Origin: Tridacna crocea
Lineage: Eukaryota > Mollusca > Bivalvia > Cardiida > Cardiidae
DNA length: 64,000 nucleotides
Direction: 5' to 3'
NCBI GenBank assembly: GCA_943736015.1
Contig: OX031057.1
Location: forward strand, 57,060,001-57,124,000
In this document: in pieces, positions 1-64,000 of the stretch
How positions within the stretch are numbered: the first letter of the stretch is position 1
How the letters are laid out: the number at the start of each line of letters is the position of its first letter
The notes under the pieces: generated by a model
Seen by the model: only the letters and a program-made list of their open reading frames with translations
Databases searched by the model: none
Told to the model about the DNA's origin: nothing
Position numbers and translations under genes: made by a program

Positions 1-340
1 TAGATTCGACCTGTCTTATATGACGTATCACTAGCCCCGAAAGCGGGTAGGCTGTAATATTACGCTGTATAAAGTAGCAATGTAGAAAATAGCTTTTATC
101 AATATGTTTAAGGAAAAATGAGACCTGCTTTAGCTCCAGATTTCTCTAAACTGCTGATCGTAGCTGAGTGAATTGCACGAGGTAGCGTTTTATTGAGTAA
201 ACGTTTATTTTAGTTTTAAATTCAAAGTAACGGTTGTCGCGTAGGAAAGTGGTTCGGTTCTGTACCCAGGATGCCCAAATTAGATAGATGAGTATTTATA
301 GAATGCCATCTAGCGGGAGATAATGGGAAATATCCTTGAT
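1..340 (+). repeat. R1 interspersed repeat, copy 1 (left end outside window)
   Basis: The block from the motif CGACCTGTCTTATATGACG to the GCGGGAGATAAT end recurs at 5143-5490 and, inverted, at 60972-61324 and 61325-61677. A complete unit is about 353 bp. No protein-coding frame or tRNA promoter box is visible, so the class is unknown; it may be a non-autonomous DNA element. Confidence 0.75.
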
Positions 341-603
341 AGGGACGAGGTCAGATGAAGGCACGGAATCAGCCGAGTTGTGACGAGTGCCTTGAGGTTC
401 GACGTACAATGTCAAGTGTAATTCTTTATAACCTTTCATTGTTGTGGCAAGATATGTCGGGCAGCCGATCGTATAAACTAAAACCAGACTGCACAGAATA
501 GTCTTGAATCTTTTCCATCCGCTTGATTACTCAAACCTTCGTGATAAAAATTCTTAGTTTCAGTGGATTGAATATTTTATCCTCGAAATAAGTTGAGTTT
601 TCA
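341..603. other. 3' flank of the fucosyltransferase gene, no gene seen
   Basis: This AT-rich stretch holds no open frame or repeat shared elsewhere in the window. It should contain the 3' untranslated region of the minus-strand gene that ends at 604. I see no canonical AATAAA on the minus strand directly after the stop; the nearest lies inside the R1 repeat near 188. Confidence 0.4.
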
Positions 604-1632
604 TTACGTCATCCCTATCCAATATGGCGGATAGTAATCATATCTATTCATACGTTTGTCTTTCTGTGACCCTGGAACTGGAAAACCTTTAAAATACACA
701 ACATGTCCACGTCCTAACCAAGCCCCTAACCATCCAAAAGACCCACTAGAAACTACACTATGATCACAAAGGCTCATTAATGCTAAATCTTTACCAGCGG
801 ACGTGGAACTCCGTGACGAACTAAATGGGCTAAAATAGACATGTGTATTTTTTATATTTTTCTTGCACCAGTCTATATCGTCACTTAAGTAAATAAATAC
901 TAACTGTTTATCAGTCAGCTTATTCAAGTAGTATTGCATCGTTCTATTCAAGAAACCAGGATCCGGCGAGGAGAACCCAGCCTCCCTGTGTCTTTTATCT
1001 GTAAAATCACCCCTACGTTGATGAACACAGATCTTGGTTTTGTTCACAAACTCTATAGTTGAGGTGAGATATCTACGGACATCTTTCTTTATGTCATTCC
1101 TAAATCTTAGCCACGACTTGATATAATCCTTGTATTTATCAAAATATCTCCAGCTCTGAAAGTATCCAGACAATGTCCAGTTTTTGGTATGGGATAACAT
1201 TTCGATCGCGGGGGCATAAACAGTTCCAGACGATCCCTCGTGAAATATCTCCCAGCTCTCCGGAATGTTGGAGATCGTGTCAATAAAGGAAAGATTGAAG
1301 ATTTGATTCAATAAAGCAGCAAACTGATCCGTTATAACGGGTGTATAACAATGATCTTTCGTCACTCCTAAAAGTGTCAGAAGCTGAAACAGATTGTTAC
1401 CTAGACGACCACGTGACTCCTTCACAGTCATTAAATGGTTGGTCTGAAACCGTCTCTGACATACTTCAGTGTATGTAGACGTGGTTGAACTGTAATTATC
1501 GGTTTTGTAGGAATGTGTTACTGAAGTAATGAGCAGGATCCTCTGAGATGATCTGAGTCTTCGGTACGAAAGCGCAACAATGGTACAGATGGTTACAAAT
1601 GCGATTAGCACATAAAGCTTCTTATCGTTCAT
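604..1632 (-). CDS. Alpha-1,2-fucosyltransferase-like protein (GT11 family)
   Basis: Predicted Golgi type II membrane enzyme that moves L-fucose from GDP-fucose to the 2-hydroxyl of a terminal galactose. The 342-residue product (start ATG 1632-1630) has a short cytoplasmic tail, a membrane anchor at about residues 6-24, then the GT11 motifs: GRLGNNLFQ (75-83), HQRRGDF (204-210, the donor-binding HxRRGD motif), SDDIDWC (250-256) and SFGWLGAWL (298-306). Sequons lie at N46, N113, N151, N197 and N229. Length matches animal FUT1/FUT2-type enzymes (about 340-365 residues). It has no intron. A longer in-frame start at 1695 exists but falls in the adjacent minisatellite and would add 21 residues before the anchor, so I prefer 1632. 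Exact acceptor and orthology to vertebrate FUT1/FUT2 cannot be set; invertebrates carry many GT11 paralogues. Confidence 0.92.
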   Translation of the reverse strand: MNDKKLYVLIAFVTICTIVALSYRRLRSSQRILLITSVTHSYKTDNYSSTTSTYTEVCQRRFQTNHLMTVKESRGRLGNNLFQLLTLLGVTKDHCYTPVITDQFAALLNQIFNLSFIDTISNIPESWEIFHEGSSGTVYAPAIEMLSHTKNWTLSGYFQSWRYFDKYKDYIKSWLRFRNDIKKDVRRYLTSTIEFVNKTKICVHQRRGDFTDKRHREAGFSSPDPGFLNRTMQYYLNKLTDKQLVFIYLSDDIDWCKKNIKNTHVYFSPFSSSRSSTSAGKDLALMSLCDHSVVSSGSFGWLGAWLGRGHVVYFKGFPVPGSQKDKRMNRYDYYPPYWIGMT

Positions 1633-1816
1633 TACCAAATGCCTCCCCTGCAATTGGAAAGAAAGAGAGAGAGAATGAGGCATGCTGTAGCACATAAAAC
1701 TTCTTATCGTTCATTACCGAATGCCGCCCCTGCAATTGGAAAAAAGAGAGAAGGAATGAGCCATACTCTAGCACATAAAGCTTCTTATCGTTCATTACCG
1801 ATGTAGCCCATGCAAT

Positions 1817-1854
<38 letters not shown>

Positions 1855-2321
1855 CATCCTCTAGCACATAAAGCTTCTTATCGTTCATTACCGAATGCCA
1901 CCCCTGCAATTGGAAAAAAGAGAGAAGGAATGAGCCATGCTCTAGCACATAAAGCTTGTTATTGTTCATTACCGAATGCCGCCACTGCAACTGGAAAGAA
2001 GAGAGAAGGAATGAGCCATGCTCTAGCACATAAAGCTTCTTATCGTTCATTACCGATGTAGCCCATGCAATTGGAGAAAGAGAGAGAGAGAGAGAATGAG
2101 CCATGCTCTAGCACATAAAGCTTCTTATCGTTCATTACCGAATGCCGCCCCTGCAATTGGAAAAAAGAGAGAGAGAATGAGCCATGCTCTAGCACATAAA
2201 GCTTGTTATTGTTCATTACCGAATGCCGCCACTGCAACTGGAAAAAAGAGAGAGAGAATGAGGCATGCTCTAGCACATAAAGCTTGTTATTGTTCATTAC
2301 CGAATGCCGCCACTGCAATTG

Positions 2322-2361
<40 letters not shown>

Positions 2362-2558
2362 CATGCTCTAGCACATAAAGCTTCTTATCGTTCATTACCG
2401 AATGCCGCCACTGCAACTGGAAAAAAGAGAGAGAGAATGAGGCATGCTCTATCACATAAAGCTTGTTATTGTTCATTACCGAATGCCGCCACTGCAACTG
2501 GAAAAAAGAGAGAGAGAATGAGGCATGCTCTAGCACATAAAGCTTGTTATTGTTCATT
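1604..2558 (-). repeat. Minisatellite of 12 units carrying the fucosyltransferase start codon
   Basis: Twelve tandem units of about 81-98 bp. On the minus strand each unit carries ATGAACGATAAGAAGCTTTA or a variant, coding MNDKKLYVL (or MNNNKLYVL), preceded by a CAATTG box and a (TC)n tract of variable length. The gene-proximal unit is the real 5' end of the gene at 604-1632. In the other units the reading continues EHGSFSLS instead of IAFVTIC, so the duplicated segment ends right after codon 9. Length differences come mostly from the GA/TC tract. Confidence 0.93.
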
Positions 2559-2614
2559 ATTGTTAATTTGCTATGATTAAAGACGAGTACAGTTGTACTA
2601 TTTTAATCCAGCCA

Positions 2615-4427
2615 TTTTTAGCTCACCTTAGCACAAAGTGCTAAAGGTGAGCTATTGTGATCGCCCTATGTCCGGCGTCCGTCGTCTGTCAACAATTTCT
2701 TTAAACATCATCTCCTCCTAAACCACGGGGCCAATCTTCATGAAACTTGGCAGGAATGTTCTTTGGGTAATGCTCTACCAAAAGTTTTCAAAGAATTTAA
2801 TTCCACATATAACTCTGGTTGCCATGGCAACAAAAAGAAAAAAAAAAAAACAGAAATCTTTGAAAATCTTCTCTGAAACTAGAAGGCGTAGAGCTTTGAT
2901 ATTTGGTATGTAGCATCTCCTAATGGACCTCTACCAAGTTTGTTCAAATTATGCCCCAAGTGTCAAAACTGGCCTCGCCCCGGGGGATAACGAGTTTGAG
3001 CATAGGAACAAAGAATGAAAACTTTAAAAATCTTCTTCTCTGAAGTTTGACGGCGTAGAGCTTTGATATTTGGTATGTAGCATCTCCTGGTGGACCTCTA
3101 CCAAGTTTGTTCAAATCATATCCCTGGGGCCAAAATTGGCTCTAACCCAGGGGTCACAAGTTTGAGCATAGTCCTGAACAAAGAAGGAAAACTTTAAAAT
3201 TCTTCTCCTCTAAAACTTGAAGGCGTAGAGCTTTGATATTTAGTATGTGGCATCTCCTAGTGGACCTCTACCTAGTTTCTTCAAATTATGCCCCTGGTGT
3301 CAAAACTGGCCCCACCCCGGGGGTCACAAGTTTTTGCATAGGAACAAAGAAAGAAAACTTTAAAAATCTTCTCCTCTGAAATTTGAAGGCGTAGAGCTTT
3401 GATTTTTGGTGTGTGGCATCACCTAGTGGACCTCTACTAAGTTTGGACATACGATGTCCCTGGCGTCAAAACTGGCCATGCCTCGGAGGTCACAGGTTGG
3501 AACGTAAGAACAAAGAAGGAAAACTTTAAAATTCTTCTTCTCTGAAACTAGATGGCGTAGAGCTTTGATATTTGGTATGTGGCATCTCCTAGTGGACCTC
3601 TACCAAGTTTGCTTAAATCATGCCCGTGGGTTCAATATTGGCCCCGCCCCGGGGGTCACAAATTCGAACATGGGAACAAAGCAAGATAATTTTAAAATTC
3701 TTCTTCTCTAAAACTAGAAGGCATAGAGCTATGATATTAAGCATATAGCAATTCCTAGTGGATATCTACCAAGTTTGTTCATATTATGCCCTTGGGGTCA
3801 AAACTGGCCCTGCCCCGGGGGTCACAGGTTCGAACATAGCAACAAAGAAGGAAAACTTTAGAAATCTTCTCTGAAACTTGAATGTGCAGAGCTTTGATAT
3901 TTGTTATGCAGAATCTTCTAGTGGACCTCTACCAAGTTTGGTCATACGATGTCCCTGGCGTCAAAACTGGCCATGCCCCGGAAGTCACAGGTTGGAACAT
4001 AGGAACAAAGACGGAAAATTTTAAATTTCTTTTTCTCTTAAACGGGAAAGTGTAGATTTCTCATATTTGGTATGTAGCATCTTTGAGTGGACCTCTACCA
4101 AGTTTGTTCCAAGGATGCTGCTTTGGTTAAAACTGACCCAGCCCCGGGGATCACAAGTTCGAACATAGGACAAAGAAGGAAAATTTAAAATTCTTCTTTG
4201 AAACTGGAATTTGAAGAGCTTTGATATTTGATTGCCCTATGTCCGGCGTCTGTCGACCGTCAACAATTTCTTTAAACATCTTCTCCTAACCCACTGGGCC
4301 AATCTTGATGAAACTTGGCAGGGATGCTCCTTGGGTGAAGCTTTACCAAAGTTGCTCAAAGAATTGAATTTCACTCATAAGCTATAGTCTAAGGTGAGCG
4401 TTCCAGGGCCATTGGCCCTCTTGTTTT
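2615..4427 (+). mobile_element. Helentron-like element, AGCTCACC family (E1), full length
   Basis: Starts TTTTTAGCTCACC with a hairpin (GCAC-AAA-GTGC loop), followed by GTCCGGCGTCCGTCGTC and the box GGGCCAATCTTCATGAAACTT. The core is about nine tandem monomers of roughly 168 bp, each with GATATTTGGTATGTAGCATC and GTGGACCTCTACCAAGTTTG. It ends AAGGTGAGCG, hairpin GGGCCATTGGCCC, then CTCTTGTTTT. The 5' end and the subterminal 3' motif are inverse copies (AGCTCACCTTAG / CTAAGGTGAGCG). No coding capacity, so non-autonomous. The Helentron assignment is inference from the end structure. Confidence 0.8.
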
Positions 4428-4732
4428 ACTTTTTTTTTTTTTCCTTCATAGAATTATCATTTATGAATCTGAAATCACTATATACCCATTACAAAGGGAG
4501 ATAATAATTAATTCCCTTTTCTGAAAACTAACAAAAGGATCAACAAATAATTTCAAGATAAACATAAAAGGAATTTCTAGTCGGTTAGAAATGTGCAATT
4601 GTATTATATCTGTATAAATCCGAATTTATCAACTATCAAGAAATTTTATTCCATGCTTCACGTGTTCCGTGTCTACTACCTTAAAATGCAGGGGACGTGT
4701 CCTTTGATAAACACAAAATTTACTTATAGCGA

Positions 4733-4824
4733 AAAGTTTCGGCCCAGGTCAGCCTGTGCGTACTGGGCAGGCTGACCTGGGTCGAACCTTTTCCCCAGAT
4801 GCATTAGGCTCCTTTTTCACAGAG
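4733..4824 (+). repeat. Half copy of the GCCATGCTCT foldback element
   Basis: Contains the inner palindrome GGTCAGCCTG...CAGGCTGACC and the TGCATTAGGCTCCTTTTT end. The upstream arm is missing. The full version is seen at 7740-7966. Confidence 0.6.
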
Positions 4825-5052
4825 TTAACCCTTTCCCAAACGACAAATTTTGGACTCTTCCAATCTGAAAGAGTTTGCAGACGACAATTTTAGACTTCGA
4901 GAAAATTGCAGAAAGTTCTCAAAAAGGGTAGAAAACACTGTGGGAAAAGGAGAAATTGCTCGTAACGAGCAATTTGTCCTTTTCCCACAGTGTTTTCAAA
5001 AGACTTTCACTGCAGACACGGTAAAACCAGGGCTTGTTTGGGAAAGGGTTAA
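4825..5052. mobile_element. TTAA palindromic MITE (CCCTTTCCC ends, GCTCGTAACGAGC centre)
   Basis: Type copy of the commonest element in the window: TTAA, then terminal CCCTTTCCCAAAC, long self-complementary arms, and a perfect dyad centre ATTGCTCGTAACGAGCAAT, closed by GTTTGGGAAAGGG and TTAA. Both TTAA ends and the CCC start fit a piggyBac-type MITE (inference). No coding capacity. Confidence 0.85.
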
Positions 5053-5142
5053 TGGTAATGAACCAAGATTATGAGTGCAATTATCTTAAATGGAGAGAAC
5101 CCGACGCTTTTCTTTTAACAAGAAAGTTACTTTTCATTATTT

Positions 5143-5490
5143 TTCTCGTTGTCAGTGCAAGTCATATTTTTCGAAGATTCGACCTGTCTTATATGACGCA
5201 TCACTCCCCCTAGTATTAGGGGGGGATTGTAGTAATACGCGCTATAAAGTAGCAATGGAGAAAATGGCTCTTATCAATACGTTTGAGGAGAAATCGGGCC
5301 TTTTTTAGCTTCAGATTTTTCTAAATTCCTGTTCATAGCTGACTTAATCGCACCAGGTAGCGTTTTATTAAACATTTATTTTAGTTTGAAATTCAAAGTA
5401 ATTGTTGTCGCGTAGAAAAGTAGTCCGGTTCTGTACCCAAGATGCCCAAATTAGATAGATGTGTATTTGTAGAATGCCATCTACCGGGAT
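5143..5490 (+). repeat. R1 interspersed repeat, copy 2
   Basis: Same orientation as copy 1. Includes CGAAGATTCGACCTGTC, TAGCGTTTTATTAAAC and the GATGCCCAAATTAGATAGATG segment. After about 5490 it diverges into unrelated sequence up to 5640, in which I see nothing. Confidence 0.7.
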
Positions 5491-5639
5491 ATAATGTTAT
5501 TTTTCTTAATGTCGTGTCATTTAGTACTCGAGGCGGATCTACTTTAAGGTCAGAGTACATCCTGAGGATGACAATGCCGCGTGAATCAATATTCGGTCTA
5601 CCGCCGACATTTATCTATACTTTGTTTTTTCATAGATAG

Positions 5640-5937
5640 TGTAATCAGGGCAATATGTCACAGTGTAAGAGAGTAAAACTTTGCCCCGTGGACTTTCAAT
5701 CTGGAGTTGATTGACTGCATTGGAGTTCAAGGCCGTTTCAACAGCCCAGATCATATCACAGAGTTAAGTGCGCCTTCTTCCACCAGTACTGACACAAGTT
5801 ACTGACTACATGCACTTTTCTAACACGCATCGGAGGCGAGAAGCGAAACCTCTCCGGAAGGAAAGTTTGTCTCAGCCGGGTATTGAACTTACAACCATCA
5901 CATAACGAGTCGGCTAGGCTTACCACTGTTAGTTAGC
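5640..5937 (-). mobile_element. Putative tRNA-derived SINE
   Basis: Read on the minus strand, the start at about 5937 has GTGGTAAGCCTAGCC (like a polymerase III A box), and about 45 bases on GTAAGTTCAATACCC (like a B box, GGTTCAATCC), followed by a non-tRNA body of about 230 bp. That head-body order is typical of tRNA-related SINEs. No poly-A tail or clear target duplication is visible. It is the only copy in the window, so the boundaries are soft. Confidence 0.45.
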
Positions 5938-5938
5938 T

Positions 5939-6096
5939 GGTGTAATGCAGAGAAATGACCCTACAAAATGACCCATGGGTCATTTCACTACGTAGAAATG
6001 ACCATCTGGGGTAATTTCTCTACGTAGAATTTCTTTACGAAGTGAAATGACCCATGAGTGATTTTGTAGGCGAGTTTCATTTCTCTGCATTACACC
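5939..6096. repeat. 157-bp foldback element with GGTGTAATGCAGAGAAATGA arms
   Basis: Begins GGTGTAATGCAGAGAAATGA and ends with its exact complement TCATTTCTCTGCATTACACC (one short insertion in the right arm). The inner arms repeat the motifs ATGACCCATGGGTCATTTCAC and CTACGTAGAAAT. A hairpin over nearly the full length is possible. Confidence 0.75.
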
Positions 6097-6284
6097 TGCT
6101 AGGCTTAAAACTAGGACACATCTGCCCAAAGTACCTTTTGTTGTAGATCTCGGGCTACGTTCAATGGAATCAGTATTTGGTATGACAAAATTAATACTGA
6201 AAACGCTAGTGAAATAGAGATATGAATATCGCTCCTTGATAGAACTCCTTCTGCTTGGCAAAGCATAGCTACCTTCTTCATGTT

Positions 6285-6423
6285 TTAACTCTTCACCGAA
6301 CGACAAAATTTCAGACAGATTCAAATGGAAAGCACTTACAGACGAGAAAATAAACGTAACTCAAAAATCGAATTTTGTTTCCAGCAGGGTAGAAAATATT
6401 GTGGGTAAAGGAGAAAATGCTGT
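6285..6423. mobile_element. Left half of a TTAA palindromic MITE
   Basis: Left arm starts TTAACTCTTCACCGAACGAC and runs to the centre GGAGAAAATGCTG, where it stops and unique sequence follows. The right arm is gone. Confidence 0.7.
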
Positions 6424-6424
6424 T

Positions 6425-7204
6425 ACTTTTACCTGCCGTTTTGTTTTTGTGATAAATCGTCAGATCGTGATGAAATAGAATCAGTGGAGTTATGTCTTGC
6501 AAACTGATTGCATTTTCTGTATTAATTACTCATGCAAGGTTTAGTGTTAGAAAAAAAAAGATAAAGAAAAAAACAAGTGAAAAAATGTATCACTTTGTCC
6601 CGGTCCTTTCCCCTTGTCCTTCGATGTACAATGCTTTAGTACAAGATTGGTAGATTAGAGGGTCGCACAATACTTTTTTTTACATTAGCAATTTAGATCT
6701 GATATAGGGGATCACATTATTGCGAAGTGAAAATTGATCTGAACCATTCTTCTCTGGGGGAAAAAGGTTTCACGCTTCTGTAAAAACTGTCGACTTACAT
6801 GTATGTCAGCCTGCATGCAATCCTGCACAATCCGCTATGGCTGACTTGAATCGAAACTTTTTGCCACTGATCACTGATTTTCAGCTTGGTAAAGTAGCAC
6901 TCTACCTGCAAATCTATCAGACTGTTAGAAAAATGGGTTTTATGGATTCATACGTGTAATTATGAGATGACTTGCCAGGCATACCGTACTACGGAGATGC
7001 GTTAAGCTCGTTTTTGCCAAAGCATGAGTCAATTGTGTATTCGCTTCCACTGTGTAACCTTATGTTTTACATTCGTACAATTCTCATCCAGTGTTAACCT
7101 TTCTCCTGCTGAATAACTAAAATGAAATTTTGAAACCGATATATAAAACTCCAAATGATGCAATTTCAAAACTATACCCTATAGGAAATAAACATCTCTG
7201 TGTC
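6425..7204. other. Intergenic, degraded repeats only
   Basis: No supported gene. It holds a degraded copy of the CAGGCTGAC foldback near 6790-7030 (recognisable at GTCAGCCTGCATGC and the ATGACTTGCCAGGCATAC tail). The remainder is AT-rich and not recognised. Confidence 0.4.
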
Positions 7205-7268
7205 GGACAGTATAGATCAAGATCAGACTGCACGTTCTGTGCAGTCGGATCTTGATCTACACTGGCCA
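7205..7268. repeat. P1 short palindrome (GTAGATCAAGATCAGACTGCAC)
   Basis: About 64 bp folding on itself: GGACAGTATAGATCAAGATC paired with GATCTTGATCTACACTGGCC. It recurs at 8706, 9094, 20732 and in worn form at 29562 and 39420. Confidence 0.75.
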
Positions 7269-7269
7269 A

Positions 7270-7739
7270 ATAAAGGTCAGTGAGTCGGTCTTAGCCGCCT
7301 AACAGTAAGAAACACCTCCAAGGTTGTGACATTTAAGGTTTTTAATCCCCCCAACCCCATCCGAACTTCGGGAAAACGAAAGTGTAAAGCTAAATTTCAC
7401 TTATGCTAAAGAAATATCATATACAAACTGAACACTTTAAAACAATTTAACTTACCATCTTACGTAGAAATACTCGTAATGTGATATTATGTATTATTTC
7501 TATTCACTAAGTCAAATGAACATAATTAATGTTCCTTCTGTTTTGTATTTTACTTATCATGCGACCTGCAAATCTTGTTTATTTTTAGCCCCTAAAAAAC
7601 CAGGCACTGGCGCATGTGTTTTGACGCCGCTGTTTAATCGATTTCCGTTACAGCATAGCACTGGAAGAGACTTAACCATCCACAGTATATATTGTCTGCG
7701 AATCATGCTGTCTGAAAAGGAGGCTGAATGCATGTACAA
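7270..7739. other. Intergenic, nothing recognised
   Basis: Short open frames on both strands have no family features and overlap each other. No repeat shared with the rest of the window. Confidence 0.35.
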
Positions 7740-7966
7740 AAACTATCGGTCCATGTCAGCCTGCGCAATACGCGCAGGCTGACATGGGCCGAAACGTTTT
7801 GCTATCTTTTAGTTTTCTAAATATCAGAAGACAAGTCTACCTCCTGATTCAAAAGGTTGTGGGAAAAAATTAAGATTTTATGGATCCCTTATTATGGGAT
7901 GACTTGCTTGGTATCATGTTTTAGGAAGATGTATTAAGCCCCCTTTTGCCAGAACATGACTCATTT
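7740..7966 (+). repeat. GCCATGCTCT foldback element, least interrupted copy
   Basis: The perfect inner palindrome CCATGTCAGCCTGCGC...GCGCAGGCTGACATGG is followed by the tail GATGACTTGCTTGGTATCAT, AGATGTATTAAGCCCCCTTTT and a worn GCCAGAACATGAC terminus. This copy is the uninterrupted reference for the copy at 28480, which has a MITE in its TTAA. Confidence 0.65.
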
Positions 7967-7995
7967 AGAACTAAACAGATCTACATCACATTACA

Positions 7996-8392
7996 AGATC
8001 TTATATTATATTTCATGTGTCTGGAAATGTATCTTTACAAATGTTATGGGTACAGAAATGTATTTAAGCTGGGGGAATTATTTCCCCGTCATGTGCAGTG
8101 AATATTTTCCTCCTGTCGAAAATCTGGAAGTACTTTTCGGTTTTCCGGTTAATTAACTTGAAATCACTAGTTTTAAAAGTGGCTTTCGTTGACAAAATAA
8201 TCAGAGGAAATAGGTATAATGTATATAATTTACTTCATCAGCTTGTGGTTAATATGGTGAAATATTTGCCTCAAAGGGAAAGGTCCGCGAAAATAACTCG
8301 TGCCTTACGGCACTCGTTATTTTCGCATACCTTTCCCTTCTTCGGCAAATATTTCCCCATATTAACCACAAGCTGATGAAATAAACTATATG
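7996..8392. repeat. Foldback element with CTTCATCAGCTTGTGGTTAA arms, copy 1
   Basis: The right half (8235-8385) is a near-perfect palindrome: CATCAGCTTGTGGTTAATATGG and GAAAATAACTCGTGCC pair with their complements around CTTACGG. A leading 240 bp (ATTTCATGTGTCT... TTTTCCTCCTGTCGAAAATC) is shared with the second copy at 63455-63840. Confidence 0.75.
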
Positions 8393-8705
8393 TATTTGCC
8401 ATTATTGTTTTTGTTCTTCTCCGATTAATTTACCTCTCTTGGTGCCGACTAAATGAATTCGACTACCGGTATTACAAAGATCAACAGAGAATCACGTGGG
8501 CCGTGCCCAGCTCTGTGACAAGAGAGTTCAATGCATCTACCACGCAAAAAGTATCCACGCTTGCAGACCATATACATGTATATTCATGTGAGACTATCAA
8601 TATCAAAAAGGTCAAAAGTCAAGTAGCATAGGTATACAAAAAACATGTACGTACAGTAATCCTTAGCCTAATAATTTCGACCAAAAGGGCTTTTTGAGGA
8701 CAATA

Positions 8706-8766
8706 TACATGTAGATCAGGATCAGACTGCAAAGAACATGCAGTCTGATCTTAGATCTACTCATTC
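8706..8766. repeat. P1 short palindrome
   Basis: GTAGATCAGGATCAGACTGC faces GCAGTCTGATCTTAGATCTAC across the loop AAAGAACAT. Flanking GGACA is kept on the left only. Confidence 0.7.
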
Positions 8767-8779
8767 CGATAAGCCCCTT

Positions 8780-8858
8780 ACCCCCCCCCCCCAAAAAAAA
8801 AAATATATCATTTTGAAATGAAATAAAAATATCATTTTGAAATGAAATAAAAATGAAA
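8780..8858. repeat. Poly-C/poly-A tract and 26-bp tandem duplication
   Basis: A run of C then A is followed by two direct copies of ATATCATTTTGAAATGAAATAAAA. Low-complexity, no function seen. Confidence 0.7.
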
Positions 8859-9093
8859 ATGGATTTTACTATCGACTTGAAGTTTCACTTTACTTATTTA
8901 GTAGGATAGGGTTTAATAATGTCGATTACATACTAAACAGGAAGCTCTAAGTCGCCTGGACATGAGTATATTTGCTATGTCTACAGTAACTTTCAACATC
9001 ATGGAGCAATTAAAGATTGTATTTACTACTAAAGTATTAATATTTTAAACTGTGACCCTTTGGCTGCTTAGCGCGACTCGCTGACCTTTTGCG

Positions 9094-9160
9094 GACAGTG
9101 TAGATCAAGATCAGACTGCACAGAACACGCAGTCTGATCTTTGATCTACACCGTCCAATA
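9094..9160. repeat. P1 short palindrome
   Basis: GGACAGTGTAGATCAAGATC paired with GATCTTTGATCTACACCGTCC. One of the two best-preserved copies. Confidence 0.75.
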
Positions 9161-9660
9161 AGGAGATATTATTCTCAGACACATAACTTTGAAGCAGCAA
9201 TATTTGGGATAATAATATCGATTTGATTTTTTAGACTAGCGAAGCTAGTCTTTAGATATCCAGATTGAGCCAGACTCATTGTAAACGAAAACCCCAACAG
9301 TTGCCAAATATTGTCTCACAGAAAAATAATTCTGTCTATTAGTAATCTTAAATCTATTATATATGACGATTTTCACAAAAAAACTACAAAATCTCTACCA
9401 TCCGATTTGAACATGTCGACTTAAAAAAAGTAATAGACTGAACAATATGGCATTGATACTCGTAAGGTACTTGTAAGATGTTTCCTTATTATTTAAATTA
9501 AGTGAACTATGCAAATCGGGCACATACATGTATTCCTACAACACAGTAGCATTACCAATGAATCTAAAAATAAATAAACCAATGTAACTTGTAAGCAAAT
9601 CCCAGCAACATTAACCTTCACTGACCAGGGAACACTAGTCATACCTTCCACGGCGGGGAA
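9161..9660. other. Intergenic, nothing recognised
   Basis: AT-rich with no supported gene and no repeat shared elsewhere in the window. Confidence 0.35.
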
Positions 9661-9963
9661 TCACGTGACACAATAACAACAAAAATGACCCGACATTTGA
9701 AAAAATTCCCCTTCTTGAGGTAAGAAAATCTTCAATAATTCCGTTAATACATGACCGATTGGAATTTGGTTTGAAGCAGAGAAGGCGGAAGGACTCCAGG
9801 GATTTGCTTGATGTGTTAGATTTTTTAAAAAACGCCAGATAAAAAAAGTTATTGACGAGCAAACAAATTTTTTACCTTGGATAATTTTTACATGAGCAAC
9901 TTGCTCATTTATATACAGGAAATACACAGACGTAGCTTCAAACATAGCTTCCGAAGAAGACAT
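9661..9963 (-). other. Open frame of 100 codons leading out of a tandem repeat, doubtful
   Basis: On the minus strand an ATG at 9963 opens MSSSEAMFEATSVYFLYIN and runs 100 codons. The first 26 residues are encoded by the repeat unit that is triplicated at 9885-10560, and the rest by unique sequence. A GT following ATCCAAG near 9873 could be a splice donor, so this could be a captured first exon. I recognise no domain and see no matching downstream exon. Chance frame or exon remnant are both possible. Confidence 0.2.
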
Positions 9964-10560
9964 TACGGAAAATAATTACATGTTCGTTATGTTATGAAAT
10001 TTAAGCGTCATTGGTAACGTGCCAATCACTTAGCATTCCCACAATGCTTTTTTGATTTTTGACGCGAAATCTAATAGCTTAAGGGGCTACGAAGCCTTAA
10101 AACACGGTACATTTTTACATGAGCAACTTGCTCATTTATATACAGGAAATACACAGACGTAGCTTCAAACATAGCTTCCGAAGAAGACATTACGGAAAAT
10201 AATTACATGTTCGTTATGTTATGAAATTTAAGCGTCATTGGTAACGTGCCAATCACTTAGCATTCTCACAGTGCTTTTTTGATTTTTGGCGCGAAATCTA
10301 ATAGCTTAAGGGGCTACGAAGCCTTAAAACACGGTACATTTTTACATGAGCAACTTGCTCATTTATATACAGGAAATACACAGACGTAGCTTCAAACATA
10401 GCTTCCGAAGAAGACATTACGGAAAATAATTACATGTTCGTTATGTTATGAAATTTAAGCGTCATTGGTAACGTGCCAATCACTTAGCATTCCCACAATG
10501 CTTTTTTTATTTTTGGCGCGAAATCTAATAGCTTAAGGGGCTACGAAGCCTTAAATTTTT
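9885..10560. repeat. Three direct copies of a 227-bp unit
   Basis: CATGAGCAACTTGCTCATTT occurs at 9891, 10118 and 10345, an exact period of 227 bp. Units differ at only a few bases, so the expansion is recent. The unit is the distal half of the AGGTGG element seen singly at 12486-13034 and 17842-18393. The first copy lacks the ACGGTAC leader of the other two. Confidence 0.9.
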
Positions 10561-10603
10561 TTTGTTGTTGTTGTTGTAATATTATGGTTCTTAATTATTG
10601 ATA

Positions 10604-10634
<31 letters not shown>

Positions 10635-10690
10635 TATACTCAGTATATATATAAATTTTAGTGAAAAATATATATTTTAATTTGGTGTGA
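10561..10690. repeat. Poly-T, (GTT)n and (AT)n tract
   Basis: Low-complexity T, GTT and AT repeats that form the worn 3' end of the AGGTGG element following the triplicated units. Confidence 0.7.
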
Positions 10691-10715
10691 TGTGAAAACC
10701 CTAAATGGGGATGGC

Positions 10716-10780
10716 AACGGTTAACCGATCGAATGACCGATTAACCGGTTAGGGAATTGGAAACCGGTTAACCAGAAACA
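10716..10780. promoter_or_regulatory. Cluster of AACCGGTT-type sites
   Basis: GGTTAACCGATC, CGATTAACCGGTTAGGG and GAAACCGGTTAACC lie within 65 bp. AACCGGTT is the known consensus of Grainyhead/CP2 factors. Regulatory use here is inference; simple sequence derived from a repeat would look the same. Confidence 0.3.
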
Positions 10781-12292
10781 AATATAGGCCAATATTATCA
10801 AAAGTTTACCAAAATAATCATTATAATAATTTAAAAAAAGTACAAAGTTAACTTTGCCGGTTCTGACAACCAAAACTGCATCATACGCACATCCATGTCG
10901 TCAAGACGCGGCGAAGGTGTGATATACAGTTTGACATGTCTGTTATTAAACGCTAATTTGTCCCCTGTCTCCAATAATGAACAATCAAAAACGTGTCCTC
11001 TTTAGGTCAAAGGCACTGGCTTATCGTAATTGATTTGCTTGGATTATTTCATTAAGTACCCGCCCCAATCAAATACATGTATATGCATGGATTGACAAAT
11101 TAGCGTAAGAGGGATTGAAAGTTATAAGTCAATCAATCTGTGTTCAAGCAGGCACAGCCGTTTCTCTTCGTTCGTTCATTATCACTTCGATTAGTATCTT
11201 CGAAAATCATAGTGTGGTGCAGAGGCTTTGAATTTGGGAGAGCCTAAAATTTAAACCTGTCGTTTCGGCGATGGCTAACACCCGATAACTTGGCGATGGC
11301 CGCTTCGTTTGACGATCAATAACCATACCATCATCTGTAGGCCTATGATTCTGTTTGTCGATTTTGTGAAGTTGTAAACAGCAGTGATCCCACTCGTTTT
11401 TTTTTTTTTTTTTTTTTATGCAGCATAAAAGTCTGTTATTAATATATCTATGGAAATTTACTGCTTAAAATCATCAAAAAGCTGAAAAGACGATCTGAAG
11501 TGACTATGATCGGACAATGTCGAAAGGAACATTTTGCTGTCATGGGTTTCCGTGTTTTTTGCATCGAGCATTTTTTCATGTGTTTAATTTATGGATAGGT
11601 ATTTCCACCTGATTTGACAATAATTTATCAAAAGGGGTAGCAATTAGTAACTTCAGATCCTGGTAATTTACACAAGTTTAGCAGATAGTGTGGTTTTTTT
11701 TTCCAACGTGAGGTAGCCTATCACGCGAAACAAAACTTTTTTACGTGAATTTCAGCTCTGTTAGGTGATTTACGCAATAATTTGCGTAGTGTAAACACTG
11801 AAATGGCCTGATAATTTCTAGTCCTCTATAAAAAACATTGTGGAAAATAGATTTTATGGCCGACAGGGAGAAATCGTCGATAGGACAAACAAAGCTGTTG
11901 ACTGATTCTTCTGTATGAAGGCTCGTGGTTGAGAGAAAATAAATCCTGCATCAATGAATGCACTAAATTTAATAGTGTGGAACATCAAAAATGATTGTTT
12001 GGAAACTCGGTATTAGAATGAATAAAGATCGAAAATGACTCTAAACCGGATATGTTCCTTGTTTTCACTTCCGGTTTCGAATATAGCATCGCAACAAACC
12101 AAAAATACATTTTTATTTCAAAATCAAATGGCATAACAAACGTAATTTCTACGTGGTTGAATTAACTTTTCATTCGGTGAGTAGCATCTCGTATTAGTCA
12201 CTGAAAGCAAAGGTTGCCATTAGTGTCACCCGCTACACTAAATAATGTGATCTTAATTCAATATATAGCCTACTTTTATAGGTAACGGACTT
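10781..12292. other. Upstream intergenic region, no coding sequence seen
   Basis: About 1.5 kb without a credible coding frame or a repeat shared elsewhere, except a poly-T run at 11398-11417. Segment 11460-11800 resembles 17070-17350 (GACTATGATCGGACAATGTCG and a stretch ending in ACGCAAT), so a degraded repeat is present. It could hold a non-coding first exon or promoter of the ZER1 gene, but nothing in the sequence proves it. Confidence 0.35.
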
Positions 12293-12380
12293 TTTCGTCA
12301 CTTGACTTGTTCGTCCGGGCTCATTCGTCCGGGCTTGTTCGTCCCACATGGTTTCTAGTTGATCCGGGCTTGTTCTTCTC
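12293..12380. repeat. Short tandem TTCGTCCGGGCTTG motif, 4-5 copies
   Basis: TTCGTCCGGGCTCA, TTCGTCCGGGCTTG, TTCGTCCCACATG and GATCCGGGCTTGTTC follow one another. No function seen. Confidence 0.6.
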
Positions 12381-12485
12381 AACTTTTGTATCTGCCAAAC
12401 AAAGGTGATCAAGGTAGATTATTCATTGATCTTTATTTAGAAAAGGTGTTAACTGCGCTTTTCATATCGCCTTCCATTCTACACA

Positions 12486-13034
12486 ACCGAAGACTCTGGG
12501 ACGAAAATTTTACAAAAGTACAAAAAAAATCATCCTTATACTCCCAAAGCCTTATAATTTTCTTTCATAAAACCCCAGTTGTCGAATACCATCCGACAAC
12601 AAGAGAAATTAGAGATTCACTACAGCCCAGGTCGACACTGACGGGAAACATGATCTATTTTTATATGAGCAACTCACTCATTTATATACCGGAAATATAC
12701 ACATGAAGCTTCAAACATAGCGTCTGAAGAAGACATTACGGAAAACAATTACGTGTTTGTTATGTTACGGAATTTAAGCGTCATTAGTCACATGCCAGTC
12801 ACTTAACATTGCCACAATGCTGTTTTTGATTTTTGGCGCGAAATCTAAAAAAAAAGCTTAAGAGGCTACAAAGCTTTTAAGGGAATACCATTAAAAAAAC
12901 TTTTTTTTTTGTAATTTTATGGTTCCTAATTATTGATGATTTGTATTGGTTTTTTCATGCAAACTTCAGTGATATATATATATTTTTTAATTTGATGTAA
13001 AAAATCTAAATACCCACCTTTAAGGCCAAGTTAG
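12486..13034. mobile_element. AGGTGG element, copy with worn 5' end
   Basis: Shares GACTCTGGGACGAAAATTTT, TACAGCCCAGGT and the GAGCAACTCACTCATTTATA block with 17842-18393. Its 3' end CTAAATACCCACCTTTAAG is intact. The 5' terminal repeat is not clear. Confidence 0.7.
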
Positions 13035-13039
13035 GTCAT

Positions 13040-13286
13040 TCAAGTATTTAATTTTTTACCTGAATTGCTTCAACAACAAAAATTTAGACTTGTCCAAATT
13101 GAAAGCCTTGACAGACGACAACATAAATGTGACTTAAGAATTGAAATTCAATTTTGAAAGTATAGAACATATTGCGGGAAAAGGAGAAAATGCTGGTTAC
13201 CAGCATTTTCTCCTTTTCCCATGATATTTTCAAAAGGCTTCTTTCTGAAGGTCATTAAAAGTAAGGATTGTGGGGTAAAGGGTTAA
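13040..13286. mobile_element. TTAA palindromic MITE, worn left end
   Basis: The centre ATGCTGGTTACCAGCAT and the right end GATTGTGGGGTAAAGGGTTAA are clear. The left TTAA is lost, and recognisable arm sequence begins near 13070. Confidence 0.75.
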
Positions 13287-13649
13287 GGGCTAATTGGCTG
13301 CAATAATTATAGGGGTGTTGAAATGCATTTAAATTTAAATGATACCATGCTAAACTAAGTATGGAAATTTCTGTTAAGAAGACATTCAGCTATTGTTCAG
13401 TCGTTGTAAGTGCTAGTTGCTGGTAGAAAAATGAATTTTACTTGTGTGAGAAAGCCAGGAAACTAACATGCAGATGCACCGTGATATGACCATAGCTGTT
13501 AAAACTTTGTTGTACCCCAAAACAAACAAATCAGCTGTATCAGTCTTAGATGACTTTACTCCGGTGAGCGCTGTTGTTTTCAATCTAGAAGTGCTGGCAA
13601 TTTGTTAATTGGGAAAGAGTAAAGTGGAGGAAGAAGATTATTGTTAGAC

Positions 13650-13790
13650 TTAAACCTTTACCCTTTAATGACCAAGATCAATAAGGCCTTTGAAAACATT
13701 GTGAGAAAGGAGAAAATACCGTTTGCCAGCAATTAGTCCTTTTCCCAAAATGATTTCTGTCCTTTCGTAGACAAATCTCATCACTTGAGC
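13650..13790. mobile_element. Degraded TTAA palindromic MITE just upstream of ZER1 exon 1
   Basis: TTAAACCTTTACCCTTTAATG, GAAAACATTGTGAGAAAGGAG and CCTTTTCCCAAAATG mark a shortened copy. Intervening and flanking sequence from 13287 to 13893 shows no gene. Confidence 0.55.
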
Positions 13791-13893
13791 CACAAATCAT
13801 ACATTGGCTGCAAGTTCTTTCAGATGAGATGAATCTATAAACCTTGTAATGTGGTGAAAAGTTCAGTTACACTCCCTATTCTCATGACATGGA

Positions 13894-14804
13894 ATGGACC
13901 TCGATGCTAAATTCACCTACATGTATTTACTTTCAGATAAACTAGGAACAGCTGAGCAGGGAAATTTTCTACCAACTCCCAAAATGCAAGCAGGAAATAG
14001 TGAAGTTTGGCCAATCAATGAGCCTGAAAAGCTTGAAGATAGCTGTATTGCGTTTTTCTTGGAGAATATCAAGTTATACATCGATAGAACTGATGACTCG
14101 TATACTCTAAAACCTGGTATAAGCTTTCCCCATGGACTAAGTGATAAAATTCTAGTGCAGCTTGTTCTGCATTCAAAACATTTACAGAACAGTGAAGATA
14201 ATGTGTTTGGTATATTCAACAACAGAGCAAGAACATATCTGACATCACTTCCTCTACGTTACACAGCTGTTACCCCAGATCAGTTGGAATATCTATGTAC
14301 TCATCCTGTGAGAGAAATTGACATTACATATTGTTCTTCACTGAAAGCGAAATATGTGGATGCCATTAACCAGACAGCAAGTACTCTGAAAAGCCTGAAA
14401 TTGGGTGGCAGTGATCAGTTAGAAAGACTGGATTGTTTGCTTTATGGAAATGAACATTTACCAGTACCACTACTGTTACCTGACTCGAGTGGTGATCACA
14501 ATCACTTTTCCAAGAATGGTACCATATTTCACCTGCCTAAATTACAATCATTGTCACTTCAAGATGTGAAAACATTCAGCCCTGCTGATGGAGTTCACAT
14601 GGAAAATGTTACTTTGCTGGATAGAGTTATTCGACCTTTAAAAGGATTGACACATTTATGTCTGTGCAATTGTCAGTTGGAGCAAGCAATGGTGGAGGGA
14701 ATTGGGAATTTAGATCTTCCAAACCTCATTTCTTTAAATTTGTGTGATATACTGGATGGAAACATAACAGCTCTGACAAACCTGTTCAGACTGGGAAAAC
14801 TAAG
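13894..14804 (+). CDS. ZER1: ZER1 exon 1 (first coding exon found)
   Basis: Codes residues 1-303 plus two bases of 304: BC-box and most leucine-rich repeats (LKSLKLGG, LQSLSLQDV, LTHLCLCNC, LISLNLCD). Donor AACTAAG|GTACAT. The start is open to doubt: ATG 13894, 13921 and 13984 are in frame, and a splice-acceptor-like TTACTTTCAG ends at 13936, so the bases before it may be intron. Human ZER1 has 8 residues before the leucine that opens the BC-box; ATG 13984 would give 16. Confidence 0.88.
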
Positions 14805-17800
14805 GTACATTTTGTTTACTTTACCCTCAAAGATAATCTCTTTTCTTGTTTTAAGGCAGATTTTACTCAGTTTTAAACCCATTTCCTTATTTCATGAAAC
14901 TTTAACAATTTGTGTGTCTTAACCCTTTCCCAAACAAGCCCTGGTTTTTACGTGTCTGCAGTTAAAGTCTTTTGAAAACATTGCGGGAAAAGGAGAAATT
15001 GCTCATAACGAGCAATTTCTCCTTTTCCCACAGTGTTTTCTACCCTTGTTGAAGACTTTCTGCCATTTTCTCCAAATCAAAAATTGTCGTCTGCAAACTC
15101 TTTTCGGTTTGGAAGGGTCCAAAATTTGTCATTTGGGAAAGGGTTAACTCATTACCAAACGATAGACTTTTAGGTTTGTTCAAATTGAAAGCATTTGCAG
15201 ACGAATAAATAAAAGTGACAGAAAACTTGAAATTTGTTTTGTGAAGGGCAGAAGACATTGTGGAAAAAGGAGAATTTATGCTGATTACCAGCATTTTCTC
15301 CGTTCCCACAATGTCTTCTAAAGGCCTCTTTCTCAGGGTCGTCAAAAGTAGGGATTGTGTGGTAATGGGTTAATCCCACATGTTGCCCCTCTAGCAATGT
15401 TCCAACCAGCATTTTTAGCTCACCTTAGCACAACAAATGCTCAAGGGGAGATTTAAGGATCACCTGGTATCTGTTGTCAGTCGTGCATCATCAACAATTC
15501 TTTAAACATCAACTCCTGCTAAACTGCTGGGCCAATTTCGACCAAACTTGGCTGGAATGTTCCTTGGGAAGTCCTCTGTAGACCAGGCATCCACTAGGGC
15601 CAGGACAATACACAGATAGCATGTGGACAACAAATTTAATATTCAGCAAAGCTTCCGCATGTTCCTGATGGCTTCTTATTGTTGTCCTAGACGCTTCCTA
15701 CTGATTCGGAGCCTTCCTGATCGGCAATTTTGTCAGCGTCAAAATTTTGATCGAGAGAATTTCCTTACACTTTCTGCATCTTGTTCACTTTGTCGTCAGG
15801 ACATCCTGAGTCTTCTGCGTATATTCCCGAAAGCTTCAGCGACGCGGACAGCTTGCGGACACTAAAAGGAATCGATACAAAAGGTTCACGGAACCTTTCC
15901 TGAACGTTCAGAGAGGTCGCGGTAGGCTGTCTGAACACTGGGAAAATGTCTCATGACTTTTGTATCTAGGCAACCTACTCCCTTAACCGATATCAAAATC
16001 AGTGCTCTGTCACTTTCAGTTTGATTTTACACAGGGCGGACATGTTTCTAATCTCTCCTGCACACAATATGCTGAGACAAAAAAGAAAGAAAGAAAAAAA
16101 GTGGTCGGTGATGAAAATAAAACAGGCGACTGGAGTTCGTGGTACTTATAATTCCTGCTTGTTTAGAGCGACGTTATTTTCTCTGATACACGGCTAATTT
16201 GTCGATGTCAGTCTATGGAGCGAGAGATCCAAGTGCTCTAACATAAGATATAAATGCAACCTCTGCATTTCCGTACCGTCTCCGCCTAATATGGTGCACT
16301 GAAACTGGTTGTCCCAAACGTTTCCTGGTGTAATCCTAAACATGTCCGCGTTGTCCTGGAACGATCCGCTTTCACGTCTGAGCATTCTGTACCATTCCGG
16401 ATTGTTTACGCGGAGAATCCTAAGTATGCTAGCAAGAAGTCCATGGACAGTCTGGAGATAAACACATTTAAGTACTGAATCTATATTTTCTCACAGGAAG
16501 GTATGCTGAAATGGATTTATTTTTACAGGGCGCTTCAGGATGGTTAATTGATCTATATTGTCTGAATAGAGTAGAACTGATCTGAGTGACCCATACCCAC
16601 TTCTCTCTTTCTCTTTCTCTCTCTCTCTCTTTCTCTCTCTCAGACTTAAACTGCTATTGAAACCATTGATACAAAGTAAGAGATTGCTCATTTTAAGCAG
16701 TTTCCATTTTTACCTCAATATCTTTTTCCATGCTCTTTTTTTTCATGGTGTTCTTTTATCATTTCTTCAGATTTTAAGTGTTTTCCAGGCAGGCAGTTTT
16801 GGAAGACTCACTGTAATCAGAATGGGGGAATTTAGACTAAGTAAAATTGAAAGTATTTGCAAGGTGGCAAAATAAAAGTGGCCCAAATAATCAGTGTTCC
16901 CACTAACTTTTTATTTCAAGGGTACACACATATCCCCTACTAGGCTGATAATCTGAGGATAGGATTTCATATTAAAGGGTATGACATTGGTGGTTCCCAA
17001 CTAGAGGTAAAGCAATCCAAATTGATGATTGGTAGCAAAGAAGTCTGCTGTATTTAGATATCTATGTAAATACACTGTTTAAAACCATTTGAAAGGTGAA
17101 AAAGCAGTCTGAAGTGACTGATCGGACAATGTCAAGGAGTCATTTTGTTGTGTCATGTGTTTCCATGTTTTTTGCATCAATCACTTTTTCACATCTGTTA
17201 ATTTTTGGACATAAATTTGTTATAAGGATTACAAATAACTTCAAAACCTGCCATTTCATGCAAGATTAGCAGATAATTGTCTTTATGGCCATGTATTCTC
17301 TTACGCAAGTTATCGTGTGTAACCAATATTTATTACATGAATTTTATTTGTGTAACATGATTTATGCAATAATATGTGTGAATGGGAACTCTGGTAATGG
17401 AATATTTCTCTTGAAGGAGGAAAACATTGTGGGGAAAGCAAAAAATGGTGGTTAACCAGCATTTTCTCTCTTTTCCATGGTATTTTCTATAGCTGTCTTC
17501 CTCAGGATTAAATGAAACATGGGATTGTTTAGTAATGGATGGAGAGTGATGTTTGGCCTTAAAATATCCTGTCTGTGTTACGTTTTTCAGGCATTTGGAT
17601 ATATCCGAAGGAGATGACTCTGATAAGACCTTACCTGTTAAATATCCGGACCCTACCAAACAGCTAGAGAAGTTATTACACAGTATGCCACACCTCACAT
17701 CGCTGGATATTTCTGGCACAAACCTTGCAGGATACCTACCTGTACAAAAAGTGTCCCACAAATTGGATGCCATTGGACAATCAGAAGATGGGTGGGTGTG

Positions 17801-20800
17801 ATTGAATCTTTTGCCTTAAAATTCTGTTCTTAAACAACCTTAAAGGTGGCCCTTCAGAGTTTGGGACGAAAATTTACAAAAAATGCAAAAAAAAAAATCA
17901 TCCTTATATTCCCAAAGCCTTTTAATTTTCATTCATAAAACCCCAGTAGTCGAAAATTGTCCTATAACACGAGAAATTAAAGATTTACTACAGCCCAGGT
18001 TGACACCAATGGGAGACACATTCTATTTTTAGATGATCAGTTCACTCATTTACAAACAGGAATACACGGACAAAGTTTCAAACATAGCATCCGAAGAATA
18101 CATTATGGAAAATAATTATTACATGTTCGTTATGAAATGGAATTTAAGCATTATGAGTCATGTGCCAGTCACCTGACATTCCCAAAATGCTTTATTGATT
18201 TTTGGCGCAAAATCTAAAAATACCTTAAGAGGCTACGTAGCCTTTTAAGGGAACACCATCAAAAAAAATTTTTTTTGTAATTTTATGAATCTTAATTATT
18301 GATGATTTGTATTATTTTTTCATATGAATTTCAGTGATATATATATGTTTTAATTTGGGGAGATGTCAAAAATTCTGAATACCCACCTTTAAGAATGAAG
18401 GCTACTAAAAACATAATGGAAAAAGGAAAAAATGCTGACATCAGCAGTTTCATCTTAATCTGAAAAGGTTTTAATTTTCTCCTTGTACAAATCATTTTTT
18501 ATCCCCCGCCAAAGGTGGAGGGATTTAGTTTTACTGTTGTCCGTCCGACAGTCCATGTGTCTGTCTGTGTGTCCATCTGGGTTTCATCCTCGTCTCCATC
18601 TGTGTACAAAATACTAGTGATTTTCAATCACCAACTCCTCCTACAGTTTTCCTTCAATTATATTGAAACTTTGCACATATATTGATCATATATTGAAGGT
18701 TTGCAAACGCAATTTTCAAGTTTCAACTTTTCCTGGTTGAGGAATTATCTGCCCATGACATTGACACTTTTACATGTATTTTCTTAACATCTTCTGTCTA
18801 TGAAATACTAGTACCGGTAATTTTGTGTCACCACAGTTTTCCTGCAATTGTGTTTGGACGCACTTTTCAATTCATTTCCAACAATATTTCGTTAACTTTC
18901 TGAATAATTCATCATTTGGAACATATTCCTATAGTGATGTACACATGCTCTTTGTTAAACAAAGCCAATGATTATGTTTTTGTAAAGACTTGTGGCAAAT
19001 ATTCTGTTCCTTTTGATTATTTTATTACAGTATAAGCTCTAATTTGAAAAATCATGAATTAAAAATTTTGTCAATTACATATATCATATTTTATGAAACG
19101 GGGGCTTATGCATCCATTTTAAACTCTTTCACATGGTATTTTATATATAATTATGAAGATAGAGACCATTATCTGTTCCTTACCAACATTTTTAATCAAA
19201 TGGGTACATTCCTCGGAAAAAAATTGGTCCATTACAGCTTTTGCAGGGGTATTAAGTCACATCGCATGACAATTTCTAGTTAATTCTATAATGTTATTTT
19301 ATTGCCTGTATCCCCTCATTGAATGACCAACCAATTCCTGTAGAAAACAGTAATGACCTCCACCTTCAGGGGCTGTTCTCACATGGACATCTAAGAAATA
19401 CATACATGTAGTTGAATAGAACTGCATATATACATGTATGTAAAGCTTCTTAACTCTTTACCAAACAACAGAATTTTCGACAGCTCCAGATGGAAAACAT
19501 TCACAGAAAACAAAATTTTATGATGAAATCTATCTTTAACCCTTTACCCCATAAGGCATTTCTATGGTATCTCTAAATGACCCTAAATAACAGCAAGGAT
19601 GAAGCTGTTTCTTATGTGTATATGGCACCTTTGGATAGCATAGAAAACATTGTGACAAAAGGTGAAATTGCTCGTCACGAGCAATTTCACCTTTTGTCAC
19701 AATGTTTTCTAAAGGCTCCTACAAGCAATGCGTCAAAATGAGTATCTGTGGAGTAAAAGGTTAAAAGGGAAGAAAGCATCGTGGGAAAAAGAGAGAATGC
19801 ATCTTCTTGTTTTAGCAGAGTGTTCTAAAAAATCCTTTTTCTTAGGTTCTTGAAAATGCCTAACTGTGCCAGATCATACTTGAAAAATATTTTTCGTCTT
19901 GAAGGCCTAGTGGTATACCAGGAACAAATGGTAAACAGTTTCAGTTTCTTGGACTGTTCAACTGTGCTGATGAAGCTGCTCACAGGAAAAACTTACCTGC
20001 TATTAAGGTAAGTAGATTATAAACAGCTGTATTCTCTATTTGTTTACAGTAGACTTAGACCTTTTGCACTTCACCATACAATAAAACACATATGTCCAAG
20101 TTGAAAGTATTCAAAGACAACAACAAATTCAGTTGTATTTGAATGACATGATTTGCAGTTGGAAGGATTGCATACATCATCGGAAAAGTAGAAATGCTTG
20201 TTACTGGCATTTTCACCTTTTCCCACAATGTTTTCAACTTGGGATTGTGTAGTAAAGAGTGAAGAATTATTCCATCAATGATATCAAAAAATCTTTTCTC
20301 TTAAGGTAATTGACTTGAAAATAAGAACTACTAGTATTCTGTGAGGGTACTGTTGTCCAATAATGCTGTAGAAGGACTAAGTCCCTCCTGTGTTCATTCT
20401 GATTGGACATTGCTCAAATTAACTCATTACCGCACAATCTGGACTTTTGACGACCCTGAGAAAAAAACCTTTAGAAAATATTGTGGGAAAAGGAGAAAAT
20501 GCTGGTCACCAGGATTTTCTCCTTTTCCCACAATGTTTTCTACTCTTCACAAAACAAATCTCAAAATTTCAGTTGCGCTTATTTTGTCATCTGCAAATGC
20601 TTTCAATTTGGACAAACCTAAAATAATATTGTTTGGTAAAGAGTTAAGTCATGTAATGTCCCAGAATCTTTGTATTTGTAGAAAACAGCCTTTTAACCAT
20701 TCAAGCGCTGAAACCAACTTAACTTGTTTTTGTGGACAGTGTAGATCAAGATCAAACTGCACTGAACGTACAGTCTGATCTTGGATCTACACTGTCCACT

Positions 20801-23800
20801 ATTTTGTTACATATTATGGCCAAAAATCCCTTGGTACAGTAATATTTCAGATGTTTTTCCTTTTCAAAACTGTCTCTTGTATTAATTCAGTACTTTAACC
20901 CTTTACCACACAATGACGACTTTTGACGCCCCTGAGGAAGAGGCCTTTTGAAAACATTAAGGGAAAAGGAGAAAATGCTGGTAACCAGCATTTTCTCCTT
21001 TTCCCACAATGTTTTCTATCCTATCACGGCAAAATTGAACCATTTGATCCACTTTAAAATTGTTGATTGCAAATGCTTTCAATTTGGATAGGTCTAAAAT
21101 TTTGCTGTATGGTAAAGGGTTAAGGGTTAATACCCAACAGTTCCATGTTTTTAGGAAAATAGAAAATGCTGTTGAAAACCCTGTTAACCCATTACCACAC
21201 AATACCTACTTGTGACGACTCTGAGAAAGAAGCCTTCGGAAAACATTGTGGGAAATGGAGAAAATGTTGGTAACCATCATTTTCTCCTTTTCCCACTATG
21301 TTTTCTACCCTTCACAAAACAAATTTCAAATTTTCAGTCACTTTTATGTTGTCATCTGCAAATGCTTTTTATTTTGACAAACCTAAAATTTTGTCGTTTG
21401 GTAATGAGTTAACCAACATTCTCTTCTATACCCATAATGTTTTGTACCCTCCCTTGGATCATTCCCATTGTTTGAGCCACATTAGATGTGTTGTCTGAAA
21501 ATGCTTTCAACTTTGGACTGCCTAAAATCTTTTTGTTTATCAAAGAATTGATAGAGGTTACCACCAAAGCAGGTTTTAAACTGGAATTATCATATATTTT
21601 GAGACTGCCTATGAGATTTAGTTTTGGTTTACTTTTATACAACTCATCAACCTTGCTGCATATCACAGGTGGCTGGTGATGCCAATGAAGAGCAAATACT
21701 GACAGCTTTACACAGCTACACAGACAAGCCAAGTCTACTTACAAGGACACTAGATTCTCTGTTTAACATGTTCCGCTTTGAAACAGTGATTAGGCACTAT
21801 TGTGCTTTGGAGGTAAATTATCGTGTTTATTGTTTAGAGGCACAGTGTCTGTCATTGCTATAGACATAATTTCCTTTCTAAACCATGGCAGCTTCAAAGG
21901 TTTGGACCTGGGTCTGTGCTCAAGAATTTTTATACGCCCGTCGAAGACGGGACGTATTATGGGATCACCCATGGCGGGCGGGCGTCCGGGCGGGCGGGCG
22001 GCGTCCAGTTCTTTGTCCGGAGCATATCTCCAAAACTATACAAGCTAGGGTTATGAAATTTCATGGGTGGATAGATCTCATCGAGGCGGAGTGCAGTGCA
22101 CAGGAATCATAACTCTTGCTCGCTTAATTTTTGAGTTATTGCCCTTTGTTGTTTTTCATACTTGAATTTTGTCCGGAGCATATCTCCAAAACTATACTAG
22201 CTAGGGTTATGAAATTTCATGGGTGGATAGATCTTATCGAGGGGGAGTGCAGTGCACAAGAATCATAACTGTTGCTTGCTTAATTTTTGAGTTATTGCCC
22301 TTTGTTGTTTTTCATACTTGAATTTTGTCCGGAGCATATCTCCAAAACTATACTAGCTAGGGTTATGAAATTTCATGGGTGGATAGATCTCATTCAGGGG
22401 GAGTGCAGTGCACAAGAATCATAACTCTTGCTTGCTTAATTTTTGAGTTATTGCCCTTTGTTGTTTTTTTTACTTGAATTTTGTCCGGAGCATATCTCCA
22501 AAACTATAGTAGCTAGGGTTATGAAATTTCATGGGTGGATAGATCTCACTGAGGGGGAGTGCAGTGCACAAGAATCTTAACTCTTGCTTGCTTAATTTTT
22601 GAGTTATTGCCCTTTGTCGTTTTTTATACTTGAATTTTGTCCGGTGAATATCTCCAAAACTATACTAGCTAGGGTTATGAAATTTCATGCGTGGATAGAT
22701 CTCACCGAGGCAGAGTGCAGTGCACAGGAATCATAACTCTTGCTTGCTTAATTTTTGAGTTATTGCCCTTTGTCGTTTTTCATACTTGATTTTTGTCCGA
22801 AGCATATCACCAATACTATACTAGCTAGGGTTATGAAATTTCATGGGTGGATAGATCTCATGGATGGGGGGTGCAGTGCACACAAATCACAACTCTTGCT
22901 TGCTTAATTTTTGAGTTATTGCCCTTTGTTGTTTTTCATACTTGAATTTTGTCCGGAGCATATCTCCAAAACTATAGTAGCTAGGGTTATGAAATTTCAT
23001 GGGTGGATAGATCTCACTGAGGGGGAGTGCAGTGCACAAGAATCATAACTCTTGCTTTCTTAATTTTTCAGTTATTGCCCTTTGTCATTTTTTATACTTG
23101 AATTTTGTCCGGTGAATATCTCCAAAACTATACTAGCTAGGGTTATGAAATTTCATGGGTGGATAGATCTCACCGAGGCGGAGTGCAGTGCACAGGAATC
23201 ATAACTCTTGCTTGCTTAATTTTGAGTTATTGCCCTTTGTCGTTTTTCATACTTGATTTTTGTCCGAAGCATATCTCTAAAACTATACTAGCTAGGGTTA
23301 TGAAATTTCATTGGTGGATAGATCTCATCAAGGGGGAGTGCAGTGCACCGAAATCACAACTCTTGCTTGCTTAATTTTTGAGTTATTGCCCTTTGTTGTT
23401 TTTCATACTTGAATTTTGCCTGGTGCATGCCCCAGCTTTACAACTTGGGGTAAGACGGGCGTATCTTGCGACAATTTGCCGCTCTTGTTTTAAACTTGAA
23501 AGTAATACAACTTCTGATTGGCTAAACCATTTTAACTCTTTACCACACAATCCCGACTTTTAAAGACCCTGAGAAAGAAGCCTTTTGAAAACATTGTGGA
23601 AAAAGGAGAAAATGCTGGTAACCAGCATTTTCTCCTTTTCCCACAATGTTTTTTATCCTTCCCAAACCAAATTTCAATATTTTGAGTCACATTTATTTTG
23701 TCGTCTGCAAATGCTTTGAATTTGGACCATTCTGAAATTCTGTCGTTTGGTAAAGAGTTAATTGGTTAAACCAAATGATTTAGCCAATCAAAAGTTACTT

Positions 23801-26800
23801 AATTTTTTTAATCTATAATGAGACTAAGAATATTATTGCAGTAAATTTTCTGTATGTAAAATACTACTTAAAATAATTTAGATAGCTGAAGAGGGTCTTA
23901 AGTAAAAATTTCTTAAAATTTTGTCTATGACACAGGTTTTGTGCGTCATGGAAAACCCTGATTTAAGTGCTTGAACATTGAACATTTCGAAAGCTTTGAT
24001 AGATGACAGAATATATATGTGTTATACCTAGATTTGTCTTCAAAAGAGGAGAAAATATTATTAGGAAAGAAAAAATATGAAATAATGTTAAAATTAGAGA
24101 TTAACATCAAAAGACCACCAAATTAAACATCATCAGGGCCCGCATTCACCAACCATTCTTGAGAATATTCTTACTTTTATTCTCCAAGGTTTTCTAAAGT
24201 TGTAAGTAACACAACTTCTGATTGGTTAAACGATTCAGATTAGCCAATCGGAAGTTGCGTTACTCACAAATGTAAAAAAATTTGGTTTACAAATGGTTGG
24301 TGAATATGGGCCCAGTTTTATGGACAAAAAATAAAAGGGACGAAAATCTATTATTCATATCATCAGACCAAATTTTTCAGGGAACTCTAGCAGGAATGGT
24401 GAGAAACAAGCATGACAGACATGTACAGATTGCCGGAAGTGCAACACTTTTCCATATTGTGAATGGCCAAAATAAATATAGGCTTACTCAGTCTCTGAAA
24501 AGGTAAAGAATAATAAATGTTTAGTTTTTTTGCAGGCGAAAGATCAAAATTTCAAATGAACATCATCGGTGGTTTTTTCATGAGTAGCAAAGCCAAAGTG
24601 AAAACATTACTGATAATGTTCACTTGATGACATAAATTGTAATAAATTTCCATCTTTCACTGAAAAAGAAAAGTATCTGTTTGTTTCATGCTTCTCACCT
24701 CTTTTGTTGGACTTTAACCCATTACCACAGAATCCCTACTTTTGTTGGACTTCAACTCATTACCACACAATCCCTACTTTTGTTGGACTTTAACCCATTA
24801 CCACACAATCCCTACTTTTGACACCCCGGAGAAAGAAGCTTTAGAAAACATTGTGGGAAAAGGAGAAAATGCTGGTAACCTGCATTTTCTCCTTTTCCCA
24901 CAATGTTTTCTACTCTTCACGAAACAAATTTCAAATTTTCAGTCACTTTTATTTTGTCATCTGCAAATGCTTTGGATATGGACAAGTCTAAAAAATTGGC
25001 ATTTGGTAATGAGTTAATCAAAATGTTGTATAGCTGTTTTTGTCATTCCTAGTTGCGCACCTCCTCCTATATTGTAAAGTATAATTACAGTGTTACATAA
25101 AGGGAGAGAAATGTTGGGTAGATGCATGTAAATTACATCATATGTGTCTGATTAACTCTTTACCACACAATCCCGACTTTTAACGACCCTGAAAAAGAAC
25201 GCCTTTGAAAACAATGTGGAAAAAGGAGAAAATGCTGGTAACCAGCATTTTCTCCTTTTCCCACAATGTTTTCTATCCTTTGCAAATAAAATTTGAATTT
25301 TTAATTCACATTTATTTTGTCATCTGCAAATGCTTTCAATTTGAACTAGTCCAAAATTTTGTCATTTGGTAAAGAGATAATGGCTGCAATACGTACCCAG
25401 ATTACCAGTGCGTGAAAAACTACTTTTTTGCCTTCACTTAAAGAGTTAAAGAAATAATAAGGGTTACTTAATGTTACTGGTACCAAATGAGAAAATTTTG
25501 TATGCATGAAAATTGAAGATATTTACAGAGCACAGTTATTATGTTGCTCAAACTTTGGAAATTGTTTTGAAATGGCAGAAAACACTGAAAAAAATGAGGA
25601 AAATGCTGGTTTACCAGCATTTTTTTTTACCTTTTTCCACACTGTTTTTAAAGCTGTATTCATAAGGGTGGTTATAACTTGAGATTGTTTGGTTAAGGAT
25701 CAATGTACAACATGTTATACCTCTACAGTAGACAGCTTTCAAAAAAAAAGAAAAATGGAGCGCAGTTTGCTTTCTGTTTAAACTTGTTTCTACTCTTTTT
25801 GCAACAGCGCTTACAATTATTTTTCAATTCATATCTGTCTTTTAGGAGAGTTCTGCTGTCTCTGCTGGATGCAATGGAGAGACATTCATTAGAATACACG
25901 GTAAATAAAGTCTGTTTGATATGACTTGTACTTGTAAATAGTATAGTTTGTTGTGTACTAAATTTTTTAAATGTTTTTGAAAATACGGGTACTTGTGTAC
26001 AGAAGAAAATAGACCAATAAAAAGTGATGTTAGTCTAACTTAATAATTTTTTATTTTCAAAATTTGCAAAACTTGTTTAACTCTTTACCACACGAGAAAA
26101 TTTTGGACTGGTCCAAATTGAAAGCATTTGCAGATGACAATATAAAGGTGACTGAAAAATAGAAATTTGTTCTGGGAAGGGTAGAAAACACTGTGGGAAA
26201 AGGAGAAAATGCTGGTTACCAGCATTTTCTCCTTTTCCCCCAGTGTTTTCAAAAGGCTTCTTTCTCAGGGGTGTCAAAAATAGGGATTGTGTGGTAATGG
26301 GTTAAACCTTTAGCAAACAACAAAATTTTGGACTTGTTCAAATTGAAAGCATTTGCAAACGACAAAGTAAATGTGAATCAAAAATTTGAACTTTGACTTT
26401 GGAAGGGCTGAAAACATTGTGGAAAAAGGAGAAAATGCTGGTTACCAGCATTTTCTCCTTTTCCCATAATGTTTTCAAAAGCTTTCCTGTTCAAGGTTGT
26501 TAAAACTCGGGATTGTGTGGTAAAGAGTTAAACCACAGGCCTCTGAATCCCCATTGGTCTATCAAGGGATGATGAAATGTTCATTTTACCCCCCACCCCC
26601 TTTAAGATATGATTTTTGAAGGAAAATGGATAAATGAGCCTAGTTACATGCACATTTCAATGATTTTTCTTCTTTTGATAGCAAATTCACATGAGTTATC
26701 ATTTGCTGCTTCATAATAAACTGTGTGACACCAGCGCATGGTGATATTGAAAATGTGGAAGCTTTTTAATTTTTTTGAGATGAGAGCTATTGCTTGATAG

Positions 26801-29800
26801 CAAGGTTGGTTTGGAACTTTCGTGGGTCAGGGTACAGAAGAAAGATGATTTTTTAACCTATCTGCACAGTTAACTAGGTTTATTTTTCTGTTCCTGTTTA
26901 ATGTTAACTCTGAAAAAGGACAGGAGTCAAATTGTTTTCCAATTTTGTTGCACACCTTGTCTTACTATAAACAATGTAGAGGGAGTTCCTAATGTGCTAT
27001 TTATAGAAACAGTATTAATAAAAAAATTGAATATAGATTCTGTGATATACAGGTGATGCACCAATGTGCTTTCAGTGTTCAATGATGGATCAAGGACAGT
27101 TTTATTGTTCCATGATGGAACAATAGAGCTTCAAAGGCCTGTTTTCAAACACAAGGTTTTTTCTCTTTAACTCATTACCACACAATCCCTACTTTTGATG
27201 TCCCTGAAAAAGAAGCCTTTTGAAAACTTTGTGGAAAAAGGAGAAAATGCTGGTAACCAGCATTTTGTTCTTTTCCCACAGTGTTTAATACCCTACCCGG
27301 AACAAATTTCAATTTTTCAGTCACCTTTATTTTGTCGTCTGCAAATGCTTTCCATTTGGACCAGTCTAAAATTTTCTTGTGTGGTAAAGAGTGAAGTATT
27401 TTTGCAAAACTAAACCTCATTGCTGTATTTTCTAAGCCCTTTTTGTCTGGATTGCTGAAACTCTGGATTGCTTGTAAAAGTGTTCAAAAGTTTCGTATTT
27501 TGTCTTTGTTTAATTTTTTACCACACAGGTCTGAGCTTTAACTACTCTATAGGCTTTTGAAAACACTCTGGTAAAAGGAGAAAATGCTGTTTACTGAAAT
27601 TTTTTTTTTAACCATTTGAAAAATAATTCCTGCAATTATGAGCCACAGTTAAGGTATTGTCTGCAAATGCTTTGAATATAGGAAAGTCCAACTTTTGTAT
27701 GGTAACGGTTTTAAAGAGGATACCGCTGTCCTTAAACTGGAAAACTCTGTAAAATCTTTATACACTACATTATTTTGAATTAATTTTTTGATCTATTTGC
27801 AGATGATAAGAAATGGCTGTCTCACATTCAGTATCTTTCAGTTGCCAGTTGATGTGGTAAATAATTTTATTGTTTCTGATGTCACTTTTGGCAACAAGTC
27901 TTAATATCTAGAAACTGTTAGTCCAAGAGAAGCCATCTGATTGGTTGTATAAGAATGTCTTTACTAATTAGTTTGATACCTTGGAGCAGGTGTCTACTTC
28001 GGGATTTTTCATTGGCCCACACATTTGGTGCAAGTACTGGTGTAGTTCCCAGTAATCAGAATTGAGAAAGATTAGTTTAAGTTGTTAAGAACTTGTTTCT
28101 CAATCGATGTAAAATAAATATGTTTAAACTAAACTAATTAGATGACTACTCTTAGAATGTAGAAAAGTTGCATTTAGAAGGCTTGGTCAGCACTGTCCAG
28201 TGTGACTTACGATCTCTAATTTTACATAGGATGGGATGCTCGTATTTGCTCGTATTTGCTATTTGATCTTTAAACAAATACAATTTTTCAAAAGAACCCA
28301 GATTTGATGACTTTTGGAAACATTGTAGGGAAAAAAGAGCCTTTGCAGGTATTAGCTATTTATAATGTAGAAAAAAACCTTACAGCTGATGGTATACAGT
28401 ATTATAGCACTTACGGTTCTTTCTTCAATATTGAGGTGAAGCCATGCTGTGAGAAAATTAATTAATGCATTTGCCAAAATATTCTAGCCAGGTTAGCCTG
28501 CAATGTTTCCATTGGTTGATGTGCATTGAAAGTTTTCTTTTTATGAATTTTCTGCATGTCCAGTGATCATTCTACCCCATGAATCAGACGGCTTTTTGTT
28601 ATAAACAGATTATATGGTTTTATTGTGATGCTGTGACATGCTTGGTATAATGTATCACAGAGATATATTAACCCTTTACCACACAATCCCTAATTTTAAC
28701 GTCCCTGAAGAAAAAGGCTTTTGAAAACATTGTAGGTAAGAGAGAAAACGTGGGTATCCAGCATTTTCTCTTTTTCCCACAATGTTTTCTAATCTATAGA
28801 GGACAAATTTTGTCATTTTGGCCACTTTAAATTTACACTCTGCAAATGCTTTTAACTACAACAAGTCTAAAATTTCATGGTGTGGTTAAGGGTTAAACCT
28901 CCTTTTGAAAGAGGGCAACTCAAGAATATTGATCAGTAACTGCCAATATAGTTATTCAGCCCCTTATTGGCCTCTTATTCTTTTTGAGCTCAAAGACTTT
29001 CATTTGATATATTTGCTATTAAGTTTTAAACTGTCTTGGACAAAAGCAATTTGCATAATTTCCTATTCATATACACTTTTTCAGCTCTTTTGTTATGATC
29101 GTCTTGTGACTGTTATCCTACAAATGTTGCAATCTTACAACCATGATGAGTTCTTGATGAGAATTGGCATTGATCTTCTAAACTGTTTAGCCTGTCAAGT
29201 AGAAAGTGATAGAAAAAGGGCACTTGGAGCCCTAGGAACAGTAGAGGTAACAGATAATCCTTTACAAGATGACATAATGTTAAACATGCTAAATTCGAAG
29301 GAATTGCACAAAATAATTTATATGTGGCACAGTTCATATTTGTCTTTAAGGGATAGAAAATATTGTTGGAAATGGAGAAAATGCTGATAATCAGCATTTT
29401 CTCCACTTCCAACAACATTTTCAAAGTCTCTATCCTCGGGATTATCACTATATGGGACTATTTGGTAGGAGGTTAAGCACCAATATGTTATTAGTAATAT
29501 TGCGGGTAGAAATTGGACCAATTCATTGTCATGATATCTAACATCTTTTGTGAATGGTTTAGGTCAAGTTTTGATTGTACAAAATGTGCAGTTTAATCTT
29601 TGATTTACAAATTGGGAAATTAGTAGCAAGAGATGCTCCTGACCTGTTGTAGTGTATTGAAGGGGGTTCTTGTAGTGTATTGAAGAAATTATAAAAATAT
29701 TCTCATAGCCATGTCACTATTTGTCTTGTCCTAGTCTTCTCGCGAAAAGTTTGACAATTATTAATATCTCTGTTATCACAAGAGATGTCTTTTTCAAACT

Positions 29801-32800
29801 TGAGATATCTGTTATTTATCGAAAGAGAAACCCAAACAATGATAGTTAGTTAATGGATGATGAACATATCATCTCTGTAGGAAAAGGAGCACTGATGTAA
29901 GATTTGCATGTTGTGTGTGTGAAGTGCAGGGGCGAGGGGGGGGGATTTACTTTATTGGTATTTGATGTTCATGCTTATTTACAGAATGCATGAGTTTTGT
30001 TTTATTTTGATATCCTAACAAACAATGTTTGTATTATAGGTGATGTGCTCTATCATATCAAGAAAACTTGAGTCTCAGATTTGTGATATAACTTTACAGA
30101 ATTGTTGGAGCACTTTATGGAATATAACAGGTAAATATTTTATCAATTAAGAGGTAACTGATGAATGTATGAATCCACAGATTTTTAATAGCTTTGTTAC
30201 ATAATTTGGCATTGTTAAACAAACATAATTTTTTATGCTCCCCGAAGGGCGAGCATATAGTCGCGGCTTCGTCTGTCCGTCCGTCCGAAGCCATTTCTCC
30301 ACAACCCCTGGACCAAATTGGATAAAACTTCATATATGAACTCCTTAGGGTGAGGTGCCGACGTATCTTTCCTGGTTTTTCCATTTGACCCCGTGTCATG
30401 GAAAAAGGGGGCTTAATGCAAAATTGCATTTTTTACTAATATCTCATTCAGTTCTTGTCAAAATTTCATGAAACTTCATGGTTATATTGTTTATGAAAAG
30501 ATTCAGCATGTGTACTTGCTATTTTTAATCTAGGCGTTTTTTAAGTTGACGTTCTGTCACAGAAAAAGGGGGTTTCTTGCAAAATTCCAATTTTTACTAA
30601 GGTCTCATTCAGTTTTGGTCAAAATTTCGTTAAACTTCATGGTTATATTGTTTTTTCAAAGTTTCACCATATGCTCTTTGTTTCTTTATCTATGTGTTTT
30701 TCAATTTGACCCTCTGTCATGGAAAAAGGGGGTTTCTTGTAAAATGCCAAGGAAAAAGGAGCCTTAATGCAAAATTGCAATTTTTACTAATATCTCATTC
30801 AGTTTTGGTCAAAATTTCGTGAAACTTCATGGTTATATCTTGTTTTACAAGTTTCAACACGTGCCCTTGTTATTTTCAATCTATGAATTATTAATGTGCA
30901 AATACCTCTTTCCTGGTTTCTCAATTTGAGGCTGCATCACGGAAAAAGGGGACTTCATGGAAAAAATTGTTTTTGACTTATATCTCCTACATCTGTGCTC
31001 AAAACTTTGTGAAATTTCAAATCTGAACTTGTTGGAACGATGCCCAGTTACCTCTCTTTCGGTTTCTCAATTTCAGGCAGCATCATGGAAAAGGGGGGCT
31101 TCATGTAAAAAATCGTGTTATGTAATATTTACTACATGACTGCTCAAAATTTTATGAAATTTCGAATTTTTAATTATTATTAAAAAATGCCACAAATCAC
31201 ACACCAGTTGTATTTATTTCAATGATGCAATATTGCCTTATGGGAAAAGAGGGCTTAAAGGGGGCTTAGTGGGCTTATTGTCCTCTACATGTTTGTGTTG
31301 GCTATCTCTAAGATAGTAATTGTCTTTTCACTTCAATTTTTGGGGATCATGAACAGGTCCTTTTAGGATAAAAGAAGTAAATTTATACCAATTTCATATA
31401 TTTTATGACAAGCACTTGTTCGGGGAGCATAACCCGTCTCTGACGGCTCTTGTCTTGTACTTTTTCTTTCATATCAGGGTTCGAAATTCCCATATATTTA
31501 CTCGCAAAATGCAAGCCAGAATTGGAAAATGCGAGTTGAAATTTCAAGCACTTGCAAAAAAATGCGAGTGCAAATTATTGAAGAACAGTTACCAAATGTA
31601 CTAAATTTTATATGTGAATACAAAAAAAGGGTAATTCTTTTTGTTCTGAATAAACATCGGTCATATCGCACTGAGAACACCCTTCGACGGATGTCGATAA
31701 TTTTACATGTCGCCATTGAAGCCCCCAAGTTGTTACCCGAGTTTCGTGAGGCAAGTGCGTTCGTCTGCACTCACAGCCGATACTGAGGTTTTGCGTTTTT
31801 TATGCAGAAAAAACGGTAGGTGAATTCAATCTCCGATTTGAAACAAAATCATTTGTCTATCTTTCATGAAAAGATAAATTATTACGCGCTACTAGCAACG
31901 AGAAGCAAGTCGGACGTGGTGGACTCGCTAAACCAGTTACCGGACACGCAGATATTCGGATGTTTTTCACGTCCGTTTTTCATTTACAAAATCGTCCACC
32001 AGTGTAAGTTTTGTAGAAATTTAACCTCGCATTAGAACAGAAATTCAACTGAAATTGAATTGATTGTTAAATGAGGGTTTTAATGTCAATTAACGTTCCT
32101 TTTGTGTGGTTGTTGTCTCGGGTTGACAGGTTACGTAATAGAATAGAATTGAACAGTTTATACCGGCCATTCATTCTTTACAAGTGGTAGGCAAGCTGAG
32201 CTTCAAAAACAAAAATGCGAGTCCAGTTTTAATTTTGCAAGTGGAAATAAAAGCTACTTGCTAAAATTTGCAAGTGGATAAAAAAATGAAATTCGAACCC
32301 TGCATATGTTTAATTTTCATTGATCTACCTTGTTTTTGCGGAATTTTCAGGATATTTGCATATGATGATGTCACCATTGCCAGGAGTAAATAAACAAGAT
32401 GGCAAGGAAGCATCCTTTGTCTTGCTCGCGAATTCCCTTGTCGGATGGATGTGACACATTTTGTATTTGAGTCATTCTCTATAAATAGGGGTTTAATGCA
32501 TTTGCAAACAGTATTGACTCAGATAAGGCTCTGAAATCCATGCAGGCTGACCTGAGTCAAAGCTTCCTGCTATTTGTTAATCCTTTCCCAAACGACAAAC
32601 TTTTGGACTAGACCAAATTGAAAGCACTTGCAGACGACAATTCAGCTCTTGCTGAAAAGATGATTTCTGTCTATGATAAGGTAGAAAACATCATGGGAAA
32701 AGGAGAAAATGCTGGTTACCAGCATTTTCTCCTTTTCCCACAATGTTTTTAAAAGGCTACTATTTTAGACCTGTAGAAACCAGGGATTGTTTGGAAAAGG

Positions 32801-35800
32801 GTAAATTGTATGCATGTTCAAAGCCTGTTCTACCTTATGGCTGAGTTAGTTGATGGATAAAATCGGTTTATGGATTCTTAGGTACACACGCTTGGTATGA
32901 TGGATCATAGAGATGTATTAAACCCCCTTTTGCAAGAGCATGGTTTATATCGTTTTTGTAACTGTTGCTTCGAAAATACATGTTCTGGTTATTTAACGTT
33001 ACTATCTTGCTATGCTCTTAACCCTTTCCCAAAATGGCAAATTTTTCAAAGCATTTTGCAGTGGCTAAAAAGATTATTTTTTTTAAATGATAGGGTAGAA
33101 AAGATTGTGGGAAAAGGAGAAAATGCTGATTACCAGCATTTTCTCCTTTTCCCACAATGTTTACAAAAGGCTTTTATTCCTCACCCGTAAAAACCAGGGA
33201 TTGTTTGGGAAAGGGTTTATAATGACATACAACTCTGAAGTTGTATTGGGGGCCATTTGGCCATTCATATTTTGACATTTTAACAAGTGTGCATTTCCAG
33301 TAATTTCTTCTTTTTCAAGAATTTTAGGTTATTTGTACCAATTTGAAAGTTGCCAGCTTTAGATGTTTTGAATTTGGAGGGTTATAAAATTCATCATTTC
33401 AGTAAAAGTTTAATGCCTTGCACAATGAAGTCCTCCATGTGTATTTCATTTCAGATGAAACAGATGAAAATTGTGAAAAGTTTATGAGACAGAGGGGAAT
33501 GTTTCTCTTCCTTGATTGTTTTAGAGTAAGTGCTCCTCTTAAACCAATTTTGTATTAACAAGGTTTTGATAATAACTGTGAAATTTTAATCAGACAACAA
33601 ATGAATGAATACTTAGTACAATGTTAATCAAGTTCTAGTTTAAGCCATTTCATGATAAAGCAAAGCCTGTGTAGATCAGAGATTATGTACAAGCTTTTTT
33701 TTATTAGTCACTTTTGGTTTGTAAAAAACTTGTTTTTTCGAAGATTGATGAAAGTCAACATTCATAAGAGAGATTCAGCTACTTGCTGGTTATGACAGCA
33801 TTGCACTTGTAGTTTGTAATACATACCACATACTACAGATTTTTATAGATAAAATAAATGCTCTATTGTAAGCATATATTTTCCCCATTCTTACGATGTT
33901 TTGATGACTGATCAGAAAAAAAACTTTTGAAAACATGGGAAGAGGAGAAAATGCTGTAAACCAGCATTTCCTCCTTTTTCCAAAATGTTTTAAAGATCTA
34001 AAGACATAAATTATCTTAGGATCTGCATGTATTTTGACCCCTGCAAGTGCTTAGAATTTGATCAATTTCGTTATTTGGTAAATAGTGAAAGGAAAGAAGC
34101 TTTTAACATATAAGAAATGATTTCTTAACTACGGCACCAGTCAAAAAGAAGGTGTGAATCATGTTGTGATGTTTTTTATCCTTTCCATCTTACAGAGGTT
34201 TCCTGAGAAAGATGAATTATTGAGAAATATGATGGGATTAATGGTAAAGCTTTCATTACTACTGTATGTGTAACTCATTGGTAACCAGCATGTTTCCCTT
34301 TTTTGACATTTTCAAAGTCATGTAATGATCATTAATTTTGACAGTTGAATTAACAGGAAATCATATCTCAGTCGGCAATTTTTGTAAATAACTTAACAAT
34401 TATGATTATTGAGCAATGACAGCACTATTTGATTATCTTTGTTTTGTTTAAAATTTAAAAAGATTGTACTTGCTGTATTTCCTTGAAAACAAGAGTAGTT
34501 ATGTGTTACGATTATCTTTTCAATTTGTTTTCCAGGGAAATATTGCAGAGGTACATGATCTCCGCCCAGATCTTATGAATGAAGAATATGTGACAGTATT
34601 TGCGTAAGTATTATGATTGCTTAAGTACTAGGTTCTTCAAGTATACCTCATGATACTGAGTTTAAACAAGTACATACTGCAAGTTTATGAAAAAGTTTCA
34701 AGAGTTTTCAACTCAAAGAAAAAAATATTAAAAAAAGGTTTTGAATATTAGAAAAGTTTTTGTGCATTCTAATTCTGTACCAAAAGACCTATTTATGGAC
34801 TGGTTCAAATTGAAAGTTTTTGGTATTTCAGATGTGTCTCAAATGTTAGAATTTGAAACTATAAACTTTTAGAGAGGTCCAACCTGAAAGTGTTTATAGT
34901 GGACATATCACATGTCTGTGAAAGGGTAGAAATCCATACGAGAAAAGGAGAAAATCAGGTTAACCAGCATCCTCTCATCTTTATTTCCCTGAAAATTGAG
35001 CATATAGTCACCGCATTGTCTGCCCATCCATCCGTCTGTCCAAAGGCATTTCTCCACAACTCCAGGACCAAATCGGATGAAACTTCAATATTAACTATAT
35101 AGGATATTACACCACTGTTCTTTTTCCCAGTTTTCCAATTTTACACTGTGTCATGGAAATAGGGGGTTTATTGTAAATTTCTGCTGTGACCACCTATTTA
35201 CTGAGAGCCTTCACTTTCCTAAAAAGAGACCTGGTCGGAGAGCATAATCCGTCTACAACGGCTCTTGTTTGTACAAGGTTGTCAAAAAGCTATATCCTTT
35301 GGTGTTCTATAACTTTGGATGGAATGGTTAAGACTTAACAGTAGTAAATATAGAAAAATAATACTTTACAGAGATTTTCTGGAATCTGACAAAGATGGCA
35401 TAGAGGTTAGTTACAATGCAGCTGGAGTGTTTGCTCATATGTTGTCGGATGGTGAGGCAAGATGGACTGTGACAACTCCCACGCGTGAAAACGTAATGGA
35501 AAGAATGGACCGTGCTATACAGCGCTGGCCACTCAACAGTTCACGAACTATAAACTACAGGTATTCTGGCTTTGTTTTTTTACTTTCAAAATGAAGGTTG
35601 GAATGGATTATACATGAATCAGGGTCCATTTGTCTACCATCATACCATGGGTACTTGTGCCTAGCAGTTTTCGTTACAATTTGTCAAATATTGCAAGAGC
35701 TGGAGCCCTTTGATTATTTTTTTCACTTTTGAGAGTGTTACGGCAGATCACTCCTTCCTTAACCTACTATCAGTCAACAAAATTATAGGCCTTTTCATAC

Positions 35801-36329
35801 TGAAACTATTGCAGACAGCCAAATAGGCAAGTCTGAAATTTTGCTTTCTGAGTTTATATGTTGCTGATATTATGACATCTATCATTGAAAGGCTAGAATA
35901 AATTGTGTAAAAGGTATAATTCAATGCCAGATACCAGTATTTTCTCTTCTTTCTAATAAGTTTTCAGAGGCCGTCCCTTTCAGGTTTGTAAGATTAAAGG
36001 ATTCTTAATTAATTACCTACCAACGATATTTAGGCTTGTCCAAATCAAAAGCATTTCCAGACACAAAAATGAAAGTGACTGAAAATTGGAATTTTGTTTT
36101 GTGAAGGGTAGAAAACGTGGTGGGAAAAGGAGAAAATGCTGGTTACCATCATTTCCGCCTTTTCCCACAGTCTTTTCTAAAGGCTTCTTTCTCAGGGTCG
36201 TCAAAAGTAGGGATTGTGTGGTGATGGGTTAAGTAAAGGAAATAATACAATAGTTTCCATTTTAAAAAAAGAGTAGTAATGGAAATATATGAGCCATGCT
36301 CTTTGAAAACAGGGGTTAATGCATCTGGA

Positions 36330-36360
<31 letters not shown>

Positions 36361-39074
36361 GTATTGATCCATGTCAGCCAGGCTGACCTGGACTTAAACT
36401 TCTTGCTGTTCATCAATTTCTTGCATGTCAAAGAACCATTCTACTTCAGGATTCAGTTAGACAGTCATGTTCGGCAAAATGGATATACATGTATTATGGA
36501 TTCCATTAGGATGCGATGACTTACTTTGCTTAACTCTTTACCACACAATCCCGACTTTTAACAACCCTGAGAAAAAAAGCCTTTTGAAAACATTGTGGGA
36601 AAAGAAGAAAGTGCTGGTAACCAGCATTTTCTCCTTTTCTCACAATGTTTTCTACCCTTCTCAAAACAATTTTAAATTCTTGAGCTACATGTATTTTGTC
36701 CTCTGCGAATGATTCAAATTTGGACAAGTCTATTATTTTGTTGTTTGGTAAGGGGTTAATGCATCATGTAGATGTAAAAAGCCCCATTTCGTCAGTGCTT
36801 AGCTACTATATGGCCTGCAACACGTGAAAAGGGACATTCAGACATTTGCGTAAAATGTTGTCTCGCATCAGCCTGAGCAGTCCGCCCAGGCTAATTGTTT
36901 TGCGCAAGTCTACTGTAGCACAAAATCTAATGTAGTCATAAAGTGCCGCCTCGGATTAGCCTGCACAGACTGCACAGGCAGATCCAAGACGACACAACGC
37001 AAATGTCCAAATGTCCCTTTTCGCATGTTGCAAGCCATATATACACCCGTACAGGAAAGTTCAGGACTTATTTCTCACATCTGTTGTAGATCTTTCGGAC
37101 CCATACTTCGTCTTGTGAGATGTTTTGAGTCCAACACATCACAGTATTGGGCAGTGTGGGCGTTATGTAACCTCACTCAAGTATATCGTAAGTTGTTAAA
37201 GTTTTTAATTTCACTGTTTTCACAGAAATCTTTCTGGATTTATCGTAGCACTGTCATTATATGCATCTTCTTGGTGCACAAATACTTCTGTCACTGTTAA
37301 AGAGTTTTACTTCAGACTCAAACTATTAATGGGAAAACTCACAGCACAAGAACAGGTAATGCTCTAGATATTTTTAACATGGTGCTTCCCTTTTTCTACT
37401 TAATATTTTCACAAAAAAACCTCCTGTATCATAATGGGAATGATGTTCTCTTGTTTTACATTCTATTTTTGATGTTTTCTTGCCATGATTTTTGTTGAAG
37501 TCTAAATAAAAATAGCTATTTGATGTAATGACTAATTTGACTGAATGATTTGAGAAATCAACAACTTTGGAAAATACATGTACCAGTAACATCGCATCAT
37601 GAGAAATGAAAACACTTTTGTACCTTGGCATTGAAGCATTGTATTCCATGCTAATGTCAGACAGATAAAACTGTGAAATATACATCTTTACAGCCCTAGC
37701 AAAAATGCTTTCAAAAGTCTACAGTATATAGGATGGTTCAGGTATTGGTCATCTATTTTATAGGTTGATTAACTCTTTACCACACGAGAAAATTTTAGAC
37801 TTGTCCAAATTGAAAGCATTTGCAGATGACAAAATAAAAGTGACTGAAAAATTAGAATTTGGTTTGTGAAGGGTAGAAAACATTGTGGGAAAAGGAGAAA
37901 ATGCTGGTTACCAGCATTTTCTCCTTTTCCCACAATGTTTTCTAAAGGCTTCTTTCTCAGGGGCATCAAAAGTAGGGATTGTGTGGTAATGGGTTAATAA
38001 TGGATGAATATGGTGAATGGTTTAACTCTTTACCAAATAACAAAATTTTAAACTTGTCCAAATACAAAGCATTTGCGGACAACAAAATAAACATAACTGA
38101 AAAATTGAAATTTGTTTCCAGCAGGGTAGAAAACAATGTGGAAAAAAGGAGAAAATGCTAGTTACCAGCATTTTCTTCTTTTCCCACAATGTTTTCAAAA
38201 GCCTGCTATCTCAGGATGGTAAAAACTGGGGATTTTTTGGTAAAAGTTTGAAGAAACTTTAGGGATATGCCTTTGATTAACAATCATAAACACCAATAAT
38301 ACTTCCTTTGCTCCTCTGATCCCAAGAGAATGAAAGGCATTTTCTAATAATCATAATCTGTGCCACCTTATAACCATCAGGAGGGCAACAATTGGCCTGT
38401 AGATACAAGAATGGTCTAAGTTTTCATGATATATAGATGAATTTGGTAAAAAATTTTGGCTGGAAATGATTAAGCTATATCTTTAATTTTTGACAAAATG
38501 ACAAAGTTGCAGACTTATCCAAATTGAAAGCAGTTGCAGATGACCAAGTAAATGAGGCTCAAATATTGAAATTTGTTTTGGGAAGGGTAGAAAACATTCT
38601 GGGAAAAGGAGAAAATGCTGGTTGCCAGCATTTTCTCCTTTTCCCACAATGTTTTCAAAAGGCTTCTACCTCAAGGTTGATAAAAGTTGGGATTGTATGG
38701 TAAAGAGTTAAGCAGAAAGCTCAAAGGATTTATACTTAGATATGGGAGAAAACATTGTGGAAAGAGGAGAAAATGCTGGTCACCTGTGTTTGCCTGTGTC
38801 CCTCAGGTTTGGAAAAAAATTTGTCCTTCTTTGAGAAGAGTTGATTTTTCCTTTTCTTTTAAAAATTATTCCATTAGCTGACAAGTATTGCACACTACTG
38901 ATAGAGGAAGGTGGTATGGAACTTCTTCGACAGCTTCTGCAAGATTCCCATCCAAAGGCAACAGTTAAAGAGTTAGCCGAGCAAGTGATACAATTTGTAG
39001 AGAATAGAGACAGGGAACTCATGGAGGGAAATGTTGATTGTGACGTTGAGGCTGGCAACAACATGCAGGATTAA
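13894..39074 (+). CDS. ZER1: ZER1-like cullin-2 ubiquitin ligase substrate receptor, 15 exons
   Basis: Substrate receptor of the CRL2 E3 ligase (CUL2, RBX1, elongins B/C); the family binds proteins with an exposed N-terminal glycine and sends them to the proteasome. Joined exons give 2,514 nt, one frame of 837 codons, with every intron GT-AG. Order: BC-box LEDSCIAFF (residues 47-55, elongin C binding), leucine-rich repeats (to about 370, including KLRHLDIS across the exon 1/2 join), then armadillo repeats to the end. The degron-pocket set known from ZYG11B/ZER1 is kept with identical spacing: W611, N612, D615 (LWNITDE), N656 and E659 (GNIAEV). Motifs SYNAAGVFAHM, INYRSFGPILRL and PDKYCTLLIEEGGM point to ZER1 rather than ZYG11B. 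Human ZER1 is 766 residues; the excess is N-terminal, and ATG 13984 (M31) may be the true start, giving 807. A further upstream exon cannot be excluded. Confidence 0.93.
14919..15147. mobile_element. TTAA palindromic MITE in intron 1 (GCTCATAACGAGC centre)
   Basis: CCCTTTCCCAAAC ends, centre type ATTGCTCATAACGAGCAAT. Shares its right TTAA with the next copy. Confidence 0.85.
15144..15373. mobile_element. TTAA palindromic MITE, abutting copy
   Basis: CTCATTACCAAAC left end, CTGATTACCAGCAT centre, GATTGTGTGGTAATGGG right end. The two neighbours are joined by a single TTAA. Confidence 0.85.
15412..15600 (+). mobile_element. Helentron-like AGCTCACC family, 5' fragment (E2)
   Basis: TTTTTAGCTCACCTTAGCAC start, then GGGCCAATTTCGACCAAACTTGG. 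Stops before any core monomer. Confidence 0.65.
15601..16580. other. Intron 1, GC-richer unrecognised segment
   Basis: This roughly 850-bp stretch (about 15,600-16,450) has a base composition unlike its neighbours and reads as neither a known repeat nor a protein with recognisable motifs. A minus-strand frame near 16194-16385 (63 codons) has no stop-free continuation. It may be an old transposon remnant. Confidence 0.3.
16585..16645. repeat. (CT)n microsatellite
   Basis: TCTCTTTCTCTTTCTCTCTC tract of about 45 bp. Confidence 0.85.
16646..17384. other. Intron 1, no gene seen
   Basis: AT-rich. Part near 17070-17350 is related to 11460-11800, so it is an old dispersed repeat. Confidence 0.35.
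17385..17550. mobile_element. Degraded TTAA palindromic MITE before exon 2
   Basis: AAAACATTGTGGGGAAAGC and TTTTCTCTCTTTTCCATGG flank a worn centre. Ends near 40 bases before the exon 2 acceptor. Confidence 0.5.
17591..17791 (+). CDS. ZER1: ZER1 exon 2
   Basis: Acceptor TTTTTCAG|GCATTTGG, donor AAGATGG|GTGGGT. Completes R304 and codes HLDISEGDD... and the last leucine-rich repeat HLTSLDISGTNLAG. A second GT four bases on would break the frame. Confidence 0.88.
17842..18393. mobile_element. AGGTGG element, complete copy in intron 2
   Basis: Terminal inverted repeats CTTAAAGGTGGCCCTTCAGAG and CTGAATACCCACCTTTAAG. TTAA stands at each edge, so the target may again be TTAA. About 550 bp, no coding frame. 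Confidence 0.75.
18495..18760 (+). mobile_element. Helentron-like ATCCCCCGC family, 5' fragment (E3)
   Basis: Poly-T then ATCCCCCGCC-AAA-GGTGGAGGGAT hairpin, TTGTCCGTCCGACAGTC tract, and TTCAATTATATTGAAACTTTG box. 3' part not found. Confidence 0.65.
18761..19440. other. Intron 2, nothing recognised
   Basis: AT-rich. The 79-codon plus-strand frame at 19044 shows no motif and is likely chance. Confidence 0.35.
19536..19764. mobile_element. TTAA palindromic MITE (GCTCGTCACGAGC centre)
   Basis: TTAACCCTTTACCCC left, GGAGTAAAAGGTTAA right, centre GAAATTGCTCGTCACGAGCA. A left half of another copy (TTAACTCTTTACCAAAC) lies just before it at 19450. Confidence 0.8.
19905..20007 (+). CDS. ZER1: ZER1 exon 3
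   Basis: Acceptor GTCTTGAAG|GCCTAG, donor ATTAAG|GTAAGT. Codes PSGIPGTNGKQFQFLGLFNC, matching the LQFLGLF segment of ZER1 that links the leucine-rich and armadillo parts. Too short to stand out as an open frame. Confidence 0.9.
20052..20265. mobile_element. Degraded TTAA palindromic MITE in intron 3
   Basis: GTCCAAGTTGAAAGTATTC, TTACTGGCATTTTCACC and GGGATTGTGTAGTAAAGAGT are recognisable. Confidence 0.55.
20419..20647. mobile_element. TTAA palindromic MITE in intron 3
   Basis: Ends CTCATTACCGCACAATC and TTTGGTAAAGAG, centre ATGCTGGTCACCAGGAT. Both TTAA present. Confidence 0.85.
20732..20802. repeat. P1 short palindrome
   Basis: GTGGACAGTGTAGATCAAGA pairs with TCTTGGATCTACACTGTCCAC. Longest arms of any copy here. 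Confidence 0.75.
20895..21123. mobile_element. TTAA palindromic MITE in intron 3
   Basis: CCCTTTACCACACAATG end, perfect centre AAAATGCTGGTAACCAGCAT, GGTAAAGGGTTAA end. Confidence 0.88.
21184..21412. mobile_element. TTAA palindromic MITE in intron 3
   Basis: CCCATTACCACACAATACC end, centre ATGTTGGTAACCATCAT, GGTAATGAGTTAA end shared with the following fragment. Confidence 0.85.
21409..21551. mobile_element. Right-half TTAA MITE fragment
   Basis: Starts at the shared TTAA directly in mid-element (CCAACATTCTCTTCTATACC) and continues through AATGCTTTCAACTTTGGAC. The left half is missing. Confidence 0.6.
21669..21812 (+). CDS. ZER1: ZER1 exon 4
   Basis: Acceptor TATCACAG|GTGGCT, donor TTGGAG|GTAAAT. 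48 codons, VAGDANEEQILTALHSYTD..., matching the KVSGDKNEEQVLNAI segment of vertebrate ZER1. Start of the armadillo part. Confidence 0.92.
21927..23491 (+). mobile_element. Helentron-like ATACGCCCGTC family element with 9 core repeats (E4)
   Basis: Sits in intron 4. Poly-T then ATACGCCCGTC-GAA-GACGGG hairpin and GGGCGTCCGGGCGG. The core is nine tandem units of about 156 bp (GTCCGGAGCATATCTCCAAA, GGGTTATGAAATTTCATGGG, GAGTTATTGCCCTTTG). It ends AGACGGGCGTATC, imperfect hairpin GCGACAA-T-TTGCCGC, CTCTTGTTTT. Confidence 0.85.
23479..23805. repeat. Foldback element split by a TTAA MITE
   Basis: Left arm TACAACTTCTGATTGGCTAAACCA and right arm GATTTAGCCAATCAAAAGTT would pair if the MITE at 23532-23761 were absent. 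This is a nested insertion at TTAA. Confidence 0.65.
23532..23761. mobile_element. TTAA palindromic MITE, nested
   Basis: CTCTTTACCACACAATCCCG end, perfect AAAATGCTGGTAACCAGCAT centre, TTTGGTAAAGAGTTAA end. Inserted in the foldback element around it. Confidence 0.88.
24137..24312. repeat. 176-bp MITE with GGGCCC terminal repeats, intron 4
   Basis: GGGCCCGCATTCACCAACCA at the left and TGGTTGGTGAATATGGGCCC at the right, with an inner inverted pair around CTGATTGG. Ends 68 bases before the exon 5 acceptor. Confidence 0.8.
24381..24502 (+). CDS. ZER1: ZER1 exon 5
   Basis: Acceptor TTTTTCAG|GGAACT, donor TGAAAAG|GTAAAG. Codes GTLAGMVRNKHDRHVQIAGS ATLFHIVN..., an armadillo repeat (family: IQVTGSAALFYLTN). 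Confidence 0.92.
24714..25017. mobile_element. TTAA MITE with triplicated left terminus
   Basis: The terminus TTAACCCATTACCACA(C/G)AATCCCTACTTTTGTTGGAC is repeated three times in tandem (24716, 24751 and 24790 approx.) before the full element continues to TTAA 25017. Centre ATGCTGGTAACCTGCAT. Confidence 0.8.
25153..25380. mobile_element. TTAA palindromic MITE in intron 5
   Basis: CTCTTTACCACACAATCC end and perfect AATGCTGGTAACCAGCATT centre. The right TTAA is mutated to ATAA. Confidence 0.85.
25530..25705. mobile_element. Degraded TTAA palindromic MITE before exon 6
   Basis: AAATGCTGGTTTACCAGCATTT with T-run expansion and GAGATTGTTTGGTTAAGG remain. Confidence 0.6.
25846..25900 (+). CDS. ZER1: ZER1 exon 6
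   Basis: Acceptor GTCTTTTAG|GAGAGT, donor TACACG|GTAAAT. 55 nt, codes RVLLSLLDAMERHSLEYT. Confidence 0.88.
26077..26305. mobile_element. TTAA palindromic MITE in intron 6
   Basis: CTCTTTACCACACGAG end, AATGCTGGTTACCAGCATT centre, GTGTGGTAATGGG end. Shares a TTAA with the next copy. Confidence 0.88.
26302..26531. mobile_element. TTAA palindromic MITE, abutting copy
   Basis: Left terminus slightly worn (ACCTTTAGCAAACAAC), perfect AATGCTGGTTACCAGCATT centre, GTGTGGTAAAGAG end. Confidence 0.85.
26532..27166. other. Intron 6, nothing recognised
   Basis: Unique AT-rich sequence, with a short inverted pair around TTCAATGATGGATC / TTCCATGATGGAAC near 27080-27125. Confidence 0.35.
27167..27394. mobile_element. 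TTAA palindromic MITE in intron 6
   Basis: CTCATTACCACACAATCCC end and AATGCTGGTAACCAGCATT centre. The right end GTGTGGTAAAGAGTGAA has lost its TTAA. Confidence 0.82.
27510..27716. mobile_element. Degraded TTAA MITE before exon 7
   Basis: TTTTTTACCACACAGGTCTG, GGTAAAAGGAGAAAATGCTG and GTATGGTAACGG mark the ends and one arm. Confidence 0.55.
27803..27856 (+). CDS. ZER1: ZER1 exon 7
   Basis: Acceptor TATTTGCAG|ATGATA, donor GATGTG|GTAAAT. 54 nt, 18 codons MIRNGCLTFSIFQLPVDV, aligned with the VQRNCCLTLCNFSIPEEL segment of the family. Confidence 0.88.
27857..28479. other. Intron 7, no gene seen
   Basis: Unique AT-rich intron. A worn MITE arm (TTTGGAAACATTGTAGGG) lies near 28310. Confidence 0.35.
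28480..28918 (+). repeat. GCCATGCTCT foldback element, interrupted by a MITE
   Basis: TAGCCAGGTTAGCCTGCAATG, then ACATGCTTGGTATAATGTATC and AGATATA up to the MITE, resuming with ACCTCCTTTTGAAAGAGGG. The uninterrupted reference at 7740-7966 reads AGATGTATTAAGCCCCCTTTT at this point. Confidence 0.6.
28668..28895. mobile_element. TTAA palindromic MITE nested in the foldback element
   Basis: CCCTTTACCACACAATCCC end, worn centre CGTGGGTATCCAGCAT, GTGTGGTTAAGGGTTAA end. Confidence 0.85.
29085..29246 (+). CDS. ZER1: ZER1 exon 8
   Basis: Acceptor TTTTTCAG|CTCTTT, donor GTAGAG|GTAACA. 54 codons, including LLNCLACQVESDRKRALGAL (family: LCNALVCQVDNDHKEAVGKM). A TTAA-type MITE begins about six bases after the donor. 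Confidence 0.92.
29252..29476. mobile_element. TTAA palindromic MITE touching the exon 8 donor
   Basis: Left end ATAATCCTTTACAAGATGAC begins about six bases after the exon 8 boundary. Centre AATGCTGATAATCAGCATT is perfect. Right end TTTGGTAGGAGGTTAA. Confidence 0.75.
29477..30039. other. Intron 8, no gene seen
   Basis: A worn P1 palindrome sits at 29562-29612 (GTTTTGATTGTACAAAATGTGCA). The rest is unique, with a G-run at 29936. Confidence 0.4.
30040..30130 (+). CDS. ZER1: ZER1 exon 9
   Basis: Acceptor GTATTATAG|GTGATG, donor ATAACAG|GTAAAT. Ends in LWNIT, contributing W611 and N612 of the glycine-degron pocket. Confidence 0.9.
30229..31453 (+). mobile_element. Helentron-like ATGCTCCCCG family, full length (E5)
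   Basis: In intron 9. Poly-T, ATGCTCCCC-GAA-GGGCGAGCAT hairpin, CGTCTGTCCGTCCGTCC tract and GGACCAAATTGGATAAAACTT box. Core of degenerate tandem units of about 150-190 bp (TCATGGAAAAAGGGGG and TCAAAATTTCGTGAAACTTC repeats). Ends TTCGGGGAGCATAA, hairpin CCGTC-TCT-GACGG, CTCTTGT. Confidence 0.85.
31476..32303. mobile_element. 828-bp element with CAGGGTTCGAAATTC terminal repeats
   Basis: Starts CAGGGTTCGAAATTC and ends GAAATTCGAACCCTG (one mismatch). CATAT flanks both sides, a possible 5-bp target duplication. Inner copies of TTGCAAGTG / CACTTGCAA near the ends. The ends look hAT-like, but the flank length does not fit hAT. No transposase frame. Confidence 0.65.
32480..32944 (+). repeat. GCCATGCTCT foldback element split by a MITE
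   Basis: GGGTTTAATGCATTTGCAAAC and CATGCAGGCTGACCTGAGTC lie before the MITE; CTTGGTATGATGGATCATAG, AGATGTATTAAACCCCCTTTT and GCAAGAGCATGG lie after. Confidence 0.65.
32577..32805. mobile_element. TTAA palindromic MITE, nested
   Basis: TTAATCCTTTCCCAAACGAC end, AATGCTGGTTACCAGCATT centre, TTTGGAAAAGGGTAAA end. Confidence 0.85.
33018..33222. mobile_element. TTAA palindromic MITE, shortened left arm
   Basis: TTAACCCTTTCCCAAAATGG end, AATGCTGATTACCAGCATT centre, GTTTGGGAAAGGGTTTA end. Confidence 0.82.
33455..33525 (+). CDS. ZER1: ZER1 exon 10
   Basis: Acceptor ATTTCAG|ATGAAA, donor TTTAGA|GTAAGT. Completes D615 and codes ETDENCEKFMRQRGMFLFLD (family: DETPDNCEMFLNFNGMKLFLD). Confidence 0.92.
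33526..33859. other. Intron 10 start, nothing recognised
   Basis: Unique AT-rich sequence. Confidence 0.35.
33860..34090. mobile_element. Degraded TTAA palindromic MITE, intron 10
   Basis: AATGCTGTAAACCAGCATT centre with worn arms and TTATTTGGTAAATAG end. Confidence 0.6.
34196..34243 (+). CDS. ZER1: ZER1 exon 11
   Basis: Acceptor CATCTTACAG|AGGTTT, donor TTAATG|GTAAAG. 16 codons, RFPEKDELLRNMMGLM (family: EFPEKQELHRNMLGLL). Confidence 0.9.
34536..34603 (+). CDS. ZER1: ZER1 exon 12
   Basis: Acceptor TTTTCCAG|GGAAAT, donor TATTTGC|GTAAGT. Codes GNIAEVHDLRPDLMNEEYVT, with pocket residues N656 and E659. Confidence 0.92.
34604..34959. other. Intron 12 start with a worn MITE left arm
   Basis: GTCCAACCTGAAAGTGTTTA, GTGAAAGGGTAGAAATCC and GAAAAGGAGAAAATCAGGTT match a MITE arm from about 34790. 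The right arm is replaced by the next element. Confidence 0.4.
34960..35270 (+). mobile_element. Helentron-like ATGCTCCCCG family, short copy (E6)
   Basis: GAGCATATAGTCACCGC, GTCTGCCCATCCATCCG and GGACCAAATCGGATGAAACTT at the left; GGTCGGAGAGCATAA, hairpin CCGTC-TAC-AACGG and CTCTTGTTT at the right. Core mostly deleted. Confidence 0.75.
35372..35560 (+). CDS. ZER1: ZER1 exon 13
   Basis: Acceptor ACTTTACAG|AGATTT, donor AACTACAG|GTATTC. Codes DFLESDKDGIEVSYNAAGVF through NSSRTINYR, one of the best-conserved ZER1 segments. Confidence 0.93.
35561..36007. other. Intron 13 start with a degraded MITE
   Basis: A worn palindromic copy is visible at about 35760-35990 (CCTACTATCAGTCAACAAA, CAGATACCAGTATTTTCTC). 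Otherwise unique. Confidence 0.4.
36008..36232. mobile_element. TTAA palindromic MITE in intron 13
   Basis: TTAATTACCTACCAACG end, AATGCTGGTTACCATCATT centre, GTGTGGTGATGGGTTAA end. Confidence 0.82.
36292..36800 (+). repeat. GCCATGCTCT foldback element split by a MITE
   Basis: GAGCCATGCTCTTTGAAAAC, a poly-A run, CATGTCAGCCAGGCTGACCTGG and GATGCGATGACTTAC before the MITE; TGCATCATGTAGATGTAAAA AGCCCC after it. Confidence 0.65.
36530..36759. mobile_element. TTAA palindromic MITE, nested
   Basis: CTCTTTACCACACAATCCCG end, GTGCTGGTAACCAGCATT centre, TTTGGTAAGGGGTTAA end. Confidence 0.87.
36808..37041. repeat. Foldback element with TGCAACACGTGAAAAGGGAC ends
   Basis: TATGGCCTGCAACACGTGAA at the left and TTTTCGCATGTTGCAAGCCA TA at the right are inverse copies, as are AAAAGGGACATT / AATGTCCCTTTT. 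Inner motif CAGCCTGAGCAGTCCGCC is shared with other bivalve-type foldbacks. Ends 48 bases before exon 14. Confidence 0.75.
37090..37187 (+). CDS. ZER1: ZER1 exon 14
   Basis: Acceptor TGTTGTAG|ATCTTT, donor GTATATC|GTAAGT. Codes SFGPILRLVRCFESNTSQYW AVWALCNL... A foldback element ends about 50 bases before the acceptor. Confidence 0.92.
37188..37768. other. Intron 14 start, nothing recognised
   Basis: Unique AT-rich sequence without shared repeats. Confidence 0.35.
37769..37996. mobile_element. TTAA palindromic MITE in intron 14
   Basis: CTCTTTACCACACGAG end, perfect AAAATGCTGGTTACCAGCAT centre, GTGTGGTAATGGG end. Very well preserved. Confidence 0.9.
38022..38252. mobile_element. TTAA palindromic MITE in intron 14
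   Basis: CTCTTTACCAAATAAC end, AATGCTAGTTACCAGCATT centre. The right end TTTGGTAAAAGTTTGA is worn. Confidence 0.82.
38483..38711. mobile_element. TTAA palindromic MITE in intron 14
   Basis: Left end worn (TTTAATTTTTGACAAAATGAC), AATGCTGGTTGCCAGCATT centre, GTATGGTAAAGAGTTAA end. A half copy follows at 38735-38790 (GAGAAAACATTGTGGAAAGAGG), less than 90 bases before exon 15. Confidence 0.82.
38878..39074 (+). CDS. ZER1: ZER1 exon 15 with stop codon
   Basis: Acceptor TTCCATTAG|CTGACA. Codes PDKYCTLLIEEGGMELLRQL to the C-terminus NNMQD, stop TAA 39072-39074. The stop lies inside the TTAA (39071-39074) where a palindromic MITE is inserted. Confidence 0.92.
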
Positions 39075-39297
39075 CTCTTAACCAAACAATCCCGACTTCA
39101 CGACCCTAAGAAAGAAACCCATAGAAAACAGTTTTTGGAAAAAGGAGGAAATACTGGTATCCAGCATTTTCTCTTTTCCTACAATGTTTTCTACCCTTCC
39201 CAAAACAAATTTTGATTTTTTAACCATATTTATTTTGTTATCTGCAAACCCTTTCGGCTTGGACAAGTTTGAAGTTTTGTTGATTGGTAAAGAGTTA
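39071..39297. mobile_element. TTAA palindromic MITE overlapping the ZER1 stop codon
   Basis: The left TTAA (39071-39074) contains the TAA stop of ZER1. Ends CTCTTAACCAAACAATCCCG and TTGGTAAAGAGTTAA, worn centre ACTGGTATCCAGCAT. The element would form the start of the 3' untranslated region. Confidence 0.87.
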
Positions 39298-40261
39298 AAG
39301 TTTTTTGGGTGATGAACTGAGAAGATTTTTTAATCATATATCGTCAGTGACTTAGAAAACTGGTTTTTGTATTGCTTCAACCCTTTCAGGGTAAAACATG
39401 ATAAAAGGGGGGTTTTGCAAATGGTATAGATCAAGATTATACTTCACCAAATATGTAATCTGATCTTTGATCTAAGCCTTACATTCAGTTGATTGTATTT
39501 TCATCCGTTTTAAGAGTTTACATGTTTGGCACTAGAGCTACAGGAATTTCAGTAATTATTAATCTTAATCTGTCAGATGGATTGATGGCTGTAAGTCTAC
39601 ATTATCTCATCCCGTTTCTTTGTCACAGTTCAACTTGTACATGTAATTGGTCTGGGATTGTCTCATCTCAACCTCATTGATAGCCATAGCATTGATTAAA
39701 TTTCCTAAAAGAAACTTTCATTTTCATTGAATGATTCCTTGGTGTCACTATTTATAATTCACTGCAAAGTGTCTTCCAGTATCTTCTGTTTTCAAAAATA
39801 CTCTGACCAAAGTAAACTTGTTATCTTTTCCTTCTAAAATTTCATCCTATTGAATTGTTTCTGTTGAAAGAATGTCGTAAAATCACTTGGTTGCTATATT
39901 AGTTCATGTGTTCTCACTTGATGAACATATACACAGACATTAAAAGGGAAAAACAAAGTAAAGTTCTTTAGCAACCGTTCAAGCATGGACAGAGCTTGTA
40001 TTTAGATAGTAGGGTGCAAGTTGGAAGGAAAAGGGTGACTCAACATACATGTATCTGGAAGGAATCAATTTCATTTTGAGACATGATGCATGACAGATAT
40101 TGATGACATGTTTTCTTTCAAGATGAAATGGCAATAATTGGATTAGATGGGATAATGAACAGTTTGACAAGAGACCTAACATCCATTACAGGCATCTAAA
40201 TATGCCTGCAACAATACTAAAGTTTGTTTTCAATTGGTCATATCAAGATTTTTCTGAATGA
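39298..40261. other. 3' flank of ZER1, no gene seen
   Basis: A worn P1 palindrome lies at 39420-39478. A weak poly-A signal ATTAAA is at 39695-39700; no AATAAA is seen before it. Short open frames lack motifs. Confidence 0.4.
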
Positions 40262-42081
40262 TTTTTAGCTCACCTTAGTACAAAGTGCTAAAGGTGAGCT
40301 ATTGTAATCGCCCATGTCGGGCATCCGGCGTCAGTTGTCCGTCAACAATTTTTTTTAAACATCTTCTTCTCCTAAACCACTGGGCCAATCTTCGTGAAAC
40401 TTGGCTGAAATGTTTCTTGGGTGAAGCTCTACCAAAATTGTTCAAAGAATTTAATTCCACCCATAACTCTGGTTGCCATGGCAACAAAAAGAAAAAAGAA
40501 TGAAATCTTTGAAAATCTTCTTCTCTGAAACTAGAAGGTGAAGAGCTTTGATATTTGGTATGTAGAATCTCCTAATGGACCTCTACCAAGTTTGTTCAAA
40601 TTTTGCCCATAGGGTTAAAATTGGCCCCACCCCGGGGGATAACAAGTTTGAGCATAGGAACAGAGAAGGAAAACTTTGAAAATCTTCTTCTCTGAAACTT
40701 GAAGGCGTAGAGCTTTGATATTTGGTATGTAGCATCTCCTAGTGGACCGCTACCAAGTTTGTTCAAATTATGCTCCTGGGGTCAAAATTTGTCCCAGCCC
40801 AGGGGTCACAAATTTGAGCATATGAACAAAGAAGGAAAACTTTAAAAATCTTCTTCTCTGAAACTTTTAGGCATAGATCTTTGATATTTAGTATGTGGCA
40901 TGTACTAGTGGACCTCTATCAAGTTGGTTCAAATTATGCCCCTGGGGTCAAAACTGGCCCCATCCCGGGGTTTACAAGTTTGAGCATAGGAACAAAGAAG
41001 GAAAACTTTAAAAATCTTCTCTTCTGAAATTTGAAGGTGTAGAGATTTGATATTTTGTATGTGGCATCTCCTAGTGGACCTCTACCAAGTTTGTTCAAAT
41101 TATGCCCCTGGAGTCAAAACTAGCCCCAGCCCAGGGGTCACAAATTTGAGCATAGGAACAAAGAAGGAAAACTTTAAAATTCTTTTCCTCAGAAACTAGA
41201 AAATGTAGAGCTTTTGATATTTGGTATGTGGCATCTCCTAGTGGACTTCTACCAAGTTCGTTTTAATCATGCCCCTGGGGTCAAAACTAGCCCGCCCCGG
41301 GGGTCAAAAGTTCGAACATAGGAACAAGAAAGAAAATTTCAAAATTCTTCTTCTCTAAAACTAGAAGGCATAGAGCTATGATATTTGGCATGTAGCAATT
41401 CCTAGTGGACCTCTAACAAGTTTCTTCATATTATGCCCTTGGGGTCAAAACTGGCCCTGCCCTGGGGGGGTCAAAGGTTTGAACATAGCAACAAAGAATG
41501 AAAACTTTAATAATCTTCTTCTCTGAAACTTGAAGGTGCAGAGCTTTGATATTTGGTATGCAGAATCTTCTAGTGGACCTCTACCAAGTTTGGTCATATG
41601 ATGTGTCCCTGGCGTCAAAACTGGCCATGCCCTAGAGGTCACAGATTGGAACATAGGAACAACAAGGGAAAATTTTAAATTTCTTTTTCTCTTAAACGGG
41701 AAAGTGTAGAGCTTTGATATTTGGTATGTAGCATCTTTGAGTGGACCTCTACCTAGGTTGTTCCAAGGATGCTGCTTTGGTTAAAACTGACCCAGCCCGT
41801 GGGACCACAAGTTCGAACATAGTGCAAAGAAGGAAAATTTGAAATTCTTCTTTGAAACTGGAAGGTGTAGAGCTTTGATATTTGATTGCCCTATGTCCGG
41901 CGTCTGTCACCCGTCAACAATTTCTTTCAATATCTTCTCCTAACCCACTGGGCCAATCTTGATGAAACTTGGCAGGGATGTTCCTTGGGTGAAGCTTTAC
42001 CAAAGTTGTTCAAAGAATTGAGTTTCACCCATAAGCTATAGTCTAAGGTGAGCGTTCCAGGGCCAATGGCCCTCTTGTTTA
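40262..42081 (+). mobile_element. Helentron-like AGCTCACC family, full length (E7)
   Basis: TTTTTAGCTCACCTTAGTAC start with AAA-loop hairpin, GGGCCAATCTTCGTGAAACTT box, about nine core monomers of 168 bp, CTAAGGTGAGCG and hairpin GGGCCAATGGCCC, then CTCTTGTTT. Inverted counterpart at 54474-56128. Confidence 0.85.
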
Positions 42082-42190
42082 GGAAGTGTTATAAATCCGT
42101 CTGATCCGACAATTTTTCAGAATTCTGTAGTACTGTTTTGGCACAGAAAGAGTTAATGGGGCCTATGTAGGTGTTTTGTTGTGAACCAAA

Positions 42191-43853
42191 TTTTTAGCTC
42201 CACTGGCCGAAGGCCAGCGGGCTTATGTCATGGCCCATTGTCCGTCGTGCGTCTGTCCGTCCGTCCGTGCGTTAACTTTTTCTTTAAACATCTTCTTTTC
42301 TGAAACTACCCATCCAATTTGGATGAAACTTCACAGAAATGATCCTGCCATGGTCCTCTTCAGAATTTCTTGAAAGAATTTAATTCCTTCAAAAACTCTG
42401 GTTGCCATGGCAACAAAACTGAAAAATTTTGAAAATCTTTGAAAATCTTCTTGTCTGAAACCGTAAGGCCTAGAGCTACCAAATTTGGCATGTAGCTTTA
42501 TCTAGTGGACCTCTACCAAGTTTCTTCAAATTATAGCCCTGGGGTCAAAATTGGCCCCGCCCTGGGGGTCACAAGTTTTACATGGGCTTATTTAGGGAGA
42601 ACTTTAAAACTCCTCTTCTACCTAGGCATAGGGCCTAGGGCTACCACATTTGGGATGTTGTTTTATTTAGTGGACCTCTACCAAGAGTGTCTAAATTATA
42701 GCCCTGGGGTCAAAATTGGCCCAGCCCCGGGGGTAACAAGTTTTACATGGGCTTATATAGGGAGAACTTCAAAATTCTTCTTCCACCTAGCCAGAGGGCC
42801 TAGGGCTACCAAATTTGGCATGTAGCTTTATCTAGTGGACCTCTACCAAGGGTTTCCAACTTATAGCCCAGGGGTCAAATTTGGCCCCGCCCCGGGGGGT
42901 AACAAATTTTACATGGGCTTATATAGGGAAAACTTTCAAAATCTTGTTGCACCTAGCTATAAGGACTAGGGCTATCAAATTTTGCATGTAGCTTTATCTA
43001 GGGGGTCTCTACCAAGGGTGCCCAAAAGTATAGCCCTGGGGTCGAATTTAGCCCCCGTCACAGGGGATCACAAGTTTTGCATTGGCTTATATAGGGAAAC
43101 TTTAATAATCTACTTGTACATAGCCATAAGGCCTAGGGCTACCAAATTTTGCATGTAGCTTTATCTAATGGGCTTCTACCAAGAGGGCCAAAATTTTAAC
43201 TTTGGGGGTCAAGTTTGACCCCATCCCAAGGGTCACAAGTTTTACATTGGCTTTATAAACCTGTCTCATGGGTCACATATTTTACAGGGCCTTTTATTGA
43301 GCAAACTTGTTGTACAGGGCTTTTTATTGGGCAAGATTCAAAAATCTTCGTGTCTATAACCACACATTCTAGTTTCATATTGTAGGTCTGGGGTAAAAAT
43401 TGGCTCCATCCAGGGATCACAAGTTTAACATGGGCCTCAAGATATAGTCACTTTAATTTCTACATTAATCAAGGGAAATAACTCTTTATGAAAGATAAAG
43501 TTTGGTACTATTTACCTCCCTTGATTATCAAACTGCATTGATACATAATTTATGCTAGACATTAAATTTTTTGATATAAAATATTCTGTTTTCAAGTGTT
43601 ATTCATTTTTTTTATGCTAATAGTTATGCTTACATGAGGTGAATAATAAATTCAGAGTAAGGTTTCTATCATTCAGCTTATTTTTCCAAGGATTTTACCT
43701 TTCATGCTAATGAATTAACCTGCTTGTACTGCCTGACAGCATTCATTGTTTTTGAAGGCCCTCTTTTTCATGGTCATGAACACTTCAATTTGTGTGGTAA
43801 AGGGTTAAAAAGCCAGTGGAGCGATACAGGGCCATCATGGCCCTCTTGTTTTT
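42191..43853 (+). mobile_element. Helentron-like AGCTCCACTGG family, full length (E8)
   Basis: Poly-T, AGCTCCACTGGCC-GAA-GGCCAG hairpin, TGTCCGTCCGTCCGTGC tract, CCATCCAATTTGGATGAAACTTC box, and about six core monomers with GGCCTAGGGCTACCAAATTTG. A MITE right-half remnant (TTTGTGTGGTAAAGGG) sits at 43740-43806. Ends GCCAGTGGAGCGATA, hairpin GGGCCAT-CATGGCCC, CTCTTGTTTTT. Its empty site is kept at about 54355. Confidence 0.88.
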
Positions 43854-44640
43854 GTAAGCTACTGATAAACAAAGCAAATTGAAAAGTGTTTTGATAAAAG
43901 GTGCAATATGCAGTTGAATAACAGCATGATCATTTTGCTCCAAAAACACTTCCTTTTTTGCATCAGTCTTAATGTGACATCATTGCACCAACTGGAACTT
44001 GAACCAGCATAGCAAATGTGTGTTTTTAATCATGTGACATTTGGCTAGTTTTGATTCAAGATCAGACTGCAATGATAGTGCTTTGTAATACCCTTTGTAT
44101 TTAAACATTGTTTGACATAATTTCATTATCATGCCCCTTTTAATTGTTATTATAGTACTTTTATGTTGTCATATATTTTATACAGAAATAAATCCATCTA
44201 ATTAATGAATTTGATACTCTGAGGGTTCAGTAAGACTTTCCCATACTATCATACTTACAGCTTATTGGCTGTTCTGATGAATTTCTGATAAATTTCTAAA
44301 CTTCCACTTGTATACCATTACTATGTTCACTGTCTTAAGTATTCAAAATACTTAAAAGAAATTGCCAAATTTGTAAACTGCATCATAAAGACAAACCCAA
44401 ATATGATTTTCCAATCTTAAAAGTGAAAGGCTCTATTTACATGCAGGTAATTGACCTCCAGAAATATTTCGTTATATGAGGTACTTGTAACTCCATGAGT
44501 AAAGTATGAGCTTAGCATTTACATAATAATAGAATATATGTAGGTAAATATTTATGCTTTTTTCAGGTCAGTTTGGCGTTTCTCTTAAGATGACGAGTAT
44601 TATCCACCAATGAAGCAAACATTCTTGTCTTTGCCAATTT
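43854..44640. other. Intergenic, no gene seen
   Basis: 43854-43972 is matched inverted at 54238-54350. The rest is unique AT-rich sequence. Confidence 0.4.
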
Positions 44641-44766
44641 GTAAAGAATGGTATTTCTGGGTTCTTTTCTGTGTTTGGCTCTCTTGTAGAGCTTTTCACT
44701 GTAGTAAAGAATGGTATTTCTGGGTTCTTTTCTGTGTTTGGCTCTCTTGTAGAGCTTTTCACTGTA
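44641..44766. repeat. 63-bp direct duplication
   Basis: GTAAAGAATGGTATTTCTGG to GAGCTTTTCACTGTAG occurs twice in tandem with no internal differences seen. The open frames over it simply repeat. Confidence 0.9.
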
Positions 44767-44884
44767 GCAATTTTTATTTGGACCTTGTCAACAGATGCCA
44801 TGTTAAGTTGTATTGTTGTTATATTAATAGAATTTTAACATATTTCTACAGCATCCTTGGATTAAACAAAAGATCATTTTCATT

Positions 44885-46166
44885 TAACCTTTTACCACAC
44901 AATGCCGCCTTTTAACGCCCATGGGAAAGAAATTTTTTGAAAAAGTTTTGGGAAAAGGATCAAATGCTGAACAAGGCTTAAAGTTTGTTGTGTGTGATAA
45001 AGGGTTAAATGTGTAAAATTTGGGTCTATTCACTTCACATAGTTTACTTAGCCAGTTTGACTTAAACACTCATTAGTAAATGAGCCATGTGAAAAAAAAT
45101 GGAACTTAATGCATCTGCAGAAAGTATCCGTCAGGCTGCCATGGGTCGCTTTTTGTGAATTTCTACATAACAAAGGACAAGGGTGCCTCATGATTCTAAA
45201 GGTTGTTAAAAAAAGGATTTTACGAATTAACAATAATGTGTTGTCTTGTTTGCTGTAATGTATCATGGAGATGCTTTAAGCCCCTTTTCCCCAGAGCATG
45301 GCATGAATATACTTTTCATGACCTTCAGAGCAGTGTAGATGTTCTTTACAACAGAGCCCCTTTTCACCAACAGTTCAAACTTGCTTCTTGGTCTAGTTTT
45401 CAATTTAAAAGAAACACAAAATCTTACAGGCTTATGATGGCTAATTTAAATGCACCATGCTCTTGCAAAAGGGGGCTTATTGCATCCCCATGATAGTTTA
45501 TACCAAGCAAGTTCTCAGATAATTACAGATCATCCATTCTGTCTTACAGTTGACTGAATCATGATCAGTTGATCTTTCAAAAATTGACCAAAAGTAGATC
45601 CAATAGATTTTGACCCAGATCAGGCTGTGTAGATTGCACAGGCTCACCTGGATTGATGCTTTTCTCAAGTGCAATATGTCCCCTTTTTATGGCTCAAATT
45701 GTTTAGACCATCAGTGACAAAAACAAATTGTAGAAATTTGAGTTATTTTGAAGTTAAGAAATTTTTAGAGAATTAGTCAAAGAATCTTACTTGGAGTATT
45801 TGATGAATATTATCACAATTTTAGGTAAGTAAATGCATCTACGGACACTAAAAGTATTTTGTCATGTAAGTATTTTTACTTACATAAGCAAATGTATGCA
45901 TTTGAATTGGACTTAAAATAAGTAATCATATTGTGACTTAAATAATTCGCTGTTAGCAATCTTCATAAGATCATGTTCATGGGAATGAATCTATTATTTG
46001 TAGCCCATGTATTTTATGCTTTATTATTATTATTATTATTCAACGTGTTGATGAAAGCTGTTTTTGAAATAAATCCCAATTTAAAAATGCACTGACATGT
46101 ATTTCTTATTTTCCTTCAGCCTTTCAGCAAACAATCCAGGGTTTCAGCACCTCTTTCGAAGGCGTT
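44885..46166 (+). repeat. Left arm of inverted duplication (pairs with 59190-60440)
   Basis: Nearly identical to the complement of 59190-60440 for about 1.25 kb, including a (TTA)n run at 46022-46040, GGGTCTATTCACTTCACATAG and GAGCCATGTGAAAAAAAATGG. It holds a GCCATGCTCT foldback at 45073-45302 and a further related piece at 45610-45700. The 70-odd codon open frames in both arms are repeat sequence, not genes. Confidence 0.88.
44887..45008. mobile_element. TTAA MITE with deleted centre
   Basis: CCTTTTACCACACAATGCCG and GTGTGATAAAGGGTTAA ends are close together; about 105 bp of centre is missing. The other arm (60339-60440) keeps the centre side instead, so the deletions differ. Confidence 0.75.
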
Positions 46167-46177
46167 TTTTTTTTTTT

Positions 46178-49100
46178 ATCCCCCGCTGTAGGCGGAGGGA
46201 TATAGTTTTAGCGTTGTCCGTCCGTCTGTCTGTGTGTCCGTCCGTCCGTCCGTGTGTACAAACTGGCAAATATCTCCAATACCATTGGACGGAATTTCGT
46301 GAAACTTTAAACACATGTACAATGACCCATTCCCCCCAGACTCTTTTTAGCACACCTGAGCACGAAGTGCTCATGGTGAGCTTTTGTGATCACTCAATGT
46401 CCGTCGTCCGTCGTGCGTCGTCCGTCGTCCACAATTTCTTTAAACATCTTCTCCTCCTAAACCACTGGGCCAATCTTGATGAAACTTGGCAGGGATGTTC
46501 CTTGGGTGAAGCTCTACCAAAGTTGTTCAAGAGATTGAATTCCACCCATAATTCTGGTTGCCATGGCAACCGAAAGGAAAAAAATAGCAAAATCTTTGAA
46601 AATCTTCTTCTCTGAAACTAGAAGGTGCAGGGCTTTGATATTTGGTATGTAGAATCTCCTAGTGGACCTCTACCAAAATTGTTCATATGATGTCCCTGGG
46701 GTCAAAACTGGCCCCGCCCCGGGAGTCACAAGTTTGAAACATAGGAATAAACAAGGAAAACTTTAAAAATCTTCTTCTCTGAAACTAGAAGGTGCAGGGC
46801 TTTGATATTTGGTATGTAGCATCTCCTAGTGGACCTCTACCAAGATTGTTCATATGATGTCCCTGGGGTCAAAACTGGCCCCGCCCCGGGGGTCACAAGT
46901 TTGAAACATAGGAATAAAGAGGGAAAACTTTAAAACTCTTCTGCTCTGAAACTAGAAGGTGCAGGGCTTTGATATTTGGTATGTAACATTTTCTAGTGGA
47001 CCTCTACCAAGATTGTTCATATGATGTCCCTGGGGTCAAAACTGGCCCCGCCCCGGGGGTCACAATTCTGAAACATAGGAACAAAGAAGAAAAACTTTGA
47101 AAATCTTCTTCTTTGAAACTAGAAGGCGTAGAGCTTTGATATTTGGTGTGTAGCATCTCCTAGTGGACCTCTACCAAGATTGTTCATATGATATCCCTGG
47201 GGTCAAAACTGGCCCCACTCCGGGGGTCACAATTTTGAAACATAGGAACACAGAAGGAAAACTTTGAAATTCTTCTTCTCTGAAACTAGAATATGTAGAA
47301 CTTTGATATTTGGTATGTAGCATCTCCTAGTGGACTTCTACCAAGATTCTTCATATGATGTCCCTGGGGTCAAAAATGCCCCCCCCCCCCCCCCGGGGGT
47401 CACAATTTTGAAATATAGGAACAAAGAAGGAAAACTTTAAAATTCTTCTTCTCTGAAACTAGAAGGTGCAGGGCTTTGATATTTGGTATGTAGCATCTCC
47501 TAGTGGACCTCTACCAAGATTGTTCATATGATGTCCCTGGGGTCAAAACTGGCCCCGCCCCGGGGGTCACAAGTTTGAAACATAGGAATAAAGAGGGAAA
47601 ACTTTAAAACTCTTCTGCTCTGAAACTAGAAGGTGCAGGGCTTTGATATTTGGTATGTAACATTTTCTAGTGGACCTCTACCAAGATTGTTCATATGATG
47701 TCCCTGGGGTCAAAACTGGCCCCGCCCCGGGGGTCACAATTCTGAAACATAGGAACAAAGAAGGAAAACTTTGAAAATCTTCTTCTTTGAAACTAGAAGG
47801 CGTAGAGCTTTGATATTTGGTGTGTAGCATCTCCTAGTGGACCTCTACCAAGATTGTTCATATGATATCCCTGGGGTCAAAACTGGCCCCACTCCGGGGG
47901 TCACAATTTTGAAACATAGGAACACAGAAGGAAAACTTTGAAATTCTTCTTCTCTGAAACTAGAATATGTAGAACTTTGATATTTGGTATGTAGCATCTC
48001 CTAGTGGACTTCTACCAAGATTGTTCATATGATGTCCCTGGGGTCAAAAATGCCCCCCCCCCCCGGGGGTCACAATTTTGAAATATAGGAACAAAGAAGG
48101 AAAAATTTAAAATTCTTCTTCTCTGAAACTAGAAGGTGCAGGGCTTTGATATTTGGTATGTAGCATCTCCTAGTGGACCTCTACCAAGATTGTTCATATG
48201 ATATCCCTGGGGTCAAAACTGGCCCCACTCCGGGGGTCACAATTTTGAAACATAGGAACACAGAAGGAAAACTTTGAAATTCTTCTTCTCTGAAACTAGA
48301 ATATGTAGAACTTTGATATTTGGTATGTAGCATCTCCTAGTGGACTTCTACCAAGATTGTTCATATGATGTCCCTGGGGTCAAAAATGCCCTCCACCCGG
48401 GGGTCACAATTTTGAAATATAGGAACAAAGAAGGAAAACTTTAAAATTCTTCTTCTCTGAAACTAGAAGGTGCAGGGCTTTGATATTTGGTATGTAGCAT
48501 CTCCTAGTGGACCTCTACCAAGATTGTTCATATGATGTCCCTGGGGTCAAAACTGGCCCCACCCTGGGGGTCACAAGTTTAATACATAGAAATAAAGAAG
48601 GAAAAATTGAAAATTTTTCTTGTCTGAAACTAGATTATGTAGAGCTTTTATATTTGGTAAATAGGATCTCCTAGTGGACTTCTACAATGTCTGTTCATAT
48701 GATGTCCCTGGGGTCAAAACTTGCCCTGCCCCATGGGTCACAAGTTTGAAACATAGGAACAAAGAAGGAAAATGTCAATATTATTCTTCTCTGAAACTAG
48801 AAGGCGTAGAGCTTTGATATTTGGTATGTAGCATCTTTTAGTGGACTTCTACAAAGTTTCTTCATACGATGCCCCTGGGGTCTAAACTTGCCCTGCCCAG
48901 GGTTCACAAGTTCGAAACATATGAACAAAGAAGGAAAACTTTAAAATTCTACTTCTCTGAAACTAGAAGGTATAGAGCTTTGATATTTTTTAAGTTTCAT
49001 CTCCTAGTGTACCTCTAGCAAGTTTTTCTTTTTCTTAGGATGCCCCTGGGGTCAAAATTGGCCCTGCCCAGGGGTCACAAGTTTGATTTTACAGCTTAGT

Positions 49101-50215
49101 ACTCAGGTGAGCGATATAGGACCATCATGGTCCTCTTGTTTTTGTTTTTTTTGATTCAATGCAAAATGGCCGACTGAGAGTGATTTTGAATTTCACTTTA
49201 GTTACACTTAAGTACCCTTTTGATATTTGTTGTCTTGTCTTCAAAACTATACAGGGAAAAAAGTTTCACCTACATTGACCGTGCAACACCACAGTTATTT
49301 GCCCTTTTTTTGTAATAAGGTGTCATGGAAAAAGAGGGTTTCATGTTATATTTCACTCCATTTATTGTGAAGGCAACTCCTTCCACATTTCGTCACAGAG
49401 TTGAATAGAATTTTGACAGAATATTTCTTGTCATGTGACCTATTGCATATTGTCAACATTTTGCAATTTGTAGCTGCGTCATTAAAAAAGGGGGCTTCAT
49501 GTTTTATTTCATTTTATTTCTTGTGAATGCAACTCGTCCCATATTTCTTGACAGAATTGAAAAAAAAAACCTCACAGAATGTTTCTCATCATCTGACCTA
49601 TCGCATATTCTCAAGGGTTTGCAATTTGTAGCTGCGTCATGAAAAAAGGGGGCTTCATGTTTTATTTCATTCTATTTTTCGTGAAGGCAACTCCTCCCAC
49701 ATTTCTTTGCAGATTTGAATGGAATTTTCACATTATGTGACCTAACACAAAGCCTCCCACATTTCTTGGCAGATTTGGATGGAATTTTCACATGATCATG
49801 TGACCTACAGCATATTGTCAAGGTTTTCGGATTTGTAGCTGTATCATGGAATAAGGGGGCTTCATGTTATAATTTCATTTTTCACCAGAATCTCTTCAAT
49901 TACTCGACATATCTGAGATTTTCACAGATCATGTGACCTAGCACATATTGTCAGGGTTTTGCAATTTATCACTTTATCATAGAAAAAGGGGACTTCATGT
50001 CAAATTTAATTTTTTATCAGTGTATCTCCAACTTTTGCACATATTTTCATAGAACTTTATATTTTTATTGCTTGATCAAAGCCAGTTACCAATGAGTCAA
50101 TTGTGCATTCATCTCTCCAAAAAGGCCACATGTACATGCAAAACACAATACCTCTTATAAGTTTGTATCAAAAAAAGGTCTTTTTCGGTGGGGGATATCA
50201 TTTCAACGAAATTCC
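46178..50215 (+). mobile_element. Helentron-like ATCCCCCGC family element, interrupted by E10 (E9)
   Basis: 5' part 46178-46343 (ATCCCCCGCTGTAGGCGGAGGGAT hairpin, GTCCGTCCGTCTGTC, GGACGGAATTTCGTGAAACTT box). 3' part 49143-50215: core of about five worn units with TTTGCAATTTGTAGCTGCGTC and GGGGGCTTCATGTTTTATTTC, then GGTGGGGGATATCA, hairpin TTTC-AAC-GAAA, TTCC and poly-T. Its own length is about 1.2 kb. The right arm of the inverted duplication lacks it (empty site about 59170-59190). Confidence 0.75.
46345..49142 (+). mobile_element. Helentron-like AGCTCACC family, 15 core monomers, nested (E10)
   Basis: TTTTTAGCACACCTGAGCAC-GAA-GTGCTC start, CCGTCGTGCGTCGTCCGTCG tract, GGGCCAATCTTGATGAAACTT box, 15 monomers of about 168 bp, then CAGGTGAGCGATATA, hairpin GGACCAT-CATGGTCC, CTCTTGTTTTT. 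Inserted into E9. Monomers 3-6 are repeated as a 670-bp block. Confidence 0.88.
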
Positions 50216-51306
50216 TTTTTTTCTTTAAATCATGACGGAAATAGGAGAAAATATTGCAAACAAGCATTGTCTCCTTTTTGTGCAGTGTCTCCTTTTTGTA
50301 CAAGGTTTTCTTGCCTTTAAATACAAGTTCAAACATTTTAAAGCCACATTTAGATTTTTGTCTATAAATTCTTTCAATTTTTAGACGTGTGTGTGTGTTA
50401 ACTTTAATTTTAAACATTTTTTCTTCAACTACCCATCCAATTTTGGTGAAACTTCACAGGAATAATCCTGCCATGGTCCTCTTTGGAATTTTTTGAAAGA
50501 ATTTGATTCCTTCAAAAACTGTGGCTGCCATGGCAACAAAACCAAAAAGTATTTAAAATCATTGAAACGATAAGGCCTAGGGATATCAAATTTTGCATGT
50601 AGCTTTATCTAGTGGACCTTTACCAAGTTCCTTCAAGTCGAGCCTTGGGGTCAAAATTGGTCCCAATCTGGGGGTCGCAAGTTTGATATGGACTTATATG
50701 GGGAAAACTTTAAAATCCTGTTGGTACCAAGCCATAGGGCTACCAAATTAGCATGTATCTTTATCAGGTTCGCATCGACCAAGAGTGCACAAATTATAGC
50801 CCTGGAGTCAAATTTGGTCAGGCTCCTGGAGTCACAAGTTTAATATGGGCTTATATGGGAAAAACTTTAAAAATCTTCTGTTACCTAGCCATAAGGCTTA
50901 CAGCTACCACATTTGGGATGTAGCTTTATCTTGTTGGTGTCTACAAAGGATGCCCAAATTATAGCTCTGGGGTCAAATGGCCCCGTCCTAGCAGGTAACA
51001 AGTTTTACATTGGCTTATATTGGGAAAACTTTAAAAATGTACTTCTACCTAGCCATAATGCCTAGGACTACAAAATTTTCCATGTAGCTTTATTCAGTGG
51101 GCCTGTACTAAGAGGACCAAAATGATAGTATTGACATCAAGTTTGTCTCGACACTAGGGGTACTTTCTTGTAGAATTTAATTTCTAAAAAAGAAATTGTA
51201 TGTCTTCAAGTTTGAAAGAATTGACAAAGTATTGTAATTGTGGCTTGTATTGATATTACTTATAAGCAAGTAGAGTGATAGAGGGCCACCATGGCCCTCT
51301 TGTTTT
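50216..51306 (+). mobile_element. MITE remnant and worn AGCTCCACTGG-family element (E12)
   Basis: 50216-50400 is matched inverted at 58990-59170. From about 50400 the CTACCCATCCAATTTTGGTGAAACTTC box and core monomers follow, ending in AGTAGAGTGATAGAGGGCCA CCATGGCCCTCTTGTTTT. The 5' hairpin is missing. Confidence 0.7.
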
Positions 51307-52080
51307 TTAGCTTACCTAAGCAAGAAGTGCTCATGGTGAGCTTTTGTGATCACCCAATGTCTGCCGTGCGGTGTACGTCGTCCGTCGTCCACAATTTCTT
51401 TAAACATCTTCTCCTAAACAACAGGGCCAATCTTGATGAAACTTGGCAGGGATGTTTCTTTGGTGAAGCTGTACCATAGTTGTTCAAGAGATTGAATTCC
51501 AGCCATAACTCTGGTTTCCATGGCAACCAAAAGTGAAAAAATAGCAAAATCTTTGAAAATCTTCTCTGAAACTAGAAGGGGTAGAATTTTGATATTTGGT
51601 ATGTAGCATCTCCTAGTAGACCTCTAGCAAGATTGTTCATATGATGCCCCTGGGGTCAAACCTGGCCCCACCCTGGGGGTCACAAGTTTGAAACATAGGA
51701 ACAAAGAAGGAAAACTTTAAAAATCTTCTTCTTTGAAAGTAGATGGTTCAGAGCTTTGATATTTGGTATGTAGCATCTCCTAGTGGACCTCTAGCTCTAG
51801 CAAGATTGTTCATATGATGCCACTGGAGTTAAAACTGGCCCCTCCCCTGGGGGGTCACAAGTTTGAAACACAGGAACAAAGAAGGAAAACTTTAAAAATC
51901 TTCTCCTCTGAAACTAGATGGTTCAGAGTTTTAATATTTGGTATGTAGCATCTCTAGCAAGATTGTTCATATGATGCCCCTAGGGTCAAACCTGGCCCCA
52001 CCCAGGGGGTCACAAGTTTGAAACATAGGAACAAAAAAAGAAAACTTTAAAATTCTTCTTCTCTGAAAGAAGAAGGTACA
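51303..52080 (+). mobile_element. Helentron-like AGCTCACC family, 3'-truncated (E13)
   Basis: Begins in the same T-run that ends E12: TTTTTTAGCTTACCTAAGCA A-GAA-GTGCTC, then the GGGCCAATCTTGATGAAACTT box and about three monomers. Cut off by the MITE at 52081. Confidence 0.8.
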
Positions 52081-52309
52081 TTAACCCTTTACCACACTGT
52101 CCCAAGTTCTAATAACCACAACAGACAAAAACCTTTGAAAATGCTGAGGGAAAAGTGGAAAATGCTGGTAAGCAGCATTTTCTTCTTTTTCCACGATGTT
52201 TTTCTACCTTTCAGTGACAGTTCCATTATTTTAGCCACATTTCATTCGTTGTCTGCTGGTGCTTTCAATTTAATCCAGTTTAAAATTTTGTCATTTGATA
52301 AAGGGTTAA
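52081..52309. mobile_element. TTAA palindromic MITE, left of an inverted pair
   Basis: CCCTTTACCACACTGTCCC end, AATGCTGGTAAGCAGCATT centre, TTTGATAAAGGGTTAA end. Near-identical in inverse to 52695-52922. Confidence 0.85.
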
Positions 52310-52694
52310 TACTAATTGCATTCATACCAGTTATAATACAGAGCAAGATGCAAAAAGAAAACTTCTTGATTTTGTTGTTCTTAAATGCATTTAATTTGGA
52401 AATGTCAAAAGATACTGGTGCTTGGCAAAAACTTAACTCTTAACCAAAAGATAAATTTTCAGACTTTTTTAATGTGGAAGCATGTGCAGAAAACAAATGA
52501 AATATAACTCAAACGATAAGATCCGTCTTTAAAAAATTACAAAATTAGTTGTGGAAAAAAAAAGTACTGCCAAAATGAGGCATTTTGAGTTTTTTTTTTT
52601 TTGACGTGAACAAAAAGTTTACGTTAACCATAAACGACCACTGGTAAACAGCAGTTTCTTTTTTTTCCACAACTAATTTTCTAATTTAGTATAA
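52310..52694. repeat. Spacer of the inverted MITE pair with its own worn palindrome
   Basis: Contains TTAACTCTTAACCAAAAGAT (52437) and a worn hairpin around TAGTTGTGGAAAAAAAAAG / CTTTTTTTTCCACAACTA (52547-52675). No gene. Confidence 0.55.
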
Positions 52695-52922
52695 TTAACC
52701 CTTTATCAAATGACAAAATTTTAAACTGAATCAAATTGAAAGCACTGGCAGACAACGAATGAAATATGGCTCTAATAATGGAACTGTCACTGAAAGGTAG
52801 AAAAACATCGTGGAAAAAGAAGAAAATGCTGCTTACCAGCATTTTCCACTTTTCCCTCGGCATTTTTCAAAGGTTTTGTCTGTTATGGTTATTAGAACTT
52901 GGGATAGTGTGTTATATGGTTA
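52695..52922. mobile_element. TTAA palindromic MITE, right of the inverted pair
   Basis: CCCTTTATCAAATGAC end, AATGCTGCTTACCAGCATT centre, GTGTGTTATATGGTTAA end. Confidence 0.85.
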
Positions 52923-53816
52923 ATGTAAATATTGGGAAGAAATTCATCCGACATATTGTCAAACAATCCAATGGATTTGTTGTATGATTGCCCTTTGCAC
53001 CATCTATTTTAATGGGTTCTAATAAGCCCATATGAAACAAGAGGACCATGATAGTCCTATATCGGTAACCTGAGTACTAACCAGTAAAGTTCTAAAATGA
53101 AGATAAATACCAAATATCAAAGTTCAAGTCTAAATAATTCTGACAGGGTATGTAACTGTGCAAAAAGCATTTTCTTCTTTTCCGAAAATGCTTTCACAAC
53201 CATTATTATTCAGGATCATTGAAAGTCAGGATTGTATGGTATGGGATTGAATTAACTTGGAAGGCCAGGCATTAATTTCCTGGTCAAAAGGGTGATCGAA
53301 TGACAAGATTAAAACATCATTCGCTCATTGGTAAGTTACAAATGAGACTTGTCTCAGTAACTTTTTATCAAATGTCAGAGGATGTTGGCTGAGACAGTAA
53401 TCAAGCCAGCGCAAACTGGGAACCCTAGACTGACAGCTTACAAAATTACTAACTGATCTATCGGGGCTCAACAAGTCCAGTTTGTGAAAGGTAACCCCTT
53501 TTTCTGTGACACATCTTACAGAAGAAAATTGTATCAAAAGACTATCCTAAAGAAATATGTTTGAAGTTCCATAAATGCCAAGGACTTAAGAAGATATCCG
53601 CCAAGGTGGATGGATGGGCAAACTGACTGTAATTGGTCCATAATGAAATTATACATTTAGTCCTTTTTTTTGATAACATATCGTTTTATGAAATAAAATC
53701 AAATAACTATTGTCTGTCGCTTAACAAGATGAAGTTTAATTACATTTTGTGCTGTAGTGAAAGAGATATTGGTCCACAGTGAAGATATTTTTCAATGACA
53801 TGACATTTACTGAAAA
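52923..53816. other. Gene-free, small element fragments
   Basis: 53041-53130 is a minus-strand 3' end of an AGCTCACC-family element (CAAGAGGACCATGATAGTCC). 53150-53245 is a MITE half (AAAAAGCATTTTCTTCTTTTC, GATTGTATGGTATGGG). Beyond 53260 I recognise nothing. Confidence 0.45.
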
Positions 53817-54237
53817 CAAGAGGGCCATTGGCCCTGGAACGCTCACCTTAGACTATGGCTTATGAGTGAAATTCAATTCTTTGAACAACTTTGGTAAAGC
53901 TTCACCCAAGGAACATCCCTGCCAAGTTTCATCAAGATTGGCCCAGTGGGTTAGGAGAAGAGGATGTTGAAAGAAATTGTTGACGGGCGACAGACGCCGG
54001 ACAAAGGGCAGTATCAAAGCTCTCAACTTCCACTTTCAAAGAAGAATTTCAAATTTTCCTTCTTTGTCCTATGTTCGAACTTGTGGTCCCCGGGGCTGGG
54101 TCAGTTTTAACCAAAGCAGCATCCTTGGAACAAACGTGGTAGAGGTCCACTCAAAGATGCTACATACCAAATATCAAAGCTCTACACCTTCCCGTTTAAG
54201 AGAAAAAGAAATATAAAATTTTCCTTCTTTGTTCCTA
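53817..54237 (-). mobile_element. Helentron-like AGCTCACC family, 3' fragment (E15)
   Basis: Minus strand 3' end: CTAAGGTGAGCGTTCCAGGG, hairpin GGGCCAATGGCCC, CTCTTGTTTT at 53817, with the last two monomers. Stops at 54237 where sequence shared with 43854-43972 begins. Confidence 0.75.
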
Positions 54238-54473
54238 TTAAGACTGATGCAAAAAAGAAAGTGTTTCTGGAGCAAAATGATCATGCTGTTATTCAACTGC
54301 ATATTGCACCTTTTATCAAAACACTTTTCAATTTGCTTTGTTTATCAGTGTTTACAAAAAAAATTTGGTTCACAACAAAACACCTACATAGGCCCCATTA
54401 ACTCTTTCTGTGCCAAAACAGTACTACAGAATTCTGAAAAAATGTCGGATCAGACGGATTTATAACACTTCCT
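54238..54473 (-). repeat. Inverted copy of 42082-42190 plus 43854-43972, without E8
   Basis: Complement reads GGAAGTGTTATAAATCCGTC ... GTTGTGAACCAAATTTTTTT TGTAAACACTGATAAAC: the two flanks of E8 joined directly. This is an empty E8 site. Confidence 0.92.
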
Positions 54474-56128
54474 AAACAATAGGGCCATTGGCCCTGGAAC
54501 GCTCACCTTAGACTATGGCTTATGAGTGAAATTCAATTCTTTGAACAACTTTTGTAAAGCTTCACCCAAGGAACATCCCTGCCAAGTTTCATCAAGATTG
54601 GCCCAGTGGGTTAGGAGAAGATGTTGAAAGAAATTGTTGACGGGCGACAGACGCAATCAAATATCAAAGCTCTACACCTTCCAGTTTCAAAGAAGAATTT
54701 CAAATTTTCCTTCTTTGTCCTATGTTCGAACTTGTGGTCCCATGGGCTGGGTCAATTTTAACCAAAGCAGCATCCTTGGAACAACCTAGGTAGAGGTCCA
54801 CTCAAAGATGCTACATACCAAATATAAAAGCTCTACACTTTCCCGTTTAAGAGAAAAAGAAATTTAAAATTTTCCTTTGTTGTTCCTATGTTCCAATCTG
54901 TGACCTCCGGGGCATGGCCAGTTTTGACGCCAGGGACACATCATATGACCAAACTTCATAGAGGTCCACTAGAAGATTCTGCATACCAAATATCAAAGCT
55001 CTGCACCTTCAAGTTTCAGAGAAGACTTCTAAAGTTTTCCTTCTTTGTTGCAATGTTCGAACCTTTGACCCCCCGGGGCAGGGCCAAGGGCATAATATGA
55101 AGAAACTTGGTAGAGGTCCACTAGGAATTGCTACATGCCAAATATCATAGCTCTATGCCTTCTAGTTTTGGAGAAGAAGAATTTTAAAACTTTCTTTCTT
55201 TGTTCCTATGTTCCAAAGCTCTACGCCATCTAGTTTCAGAGGAGAAGAATTTTAAAGTTTTCCTTCTTTTTTCCTATGCTCAAACTAGTGACCCCCGGGG
55301 TGGGGCCAGTTTTGACCCCAGGGACATCATTTGAATAAACTTGGTAGAGGTCCTTTAGGAGATGCAACAGGCAAAATATCAAAGCTCTACGCTTTCTATT
55401 TTCTGAGGAAAATAGGTTTTAAGTTTTCCTATTTTCTTTCTATGCTCAAATTTGTGACCCCCCGGGTGGGGCCAGTTTTGTCCCCAGGGGCATAATTTGA
55501 ATAAACTTGGTAGAGGTCCACTAGGAGATGCCACATACTAAATATCAAAGCTCTACGCCTTCAAGTTTCAGAGGAGAAGATTTTTAAAGTTTTCCTTCTT
55601 TGTTCCTATGCTCAAACTTGTGACCCTGGTGTGGGGCCAGTTTTGACCCCAGGGATATAATTTGAACAAACTTGGTAGAGGTCCACTAGGAGATGCTCTA
55701 CGCCTTCAAGTTTCAGAGGAGAAGATTTTTAAAGTTTTCCTTCTTTGTTCTTATGCTCAAACTCGTTATCCCCCGGGGCGGGGCCAGTTTTGACCCTAGG
55801 GGCATAATTTGAAACATCTTGGTAGAGGTCCATTAGGAGATGCTACATACCAAATATCAAAGCTCTACGCCTTCTAGTTCCAGAGAAGAAGATTTTCAAA
55901 TAGTTCATTTTTTTTTTATTGTTGCCAGAGTTATGGGTTGAATTAAATTCTTTGAACAATTTTGGTAGAGCTTCACCAAAGGAATATTCCTACCAGGTTT
56001 CATGAAGATTGGCCTAGTGGTTTAGGAGGAGAAGATGTTTAAAGAAATTGTTGACGGACGACGGACGCCGGACATAGGGCGATCACTATAGCTCACCTTT
56101 AGCACTTTGTGCTAAGGTTAGCTAAAAA
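54474..56128 (-). mobile_element. Helentron-like AGCTCACC family, full length, inverted (E16)
   Basis: Minus-strand copy of E7: 5' end TTTTTAGCTAACCTTAGCAC-AAA-GTGC at 56128, 3' end at 54474 where the terminal CTCTTG is changed to CTATTG. Core monomer count is close to E7 with some monomers rearranged. Confidence 0.82.
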
Positions 56129-56204
56129 GATAAAATATTGTTATTGTCAGACTATCATAAGGAACACATGTATGAAGTTTCCATCTTCATTCAAAGCAGA
56201 TTAA

Positions 56205-58361
56205 TTTAAAAGTTTTCCTTCTGTGTTCAAACGTGTGACCATCAGGGCGGGGCCAGTTTGGACCCCCGGGATCATTGTATCGTATTTGGTAGAGGTCCAT
56301 TAGAAGATGCTACATATGAAATATCAAAGCTCTATGTCTTCCAATTTCAGAGAAAATTTTTTCAAAGTTTTCCTTCTTTGTTCCTATGTTCCGAACTTGT
56401 GACCCCCAGGGATTGGCGTATTTGGACCCCAGGGACATCATTTGAATGAACTTGGTAGAGGTCCACTAGGAGATGCTACAAACCAAAAATCAAAGTTCTA
56501 CTCCTTCTTGTTTCCGAGAAGAAGATTTTTTAAAGTTTTTCCTCTTTGTTCCTATGTTTCAAACTTGTGACCCGCGGGGCGGTGCCTGGTTTGACCCCAT
56601 GGGCATCATATTAACAACTTTTTTAATAGTTTTCCTTCTTTGTTCCTATGTTTCGAACTTGTGACCCCCAGGGCTTGGACTGTTTGGACCCTAGGGACAT
56701 CACTTGAACAAACTTGGTAGAGATCCACTAAGAGATGCTACATACCAAATATGAAAGCTATGCACCTGCTAGTTTTAGAAAAGAAGAATTTTAAAGTTTT
56801 CCTTTTTTGTTCCTATGTTTCAAACTTGTGACCCCCGGGCCAGGGCCACTTTTGACCCCAGGGAAATCGTATGAACAATCTTGGAAGAGGTCCACTAGGA
56901 GATGCTACATACTAGTACCAAATATCAAAGCTCTTCATCCCCTAGTTTCAGAGAAGAAGTTTTTTAAAGTTTTCCTTCTTTGTTCCTATGTTTCATACTT
57001 GTGACCCCTGAATCGGAGCCAGTTCTGACCCTAGGGGCATCATATGAACAATCTTGCTAGAGGTCCACTAGGAGATGCTACATAGCAAATATCAAAGCTC
57101 TCAACCTCCTAGTCTCTGAGAAGAAGAATTTTAAAGTTTTCATTTTTTTGTTCCTATGTTTTGAACTTGTGGCCCCCGGGGCGAGGCCAGTTTTGACCCC
57201 AATGGCATTATATGAACAATCTTGGTAGAGGTCCACTAGAGGTCCAATAGGAGATGCTACATACCAAATTTCAAAGCTCTGCACCTTCTAATTTCAGAGA
57301 AGAATATTTTCAAAATGTTCCTTCCTTGTTCCTATGTTTCGAACTTGTGACCCCGGGACGGGGCATCATATGTACAATCTTGGTAGAGGTCCACTAGGAG
57401 ATGCTACATACTAAATATCAAAGCTCCGCGGCTTATAGTTTCAGAGAAGAAAATTTTTAAAGTTTTCCTTCTTTTTTCCTATGTTTTAAACCTGTGACCC
57501 CCGGAACAGAGTCAGTTTTGATCCCAGTGGCATCATATGAAAAATCTTGGTAGAGATCCACTCGGAGATGATAAATATTAAATATGAAAGCTCTGCACCT
57601 TCTAGTTTTAGAGAAGAAGAATTTTAAAGTTTTCTTTTTTTGTTCCTATGTTTCAAACTTGTGACTCCCGGTGCGGGGCCAGGTTTGTCCCTAGGGGCAT
57701 CAGATGAACAATCTTGCTAGAGGTACCCTAGGAGATGCTACATACCAAATATCAAAGCTCTGAACCATCTAGTGTCAGAGAAGAAGATTTTTAAAGATTT
57801 TCTTCTTTGTTCCTGTGTTTCAAACTTGTGACCCCCGGGGCGGGACCAGTTTTGACCCCAGGGGCATCATATGAACAATGTTGCTAGAAGTCTACTAGGA
57901 GATGCTACATACCAAATATCAAAGCTCTGAACCATGTAGTTTCGGAGAAGATTTTTAAAGTTTCCCTTCTTTGCTCCTGTTTCAAACTTGTGACCCCCAG
58001 GGCGGGGCCAGGTTTGACCCCAGGGGCATCATATGATCAATCTTGCTAATTGTTCACTAGGAGATGCTACATACCAAATATCAAAGTTCTACGCCTTCTA
58101 GTTTCAGAGAAGAAGATTTTCAAAGACTTTTGCTATTTTTGTTTTTCACTTTTGGTTGCCATGGCAACCAGAGTTATGGCTGGATTCAATCTCTTGAATA
58201 TCTATGGTAGAGCTTTACCAAAGGAACATCCCTGCCAAGTTTCATCAAGATTGGCCCAGTGGTTTAGGAGGAGAAGATGTTTAAAGAAATTGTGGACGGA
58301 CGCCGCACATAGGGCGATCACAATAACTCACCTTTAGTACTTTGCGCTAAGGTGAGCTAAA
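56205..58361 (-). mobile_element. Helentron-like AGCTCACC family, 3'-truncated, inverted (E17)
   Basis: 5' end at 58361 (TTTAGCTCACCTTAGCGCAAAGTAC), GGGCCAATCTTGATGAAACTT box near 58255, about 11 monomers downwards, and no 3' hairpin. It interrupts the inverted copy of E12 near 58370. Confidence 0.78.
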
Positions 58362-58377
58362 GGGATAAAAAGATAGG

Positions 58378-59010
58378 ACGGGGCCAAATTTGACCCCAGG
58401 GCTATAATTTGGGCATCCTTTGTAGACACCAACAAGATAAAGCTACATCCCAAATGTGGTAGCTGTAGGCCTTATGGCTAGGTAGCAGAAGATTTTTAAA
58501 GTTTTCCCCATATAAGCCCATATTAAACTTGTGACTCCAGGGGCCCGACCAAATTTGACTCCAGGGCTATAATTTGTGCACTCTTGGTAGACGCGAACCT
58601 GATAAAGATACATGCCAAAATTTGGTAGCCCTATGGTTTAGTACCAAAAGGATTTTAAAGTTTTCCCCATATAGGTCCATATAAGATTTGCGACCCCCAG
58701 GGTGGCGCCAATTTTGACCCCCAAGGCTATTACTTGAAGGAACTTGGTAGAGGTCCACTAGATAAAGATACATGCAAAATTTGATATCTCTAGGCCTCAT
58801 TGTTTCAGACAAGAAGATTTTCAATGATTTTAAATATTTTTTTGGTTTTGTTGCCAAGGCAGCCACAGTTTTTGAAGGAATCAAATTCTTTCAAGAAATT
58901 CTAAAGAGGACCATGGCAGGATTATTCCTGTGAAGTTTCATCAAAATTGGATGGGTAGTTGAAGAGAAAATGTTTAAAATTAAAGTTAATTAACACACGC
59001 ACGTCTAAAA
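58378..59010 (-). mobile_element. Inverted copy of 50400-51010 (E18)
   Basis: Complement of the E12 5' half, including CTGCCATGGCA-like GCTGCCTTGGCAACAAAACC and TTAAAGTTAATTAACACACG. Joined to E17 at the left. Confidence 0.75.
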
Positions 59011-59169
59011 ATTGAAAAAATTTATAGACAAAAATGTAAATGCGGCTTTAAAATGTTTGAACTTGTATTTAAAGGCAAGAAAACCTTGTACAAAAAGGAG
59101 ACAATGCGCAAAAAGGAGACGATGCTTGTTTGCAATATTTTCTCCTATTCCCGTCATGATTTAAAGAAA

Positions 59170-60462
59170 AGAAAAAAAAAAGCCTTCGAAAAAGTTGTTG
59201 AAACCCTAGATTGTTTGCTAAAAGGCTGAAGGAAAATAAGAAATACATGTCAGTGCATATTCAAATTGGGATTTATTTCAAAAACAGCTTTCATCAACAC
59301 GTTGAATAATAATAATAATAATAATAAAGCATAAAATACATGGGCTACAAATAATAGATTCATTCCCATGAACATGATCTTATGAAGATTGCTAACAGCG
59401 AATTATTTAAGTCACAATATGATTACTTATTTTAAGCCCAATTCAAATGCATACATTTGCTTATGTAAGTAAAAATACTTACATGACAAAATACTTTTAG
59501 TGTCCGTAGATGCATTTACTTACTTAAAACTGATAATATTCATCAAATACTCCAAGTAAGATTCTTTGACTAATTCTCTAAAAATTTCTTAACTTCAAAA
59601 TAACTCAAATTTATACACTTTGTTTTTGTCACTGATGGTCTAAACAATTTGAGCCATAAAAAGGGGACATATTGCACTTGAGAAAAGCATCAATCCAGGT
59701 GAGCCTGTGCAATCTACACAGCCTGATCTGGGTCAAAATCTATTGGATCTACTCTTGGTCAATTTTTGAAAGATCAACTGATCATGATTCAGTCAACTGT
59801 AAGACAGAATGGATGATCTGTAATTATCTGAGAACTTGCTTGGTATAAACTATCATGGGGATGCAATAAGCCCCCTTTTGCAAGAGCATGGTGCATTTAA
59901 ATTAGCCATCATAAGCCTTAAGATTTTGTGTTTCTTTTAAATTGAAAACTAGACCAAGAAGCAAGTTTGAACTGTTGGTGAAAAGGGGCTCTGTTGTAAA
60001 GAACGTCTACACTGCTCTGAAGGTCATGAAAAGTATTTTCGTGCCATGCTCTGGGGAAAAGGGGCTTAAAGCATCTCCATGATACATTACAGCAAACAAG
60101 ACAACACGTTATTGTTAATTCATAAAATCCTTTTTTTAACAACCTTTAGAATCATGAGGCACCCTTGTCCTTTGTTATGTAGAAATTCACAAAAAGCGAC
60201 CCATGGCAGCCTGACGGATACTTTCTGCAGATGCATTAAGTTCCATTTTTTTTCACATGGCTCATTTACTAATGAGTGTTTAAGTCAAACTGGCTAAGTA
60301 AACTATGTGAAGTGAATAGACCCAAATTTTACACATTTAATCTTTTACCAACCAATAAACTTGAAGCCTTGTCCAGCATTTTCTCCTTTTCCCACAATTT
60401 TTTCAAAAGGCTTCTTTCCCAAGGGCGTTAAAAGGACAATGTCAGTCGTTTAGCAAAGACAT
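59170..60462 (-). repeat. Right arm of inverted duplication
   Basis: Complement matches 44885-46166 then runs directly into the counterpart of 50216 at a poly-T (poly-A on plus strand, 59168-59183). The 4-kb E9/E10 block of the left arm is absent here. Contains an inverted GCCATGCTCT foldback at about 60055-60265. Confidence 0.88.
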
Positions 60463-60766
60463 AAACAACCTCGACGAAGATATTCAATTTGTCTATCTGT
60501 CGGTGAAAACTTCAATTGTAATTGATAAACCACTTCAAAAAAATGAATGTACGAACTGTGTGTCAACTCAGAAATATAGTTAGAAAGATTTCGGTGGAAA
60601 ATTGAGACTCAAGTTTTCTTCTGTAAGATGAGCTTGGCAATTTTCAGAAGGTATTATAAACCGGCGTATTTCCGGGCGATGAATGTACCGATCTGCTGCT
60701 ATCAATCCACCGGATACAGCCGAGGAATTTGATGGCTTCCATCACCCGAGATATGCTGAATGATCA

Positions 60767-60962
60767 GTTAAGCCCTCTTTTTTACGGCCCTGAGGCAGAA
60801 GACGCGTAAGAACATTGCTGGTAAATGGAGAAATTACTTGTAAGAAGCGTTTTTCTTTATTTCCAAAGACAAATCCTATGATTTAGGCAAGTGCCAGGTT
60901 GTTGTCTGCAAACCCTTTCAGGTTGGACCCAAGCCAAATTTTCCAGTCTGGTAAAGACTCAT
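60767..60962. mobile_element. Shortened TTAA palindromic MITE
   Basis: TTAAGCCCTCTTTTTTACGG, AACATTGCTGGTAAATGGAG, and CAGTCTGGTAAAGACTCATAA remain. The 300 bases before it show no gene. Confidence 0.6.
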
Positions 60963-60971
60963 AATCTCCCC

Positions 60972-61324
60972 ATTATCTCCCGTAGATGACATTCTACAAA
61001 TACTGATCTATCTAATTTGGGCATCTTGGGTGCAGAACCGAACCACTTTTCTACGCGACAACCGTTACTTTGAATTTCAAACTAAAATAAGCGTTTACTC
61101 AATAAAACGCTACCTGGTGCGATTCATTCAACTATGATTAGCCGTTTAGAGAAATCTGGAGCTAAAACAGAACAGGCCTGATATTTCCTCAAACGTATTG
61201 ATAAAAGCCATTTTCACCATTGCTACTTTATAGCGCGTAACACTAGTCTCCCCGGTATCAGGGAAAGTGATGAGTCATAGAAAACAGGTCGAATCTTCGA
61301 AGAATATGACGTGCGCAGACAACG
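60972..61324 (-). repeat. R1 repeat, inverted copy 3
   Basis: Runs from ATTATCTCCCGTAGATGAC to ATGACGTGCGCAGACAACG. Full unit of about 353 bp, directly followed by copy 4. Confidence 0.82.
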
Positions 61325-61677
61325 ATTATCTCCCGCTGGATGGCATTCTGTAAATACGCATCTATCTATTTTGGGCATTCTGGGTACAAAATCGGACTTT
61401 TCTACGCGACAACCGTTACTTTGAATTTCAAAACTAAAATAAAACATTTACTTAATAAAATGCTACCTGGTGCGATTCATTCAGCTATGATTAGCAGTTT
61501 AGAGAAAACCGGAGCAAAAACAGGCCTGATTTCTTCTCAAAGGTATTGATAAAAGCCAATTTCTCCACTGCTTCTTTATACAGCGTATTAATACAATTCC
61601 CCAAATATTGGGAGAGGGAGTGATGCGTCATAGAGGACAGGTCGAATCTTCGAAGGATATGACGTGCGCAGACAACG
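61325..61677 (-). repeat. R1 repeat, inverted copy 4
   Basis: Same limits as copy 3 (ATTATCTCCCGCTGGATGG to GTGCGCAGACAACGG), so the two form a head-to-tail pair. Confidence 0.82.
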
Positions 61678-61717
61678 GTAAAGACTTAAAGTTTGAATGG
61701 TCCCCGTCCCTTATGCT

Positions 61718-62088
61718 ATGTGTACGGTGCATATATAAGAATAGTATTTATTCTACAAAGTCCAACTAAAATACCTCGGCCGGAGCTTTGCGTAAACCGG
61801 GAGACAACTGTATATAGGTCAACTATTTAATTGATAAGTGGTCATATAGTGCAACATATTGAGTCTATATGGACTTTTTTTCAGCAGTTTTGAACAAAAT
61901 CTGGGGTTTTCTTTAGTTTAGAAAGTAGCACAAACTGTAATTTGTTCTCTTGGTTTTTGTAAAATAATGGGACAGGTAAAATGATATTTCCAAAACTTAA
62001 ATTTTGGATAGGTGATCTTAAGCCAAATACTTTAGTTGGATTTTGTAGAATAAATACTATTCTTATGCATGCACTGTACACATATAGT
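61718..62088. mobile_element. 370-bp MITE with about 57-bp terminal inverted repeats
   Basis: TATGTGTACGGTGCATATAT, AAGAATAGTATTTATTCTAC and AAAGTCCAACTAAAATAC at the left are matched inversely by TTTAGTTGGATTTTGTAGAA, TAAATACTATTCTTATGCAT and GCACTGTACACATA at the right. TA at the borders would fit a Tc1/mariner-type element (inference). No coding capacity. Confidence 0.78.
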
Positions 62089-62409
62089 TTTCACACCAAC
62101 CAAATGAACTAAACTGATGATAGATAATTGCATTTGGTCAAGTCATATACATGTATTCGTTGACAGAGAGTTTGAAAGCATCCTGGGGAAGGAGAGCATG
62201 CTAGTCACTACCTTAATGTTCTCATTTTTCTGACATTATTTCAAAACTCCGTTCTTCTCAGAGGCTTGAAGTCGCCGGATTGTTTGCTGAAGTGTCTACT
62301 GCTTTCTAATTTTTCCACAAGTTTTTACACCAAAAACACGCTTGTTTAACTCTTGTTTAACATTTCCATATATTCACGTAAAAAAGGTCAAAAAAGGACA
62401 CGGCAATTT
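62089..62409. other. 3' flank of the GLYAT-like gene
   Basis: A worn MITE (GAGTTTGAAAGCATCCTGGG, GGATTGTTTGCTGAAGTG) covers 62160-62300. The minus-strand 3' untranslated region should lie here. Confidence 0.4.
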
Positions 62410-63240
62410 TCATGCAGGACAAAATACAACATGTGTGGCTTCGATACTTTTCTCAAAGGCAGTGGCCCGTCTTAAAAGTTGTGTGGACGCTTCATTTTCT
62501 AGTTCAACATAGCCGATAGGTGTAATTCCAAGATTCAGAAGATGACGACATAAGCTGCTGCCAACCATTAAAGCGTAATTTCTTTGTCTTACTTCGGGTA
62601 GTGTAAACAGAAAGCCGATTTCACCGTGCCCGTTCAACAAGGCCCAGCTGGCAAGTTGGTTTTTGTTGTACAGTCCATATCCAATACTTTTTTCAATAGC
62701 TTTACGAATAATTTCTTCTGATTCGGCATTTCTATATTTCCAGTAATAATCGATAATTGTGGCATCAGTCTCTGTCAGTTTTTTGATAACTTCATCACGC
62801 CTCAGCCTAATTTGAGAAATTTTTGGGGGGTATTTTACAACATACATATCTGTCCTGACATCTGAGAGGATTTGCGCACCATGCATGTTTGCATCTTCCT
62901 CGATAAAAGCTAACTGCTGCACAGGCATTGAATAAAAATGATTGCTTTTTTTCCAGTCCACCAACTTTGCCAATACATCTTTCAACATGCTTCTTTCCTC
63001 ATCTTGGACAAATATGTGGTATTCTGGTATAATTCTATCCTCACAAGCACTGATTATTGTTGGTGTGGGAGTTTTCGATATCTTTGGATCCCCAACAGAA
63101 AAGAATGAATACTCTGTCAACTGAAATGTCAACACAGTTTTCATATGCTGTATCATGGTCATGCTCTCTGACGTACCTAAAGTATTTTTCTCCAGATTTC
63201 TTAAACATCCTTTTAAATTTGTTATCCTCCTTAAAAACAT
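62410..63240 (-). CDS. GLYAT-like N-acyltransferase (GNAT fold)
   Basis: Predicted to move an acyl group from acyl-CoA to an amine, as in the glycine N-acyltransferase-like family; the substrate is not predictable. From ATG 63240 the product is 276 residues. The N-terminal half (PVQQLAFIEED, then VKYPPKISQIRLRRDEV) matches the variable GLYAT N-domain only in layout. The C-terminal half has the FR47/GNAT pattern: SWALLNGHGEIGFLFTLPEV (198-217), RQRNYALMVGSSLCRHLL (218-235, the CoA-binding loop and helix), GITPIGYVELENEAS (238-252), and LLRRATAFEKS near the end. The frame is open 17 codons further upstream from a TTG but without ATG and stops at a TGA, so I use 63240. An upstream exon is possible. 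Low-complexity LENLENLQEK upstream of the ATG is probably untranslated. Confidence 0.72.
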   Translation of the reverse strand: MFLRRITNLKGCLRNLEKNTLGTSESMTMIQHMKTVLTFQLTEYSFFSVGDPKISKTPTPTIISACEDRIIPEYHIFVQDEERSMLKDVLAKLVDWKKSNHFYSMPVQQLAFIEEDANMHGAQILSDVRTDMYVVKYPPKISQIRLRRDEVIKKLTETDATIIDYYWKYRNAESEEIIRKAIEKSIGYGLYNKNQLASWALLNGHGEIGFLFTLPEVRQRNYALMVGSSLCRHLLNLGITPIGYVELENEASTQLLRRATAFEKSIEATHVVFCPA

Positions 63241-63454
63241 ACTGCTGATCTTTTCCTGAAGATTTTCAAGATTTTCAAGCTTCTCTCGCAATATGATAGA
63301 GTATAATAGATCAGTTATATATCACTGACTGGCCTGAATTAAGATCGTGATAAAATGTAACATTGTAAGAGGGGTGTTCAAAAAGGCTCACCAGTCAGCA
63401 AACAGTCATAAAAATATTAATATGTTTGCTTAAAAATTTCATTTTTACTTAGCA
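63241..63454. other. 5' flank of the GLYAT-like gene
   Basis: No repeat shared elsewhere. An acceptor-like ATCTTAATTCAG on the minus strand near 63340 is followed by an in-frame stop, so it does not extend the coding frame. Confidence 0.35.
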
Positions 63455-63840
63455 AATTTGATATTTGTACCAATCACATTTAAATTTTATATTTCATGTG
63501 TCTAATTCTAGAAATGTTATGGGTAAAGAAATGACGTCATTTAAGCTGGGAGGAATTATTTCCCTGTCACAGTAAATATTTTCCTCCTGTCGAAAATCTG
63601 GTTACCTGACTTGAGATCACTAGTTTTAAAAGTTGCATTCGTTGACAAAATAATCAGAGGAAATATAATATACAATTTATTTCATCAGCTTGTGGTTAAT
63701 ATGGGAAAATATTTGCCTCAAAAGGGAAAGGTCCGCGAAAATAGCTCATGTCTTACGGCACTCGTTATTTTCGCATACCTTTCCCTTTTTTGGCAAATAT
63801 TTCCCAATACGAACCACAAGCTGATGAAATAAACTCTATA
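63455..63840. repeat. Foldback element with CATCAGCTTGTGGTTAATATG arms, copy 2
   Basis: Matches 7996-8392 across its length, including TTTCCTCCTGTCGAAAATCTG and the palindrome around GTCTTACGGCAC. The remaining 160 bases to the window end show nothing. Confidence 0.75.
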
Positions 63841-64000
63841 TTGTAGGCACATGAGCTATTTATTTGGCACGGGAACGGGCACACAGAGTGATCCAGTTAT
63901 ATGTAGACGTATTTGCTGTCTTTCCTTTTATTGACGGCTCATGCTGACCAATATTCATGTGTGCTTGAAATTACTTCTACAGTCATTACAACGTCTCTCC

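Follow-up and report, generated by a model that had tools for sequence, protein, structure and literature searches.

Hairpin-ended non-autonomous Helentron elements with differing bodies in a genome window of Tridacna crocea

The window analysed here, a stretch of 64,000 nucleotides from Tridacna crocea (contig OX031057.1), contains about a dozen non-coding Helentron passenger elements whose hairpin-shaped ends are common and whose bodies are different. An earlier note had distinguished five families of one architecture and suggested that a single replication machinery moves them all by reading hairpin shape more than sequence. Elements of this kind are known from flies and bivalves, HINEs (non-autonomous Helentrons) including DINE-1 in flies and Pearl and Cg_HINE in bivalves (PMC4067079, PMC7492417), and the window elements are further HINE members.

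Anatomy of the elements in the window

The common layout opens with oligo-T and a 5' hairpin, continues through a GTCC/GTCY tract and a box resembling TGAAACTT into a satellite-like core, and closes with an inverse copy of the 5' end, a hairpin on the 3' side and CTCTTG; the left module with a GTCY-type microsatellite, the satellite-like core and the palindrome or hairpin directly behind the 3' subTIR are those of HINEs. The 5' ends quoted in the earlier note were located at 2615/2620, 15412, 18501, 21932, 30235, 40262, 42196 and 46178 on the forward strand and at 58358 on the reverse strand, with further ones at 46349 and 51309 (forward) and 56123 (reverse). The repetition of this architecture across differing bodies is real as judged against background. 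GTCCGTC occurred 20 times in the window against 1.3 expected and the TGAAACTT box 33 times against 7.6. A GTC[CTG] tract of at least four units was present in 8/13 5' modules versus 0.2% of 4000 background placements outside elements, and the box within 1 mismatch in 12/13 versus 15% of such placements. Perfect hairpins abutted CTCTTG at 8 of 48 sites, compared with a mean of 0.17 and a maximum of 2 in 100 dinucleotide shuffles, and the count stayed at 2 or below for each of the 59 alternative permutations of these six bases. A first scan of the window for 5'-end shape (T-run, simple hairpin, tract) gave four qualifying sites, in groups B, C and D, against a mean of 0.47 and a maximum of 2 when the same type of scan was applied to 30 shuffles; the group A 5' ends were missed by it. 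The C-GAA-G or AAA triloops that had been described as frequent were present in 8/13 5' ends (seven by DNA fold, E5 by inspection). In the eight window elements with both ends, the 5' subTIR recurs inverted close to the 3' end, with 0–1 edits over positions 2–12 in seven and 3 edits in E9. An Rfam search gave 0 matches.

The elements form four unrelated groups instead of five families, because the E8 5' module is ~73% identical to that of E1 over 169 bases. Group A comprises E1, E2, E7, E8, E10 and the elements with 5' ends at 46349 (nested), 51309 and 56123; group B E3 and E9; group C E4; and group D E5 and an old copy. Specifically, E1 (2615–4423, forward strand) starts with a T-run at 2615–2619 and a 5' hairpin from 2620, has a BIV160-like core at 2867–4230 and a 3' subTIR CTAAGGTGAGC (11/11) followed by a hairpin, and extends with CTCTTG to 4423. 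Also on the forward strand, E2 (15412–15577) consists of just a 5' module, with 75% identity to E1 across 166 bases, E7 (40262–42077) is a close relative of E1, and the diverged E8 (42196–43848) has the hairpin GGCC-GAA-GGCC and the subTIR GCCAGTGGAGC. An element that resembles E8 but lacks an intact 5' end (50393–51302, forward) terminates in GGGCCACCATGGCCCTCTTG, and the 5' end of E11 (51309–52077, forward) lies in the T-run directly behind the CTCTTG of this preceding element in a head-to-tail arrangement; the 3' end of E11 was not found. On the reverse strand, group A sequence at 53817–56123 has a 5' end at 56123, which presumably pairs with the 3' ends at 54477 (CTATTG) and 53817 (CTCTTG), and a separate 3' module (53038–53138) ends in GGACTATCATGGTCCTCTTG and matches the 3' end downstream of an autonomous open reading frame on contig C1. 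E10 (56124–58358, reverse) has its 5' end at 58358 and a BIV160-like core, and no 3' end could be assigned to it; the limits first given for it are insecure, since the region is nested and three 3' ends (54477, 53817 and 53038) occur there together with the 5' ends 58358 and 56123.

The remaining groups are all on the forward strand. The E3 5' module of group B (18496–18745) has a ATCCCCCGCC hairpin and a GTC tract, and a recognisable 3' end for it was not found within the window. E9 (46178–50215), the other group B HINE, is interrupted by a nested group A HINE, E9b (46349–49138), in which a 5' hairpin with loop GAA precedes roughly 15 copies of a 167-bp repeat and a 3' hairpin GGACCATCATGGTCC followed by CTCTTG. 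The 3' end at 49141, to which E9 had been assigned, is that of the nested element, and the pairing was rejected; judged from the subTIR and the order in the window, the E9 5' module probably belongs with the 3' module near 50215, which has a 3' subTIR GGTGGGGGAT at 50187–50196, the hairpin ATTTC-AAC-GAAAT and TCC before a T-run at 50216–50222. The group C HINE E4 (21932–23487) carries a GAA-loop 5' hairpin, nine 156-bp repeats (22012–23418), the subTIR GACGGGCGTAT and CTCTTG; its 3' hairpin has one mismatch and differs from the minimum-energy DNA fold. In group D, E5 (30235–31452) has a ATGCTCCCCGAA hairpin, a diverged core, the subTIR TTCGGGGAGCAT and the hairpin CCGTC-TCT-GACGG before CTCTTG, and the old short copy E6 (34981–35267, 5' edge by inspection) combines a decayed 5' hairpin with the 3' hairpin CCGT-CTACA-ACGG and CTCTTG.

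Edges and targets of genomic copies

Candidate copies of each module numbered hundreds to thousands in the host's own 1.05-Gb genome (at first look 11684 for E7, 997 for the E4 3' end, 1509 for the E5 3' end, 624 for the E3 5' end and 2044 for the E9 3' end, of which 40 were scored per query). The E4 family showed an edge between CTCTTG and T at 25/25 loci, the window's own being one of the 25, and the E7 family at all 16 recognised 3' ends among 20 loci, in a search whose string itself contained CTCTTG and allowed up to 6 mismatches. The 5' edges of both families lie behind a T-run. Among the 39 E5-family matches outside the window (from the 40 of 1509 candidates scored), 33 stopped one base past CTCTTG, three stopped two bases past it and three at the query end. 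Genomic copies of groups A, C and D thus have the edge CTCTTG before T in common. The earlier reading of CTCTTGTTT as the end of every family had to be narrowed to CTCTTG, the Ts being at least partly flank; a 3' end that always includes TTT was ruled out by the edges of genomic copies and by joined-flank paralogues, and group B shows no CTCTTG end, with hairpin-TCC-T-run in its place. The matches listed in a literature search for the string CTCTTGTTT look unrelated by title.

Joined-flank paralogues, about half of them clear and several ambiguous, were found for 8/34 elements; they were about 71–90% identical, with the junction in T-rich sequence and no target duplication seen apart from a varying number of Ts. 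The genomic edges, with the paralogues for these 8/34, are those of HINE insertion into oligo-T without other target duplication. E4 belongs to a young family, the 40 full matches scored of the 997 candidates for its 111-base 3' end (among them the copy in the window) being 99–100% identical. The E8-type 3' end had 0 matches in viral contigs.

The RGNCCATCATGGNCYTCTTGT stem had 9652 genomic copies and its backwards control 0. Among 100 listed copies, which were the first on contig C1 and not a random sample, the variable third pair was G-C in 68, A-T in 30 and mispaired in 2, and the outer pair was A.C in 5 and G.T in 3; these copies share ancestry and therefore show few independent changes. 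Hairpins kept by compensatory change, as possible rolling-circle terminators, were published for DINE-1 in 2008 (PMC2374699).

Helentron genes and the number of enzymes

PF14214 had 32 matches in the genome, corresponding to 30 loci at 27 distinct places. The Rep signature [VI]EFQ[QN][RK]GSPHxH, whose GSPHxH type is the published Helentron form (PMC4067079), was present in 17 loci at 15 places; 13/30 loci, some of them fragments, were without it, and no GLPH form was printed for the 30. PIF1 and Exo_endo_phos domains were found in 2/2 C-termini tested, and ORFs A and B combine an HUH Rep with GSPHxH, a PIF1 helicase and a C-terminal endonuclease, as in autonomous Helentrons. Intact Helentron proteins are encoded in several diverged lineages, with at least four Rep lineages about 30–55% identical to one another in the Rep region. 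An abundant palindromic repeat dominated the window BLAST of the ORF regions.

The earlier note called for an autonomous Rep-helicase copy with the same two ends; intact Rep-PIF1-endonuclease frames are present, and no autonomous copy with both ends of any family was found. ORF A (contig C1, 2599 aa) has an identical E9b-type 3' end 3.6 kb downstream of its stop, a form with 3687 exact genomic copies that may therefore be a neighbour by chance. A 5' subTIR matching this 3' end was not found in about 2.5 kb upstream, for which reason ORF A was dropped as a demonstrated HINE partner, and at the 39 other scored places of its 3' region no PF14214 locus lay within 10 kb (listed loci, by eye).

It is conceivable, if rather unlikely, that one Helentron enzyme moves all groups by reading hairpin shape and the CTCTTG end and tolerating any subTIR. 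The edge, the abutting hairpin and the 5' hairpin are common to groups A, C and D, their flanks are dissimilar beyond the GTC tract, and their 3' stems pair despite differing sequence, which fits one class of enzyme. However, group B ends in hairpin-TCC, the common hexamer could come from a shared ancestor with fast-diverging flanks, and the coexistence of such distant Rep lineages means that the groups may rely on separate partners, so that the single machinery of the earlier note remains unproven. The same enzyme class probably serves different families, perhaps through several Helentron lineages, each of which may read its own subTIR with the hairpin-plus-end layout in common.

Assignment to Helitron2-type rolling-circle transposons lacking the endonuclease is very improbable: both ends of these have palindromes and inverted repeats of asymmetrical type (PMC4067079), from which non-coding copies cannot tell them apart from Helentrons, but the signature-bearing Rep genes are G-S-P, as in Helentrons, and an endonuclease domain was found in each of the two C-termini tested. 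The satellite-like nature of the cores, and the presence of TGAAACTT inside core units too, would suit a view of hairpins and boxes as side effects of randomly inserted satellite arrays. This can practically be dismissed, being contradicted by the joined-flank paralogues and by the sharp edges that many genomic sites have in common. Canonical Helitrons (5' TC, 3' CTRR, insertion between A and T, GLPHxH Rep) were rejected, as the elements here lie in T-runs, start with A.. and finish with CTCTTG or TCC.

It is highly likely that the elements are HINEs, non-autonomous Helentrons with satellite-like tandem cores. This identity is well supported by an anatomy that agrees with HINEs point for point, by the T-run insertions and by the intact genes with the published signature. 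The Rep would nick at the 5' T/A junction and the PIF1 helicase would unwind the strand. Rolling-circle transfer would stop at the 3' hairpin with its CTCTTG, or at hairpin-TCC in group B, and an oligo-T target, in which the C-terminal endonuclease may make the nick, would receive the single strand.

Pairing of the 5' arm and known relatives

The kind of element has already been described, and the window adds a few new details on its ends. One is that, in all four groups, the 5' arm pairs less well with its local partner than with the distal 3' repeat, the local partner usually having one extra, bulged base. This base (A, T or C, located where the lower stem meets the upper) was present in 27/27 group A 5' ends examined, many of which are copies of one family, and by inspection one extra base is present in the local arm of E3, E4, E5 and E9; E8 has a mismatch and a deletion in its place. 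A literature search found no publication on Helentrons together with a bulge. Speculatively, and with little likelihood, the 5' end could act as a switch, the local bulged hairpin marking the origin until the single-stranded 3' subTIR displaces the local arm, bridges the ends and licenses termination; if so, selection would maintain a perfect match in the distal arm and the imperfection of the local one, irrespective of their sequence.

Cg_HINE of Crassostrea gigas (PMC7492417) shares the 5' subTIR with its local inverse, a GTCY/GTCC/GTCK microsatellite, a satellite-like core, a 3' subTIR followed by a palindrome, oligo-T insertion and several groups unrelated in sequence; excerpts of its description mention neither a common CTCTTG terminus nor a bulged local arm. 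Pearl elements and the BIV160/Cg170 satellites likewise have core repeats of about 160 bp, and a resemblance to the printed BIV160 primer TTTGACCCCAGGGGAATAATT is visible by eye in the core of group A, whereas the species and exact families differ (PMC5139131, PMC7492417). DINE-1/HINE elements and Helentrons share subTIRs, a partial local inverted repeat, the GTCY repeat, a variable core, a 3' stem-loop with differing stems, the TT target and the Rep-PIF1-endonuclease protein; the Drosophila subTIRs (ATACCC and TATACC types) differ from those of the window (PMC4067079, PMC2374699).

HINEs have been discussed as carriers of satellite DNA (PMC7492417). The authors of the Cg_HINE study could not link autonomous elements to Cg_HINEs, and mobilisation of bivalve HINEs is an open point in print (PMC7492417). 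As a young HINE family, that of E4, and intact Helentron genes are present in one genome, partners should be identifiable and transposition testable, and the common edge with imperfect local and better distal pairing yields concrete predictions on what the Helentron Rep recognises.

Terminal modules and element groups

The assembly searched comprised 1,048,827,098 bases in 31 contigs, the window lying at C2:57060001-57124000. The 5' and 3' ends listed in an earlier note on this DNA are present in the window sequence, and chance is no explanation for them, since GTCCGTC (20 observed vs 1.3 expected), TGAAACTT (33 vs 7.6) and CTCTTG with an abutting hairpin (8 of 48 sites vs a shuffle mean of 0.17) were all above expectation; CTCTTGTTT with at most one mismatch gave a weaker signal taken alone (52 vs 33.4 expected). 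Across 78 loci fetched from the same genome (290 kb), hairpin-abutted CTCTTG was found at 17 distinct sites among 393; permutations of the hexamer averaged 0.32 such sites and never exceeded 2. Of the 17, 13 clustered with the query family, so that the sample is not independent.

The five families originally proposed were reduced to four groups by 5'-module similarity: group A with E1, E2, E7, E8 and E10 plus the 5' ends at 46349, 51309 and 56123, group B with E3 and E9 (81% identical over 79 bases), group C with E4, and group D with E5 and an old copy at 34981-35267. Between groups, 5' ends matched only at the GTC tract, core-like stretches aside. The window core repeats resemble the BIV160/Cg170 satellites of bivalves, as judged by eye against the primer printed in the passages of PMC5139131 compared, which makes a bivalve host likely. 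E1 (4225-4380) and E7 (41879-42034) carry a second partial left module (tract plus box, ~83% identical) just ahead of the 3' end.

E9 as first delimited was a group B 5' end wrongly paired with the 3' end of a nested element (46349-49138), E9 itself being interrupted. At 50187 lies its presumed 3' subTIR (the 5'-end sequence recurring in inverse), GGTGGGGGAT, and behind it come ATC, a hairpin, TCC and a T-run in that order, with no CTCTTG at the 3' edge of the window copy inspected. Outside the window, 39 copies of this 3' end were scored from 2044 candidates; 38 stopped 2-20 bases past TCC and the remaining one 35 bases past, the edge being blurred because of the T-run. An exact-pattern genome search for the group B 3' end returned six copies (control 0); apart from the window copy, all five have GGCGGGGGAT, which is ATCCCCCGCC of E3 in inverse. 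From this match and the order in the window, the 5' and 3' modules of group B presumably form one element.

Animal-type Pfam matches were obtained in three of six window frames tested (glycosyltransferase family 11, a zer-1-like domain and FR47-like); the glycosyltransferase match is in the open frame 604-1710 (-), which is adjoined and partly overlapped by a tandem array of an 81-base unit at 1606-2559. Other repeats include an inverted element at 5613-9108 with TTGATCTACA-type ends and a long hairpin TCAGACTGCACGTTCTGTGCAGTCGGA, and a 227-base unit in three tandem copies (98% matching) at 9884-10555.

Edges and insertion targets

In the E4 family CTCTTG was followed by T in 25 of 25 loci, and 19 5' edges lie behind TT-T/A-TT. 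The E7 family, in which some loci contain a second element, showed nearly the same pattern across the 16 3' ends recognised and 21 5' ends. Among the E5-family matches, 33 of the 39 from outside the window terminate one base past CTCTTG. A search of the window and fetched loci for flank-spanning paralogues succeeded for 8 of 34 elements, and in these the flanks join within a T-rich stretch. Three pairs (loci L022, L029 and L040) are the clearest, T's being more numerous at the filled site than in its paralogue; L002, L023 and L032 are ambiguous. The TTTTT and TTT earlier given as element ends are thus at least partly target rather than element. At 51302/51309 one element lies head-to-tail directly behind the CTCTTG of another, and a similar flank was seen at L012.

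A palindromic repeat of ~230 bases (CTGGTAACCAGCATTTTCTCCTTTTCCCAC...) is abundant, with many copies in the window (e.g. 4825-5052, 20419-20648, 26077-26305 and 37769-37997) as well as in the surroundings of the Helentron genes; elements insert into it, and it provides a reference for the empty site.

Hairpins and distal pairing

The 3' stems of the elements differ in sequence while their pairing holds. The pattern RGNCCATCATGGNCYTCTTGT occurred in 9652 copies genome-wide (control 0); among the matches listed, 100 copies, all on contig C1, were compared, with the variable third pair being G-C in 68, A-T in 30 and mispaired in 2, and the outer pair A.C in 5 and G.T in 3. The E4 3' hairpin contains one mismatch, and its minimum-energy fold differs from a simple hairpin. 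A purine triloop was found at 8 of 13 5' ends.

Positions 2-12 of the 5' arm required more edits to match the local partner (the adjoining half of the 5' hairpin) than the 3' subTIR in 8 of 8 window elements, the local count being inflated in E5 and E4, where these positions extend into the loop. The distal fit was better in 17 of 18 E4 copies and equal in one; among 14 E7 copies it was better in 8, equal in 4 and worse in 2. All 27 group A 5' ends, many of them copies of one family and retrieved with a search string that leaves out E8, had a single additional base in the local arm (A in 20, T in 4, and C in 3 that were assigned by eye, automated labelling having scored the arm as missing). 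In E8 a mismatch and a deletion take the place of the extra base. A partial or interrupted local repeat was already noted for DINE-1 in the part of PMC2374699 compared.

Helentron proteins and a candidate partner

A PF14214 (Helitron_like_N) profile search of the genome gave 32 matches, 30 of which were fetched as loci representing 27 distinct places. From neighbourhoods assembled from overlapping stretches, two intact frames were obtained, ORF A (2599 aa, C1) and ORF B (2266 aa, C6), both with HxH, Walker A and C-terminal SDH motifs; Pfam models matched were Helitron_like_N and Exo_endo_phos (A and B) and PIF1. The GSPH signature was present in 17 of the 30 Rep loci (15 places), and the GLPH form in none of the 30 scanned. 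In an identity table omitting three of the 17, of which just 2-3 residues were kept, the lineages L046/L052, L047-type, L048/L049 and L070 shared ~30-55% mutual identity; lower values for L055 and L058 may include frame breaks. PF14214 matches without GSPHxH (L057, L059, L060, L062, L063, L065, L066 and L069), most with long open frames, may represent a different kind of element; frame lengths are equal within the pairs L057/L060 and L062/L063, whose members lie on different chromosomes.

At 3.6 kb downstream of ORF A, TACTCAGGTGAGCGATATAGGACCATCATGGTCCTCTTG was found in a region 98% identical to the end of the nested element over 53 bases and 84% identical to window 53138-53035 over 104 bases. 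Elsewhere, pieces of ORF A's long 3' region are joined to the same end, which therefore belongs with that region. None of 39 other places with this region was near another listed Rep locus, and a matching 5' subTIR was absent from ~2.5 kb upstream of ORF A. The sequence upstream of ORF A does contain two degenerate 5' ends with GTC tracts (L080:60-330 and L076:90-170), which are of TATCCCCCC and ATGCCC types and come from other HINE-like families. Judged by the common 3' end, ORF A may be the partner, a lead and not proof.

In the HINE/Helentron literature passages compared, neither a CTCTTG edge common to three unrelated groups, with group B the exception, nor imperfect local with better distal pairing appeared. 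The elements, recovered from raw sequence by the earlier note with good accuracy, are HINEs, a kind already known.
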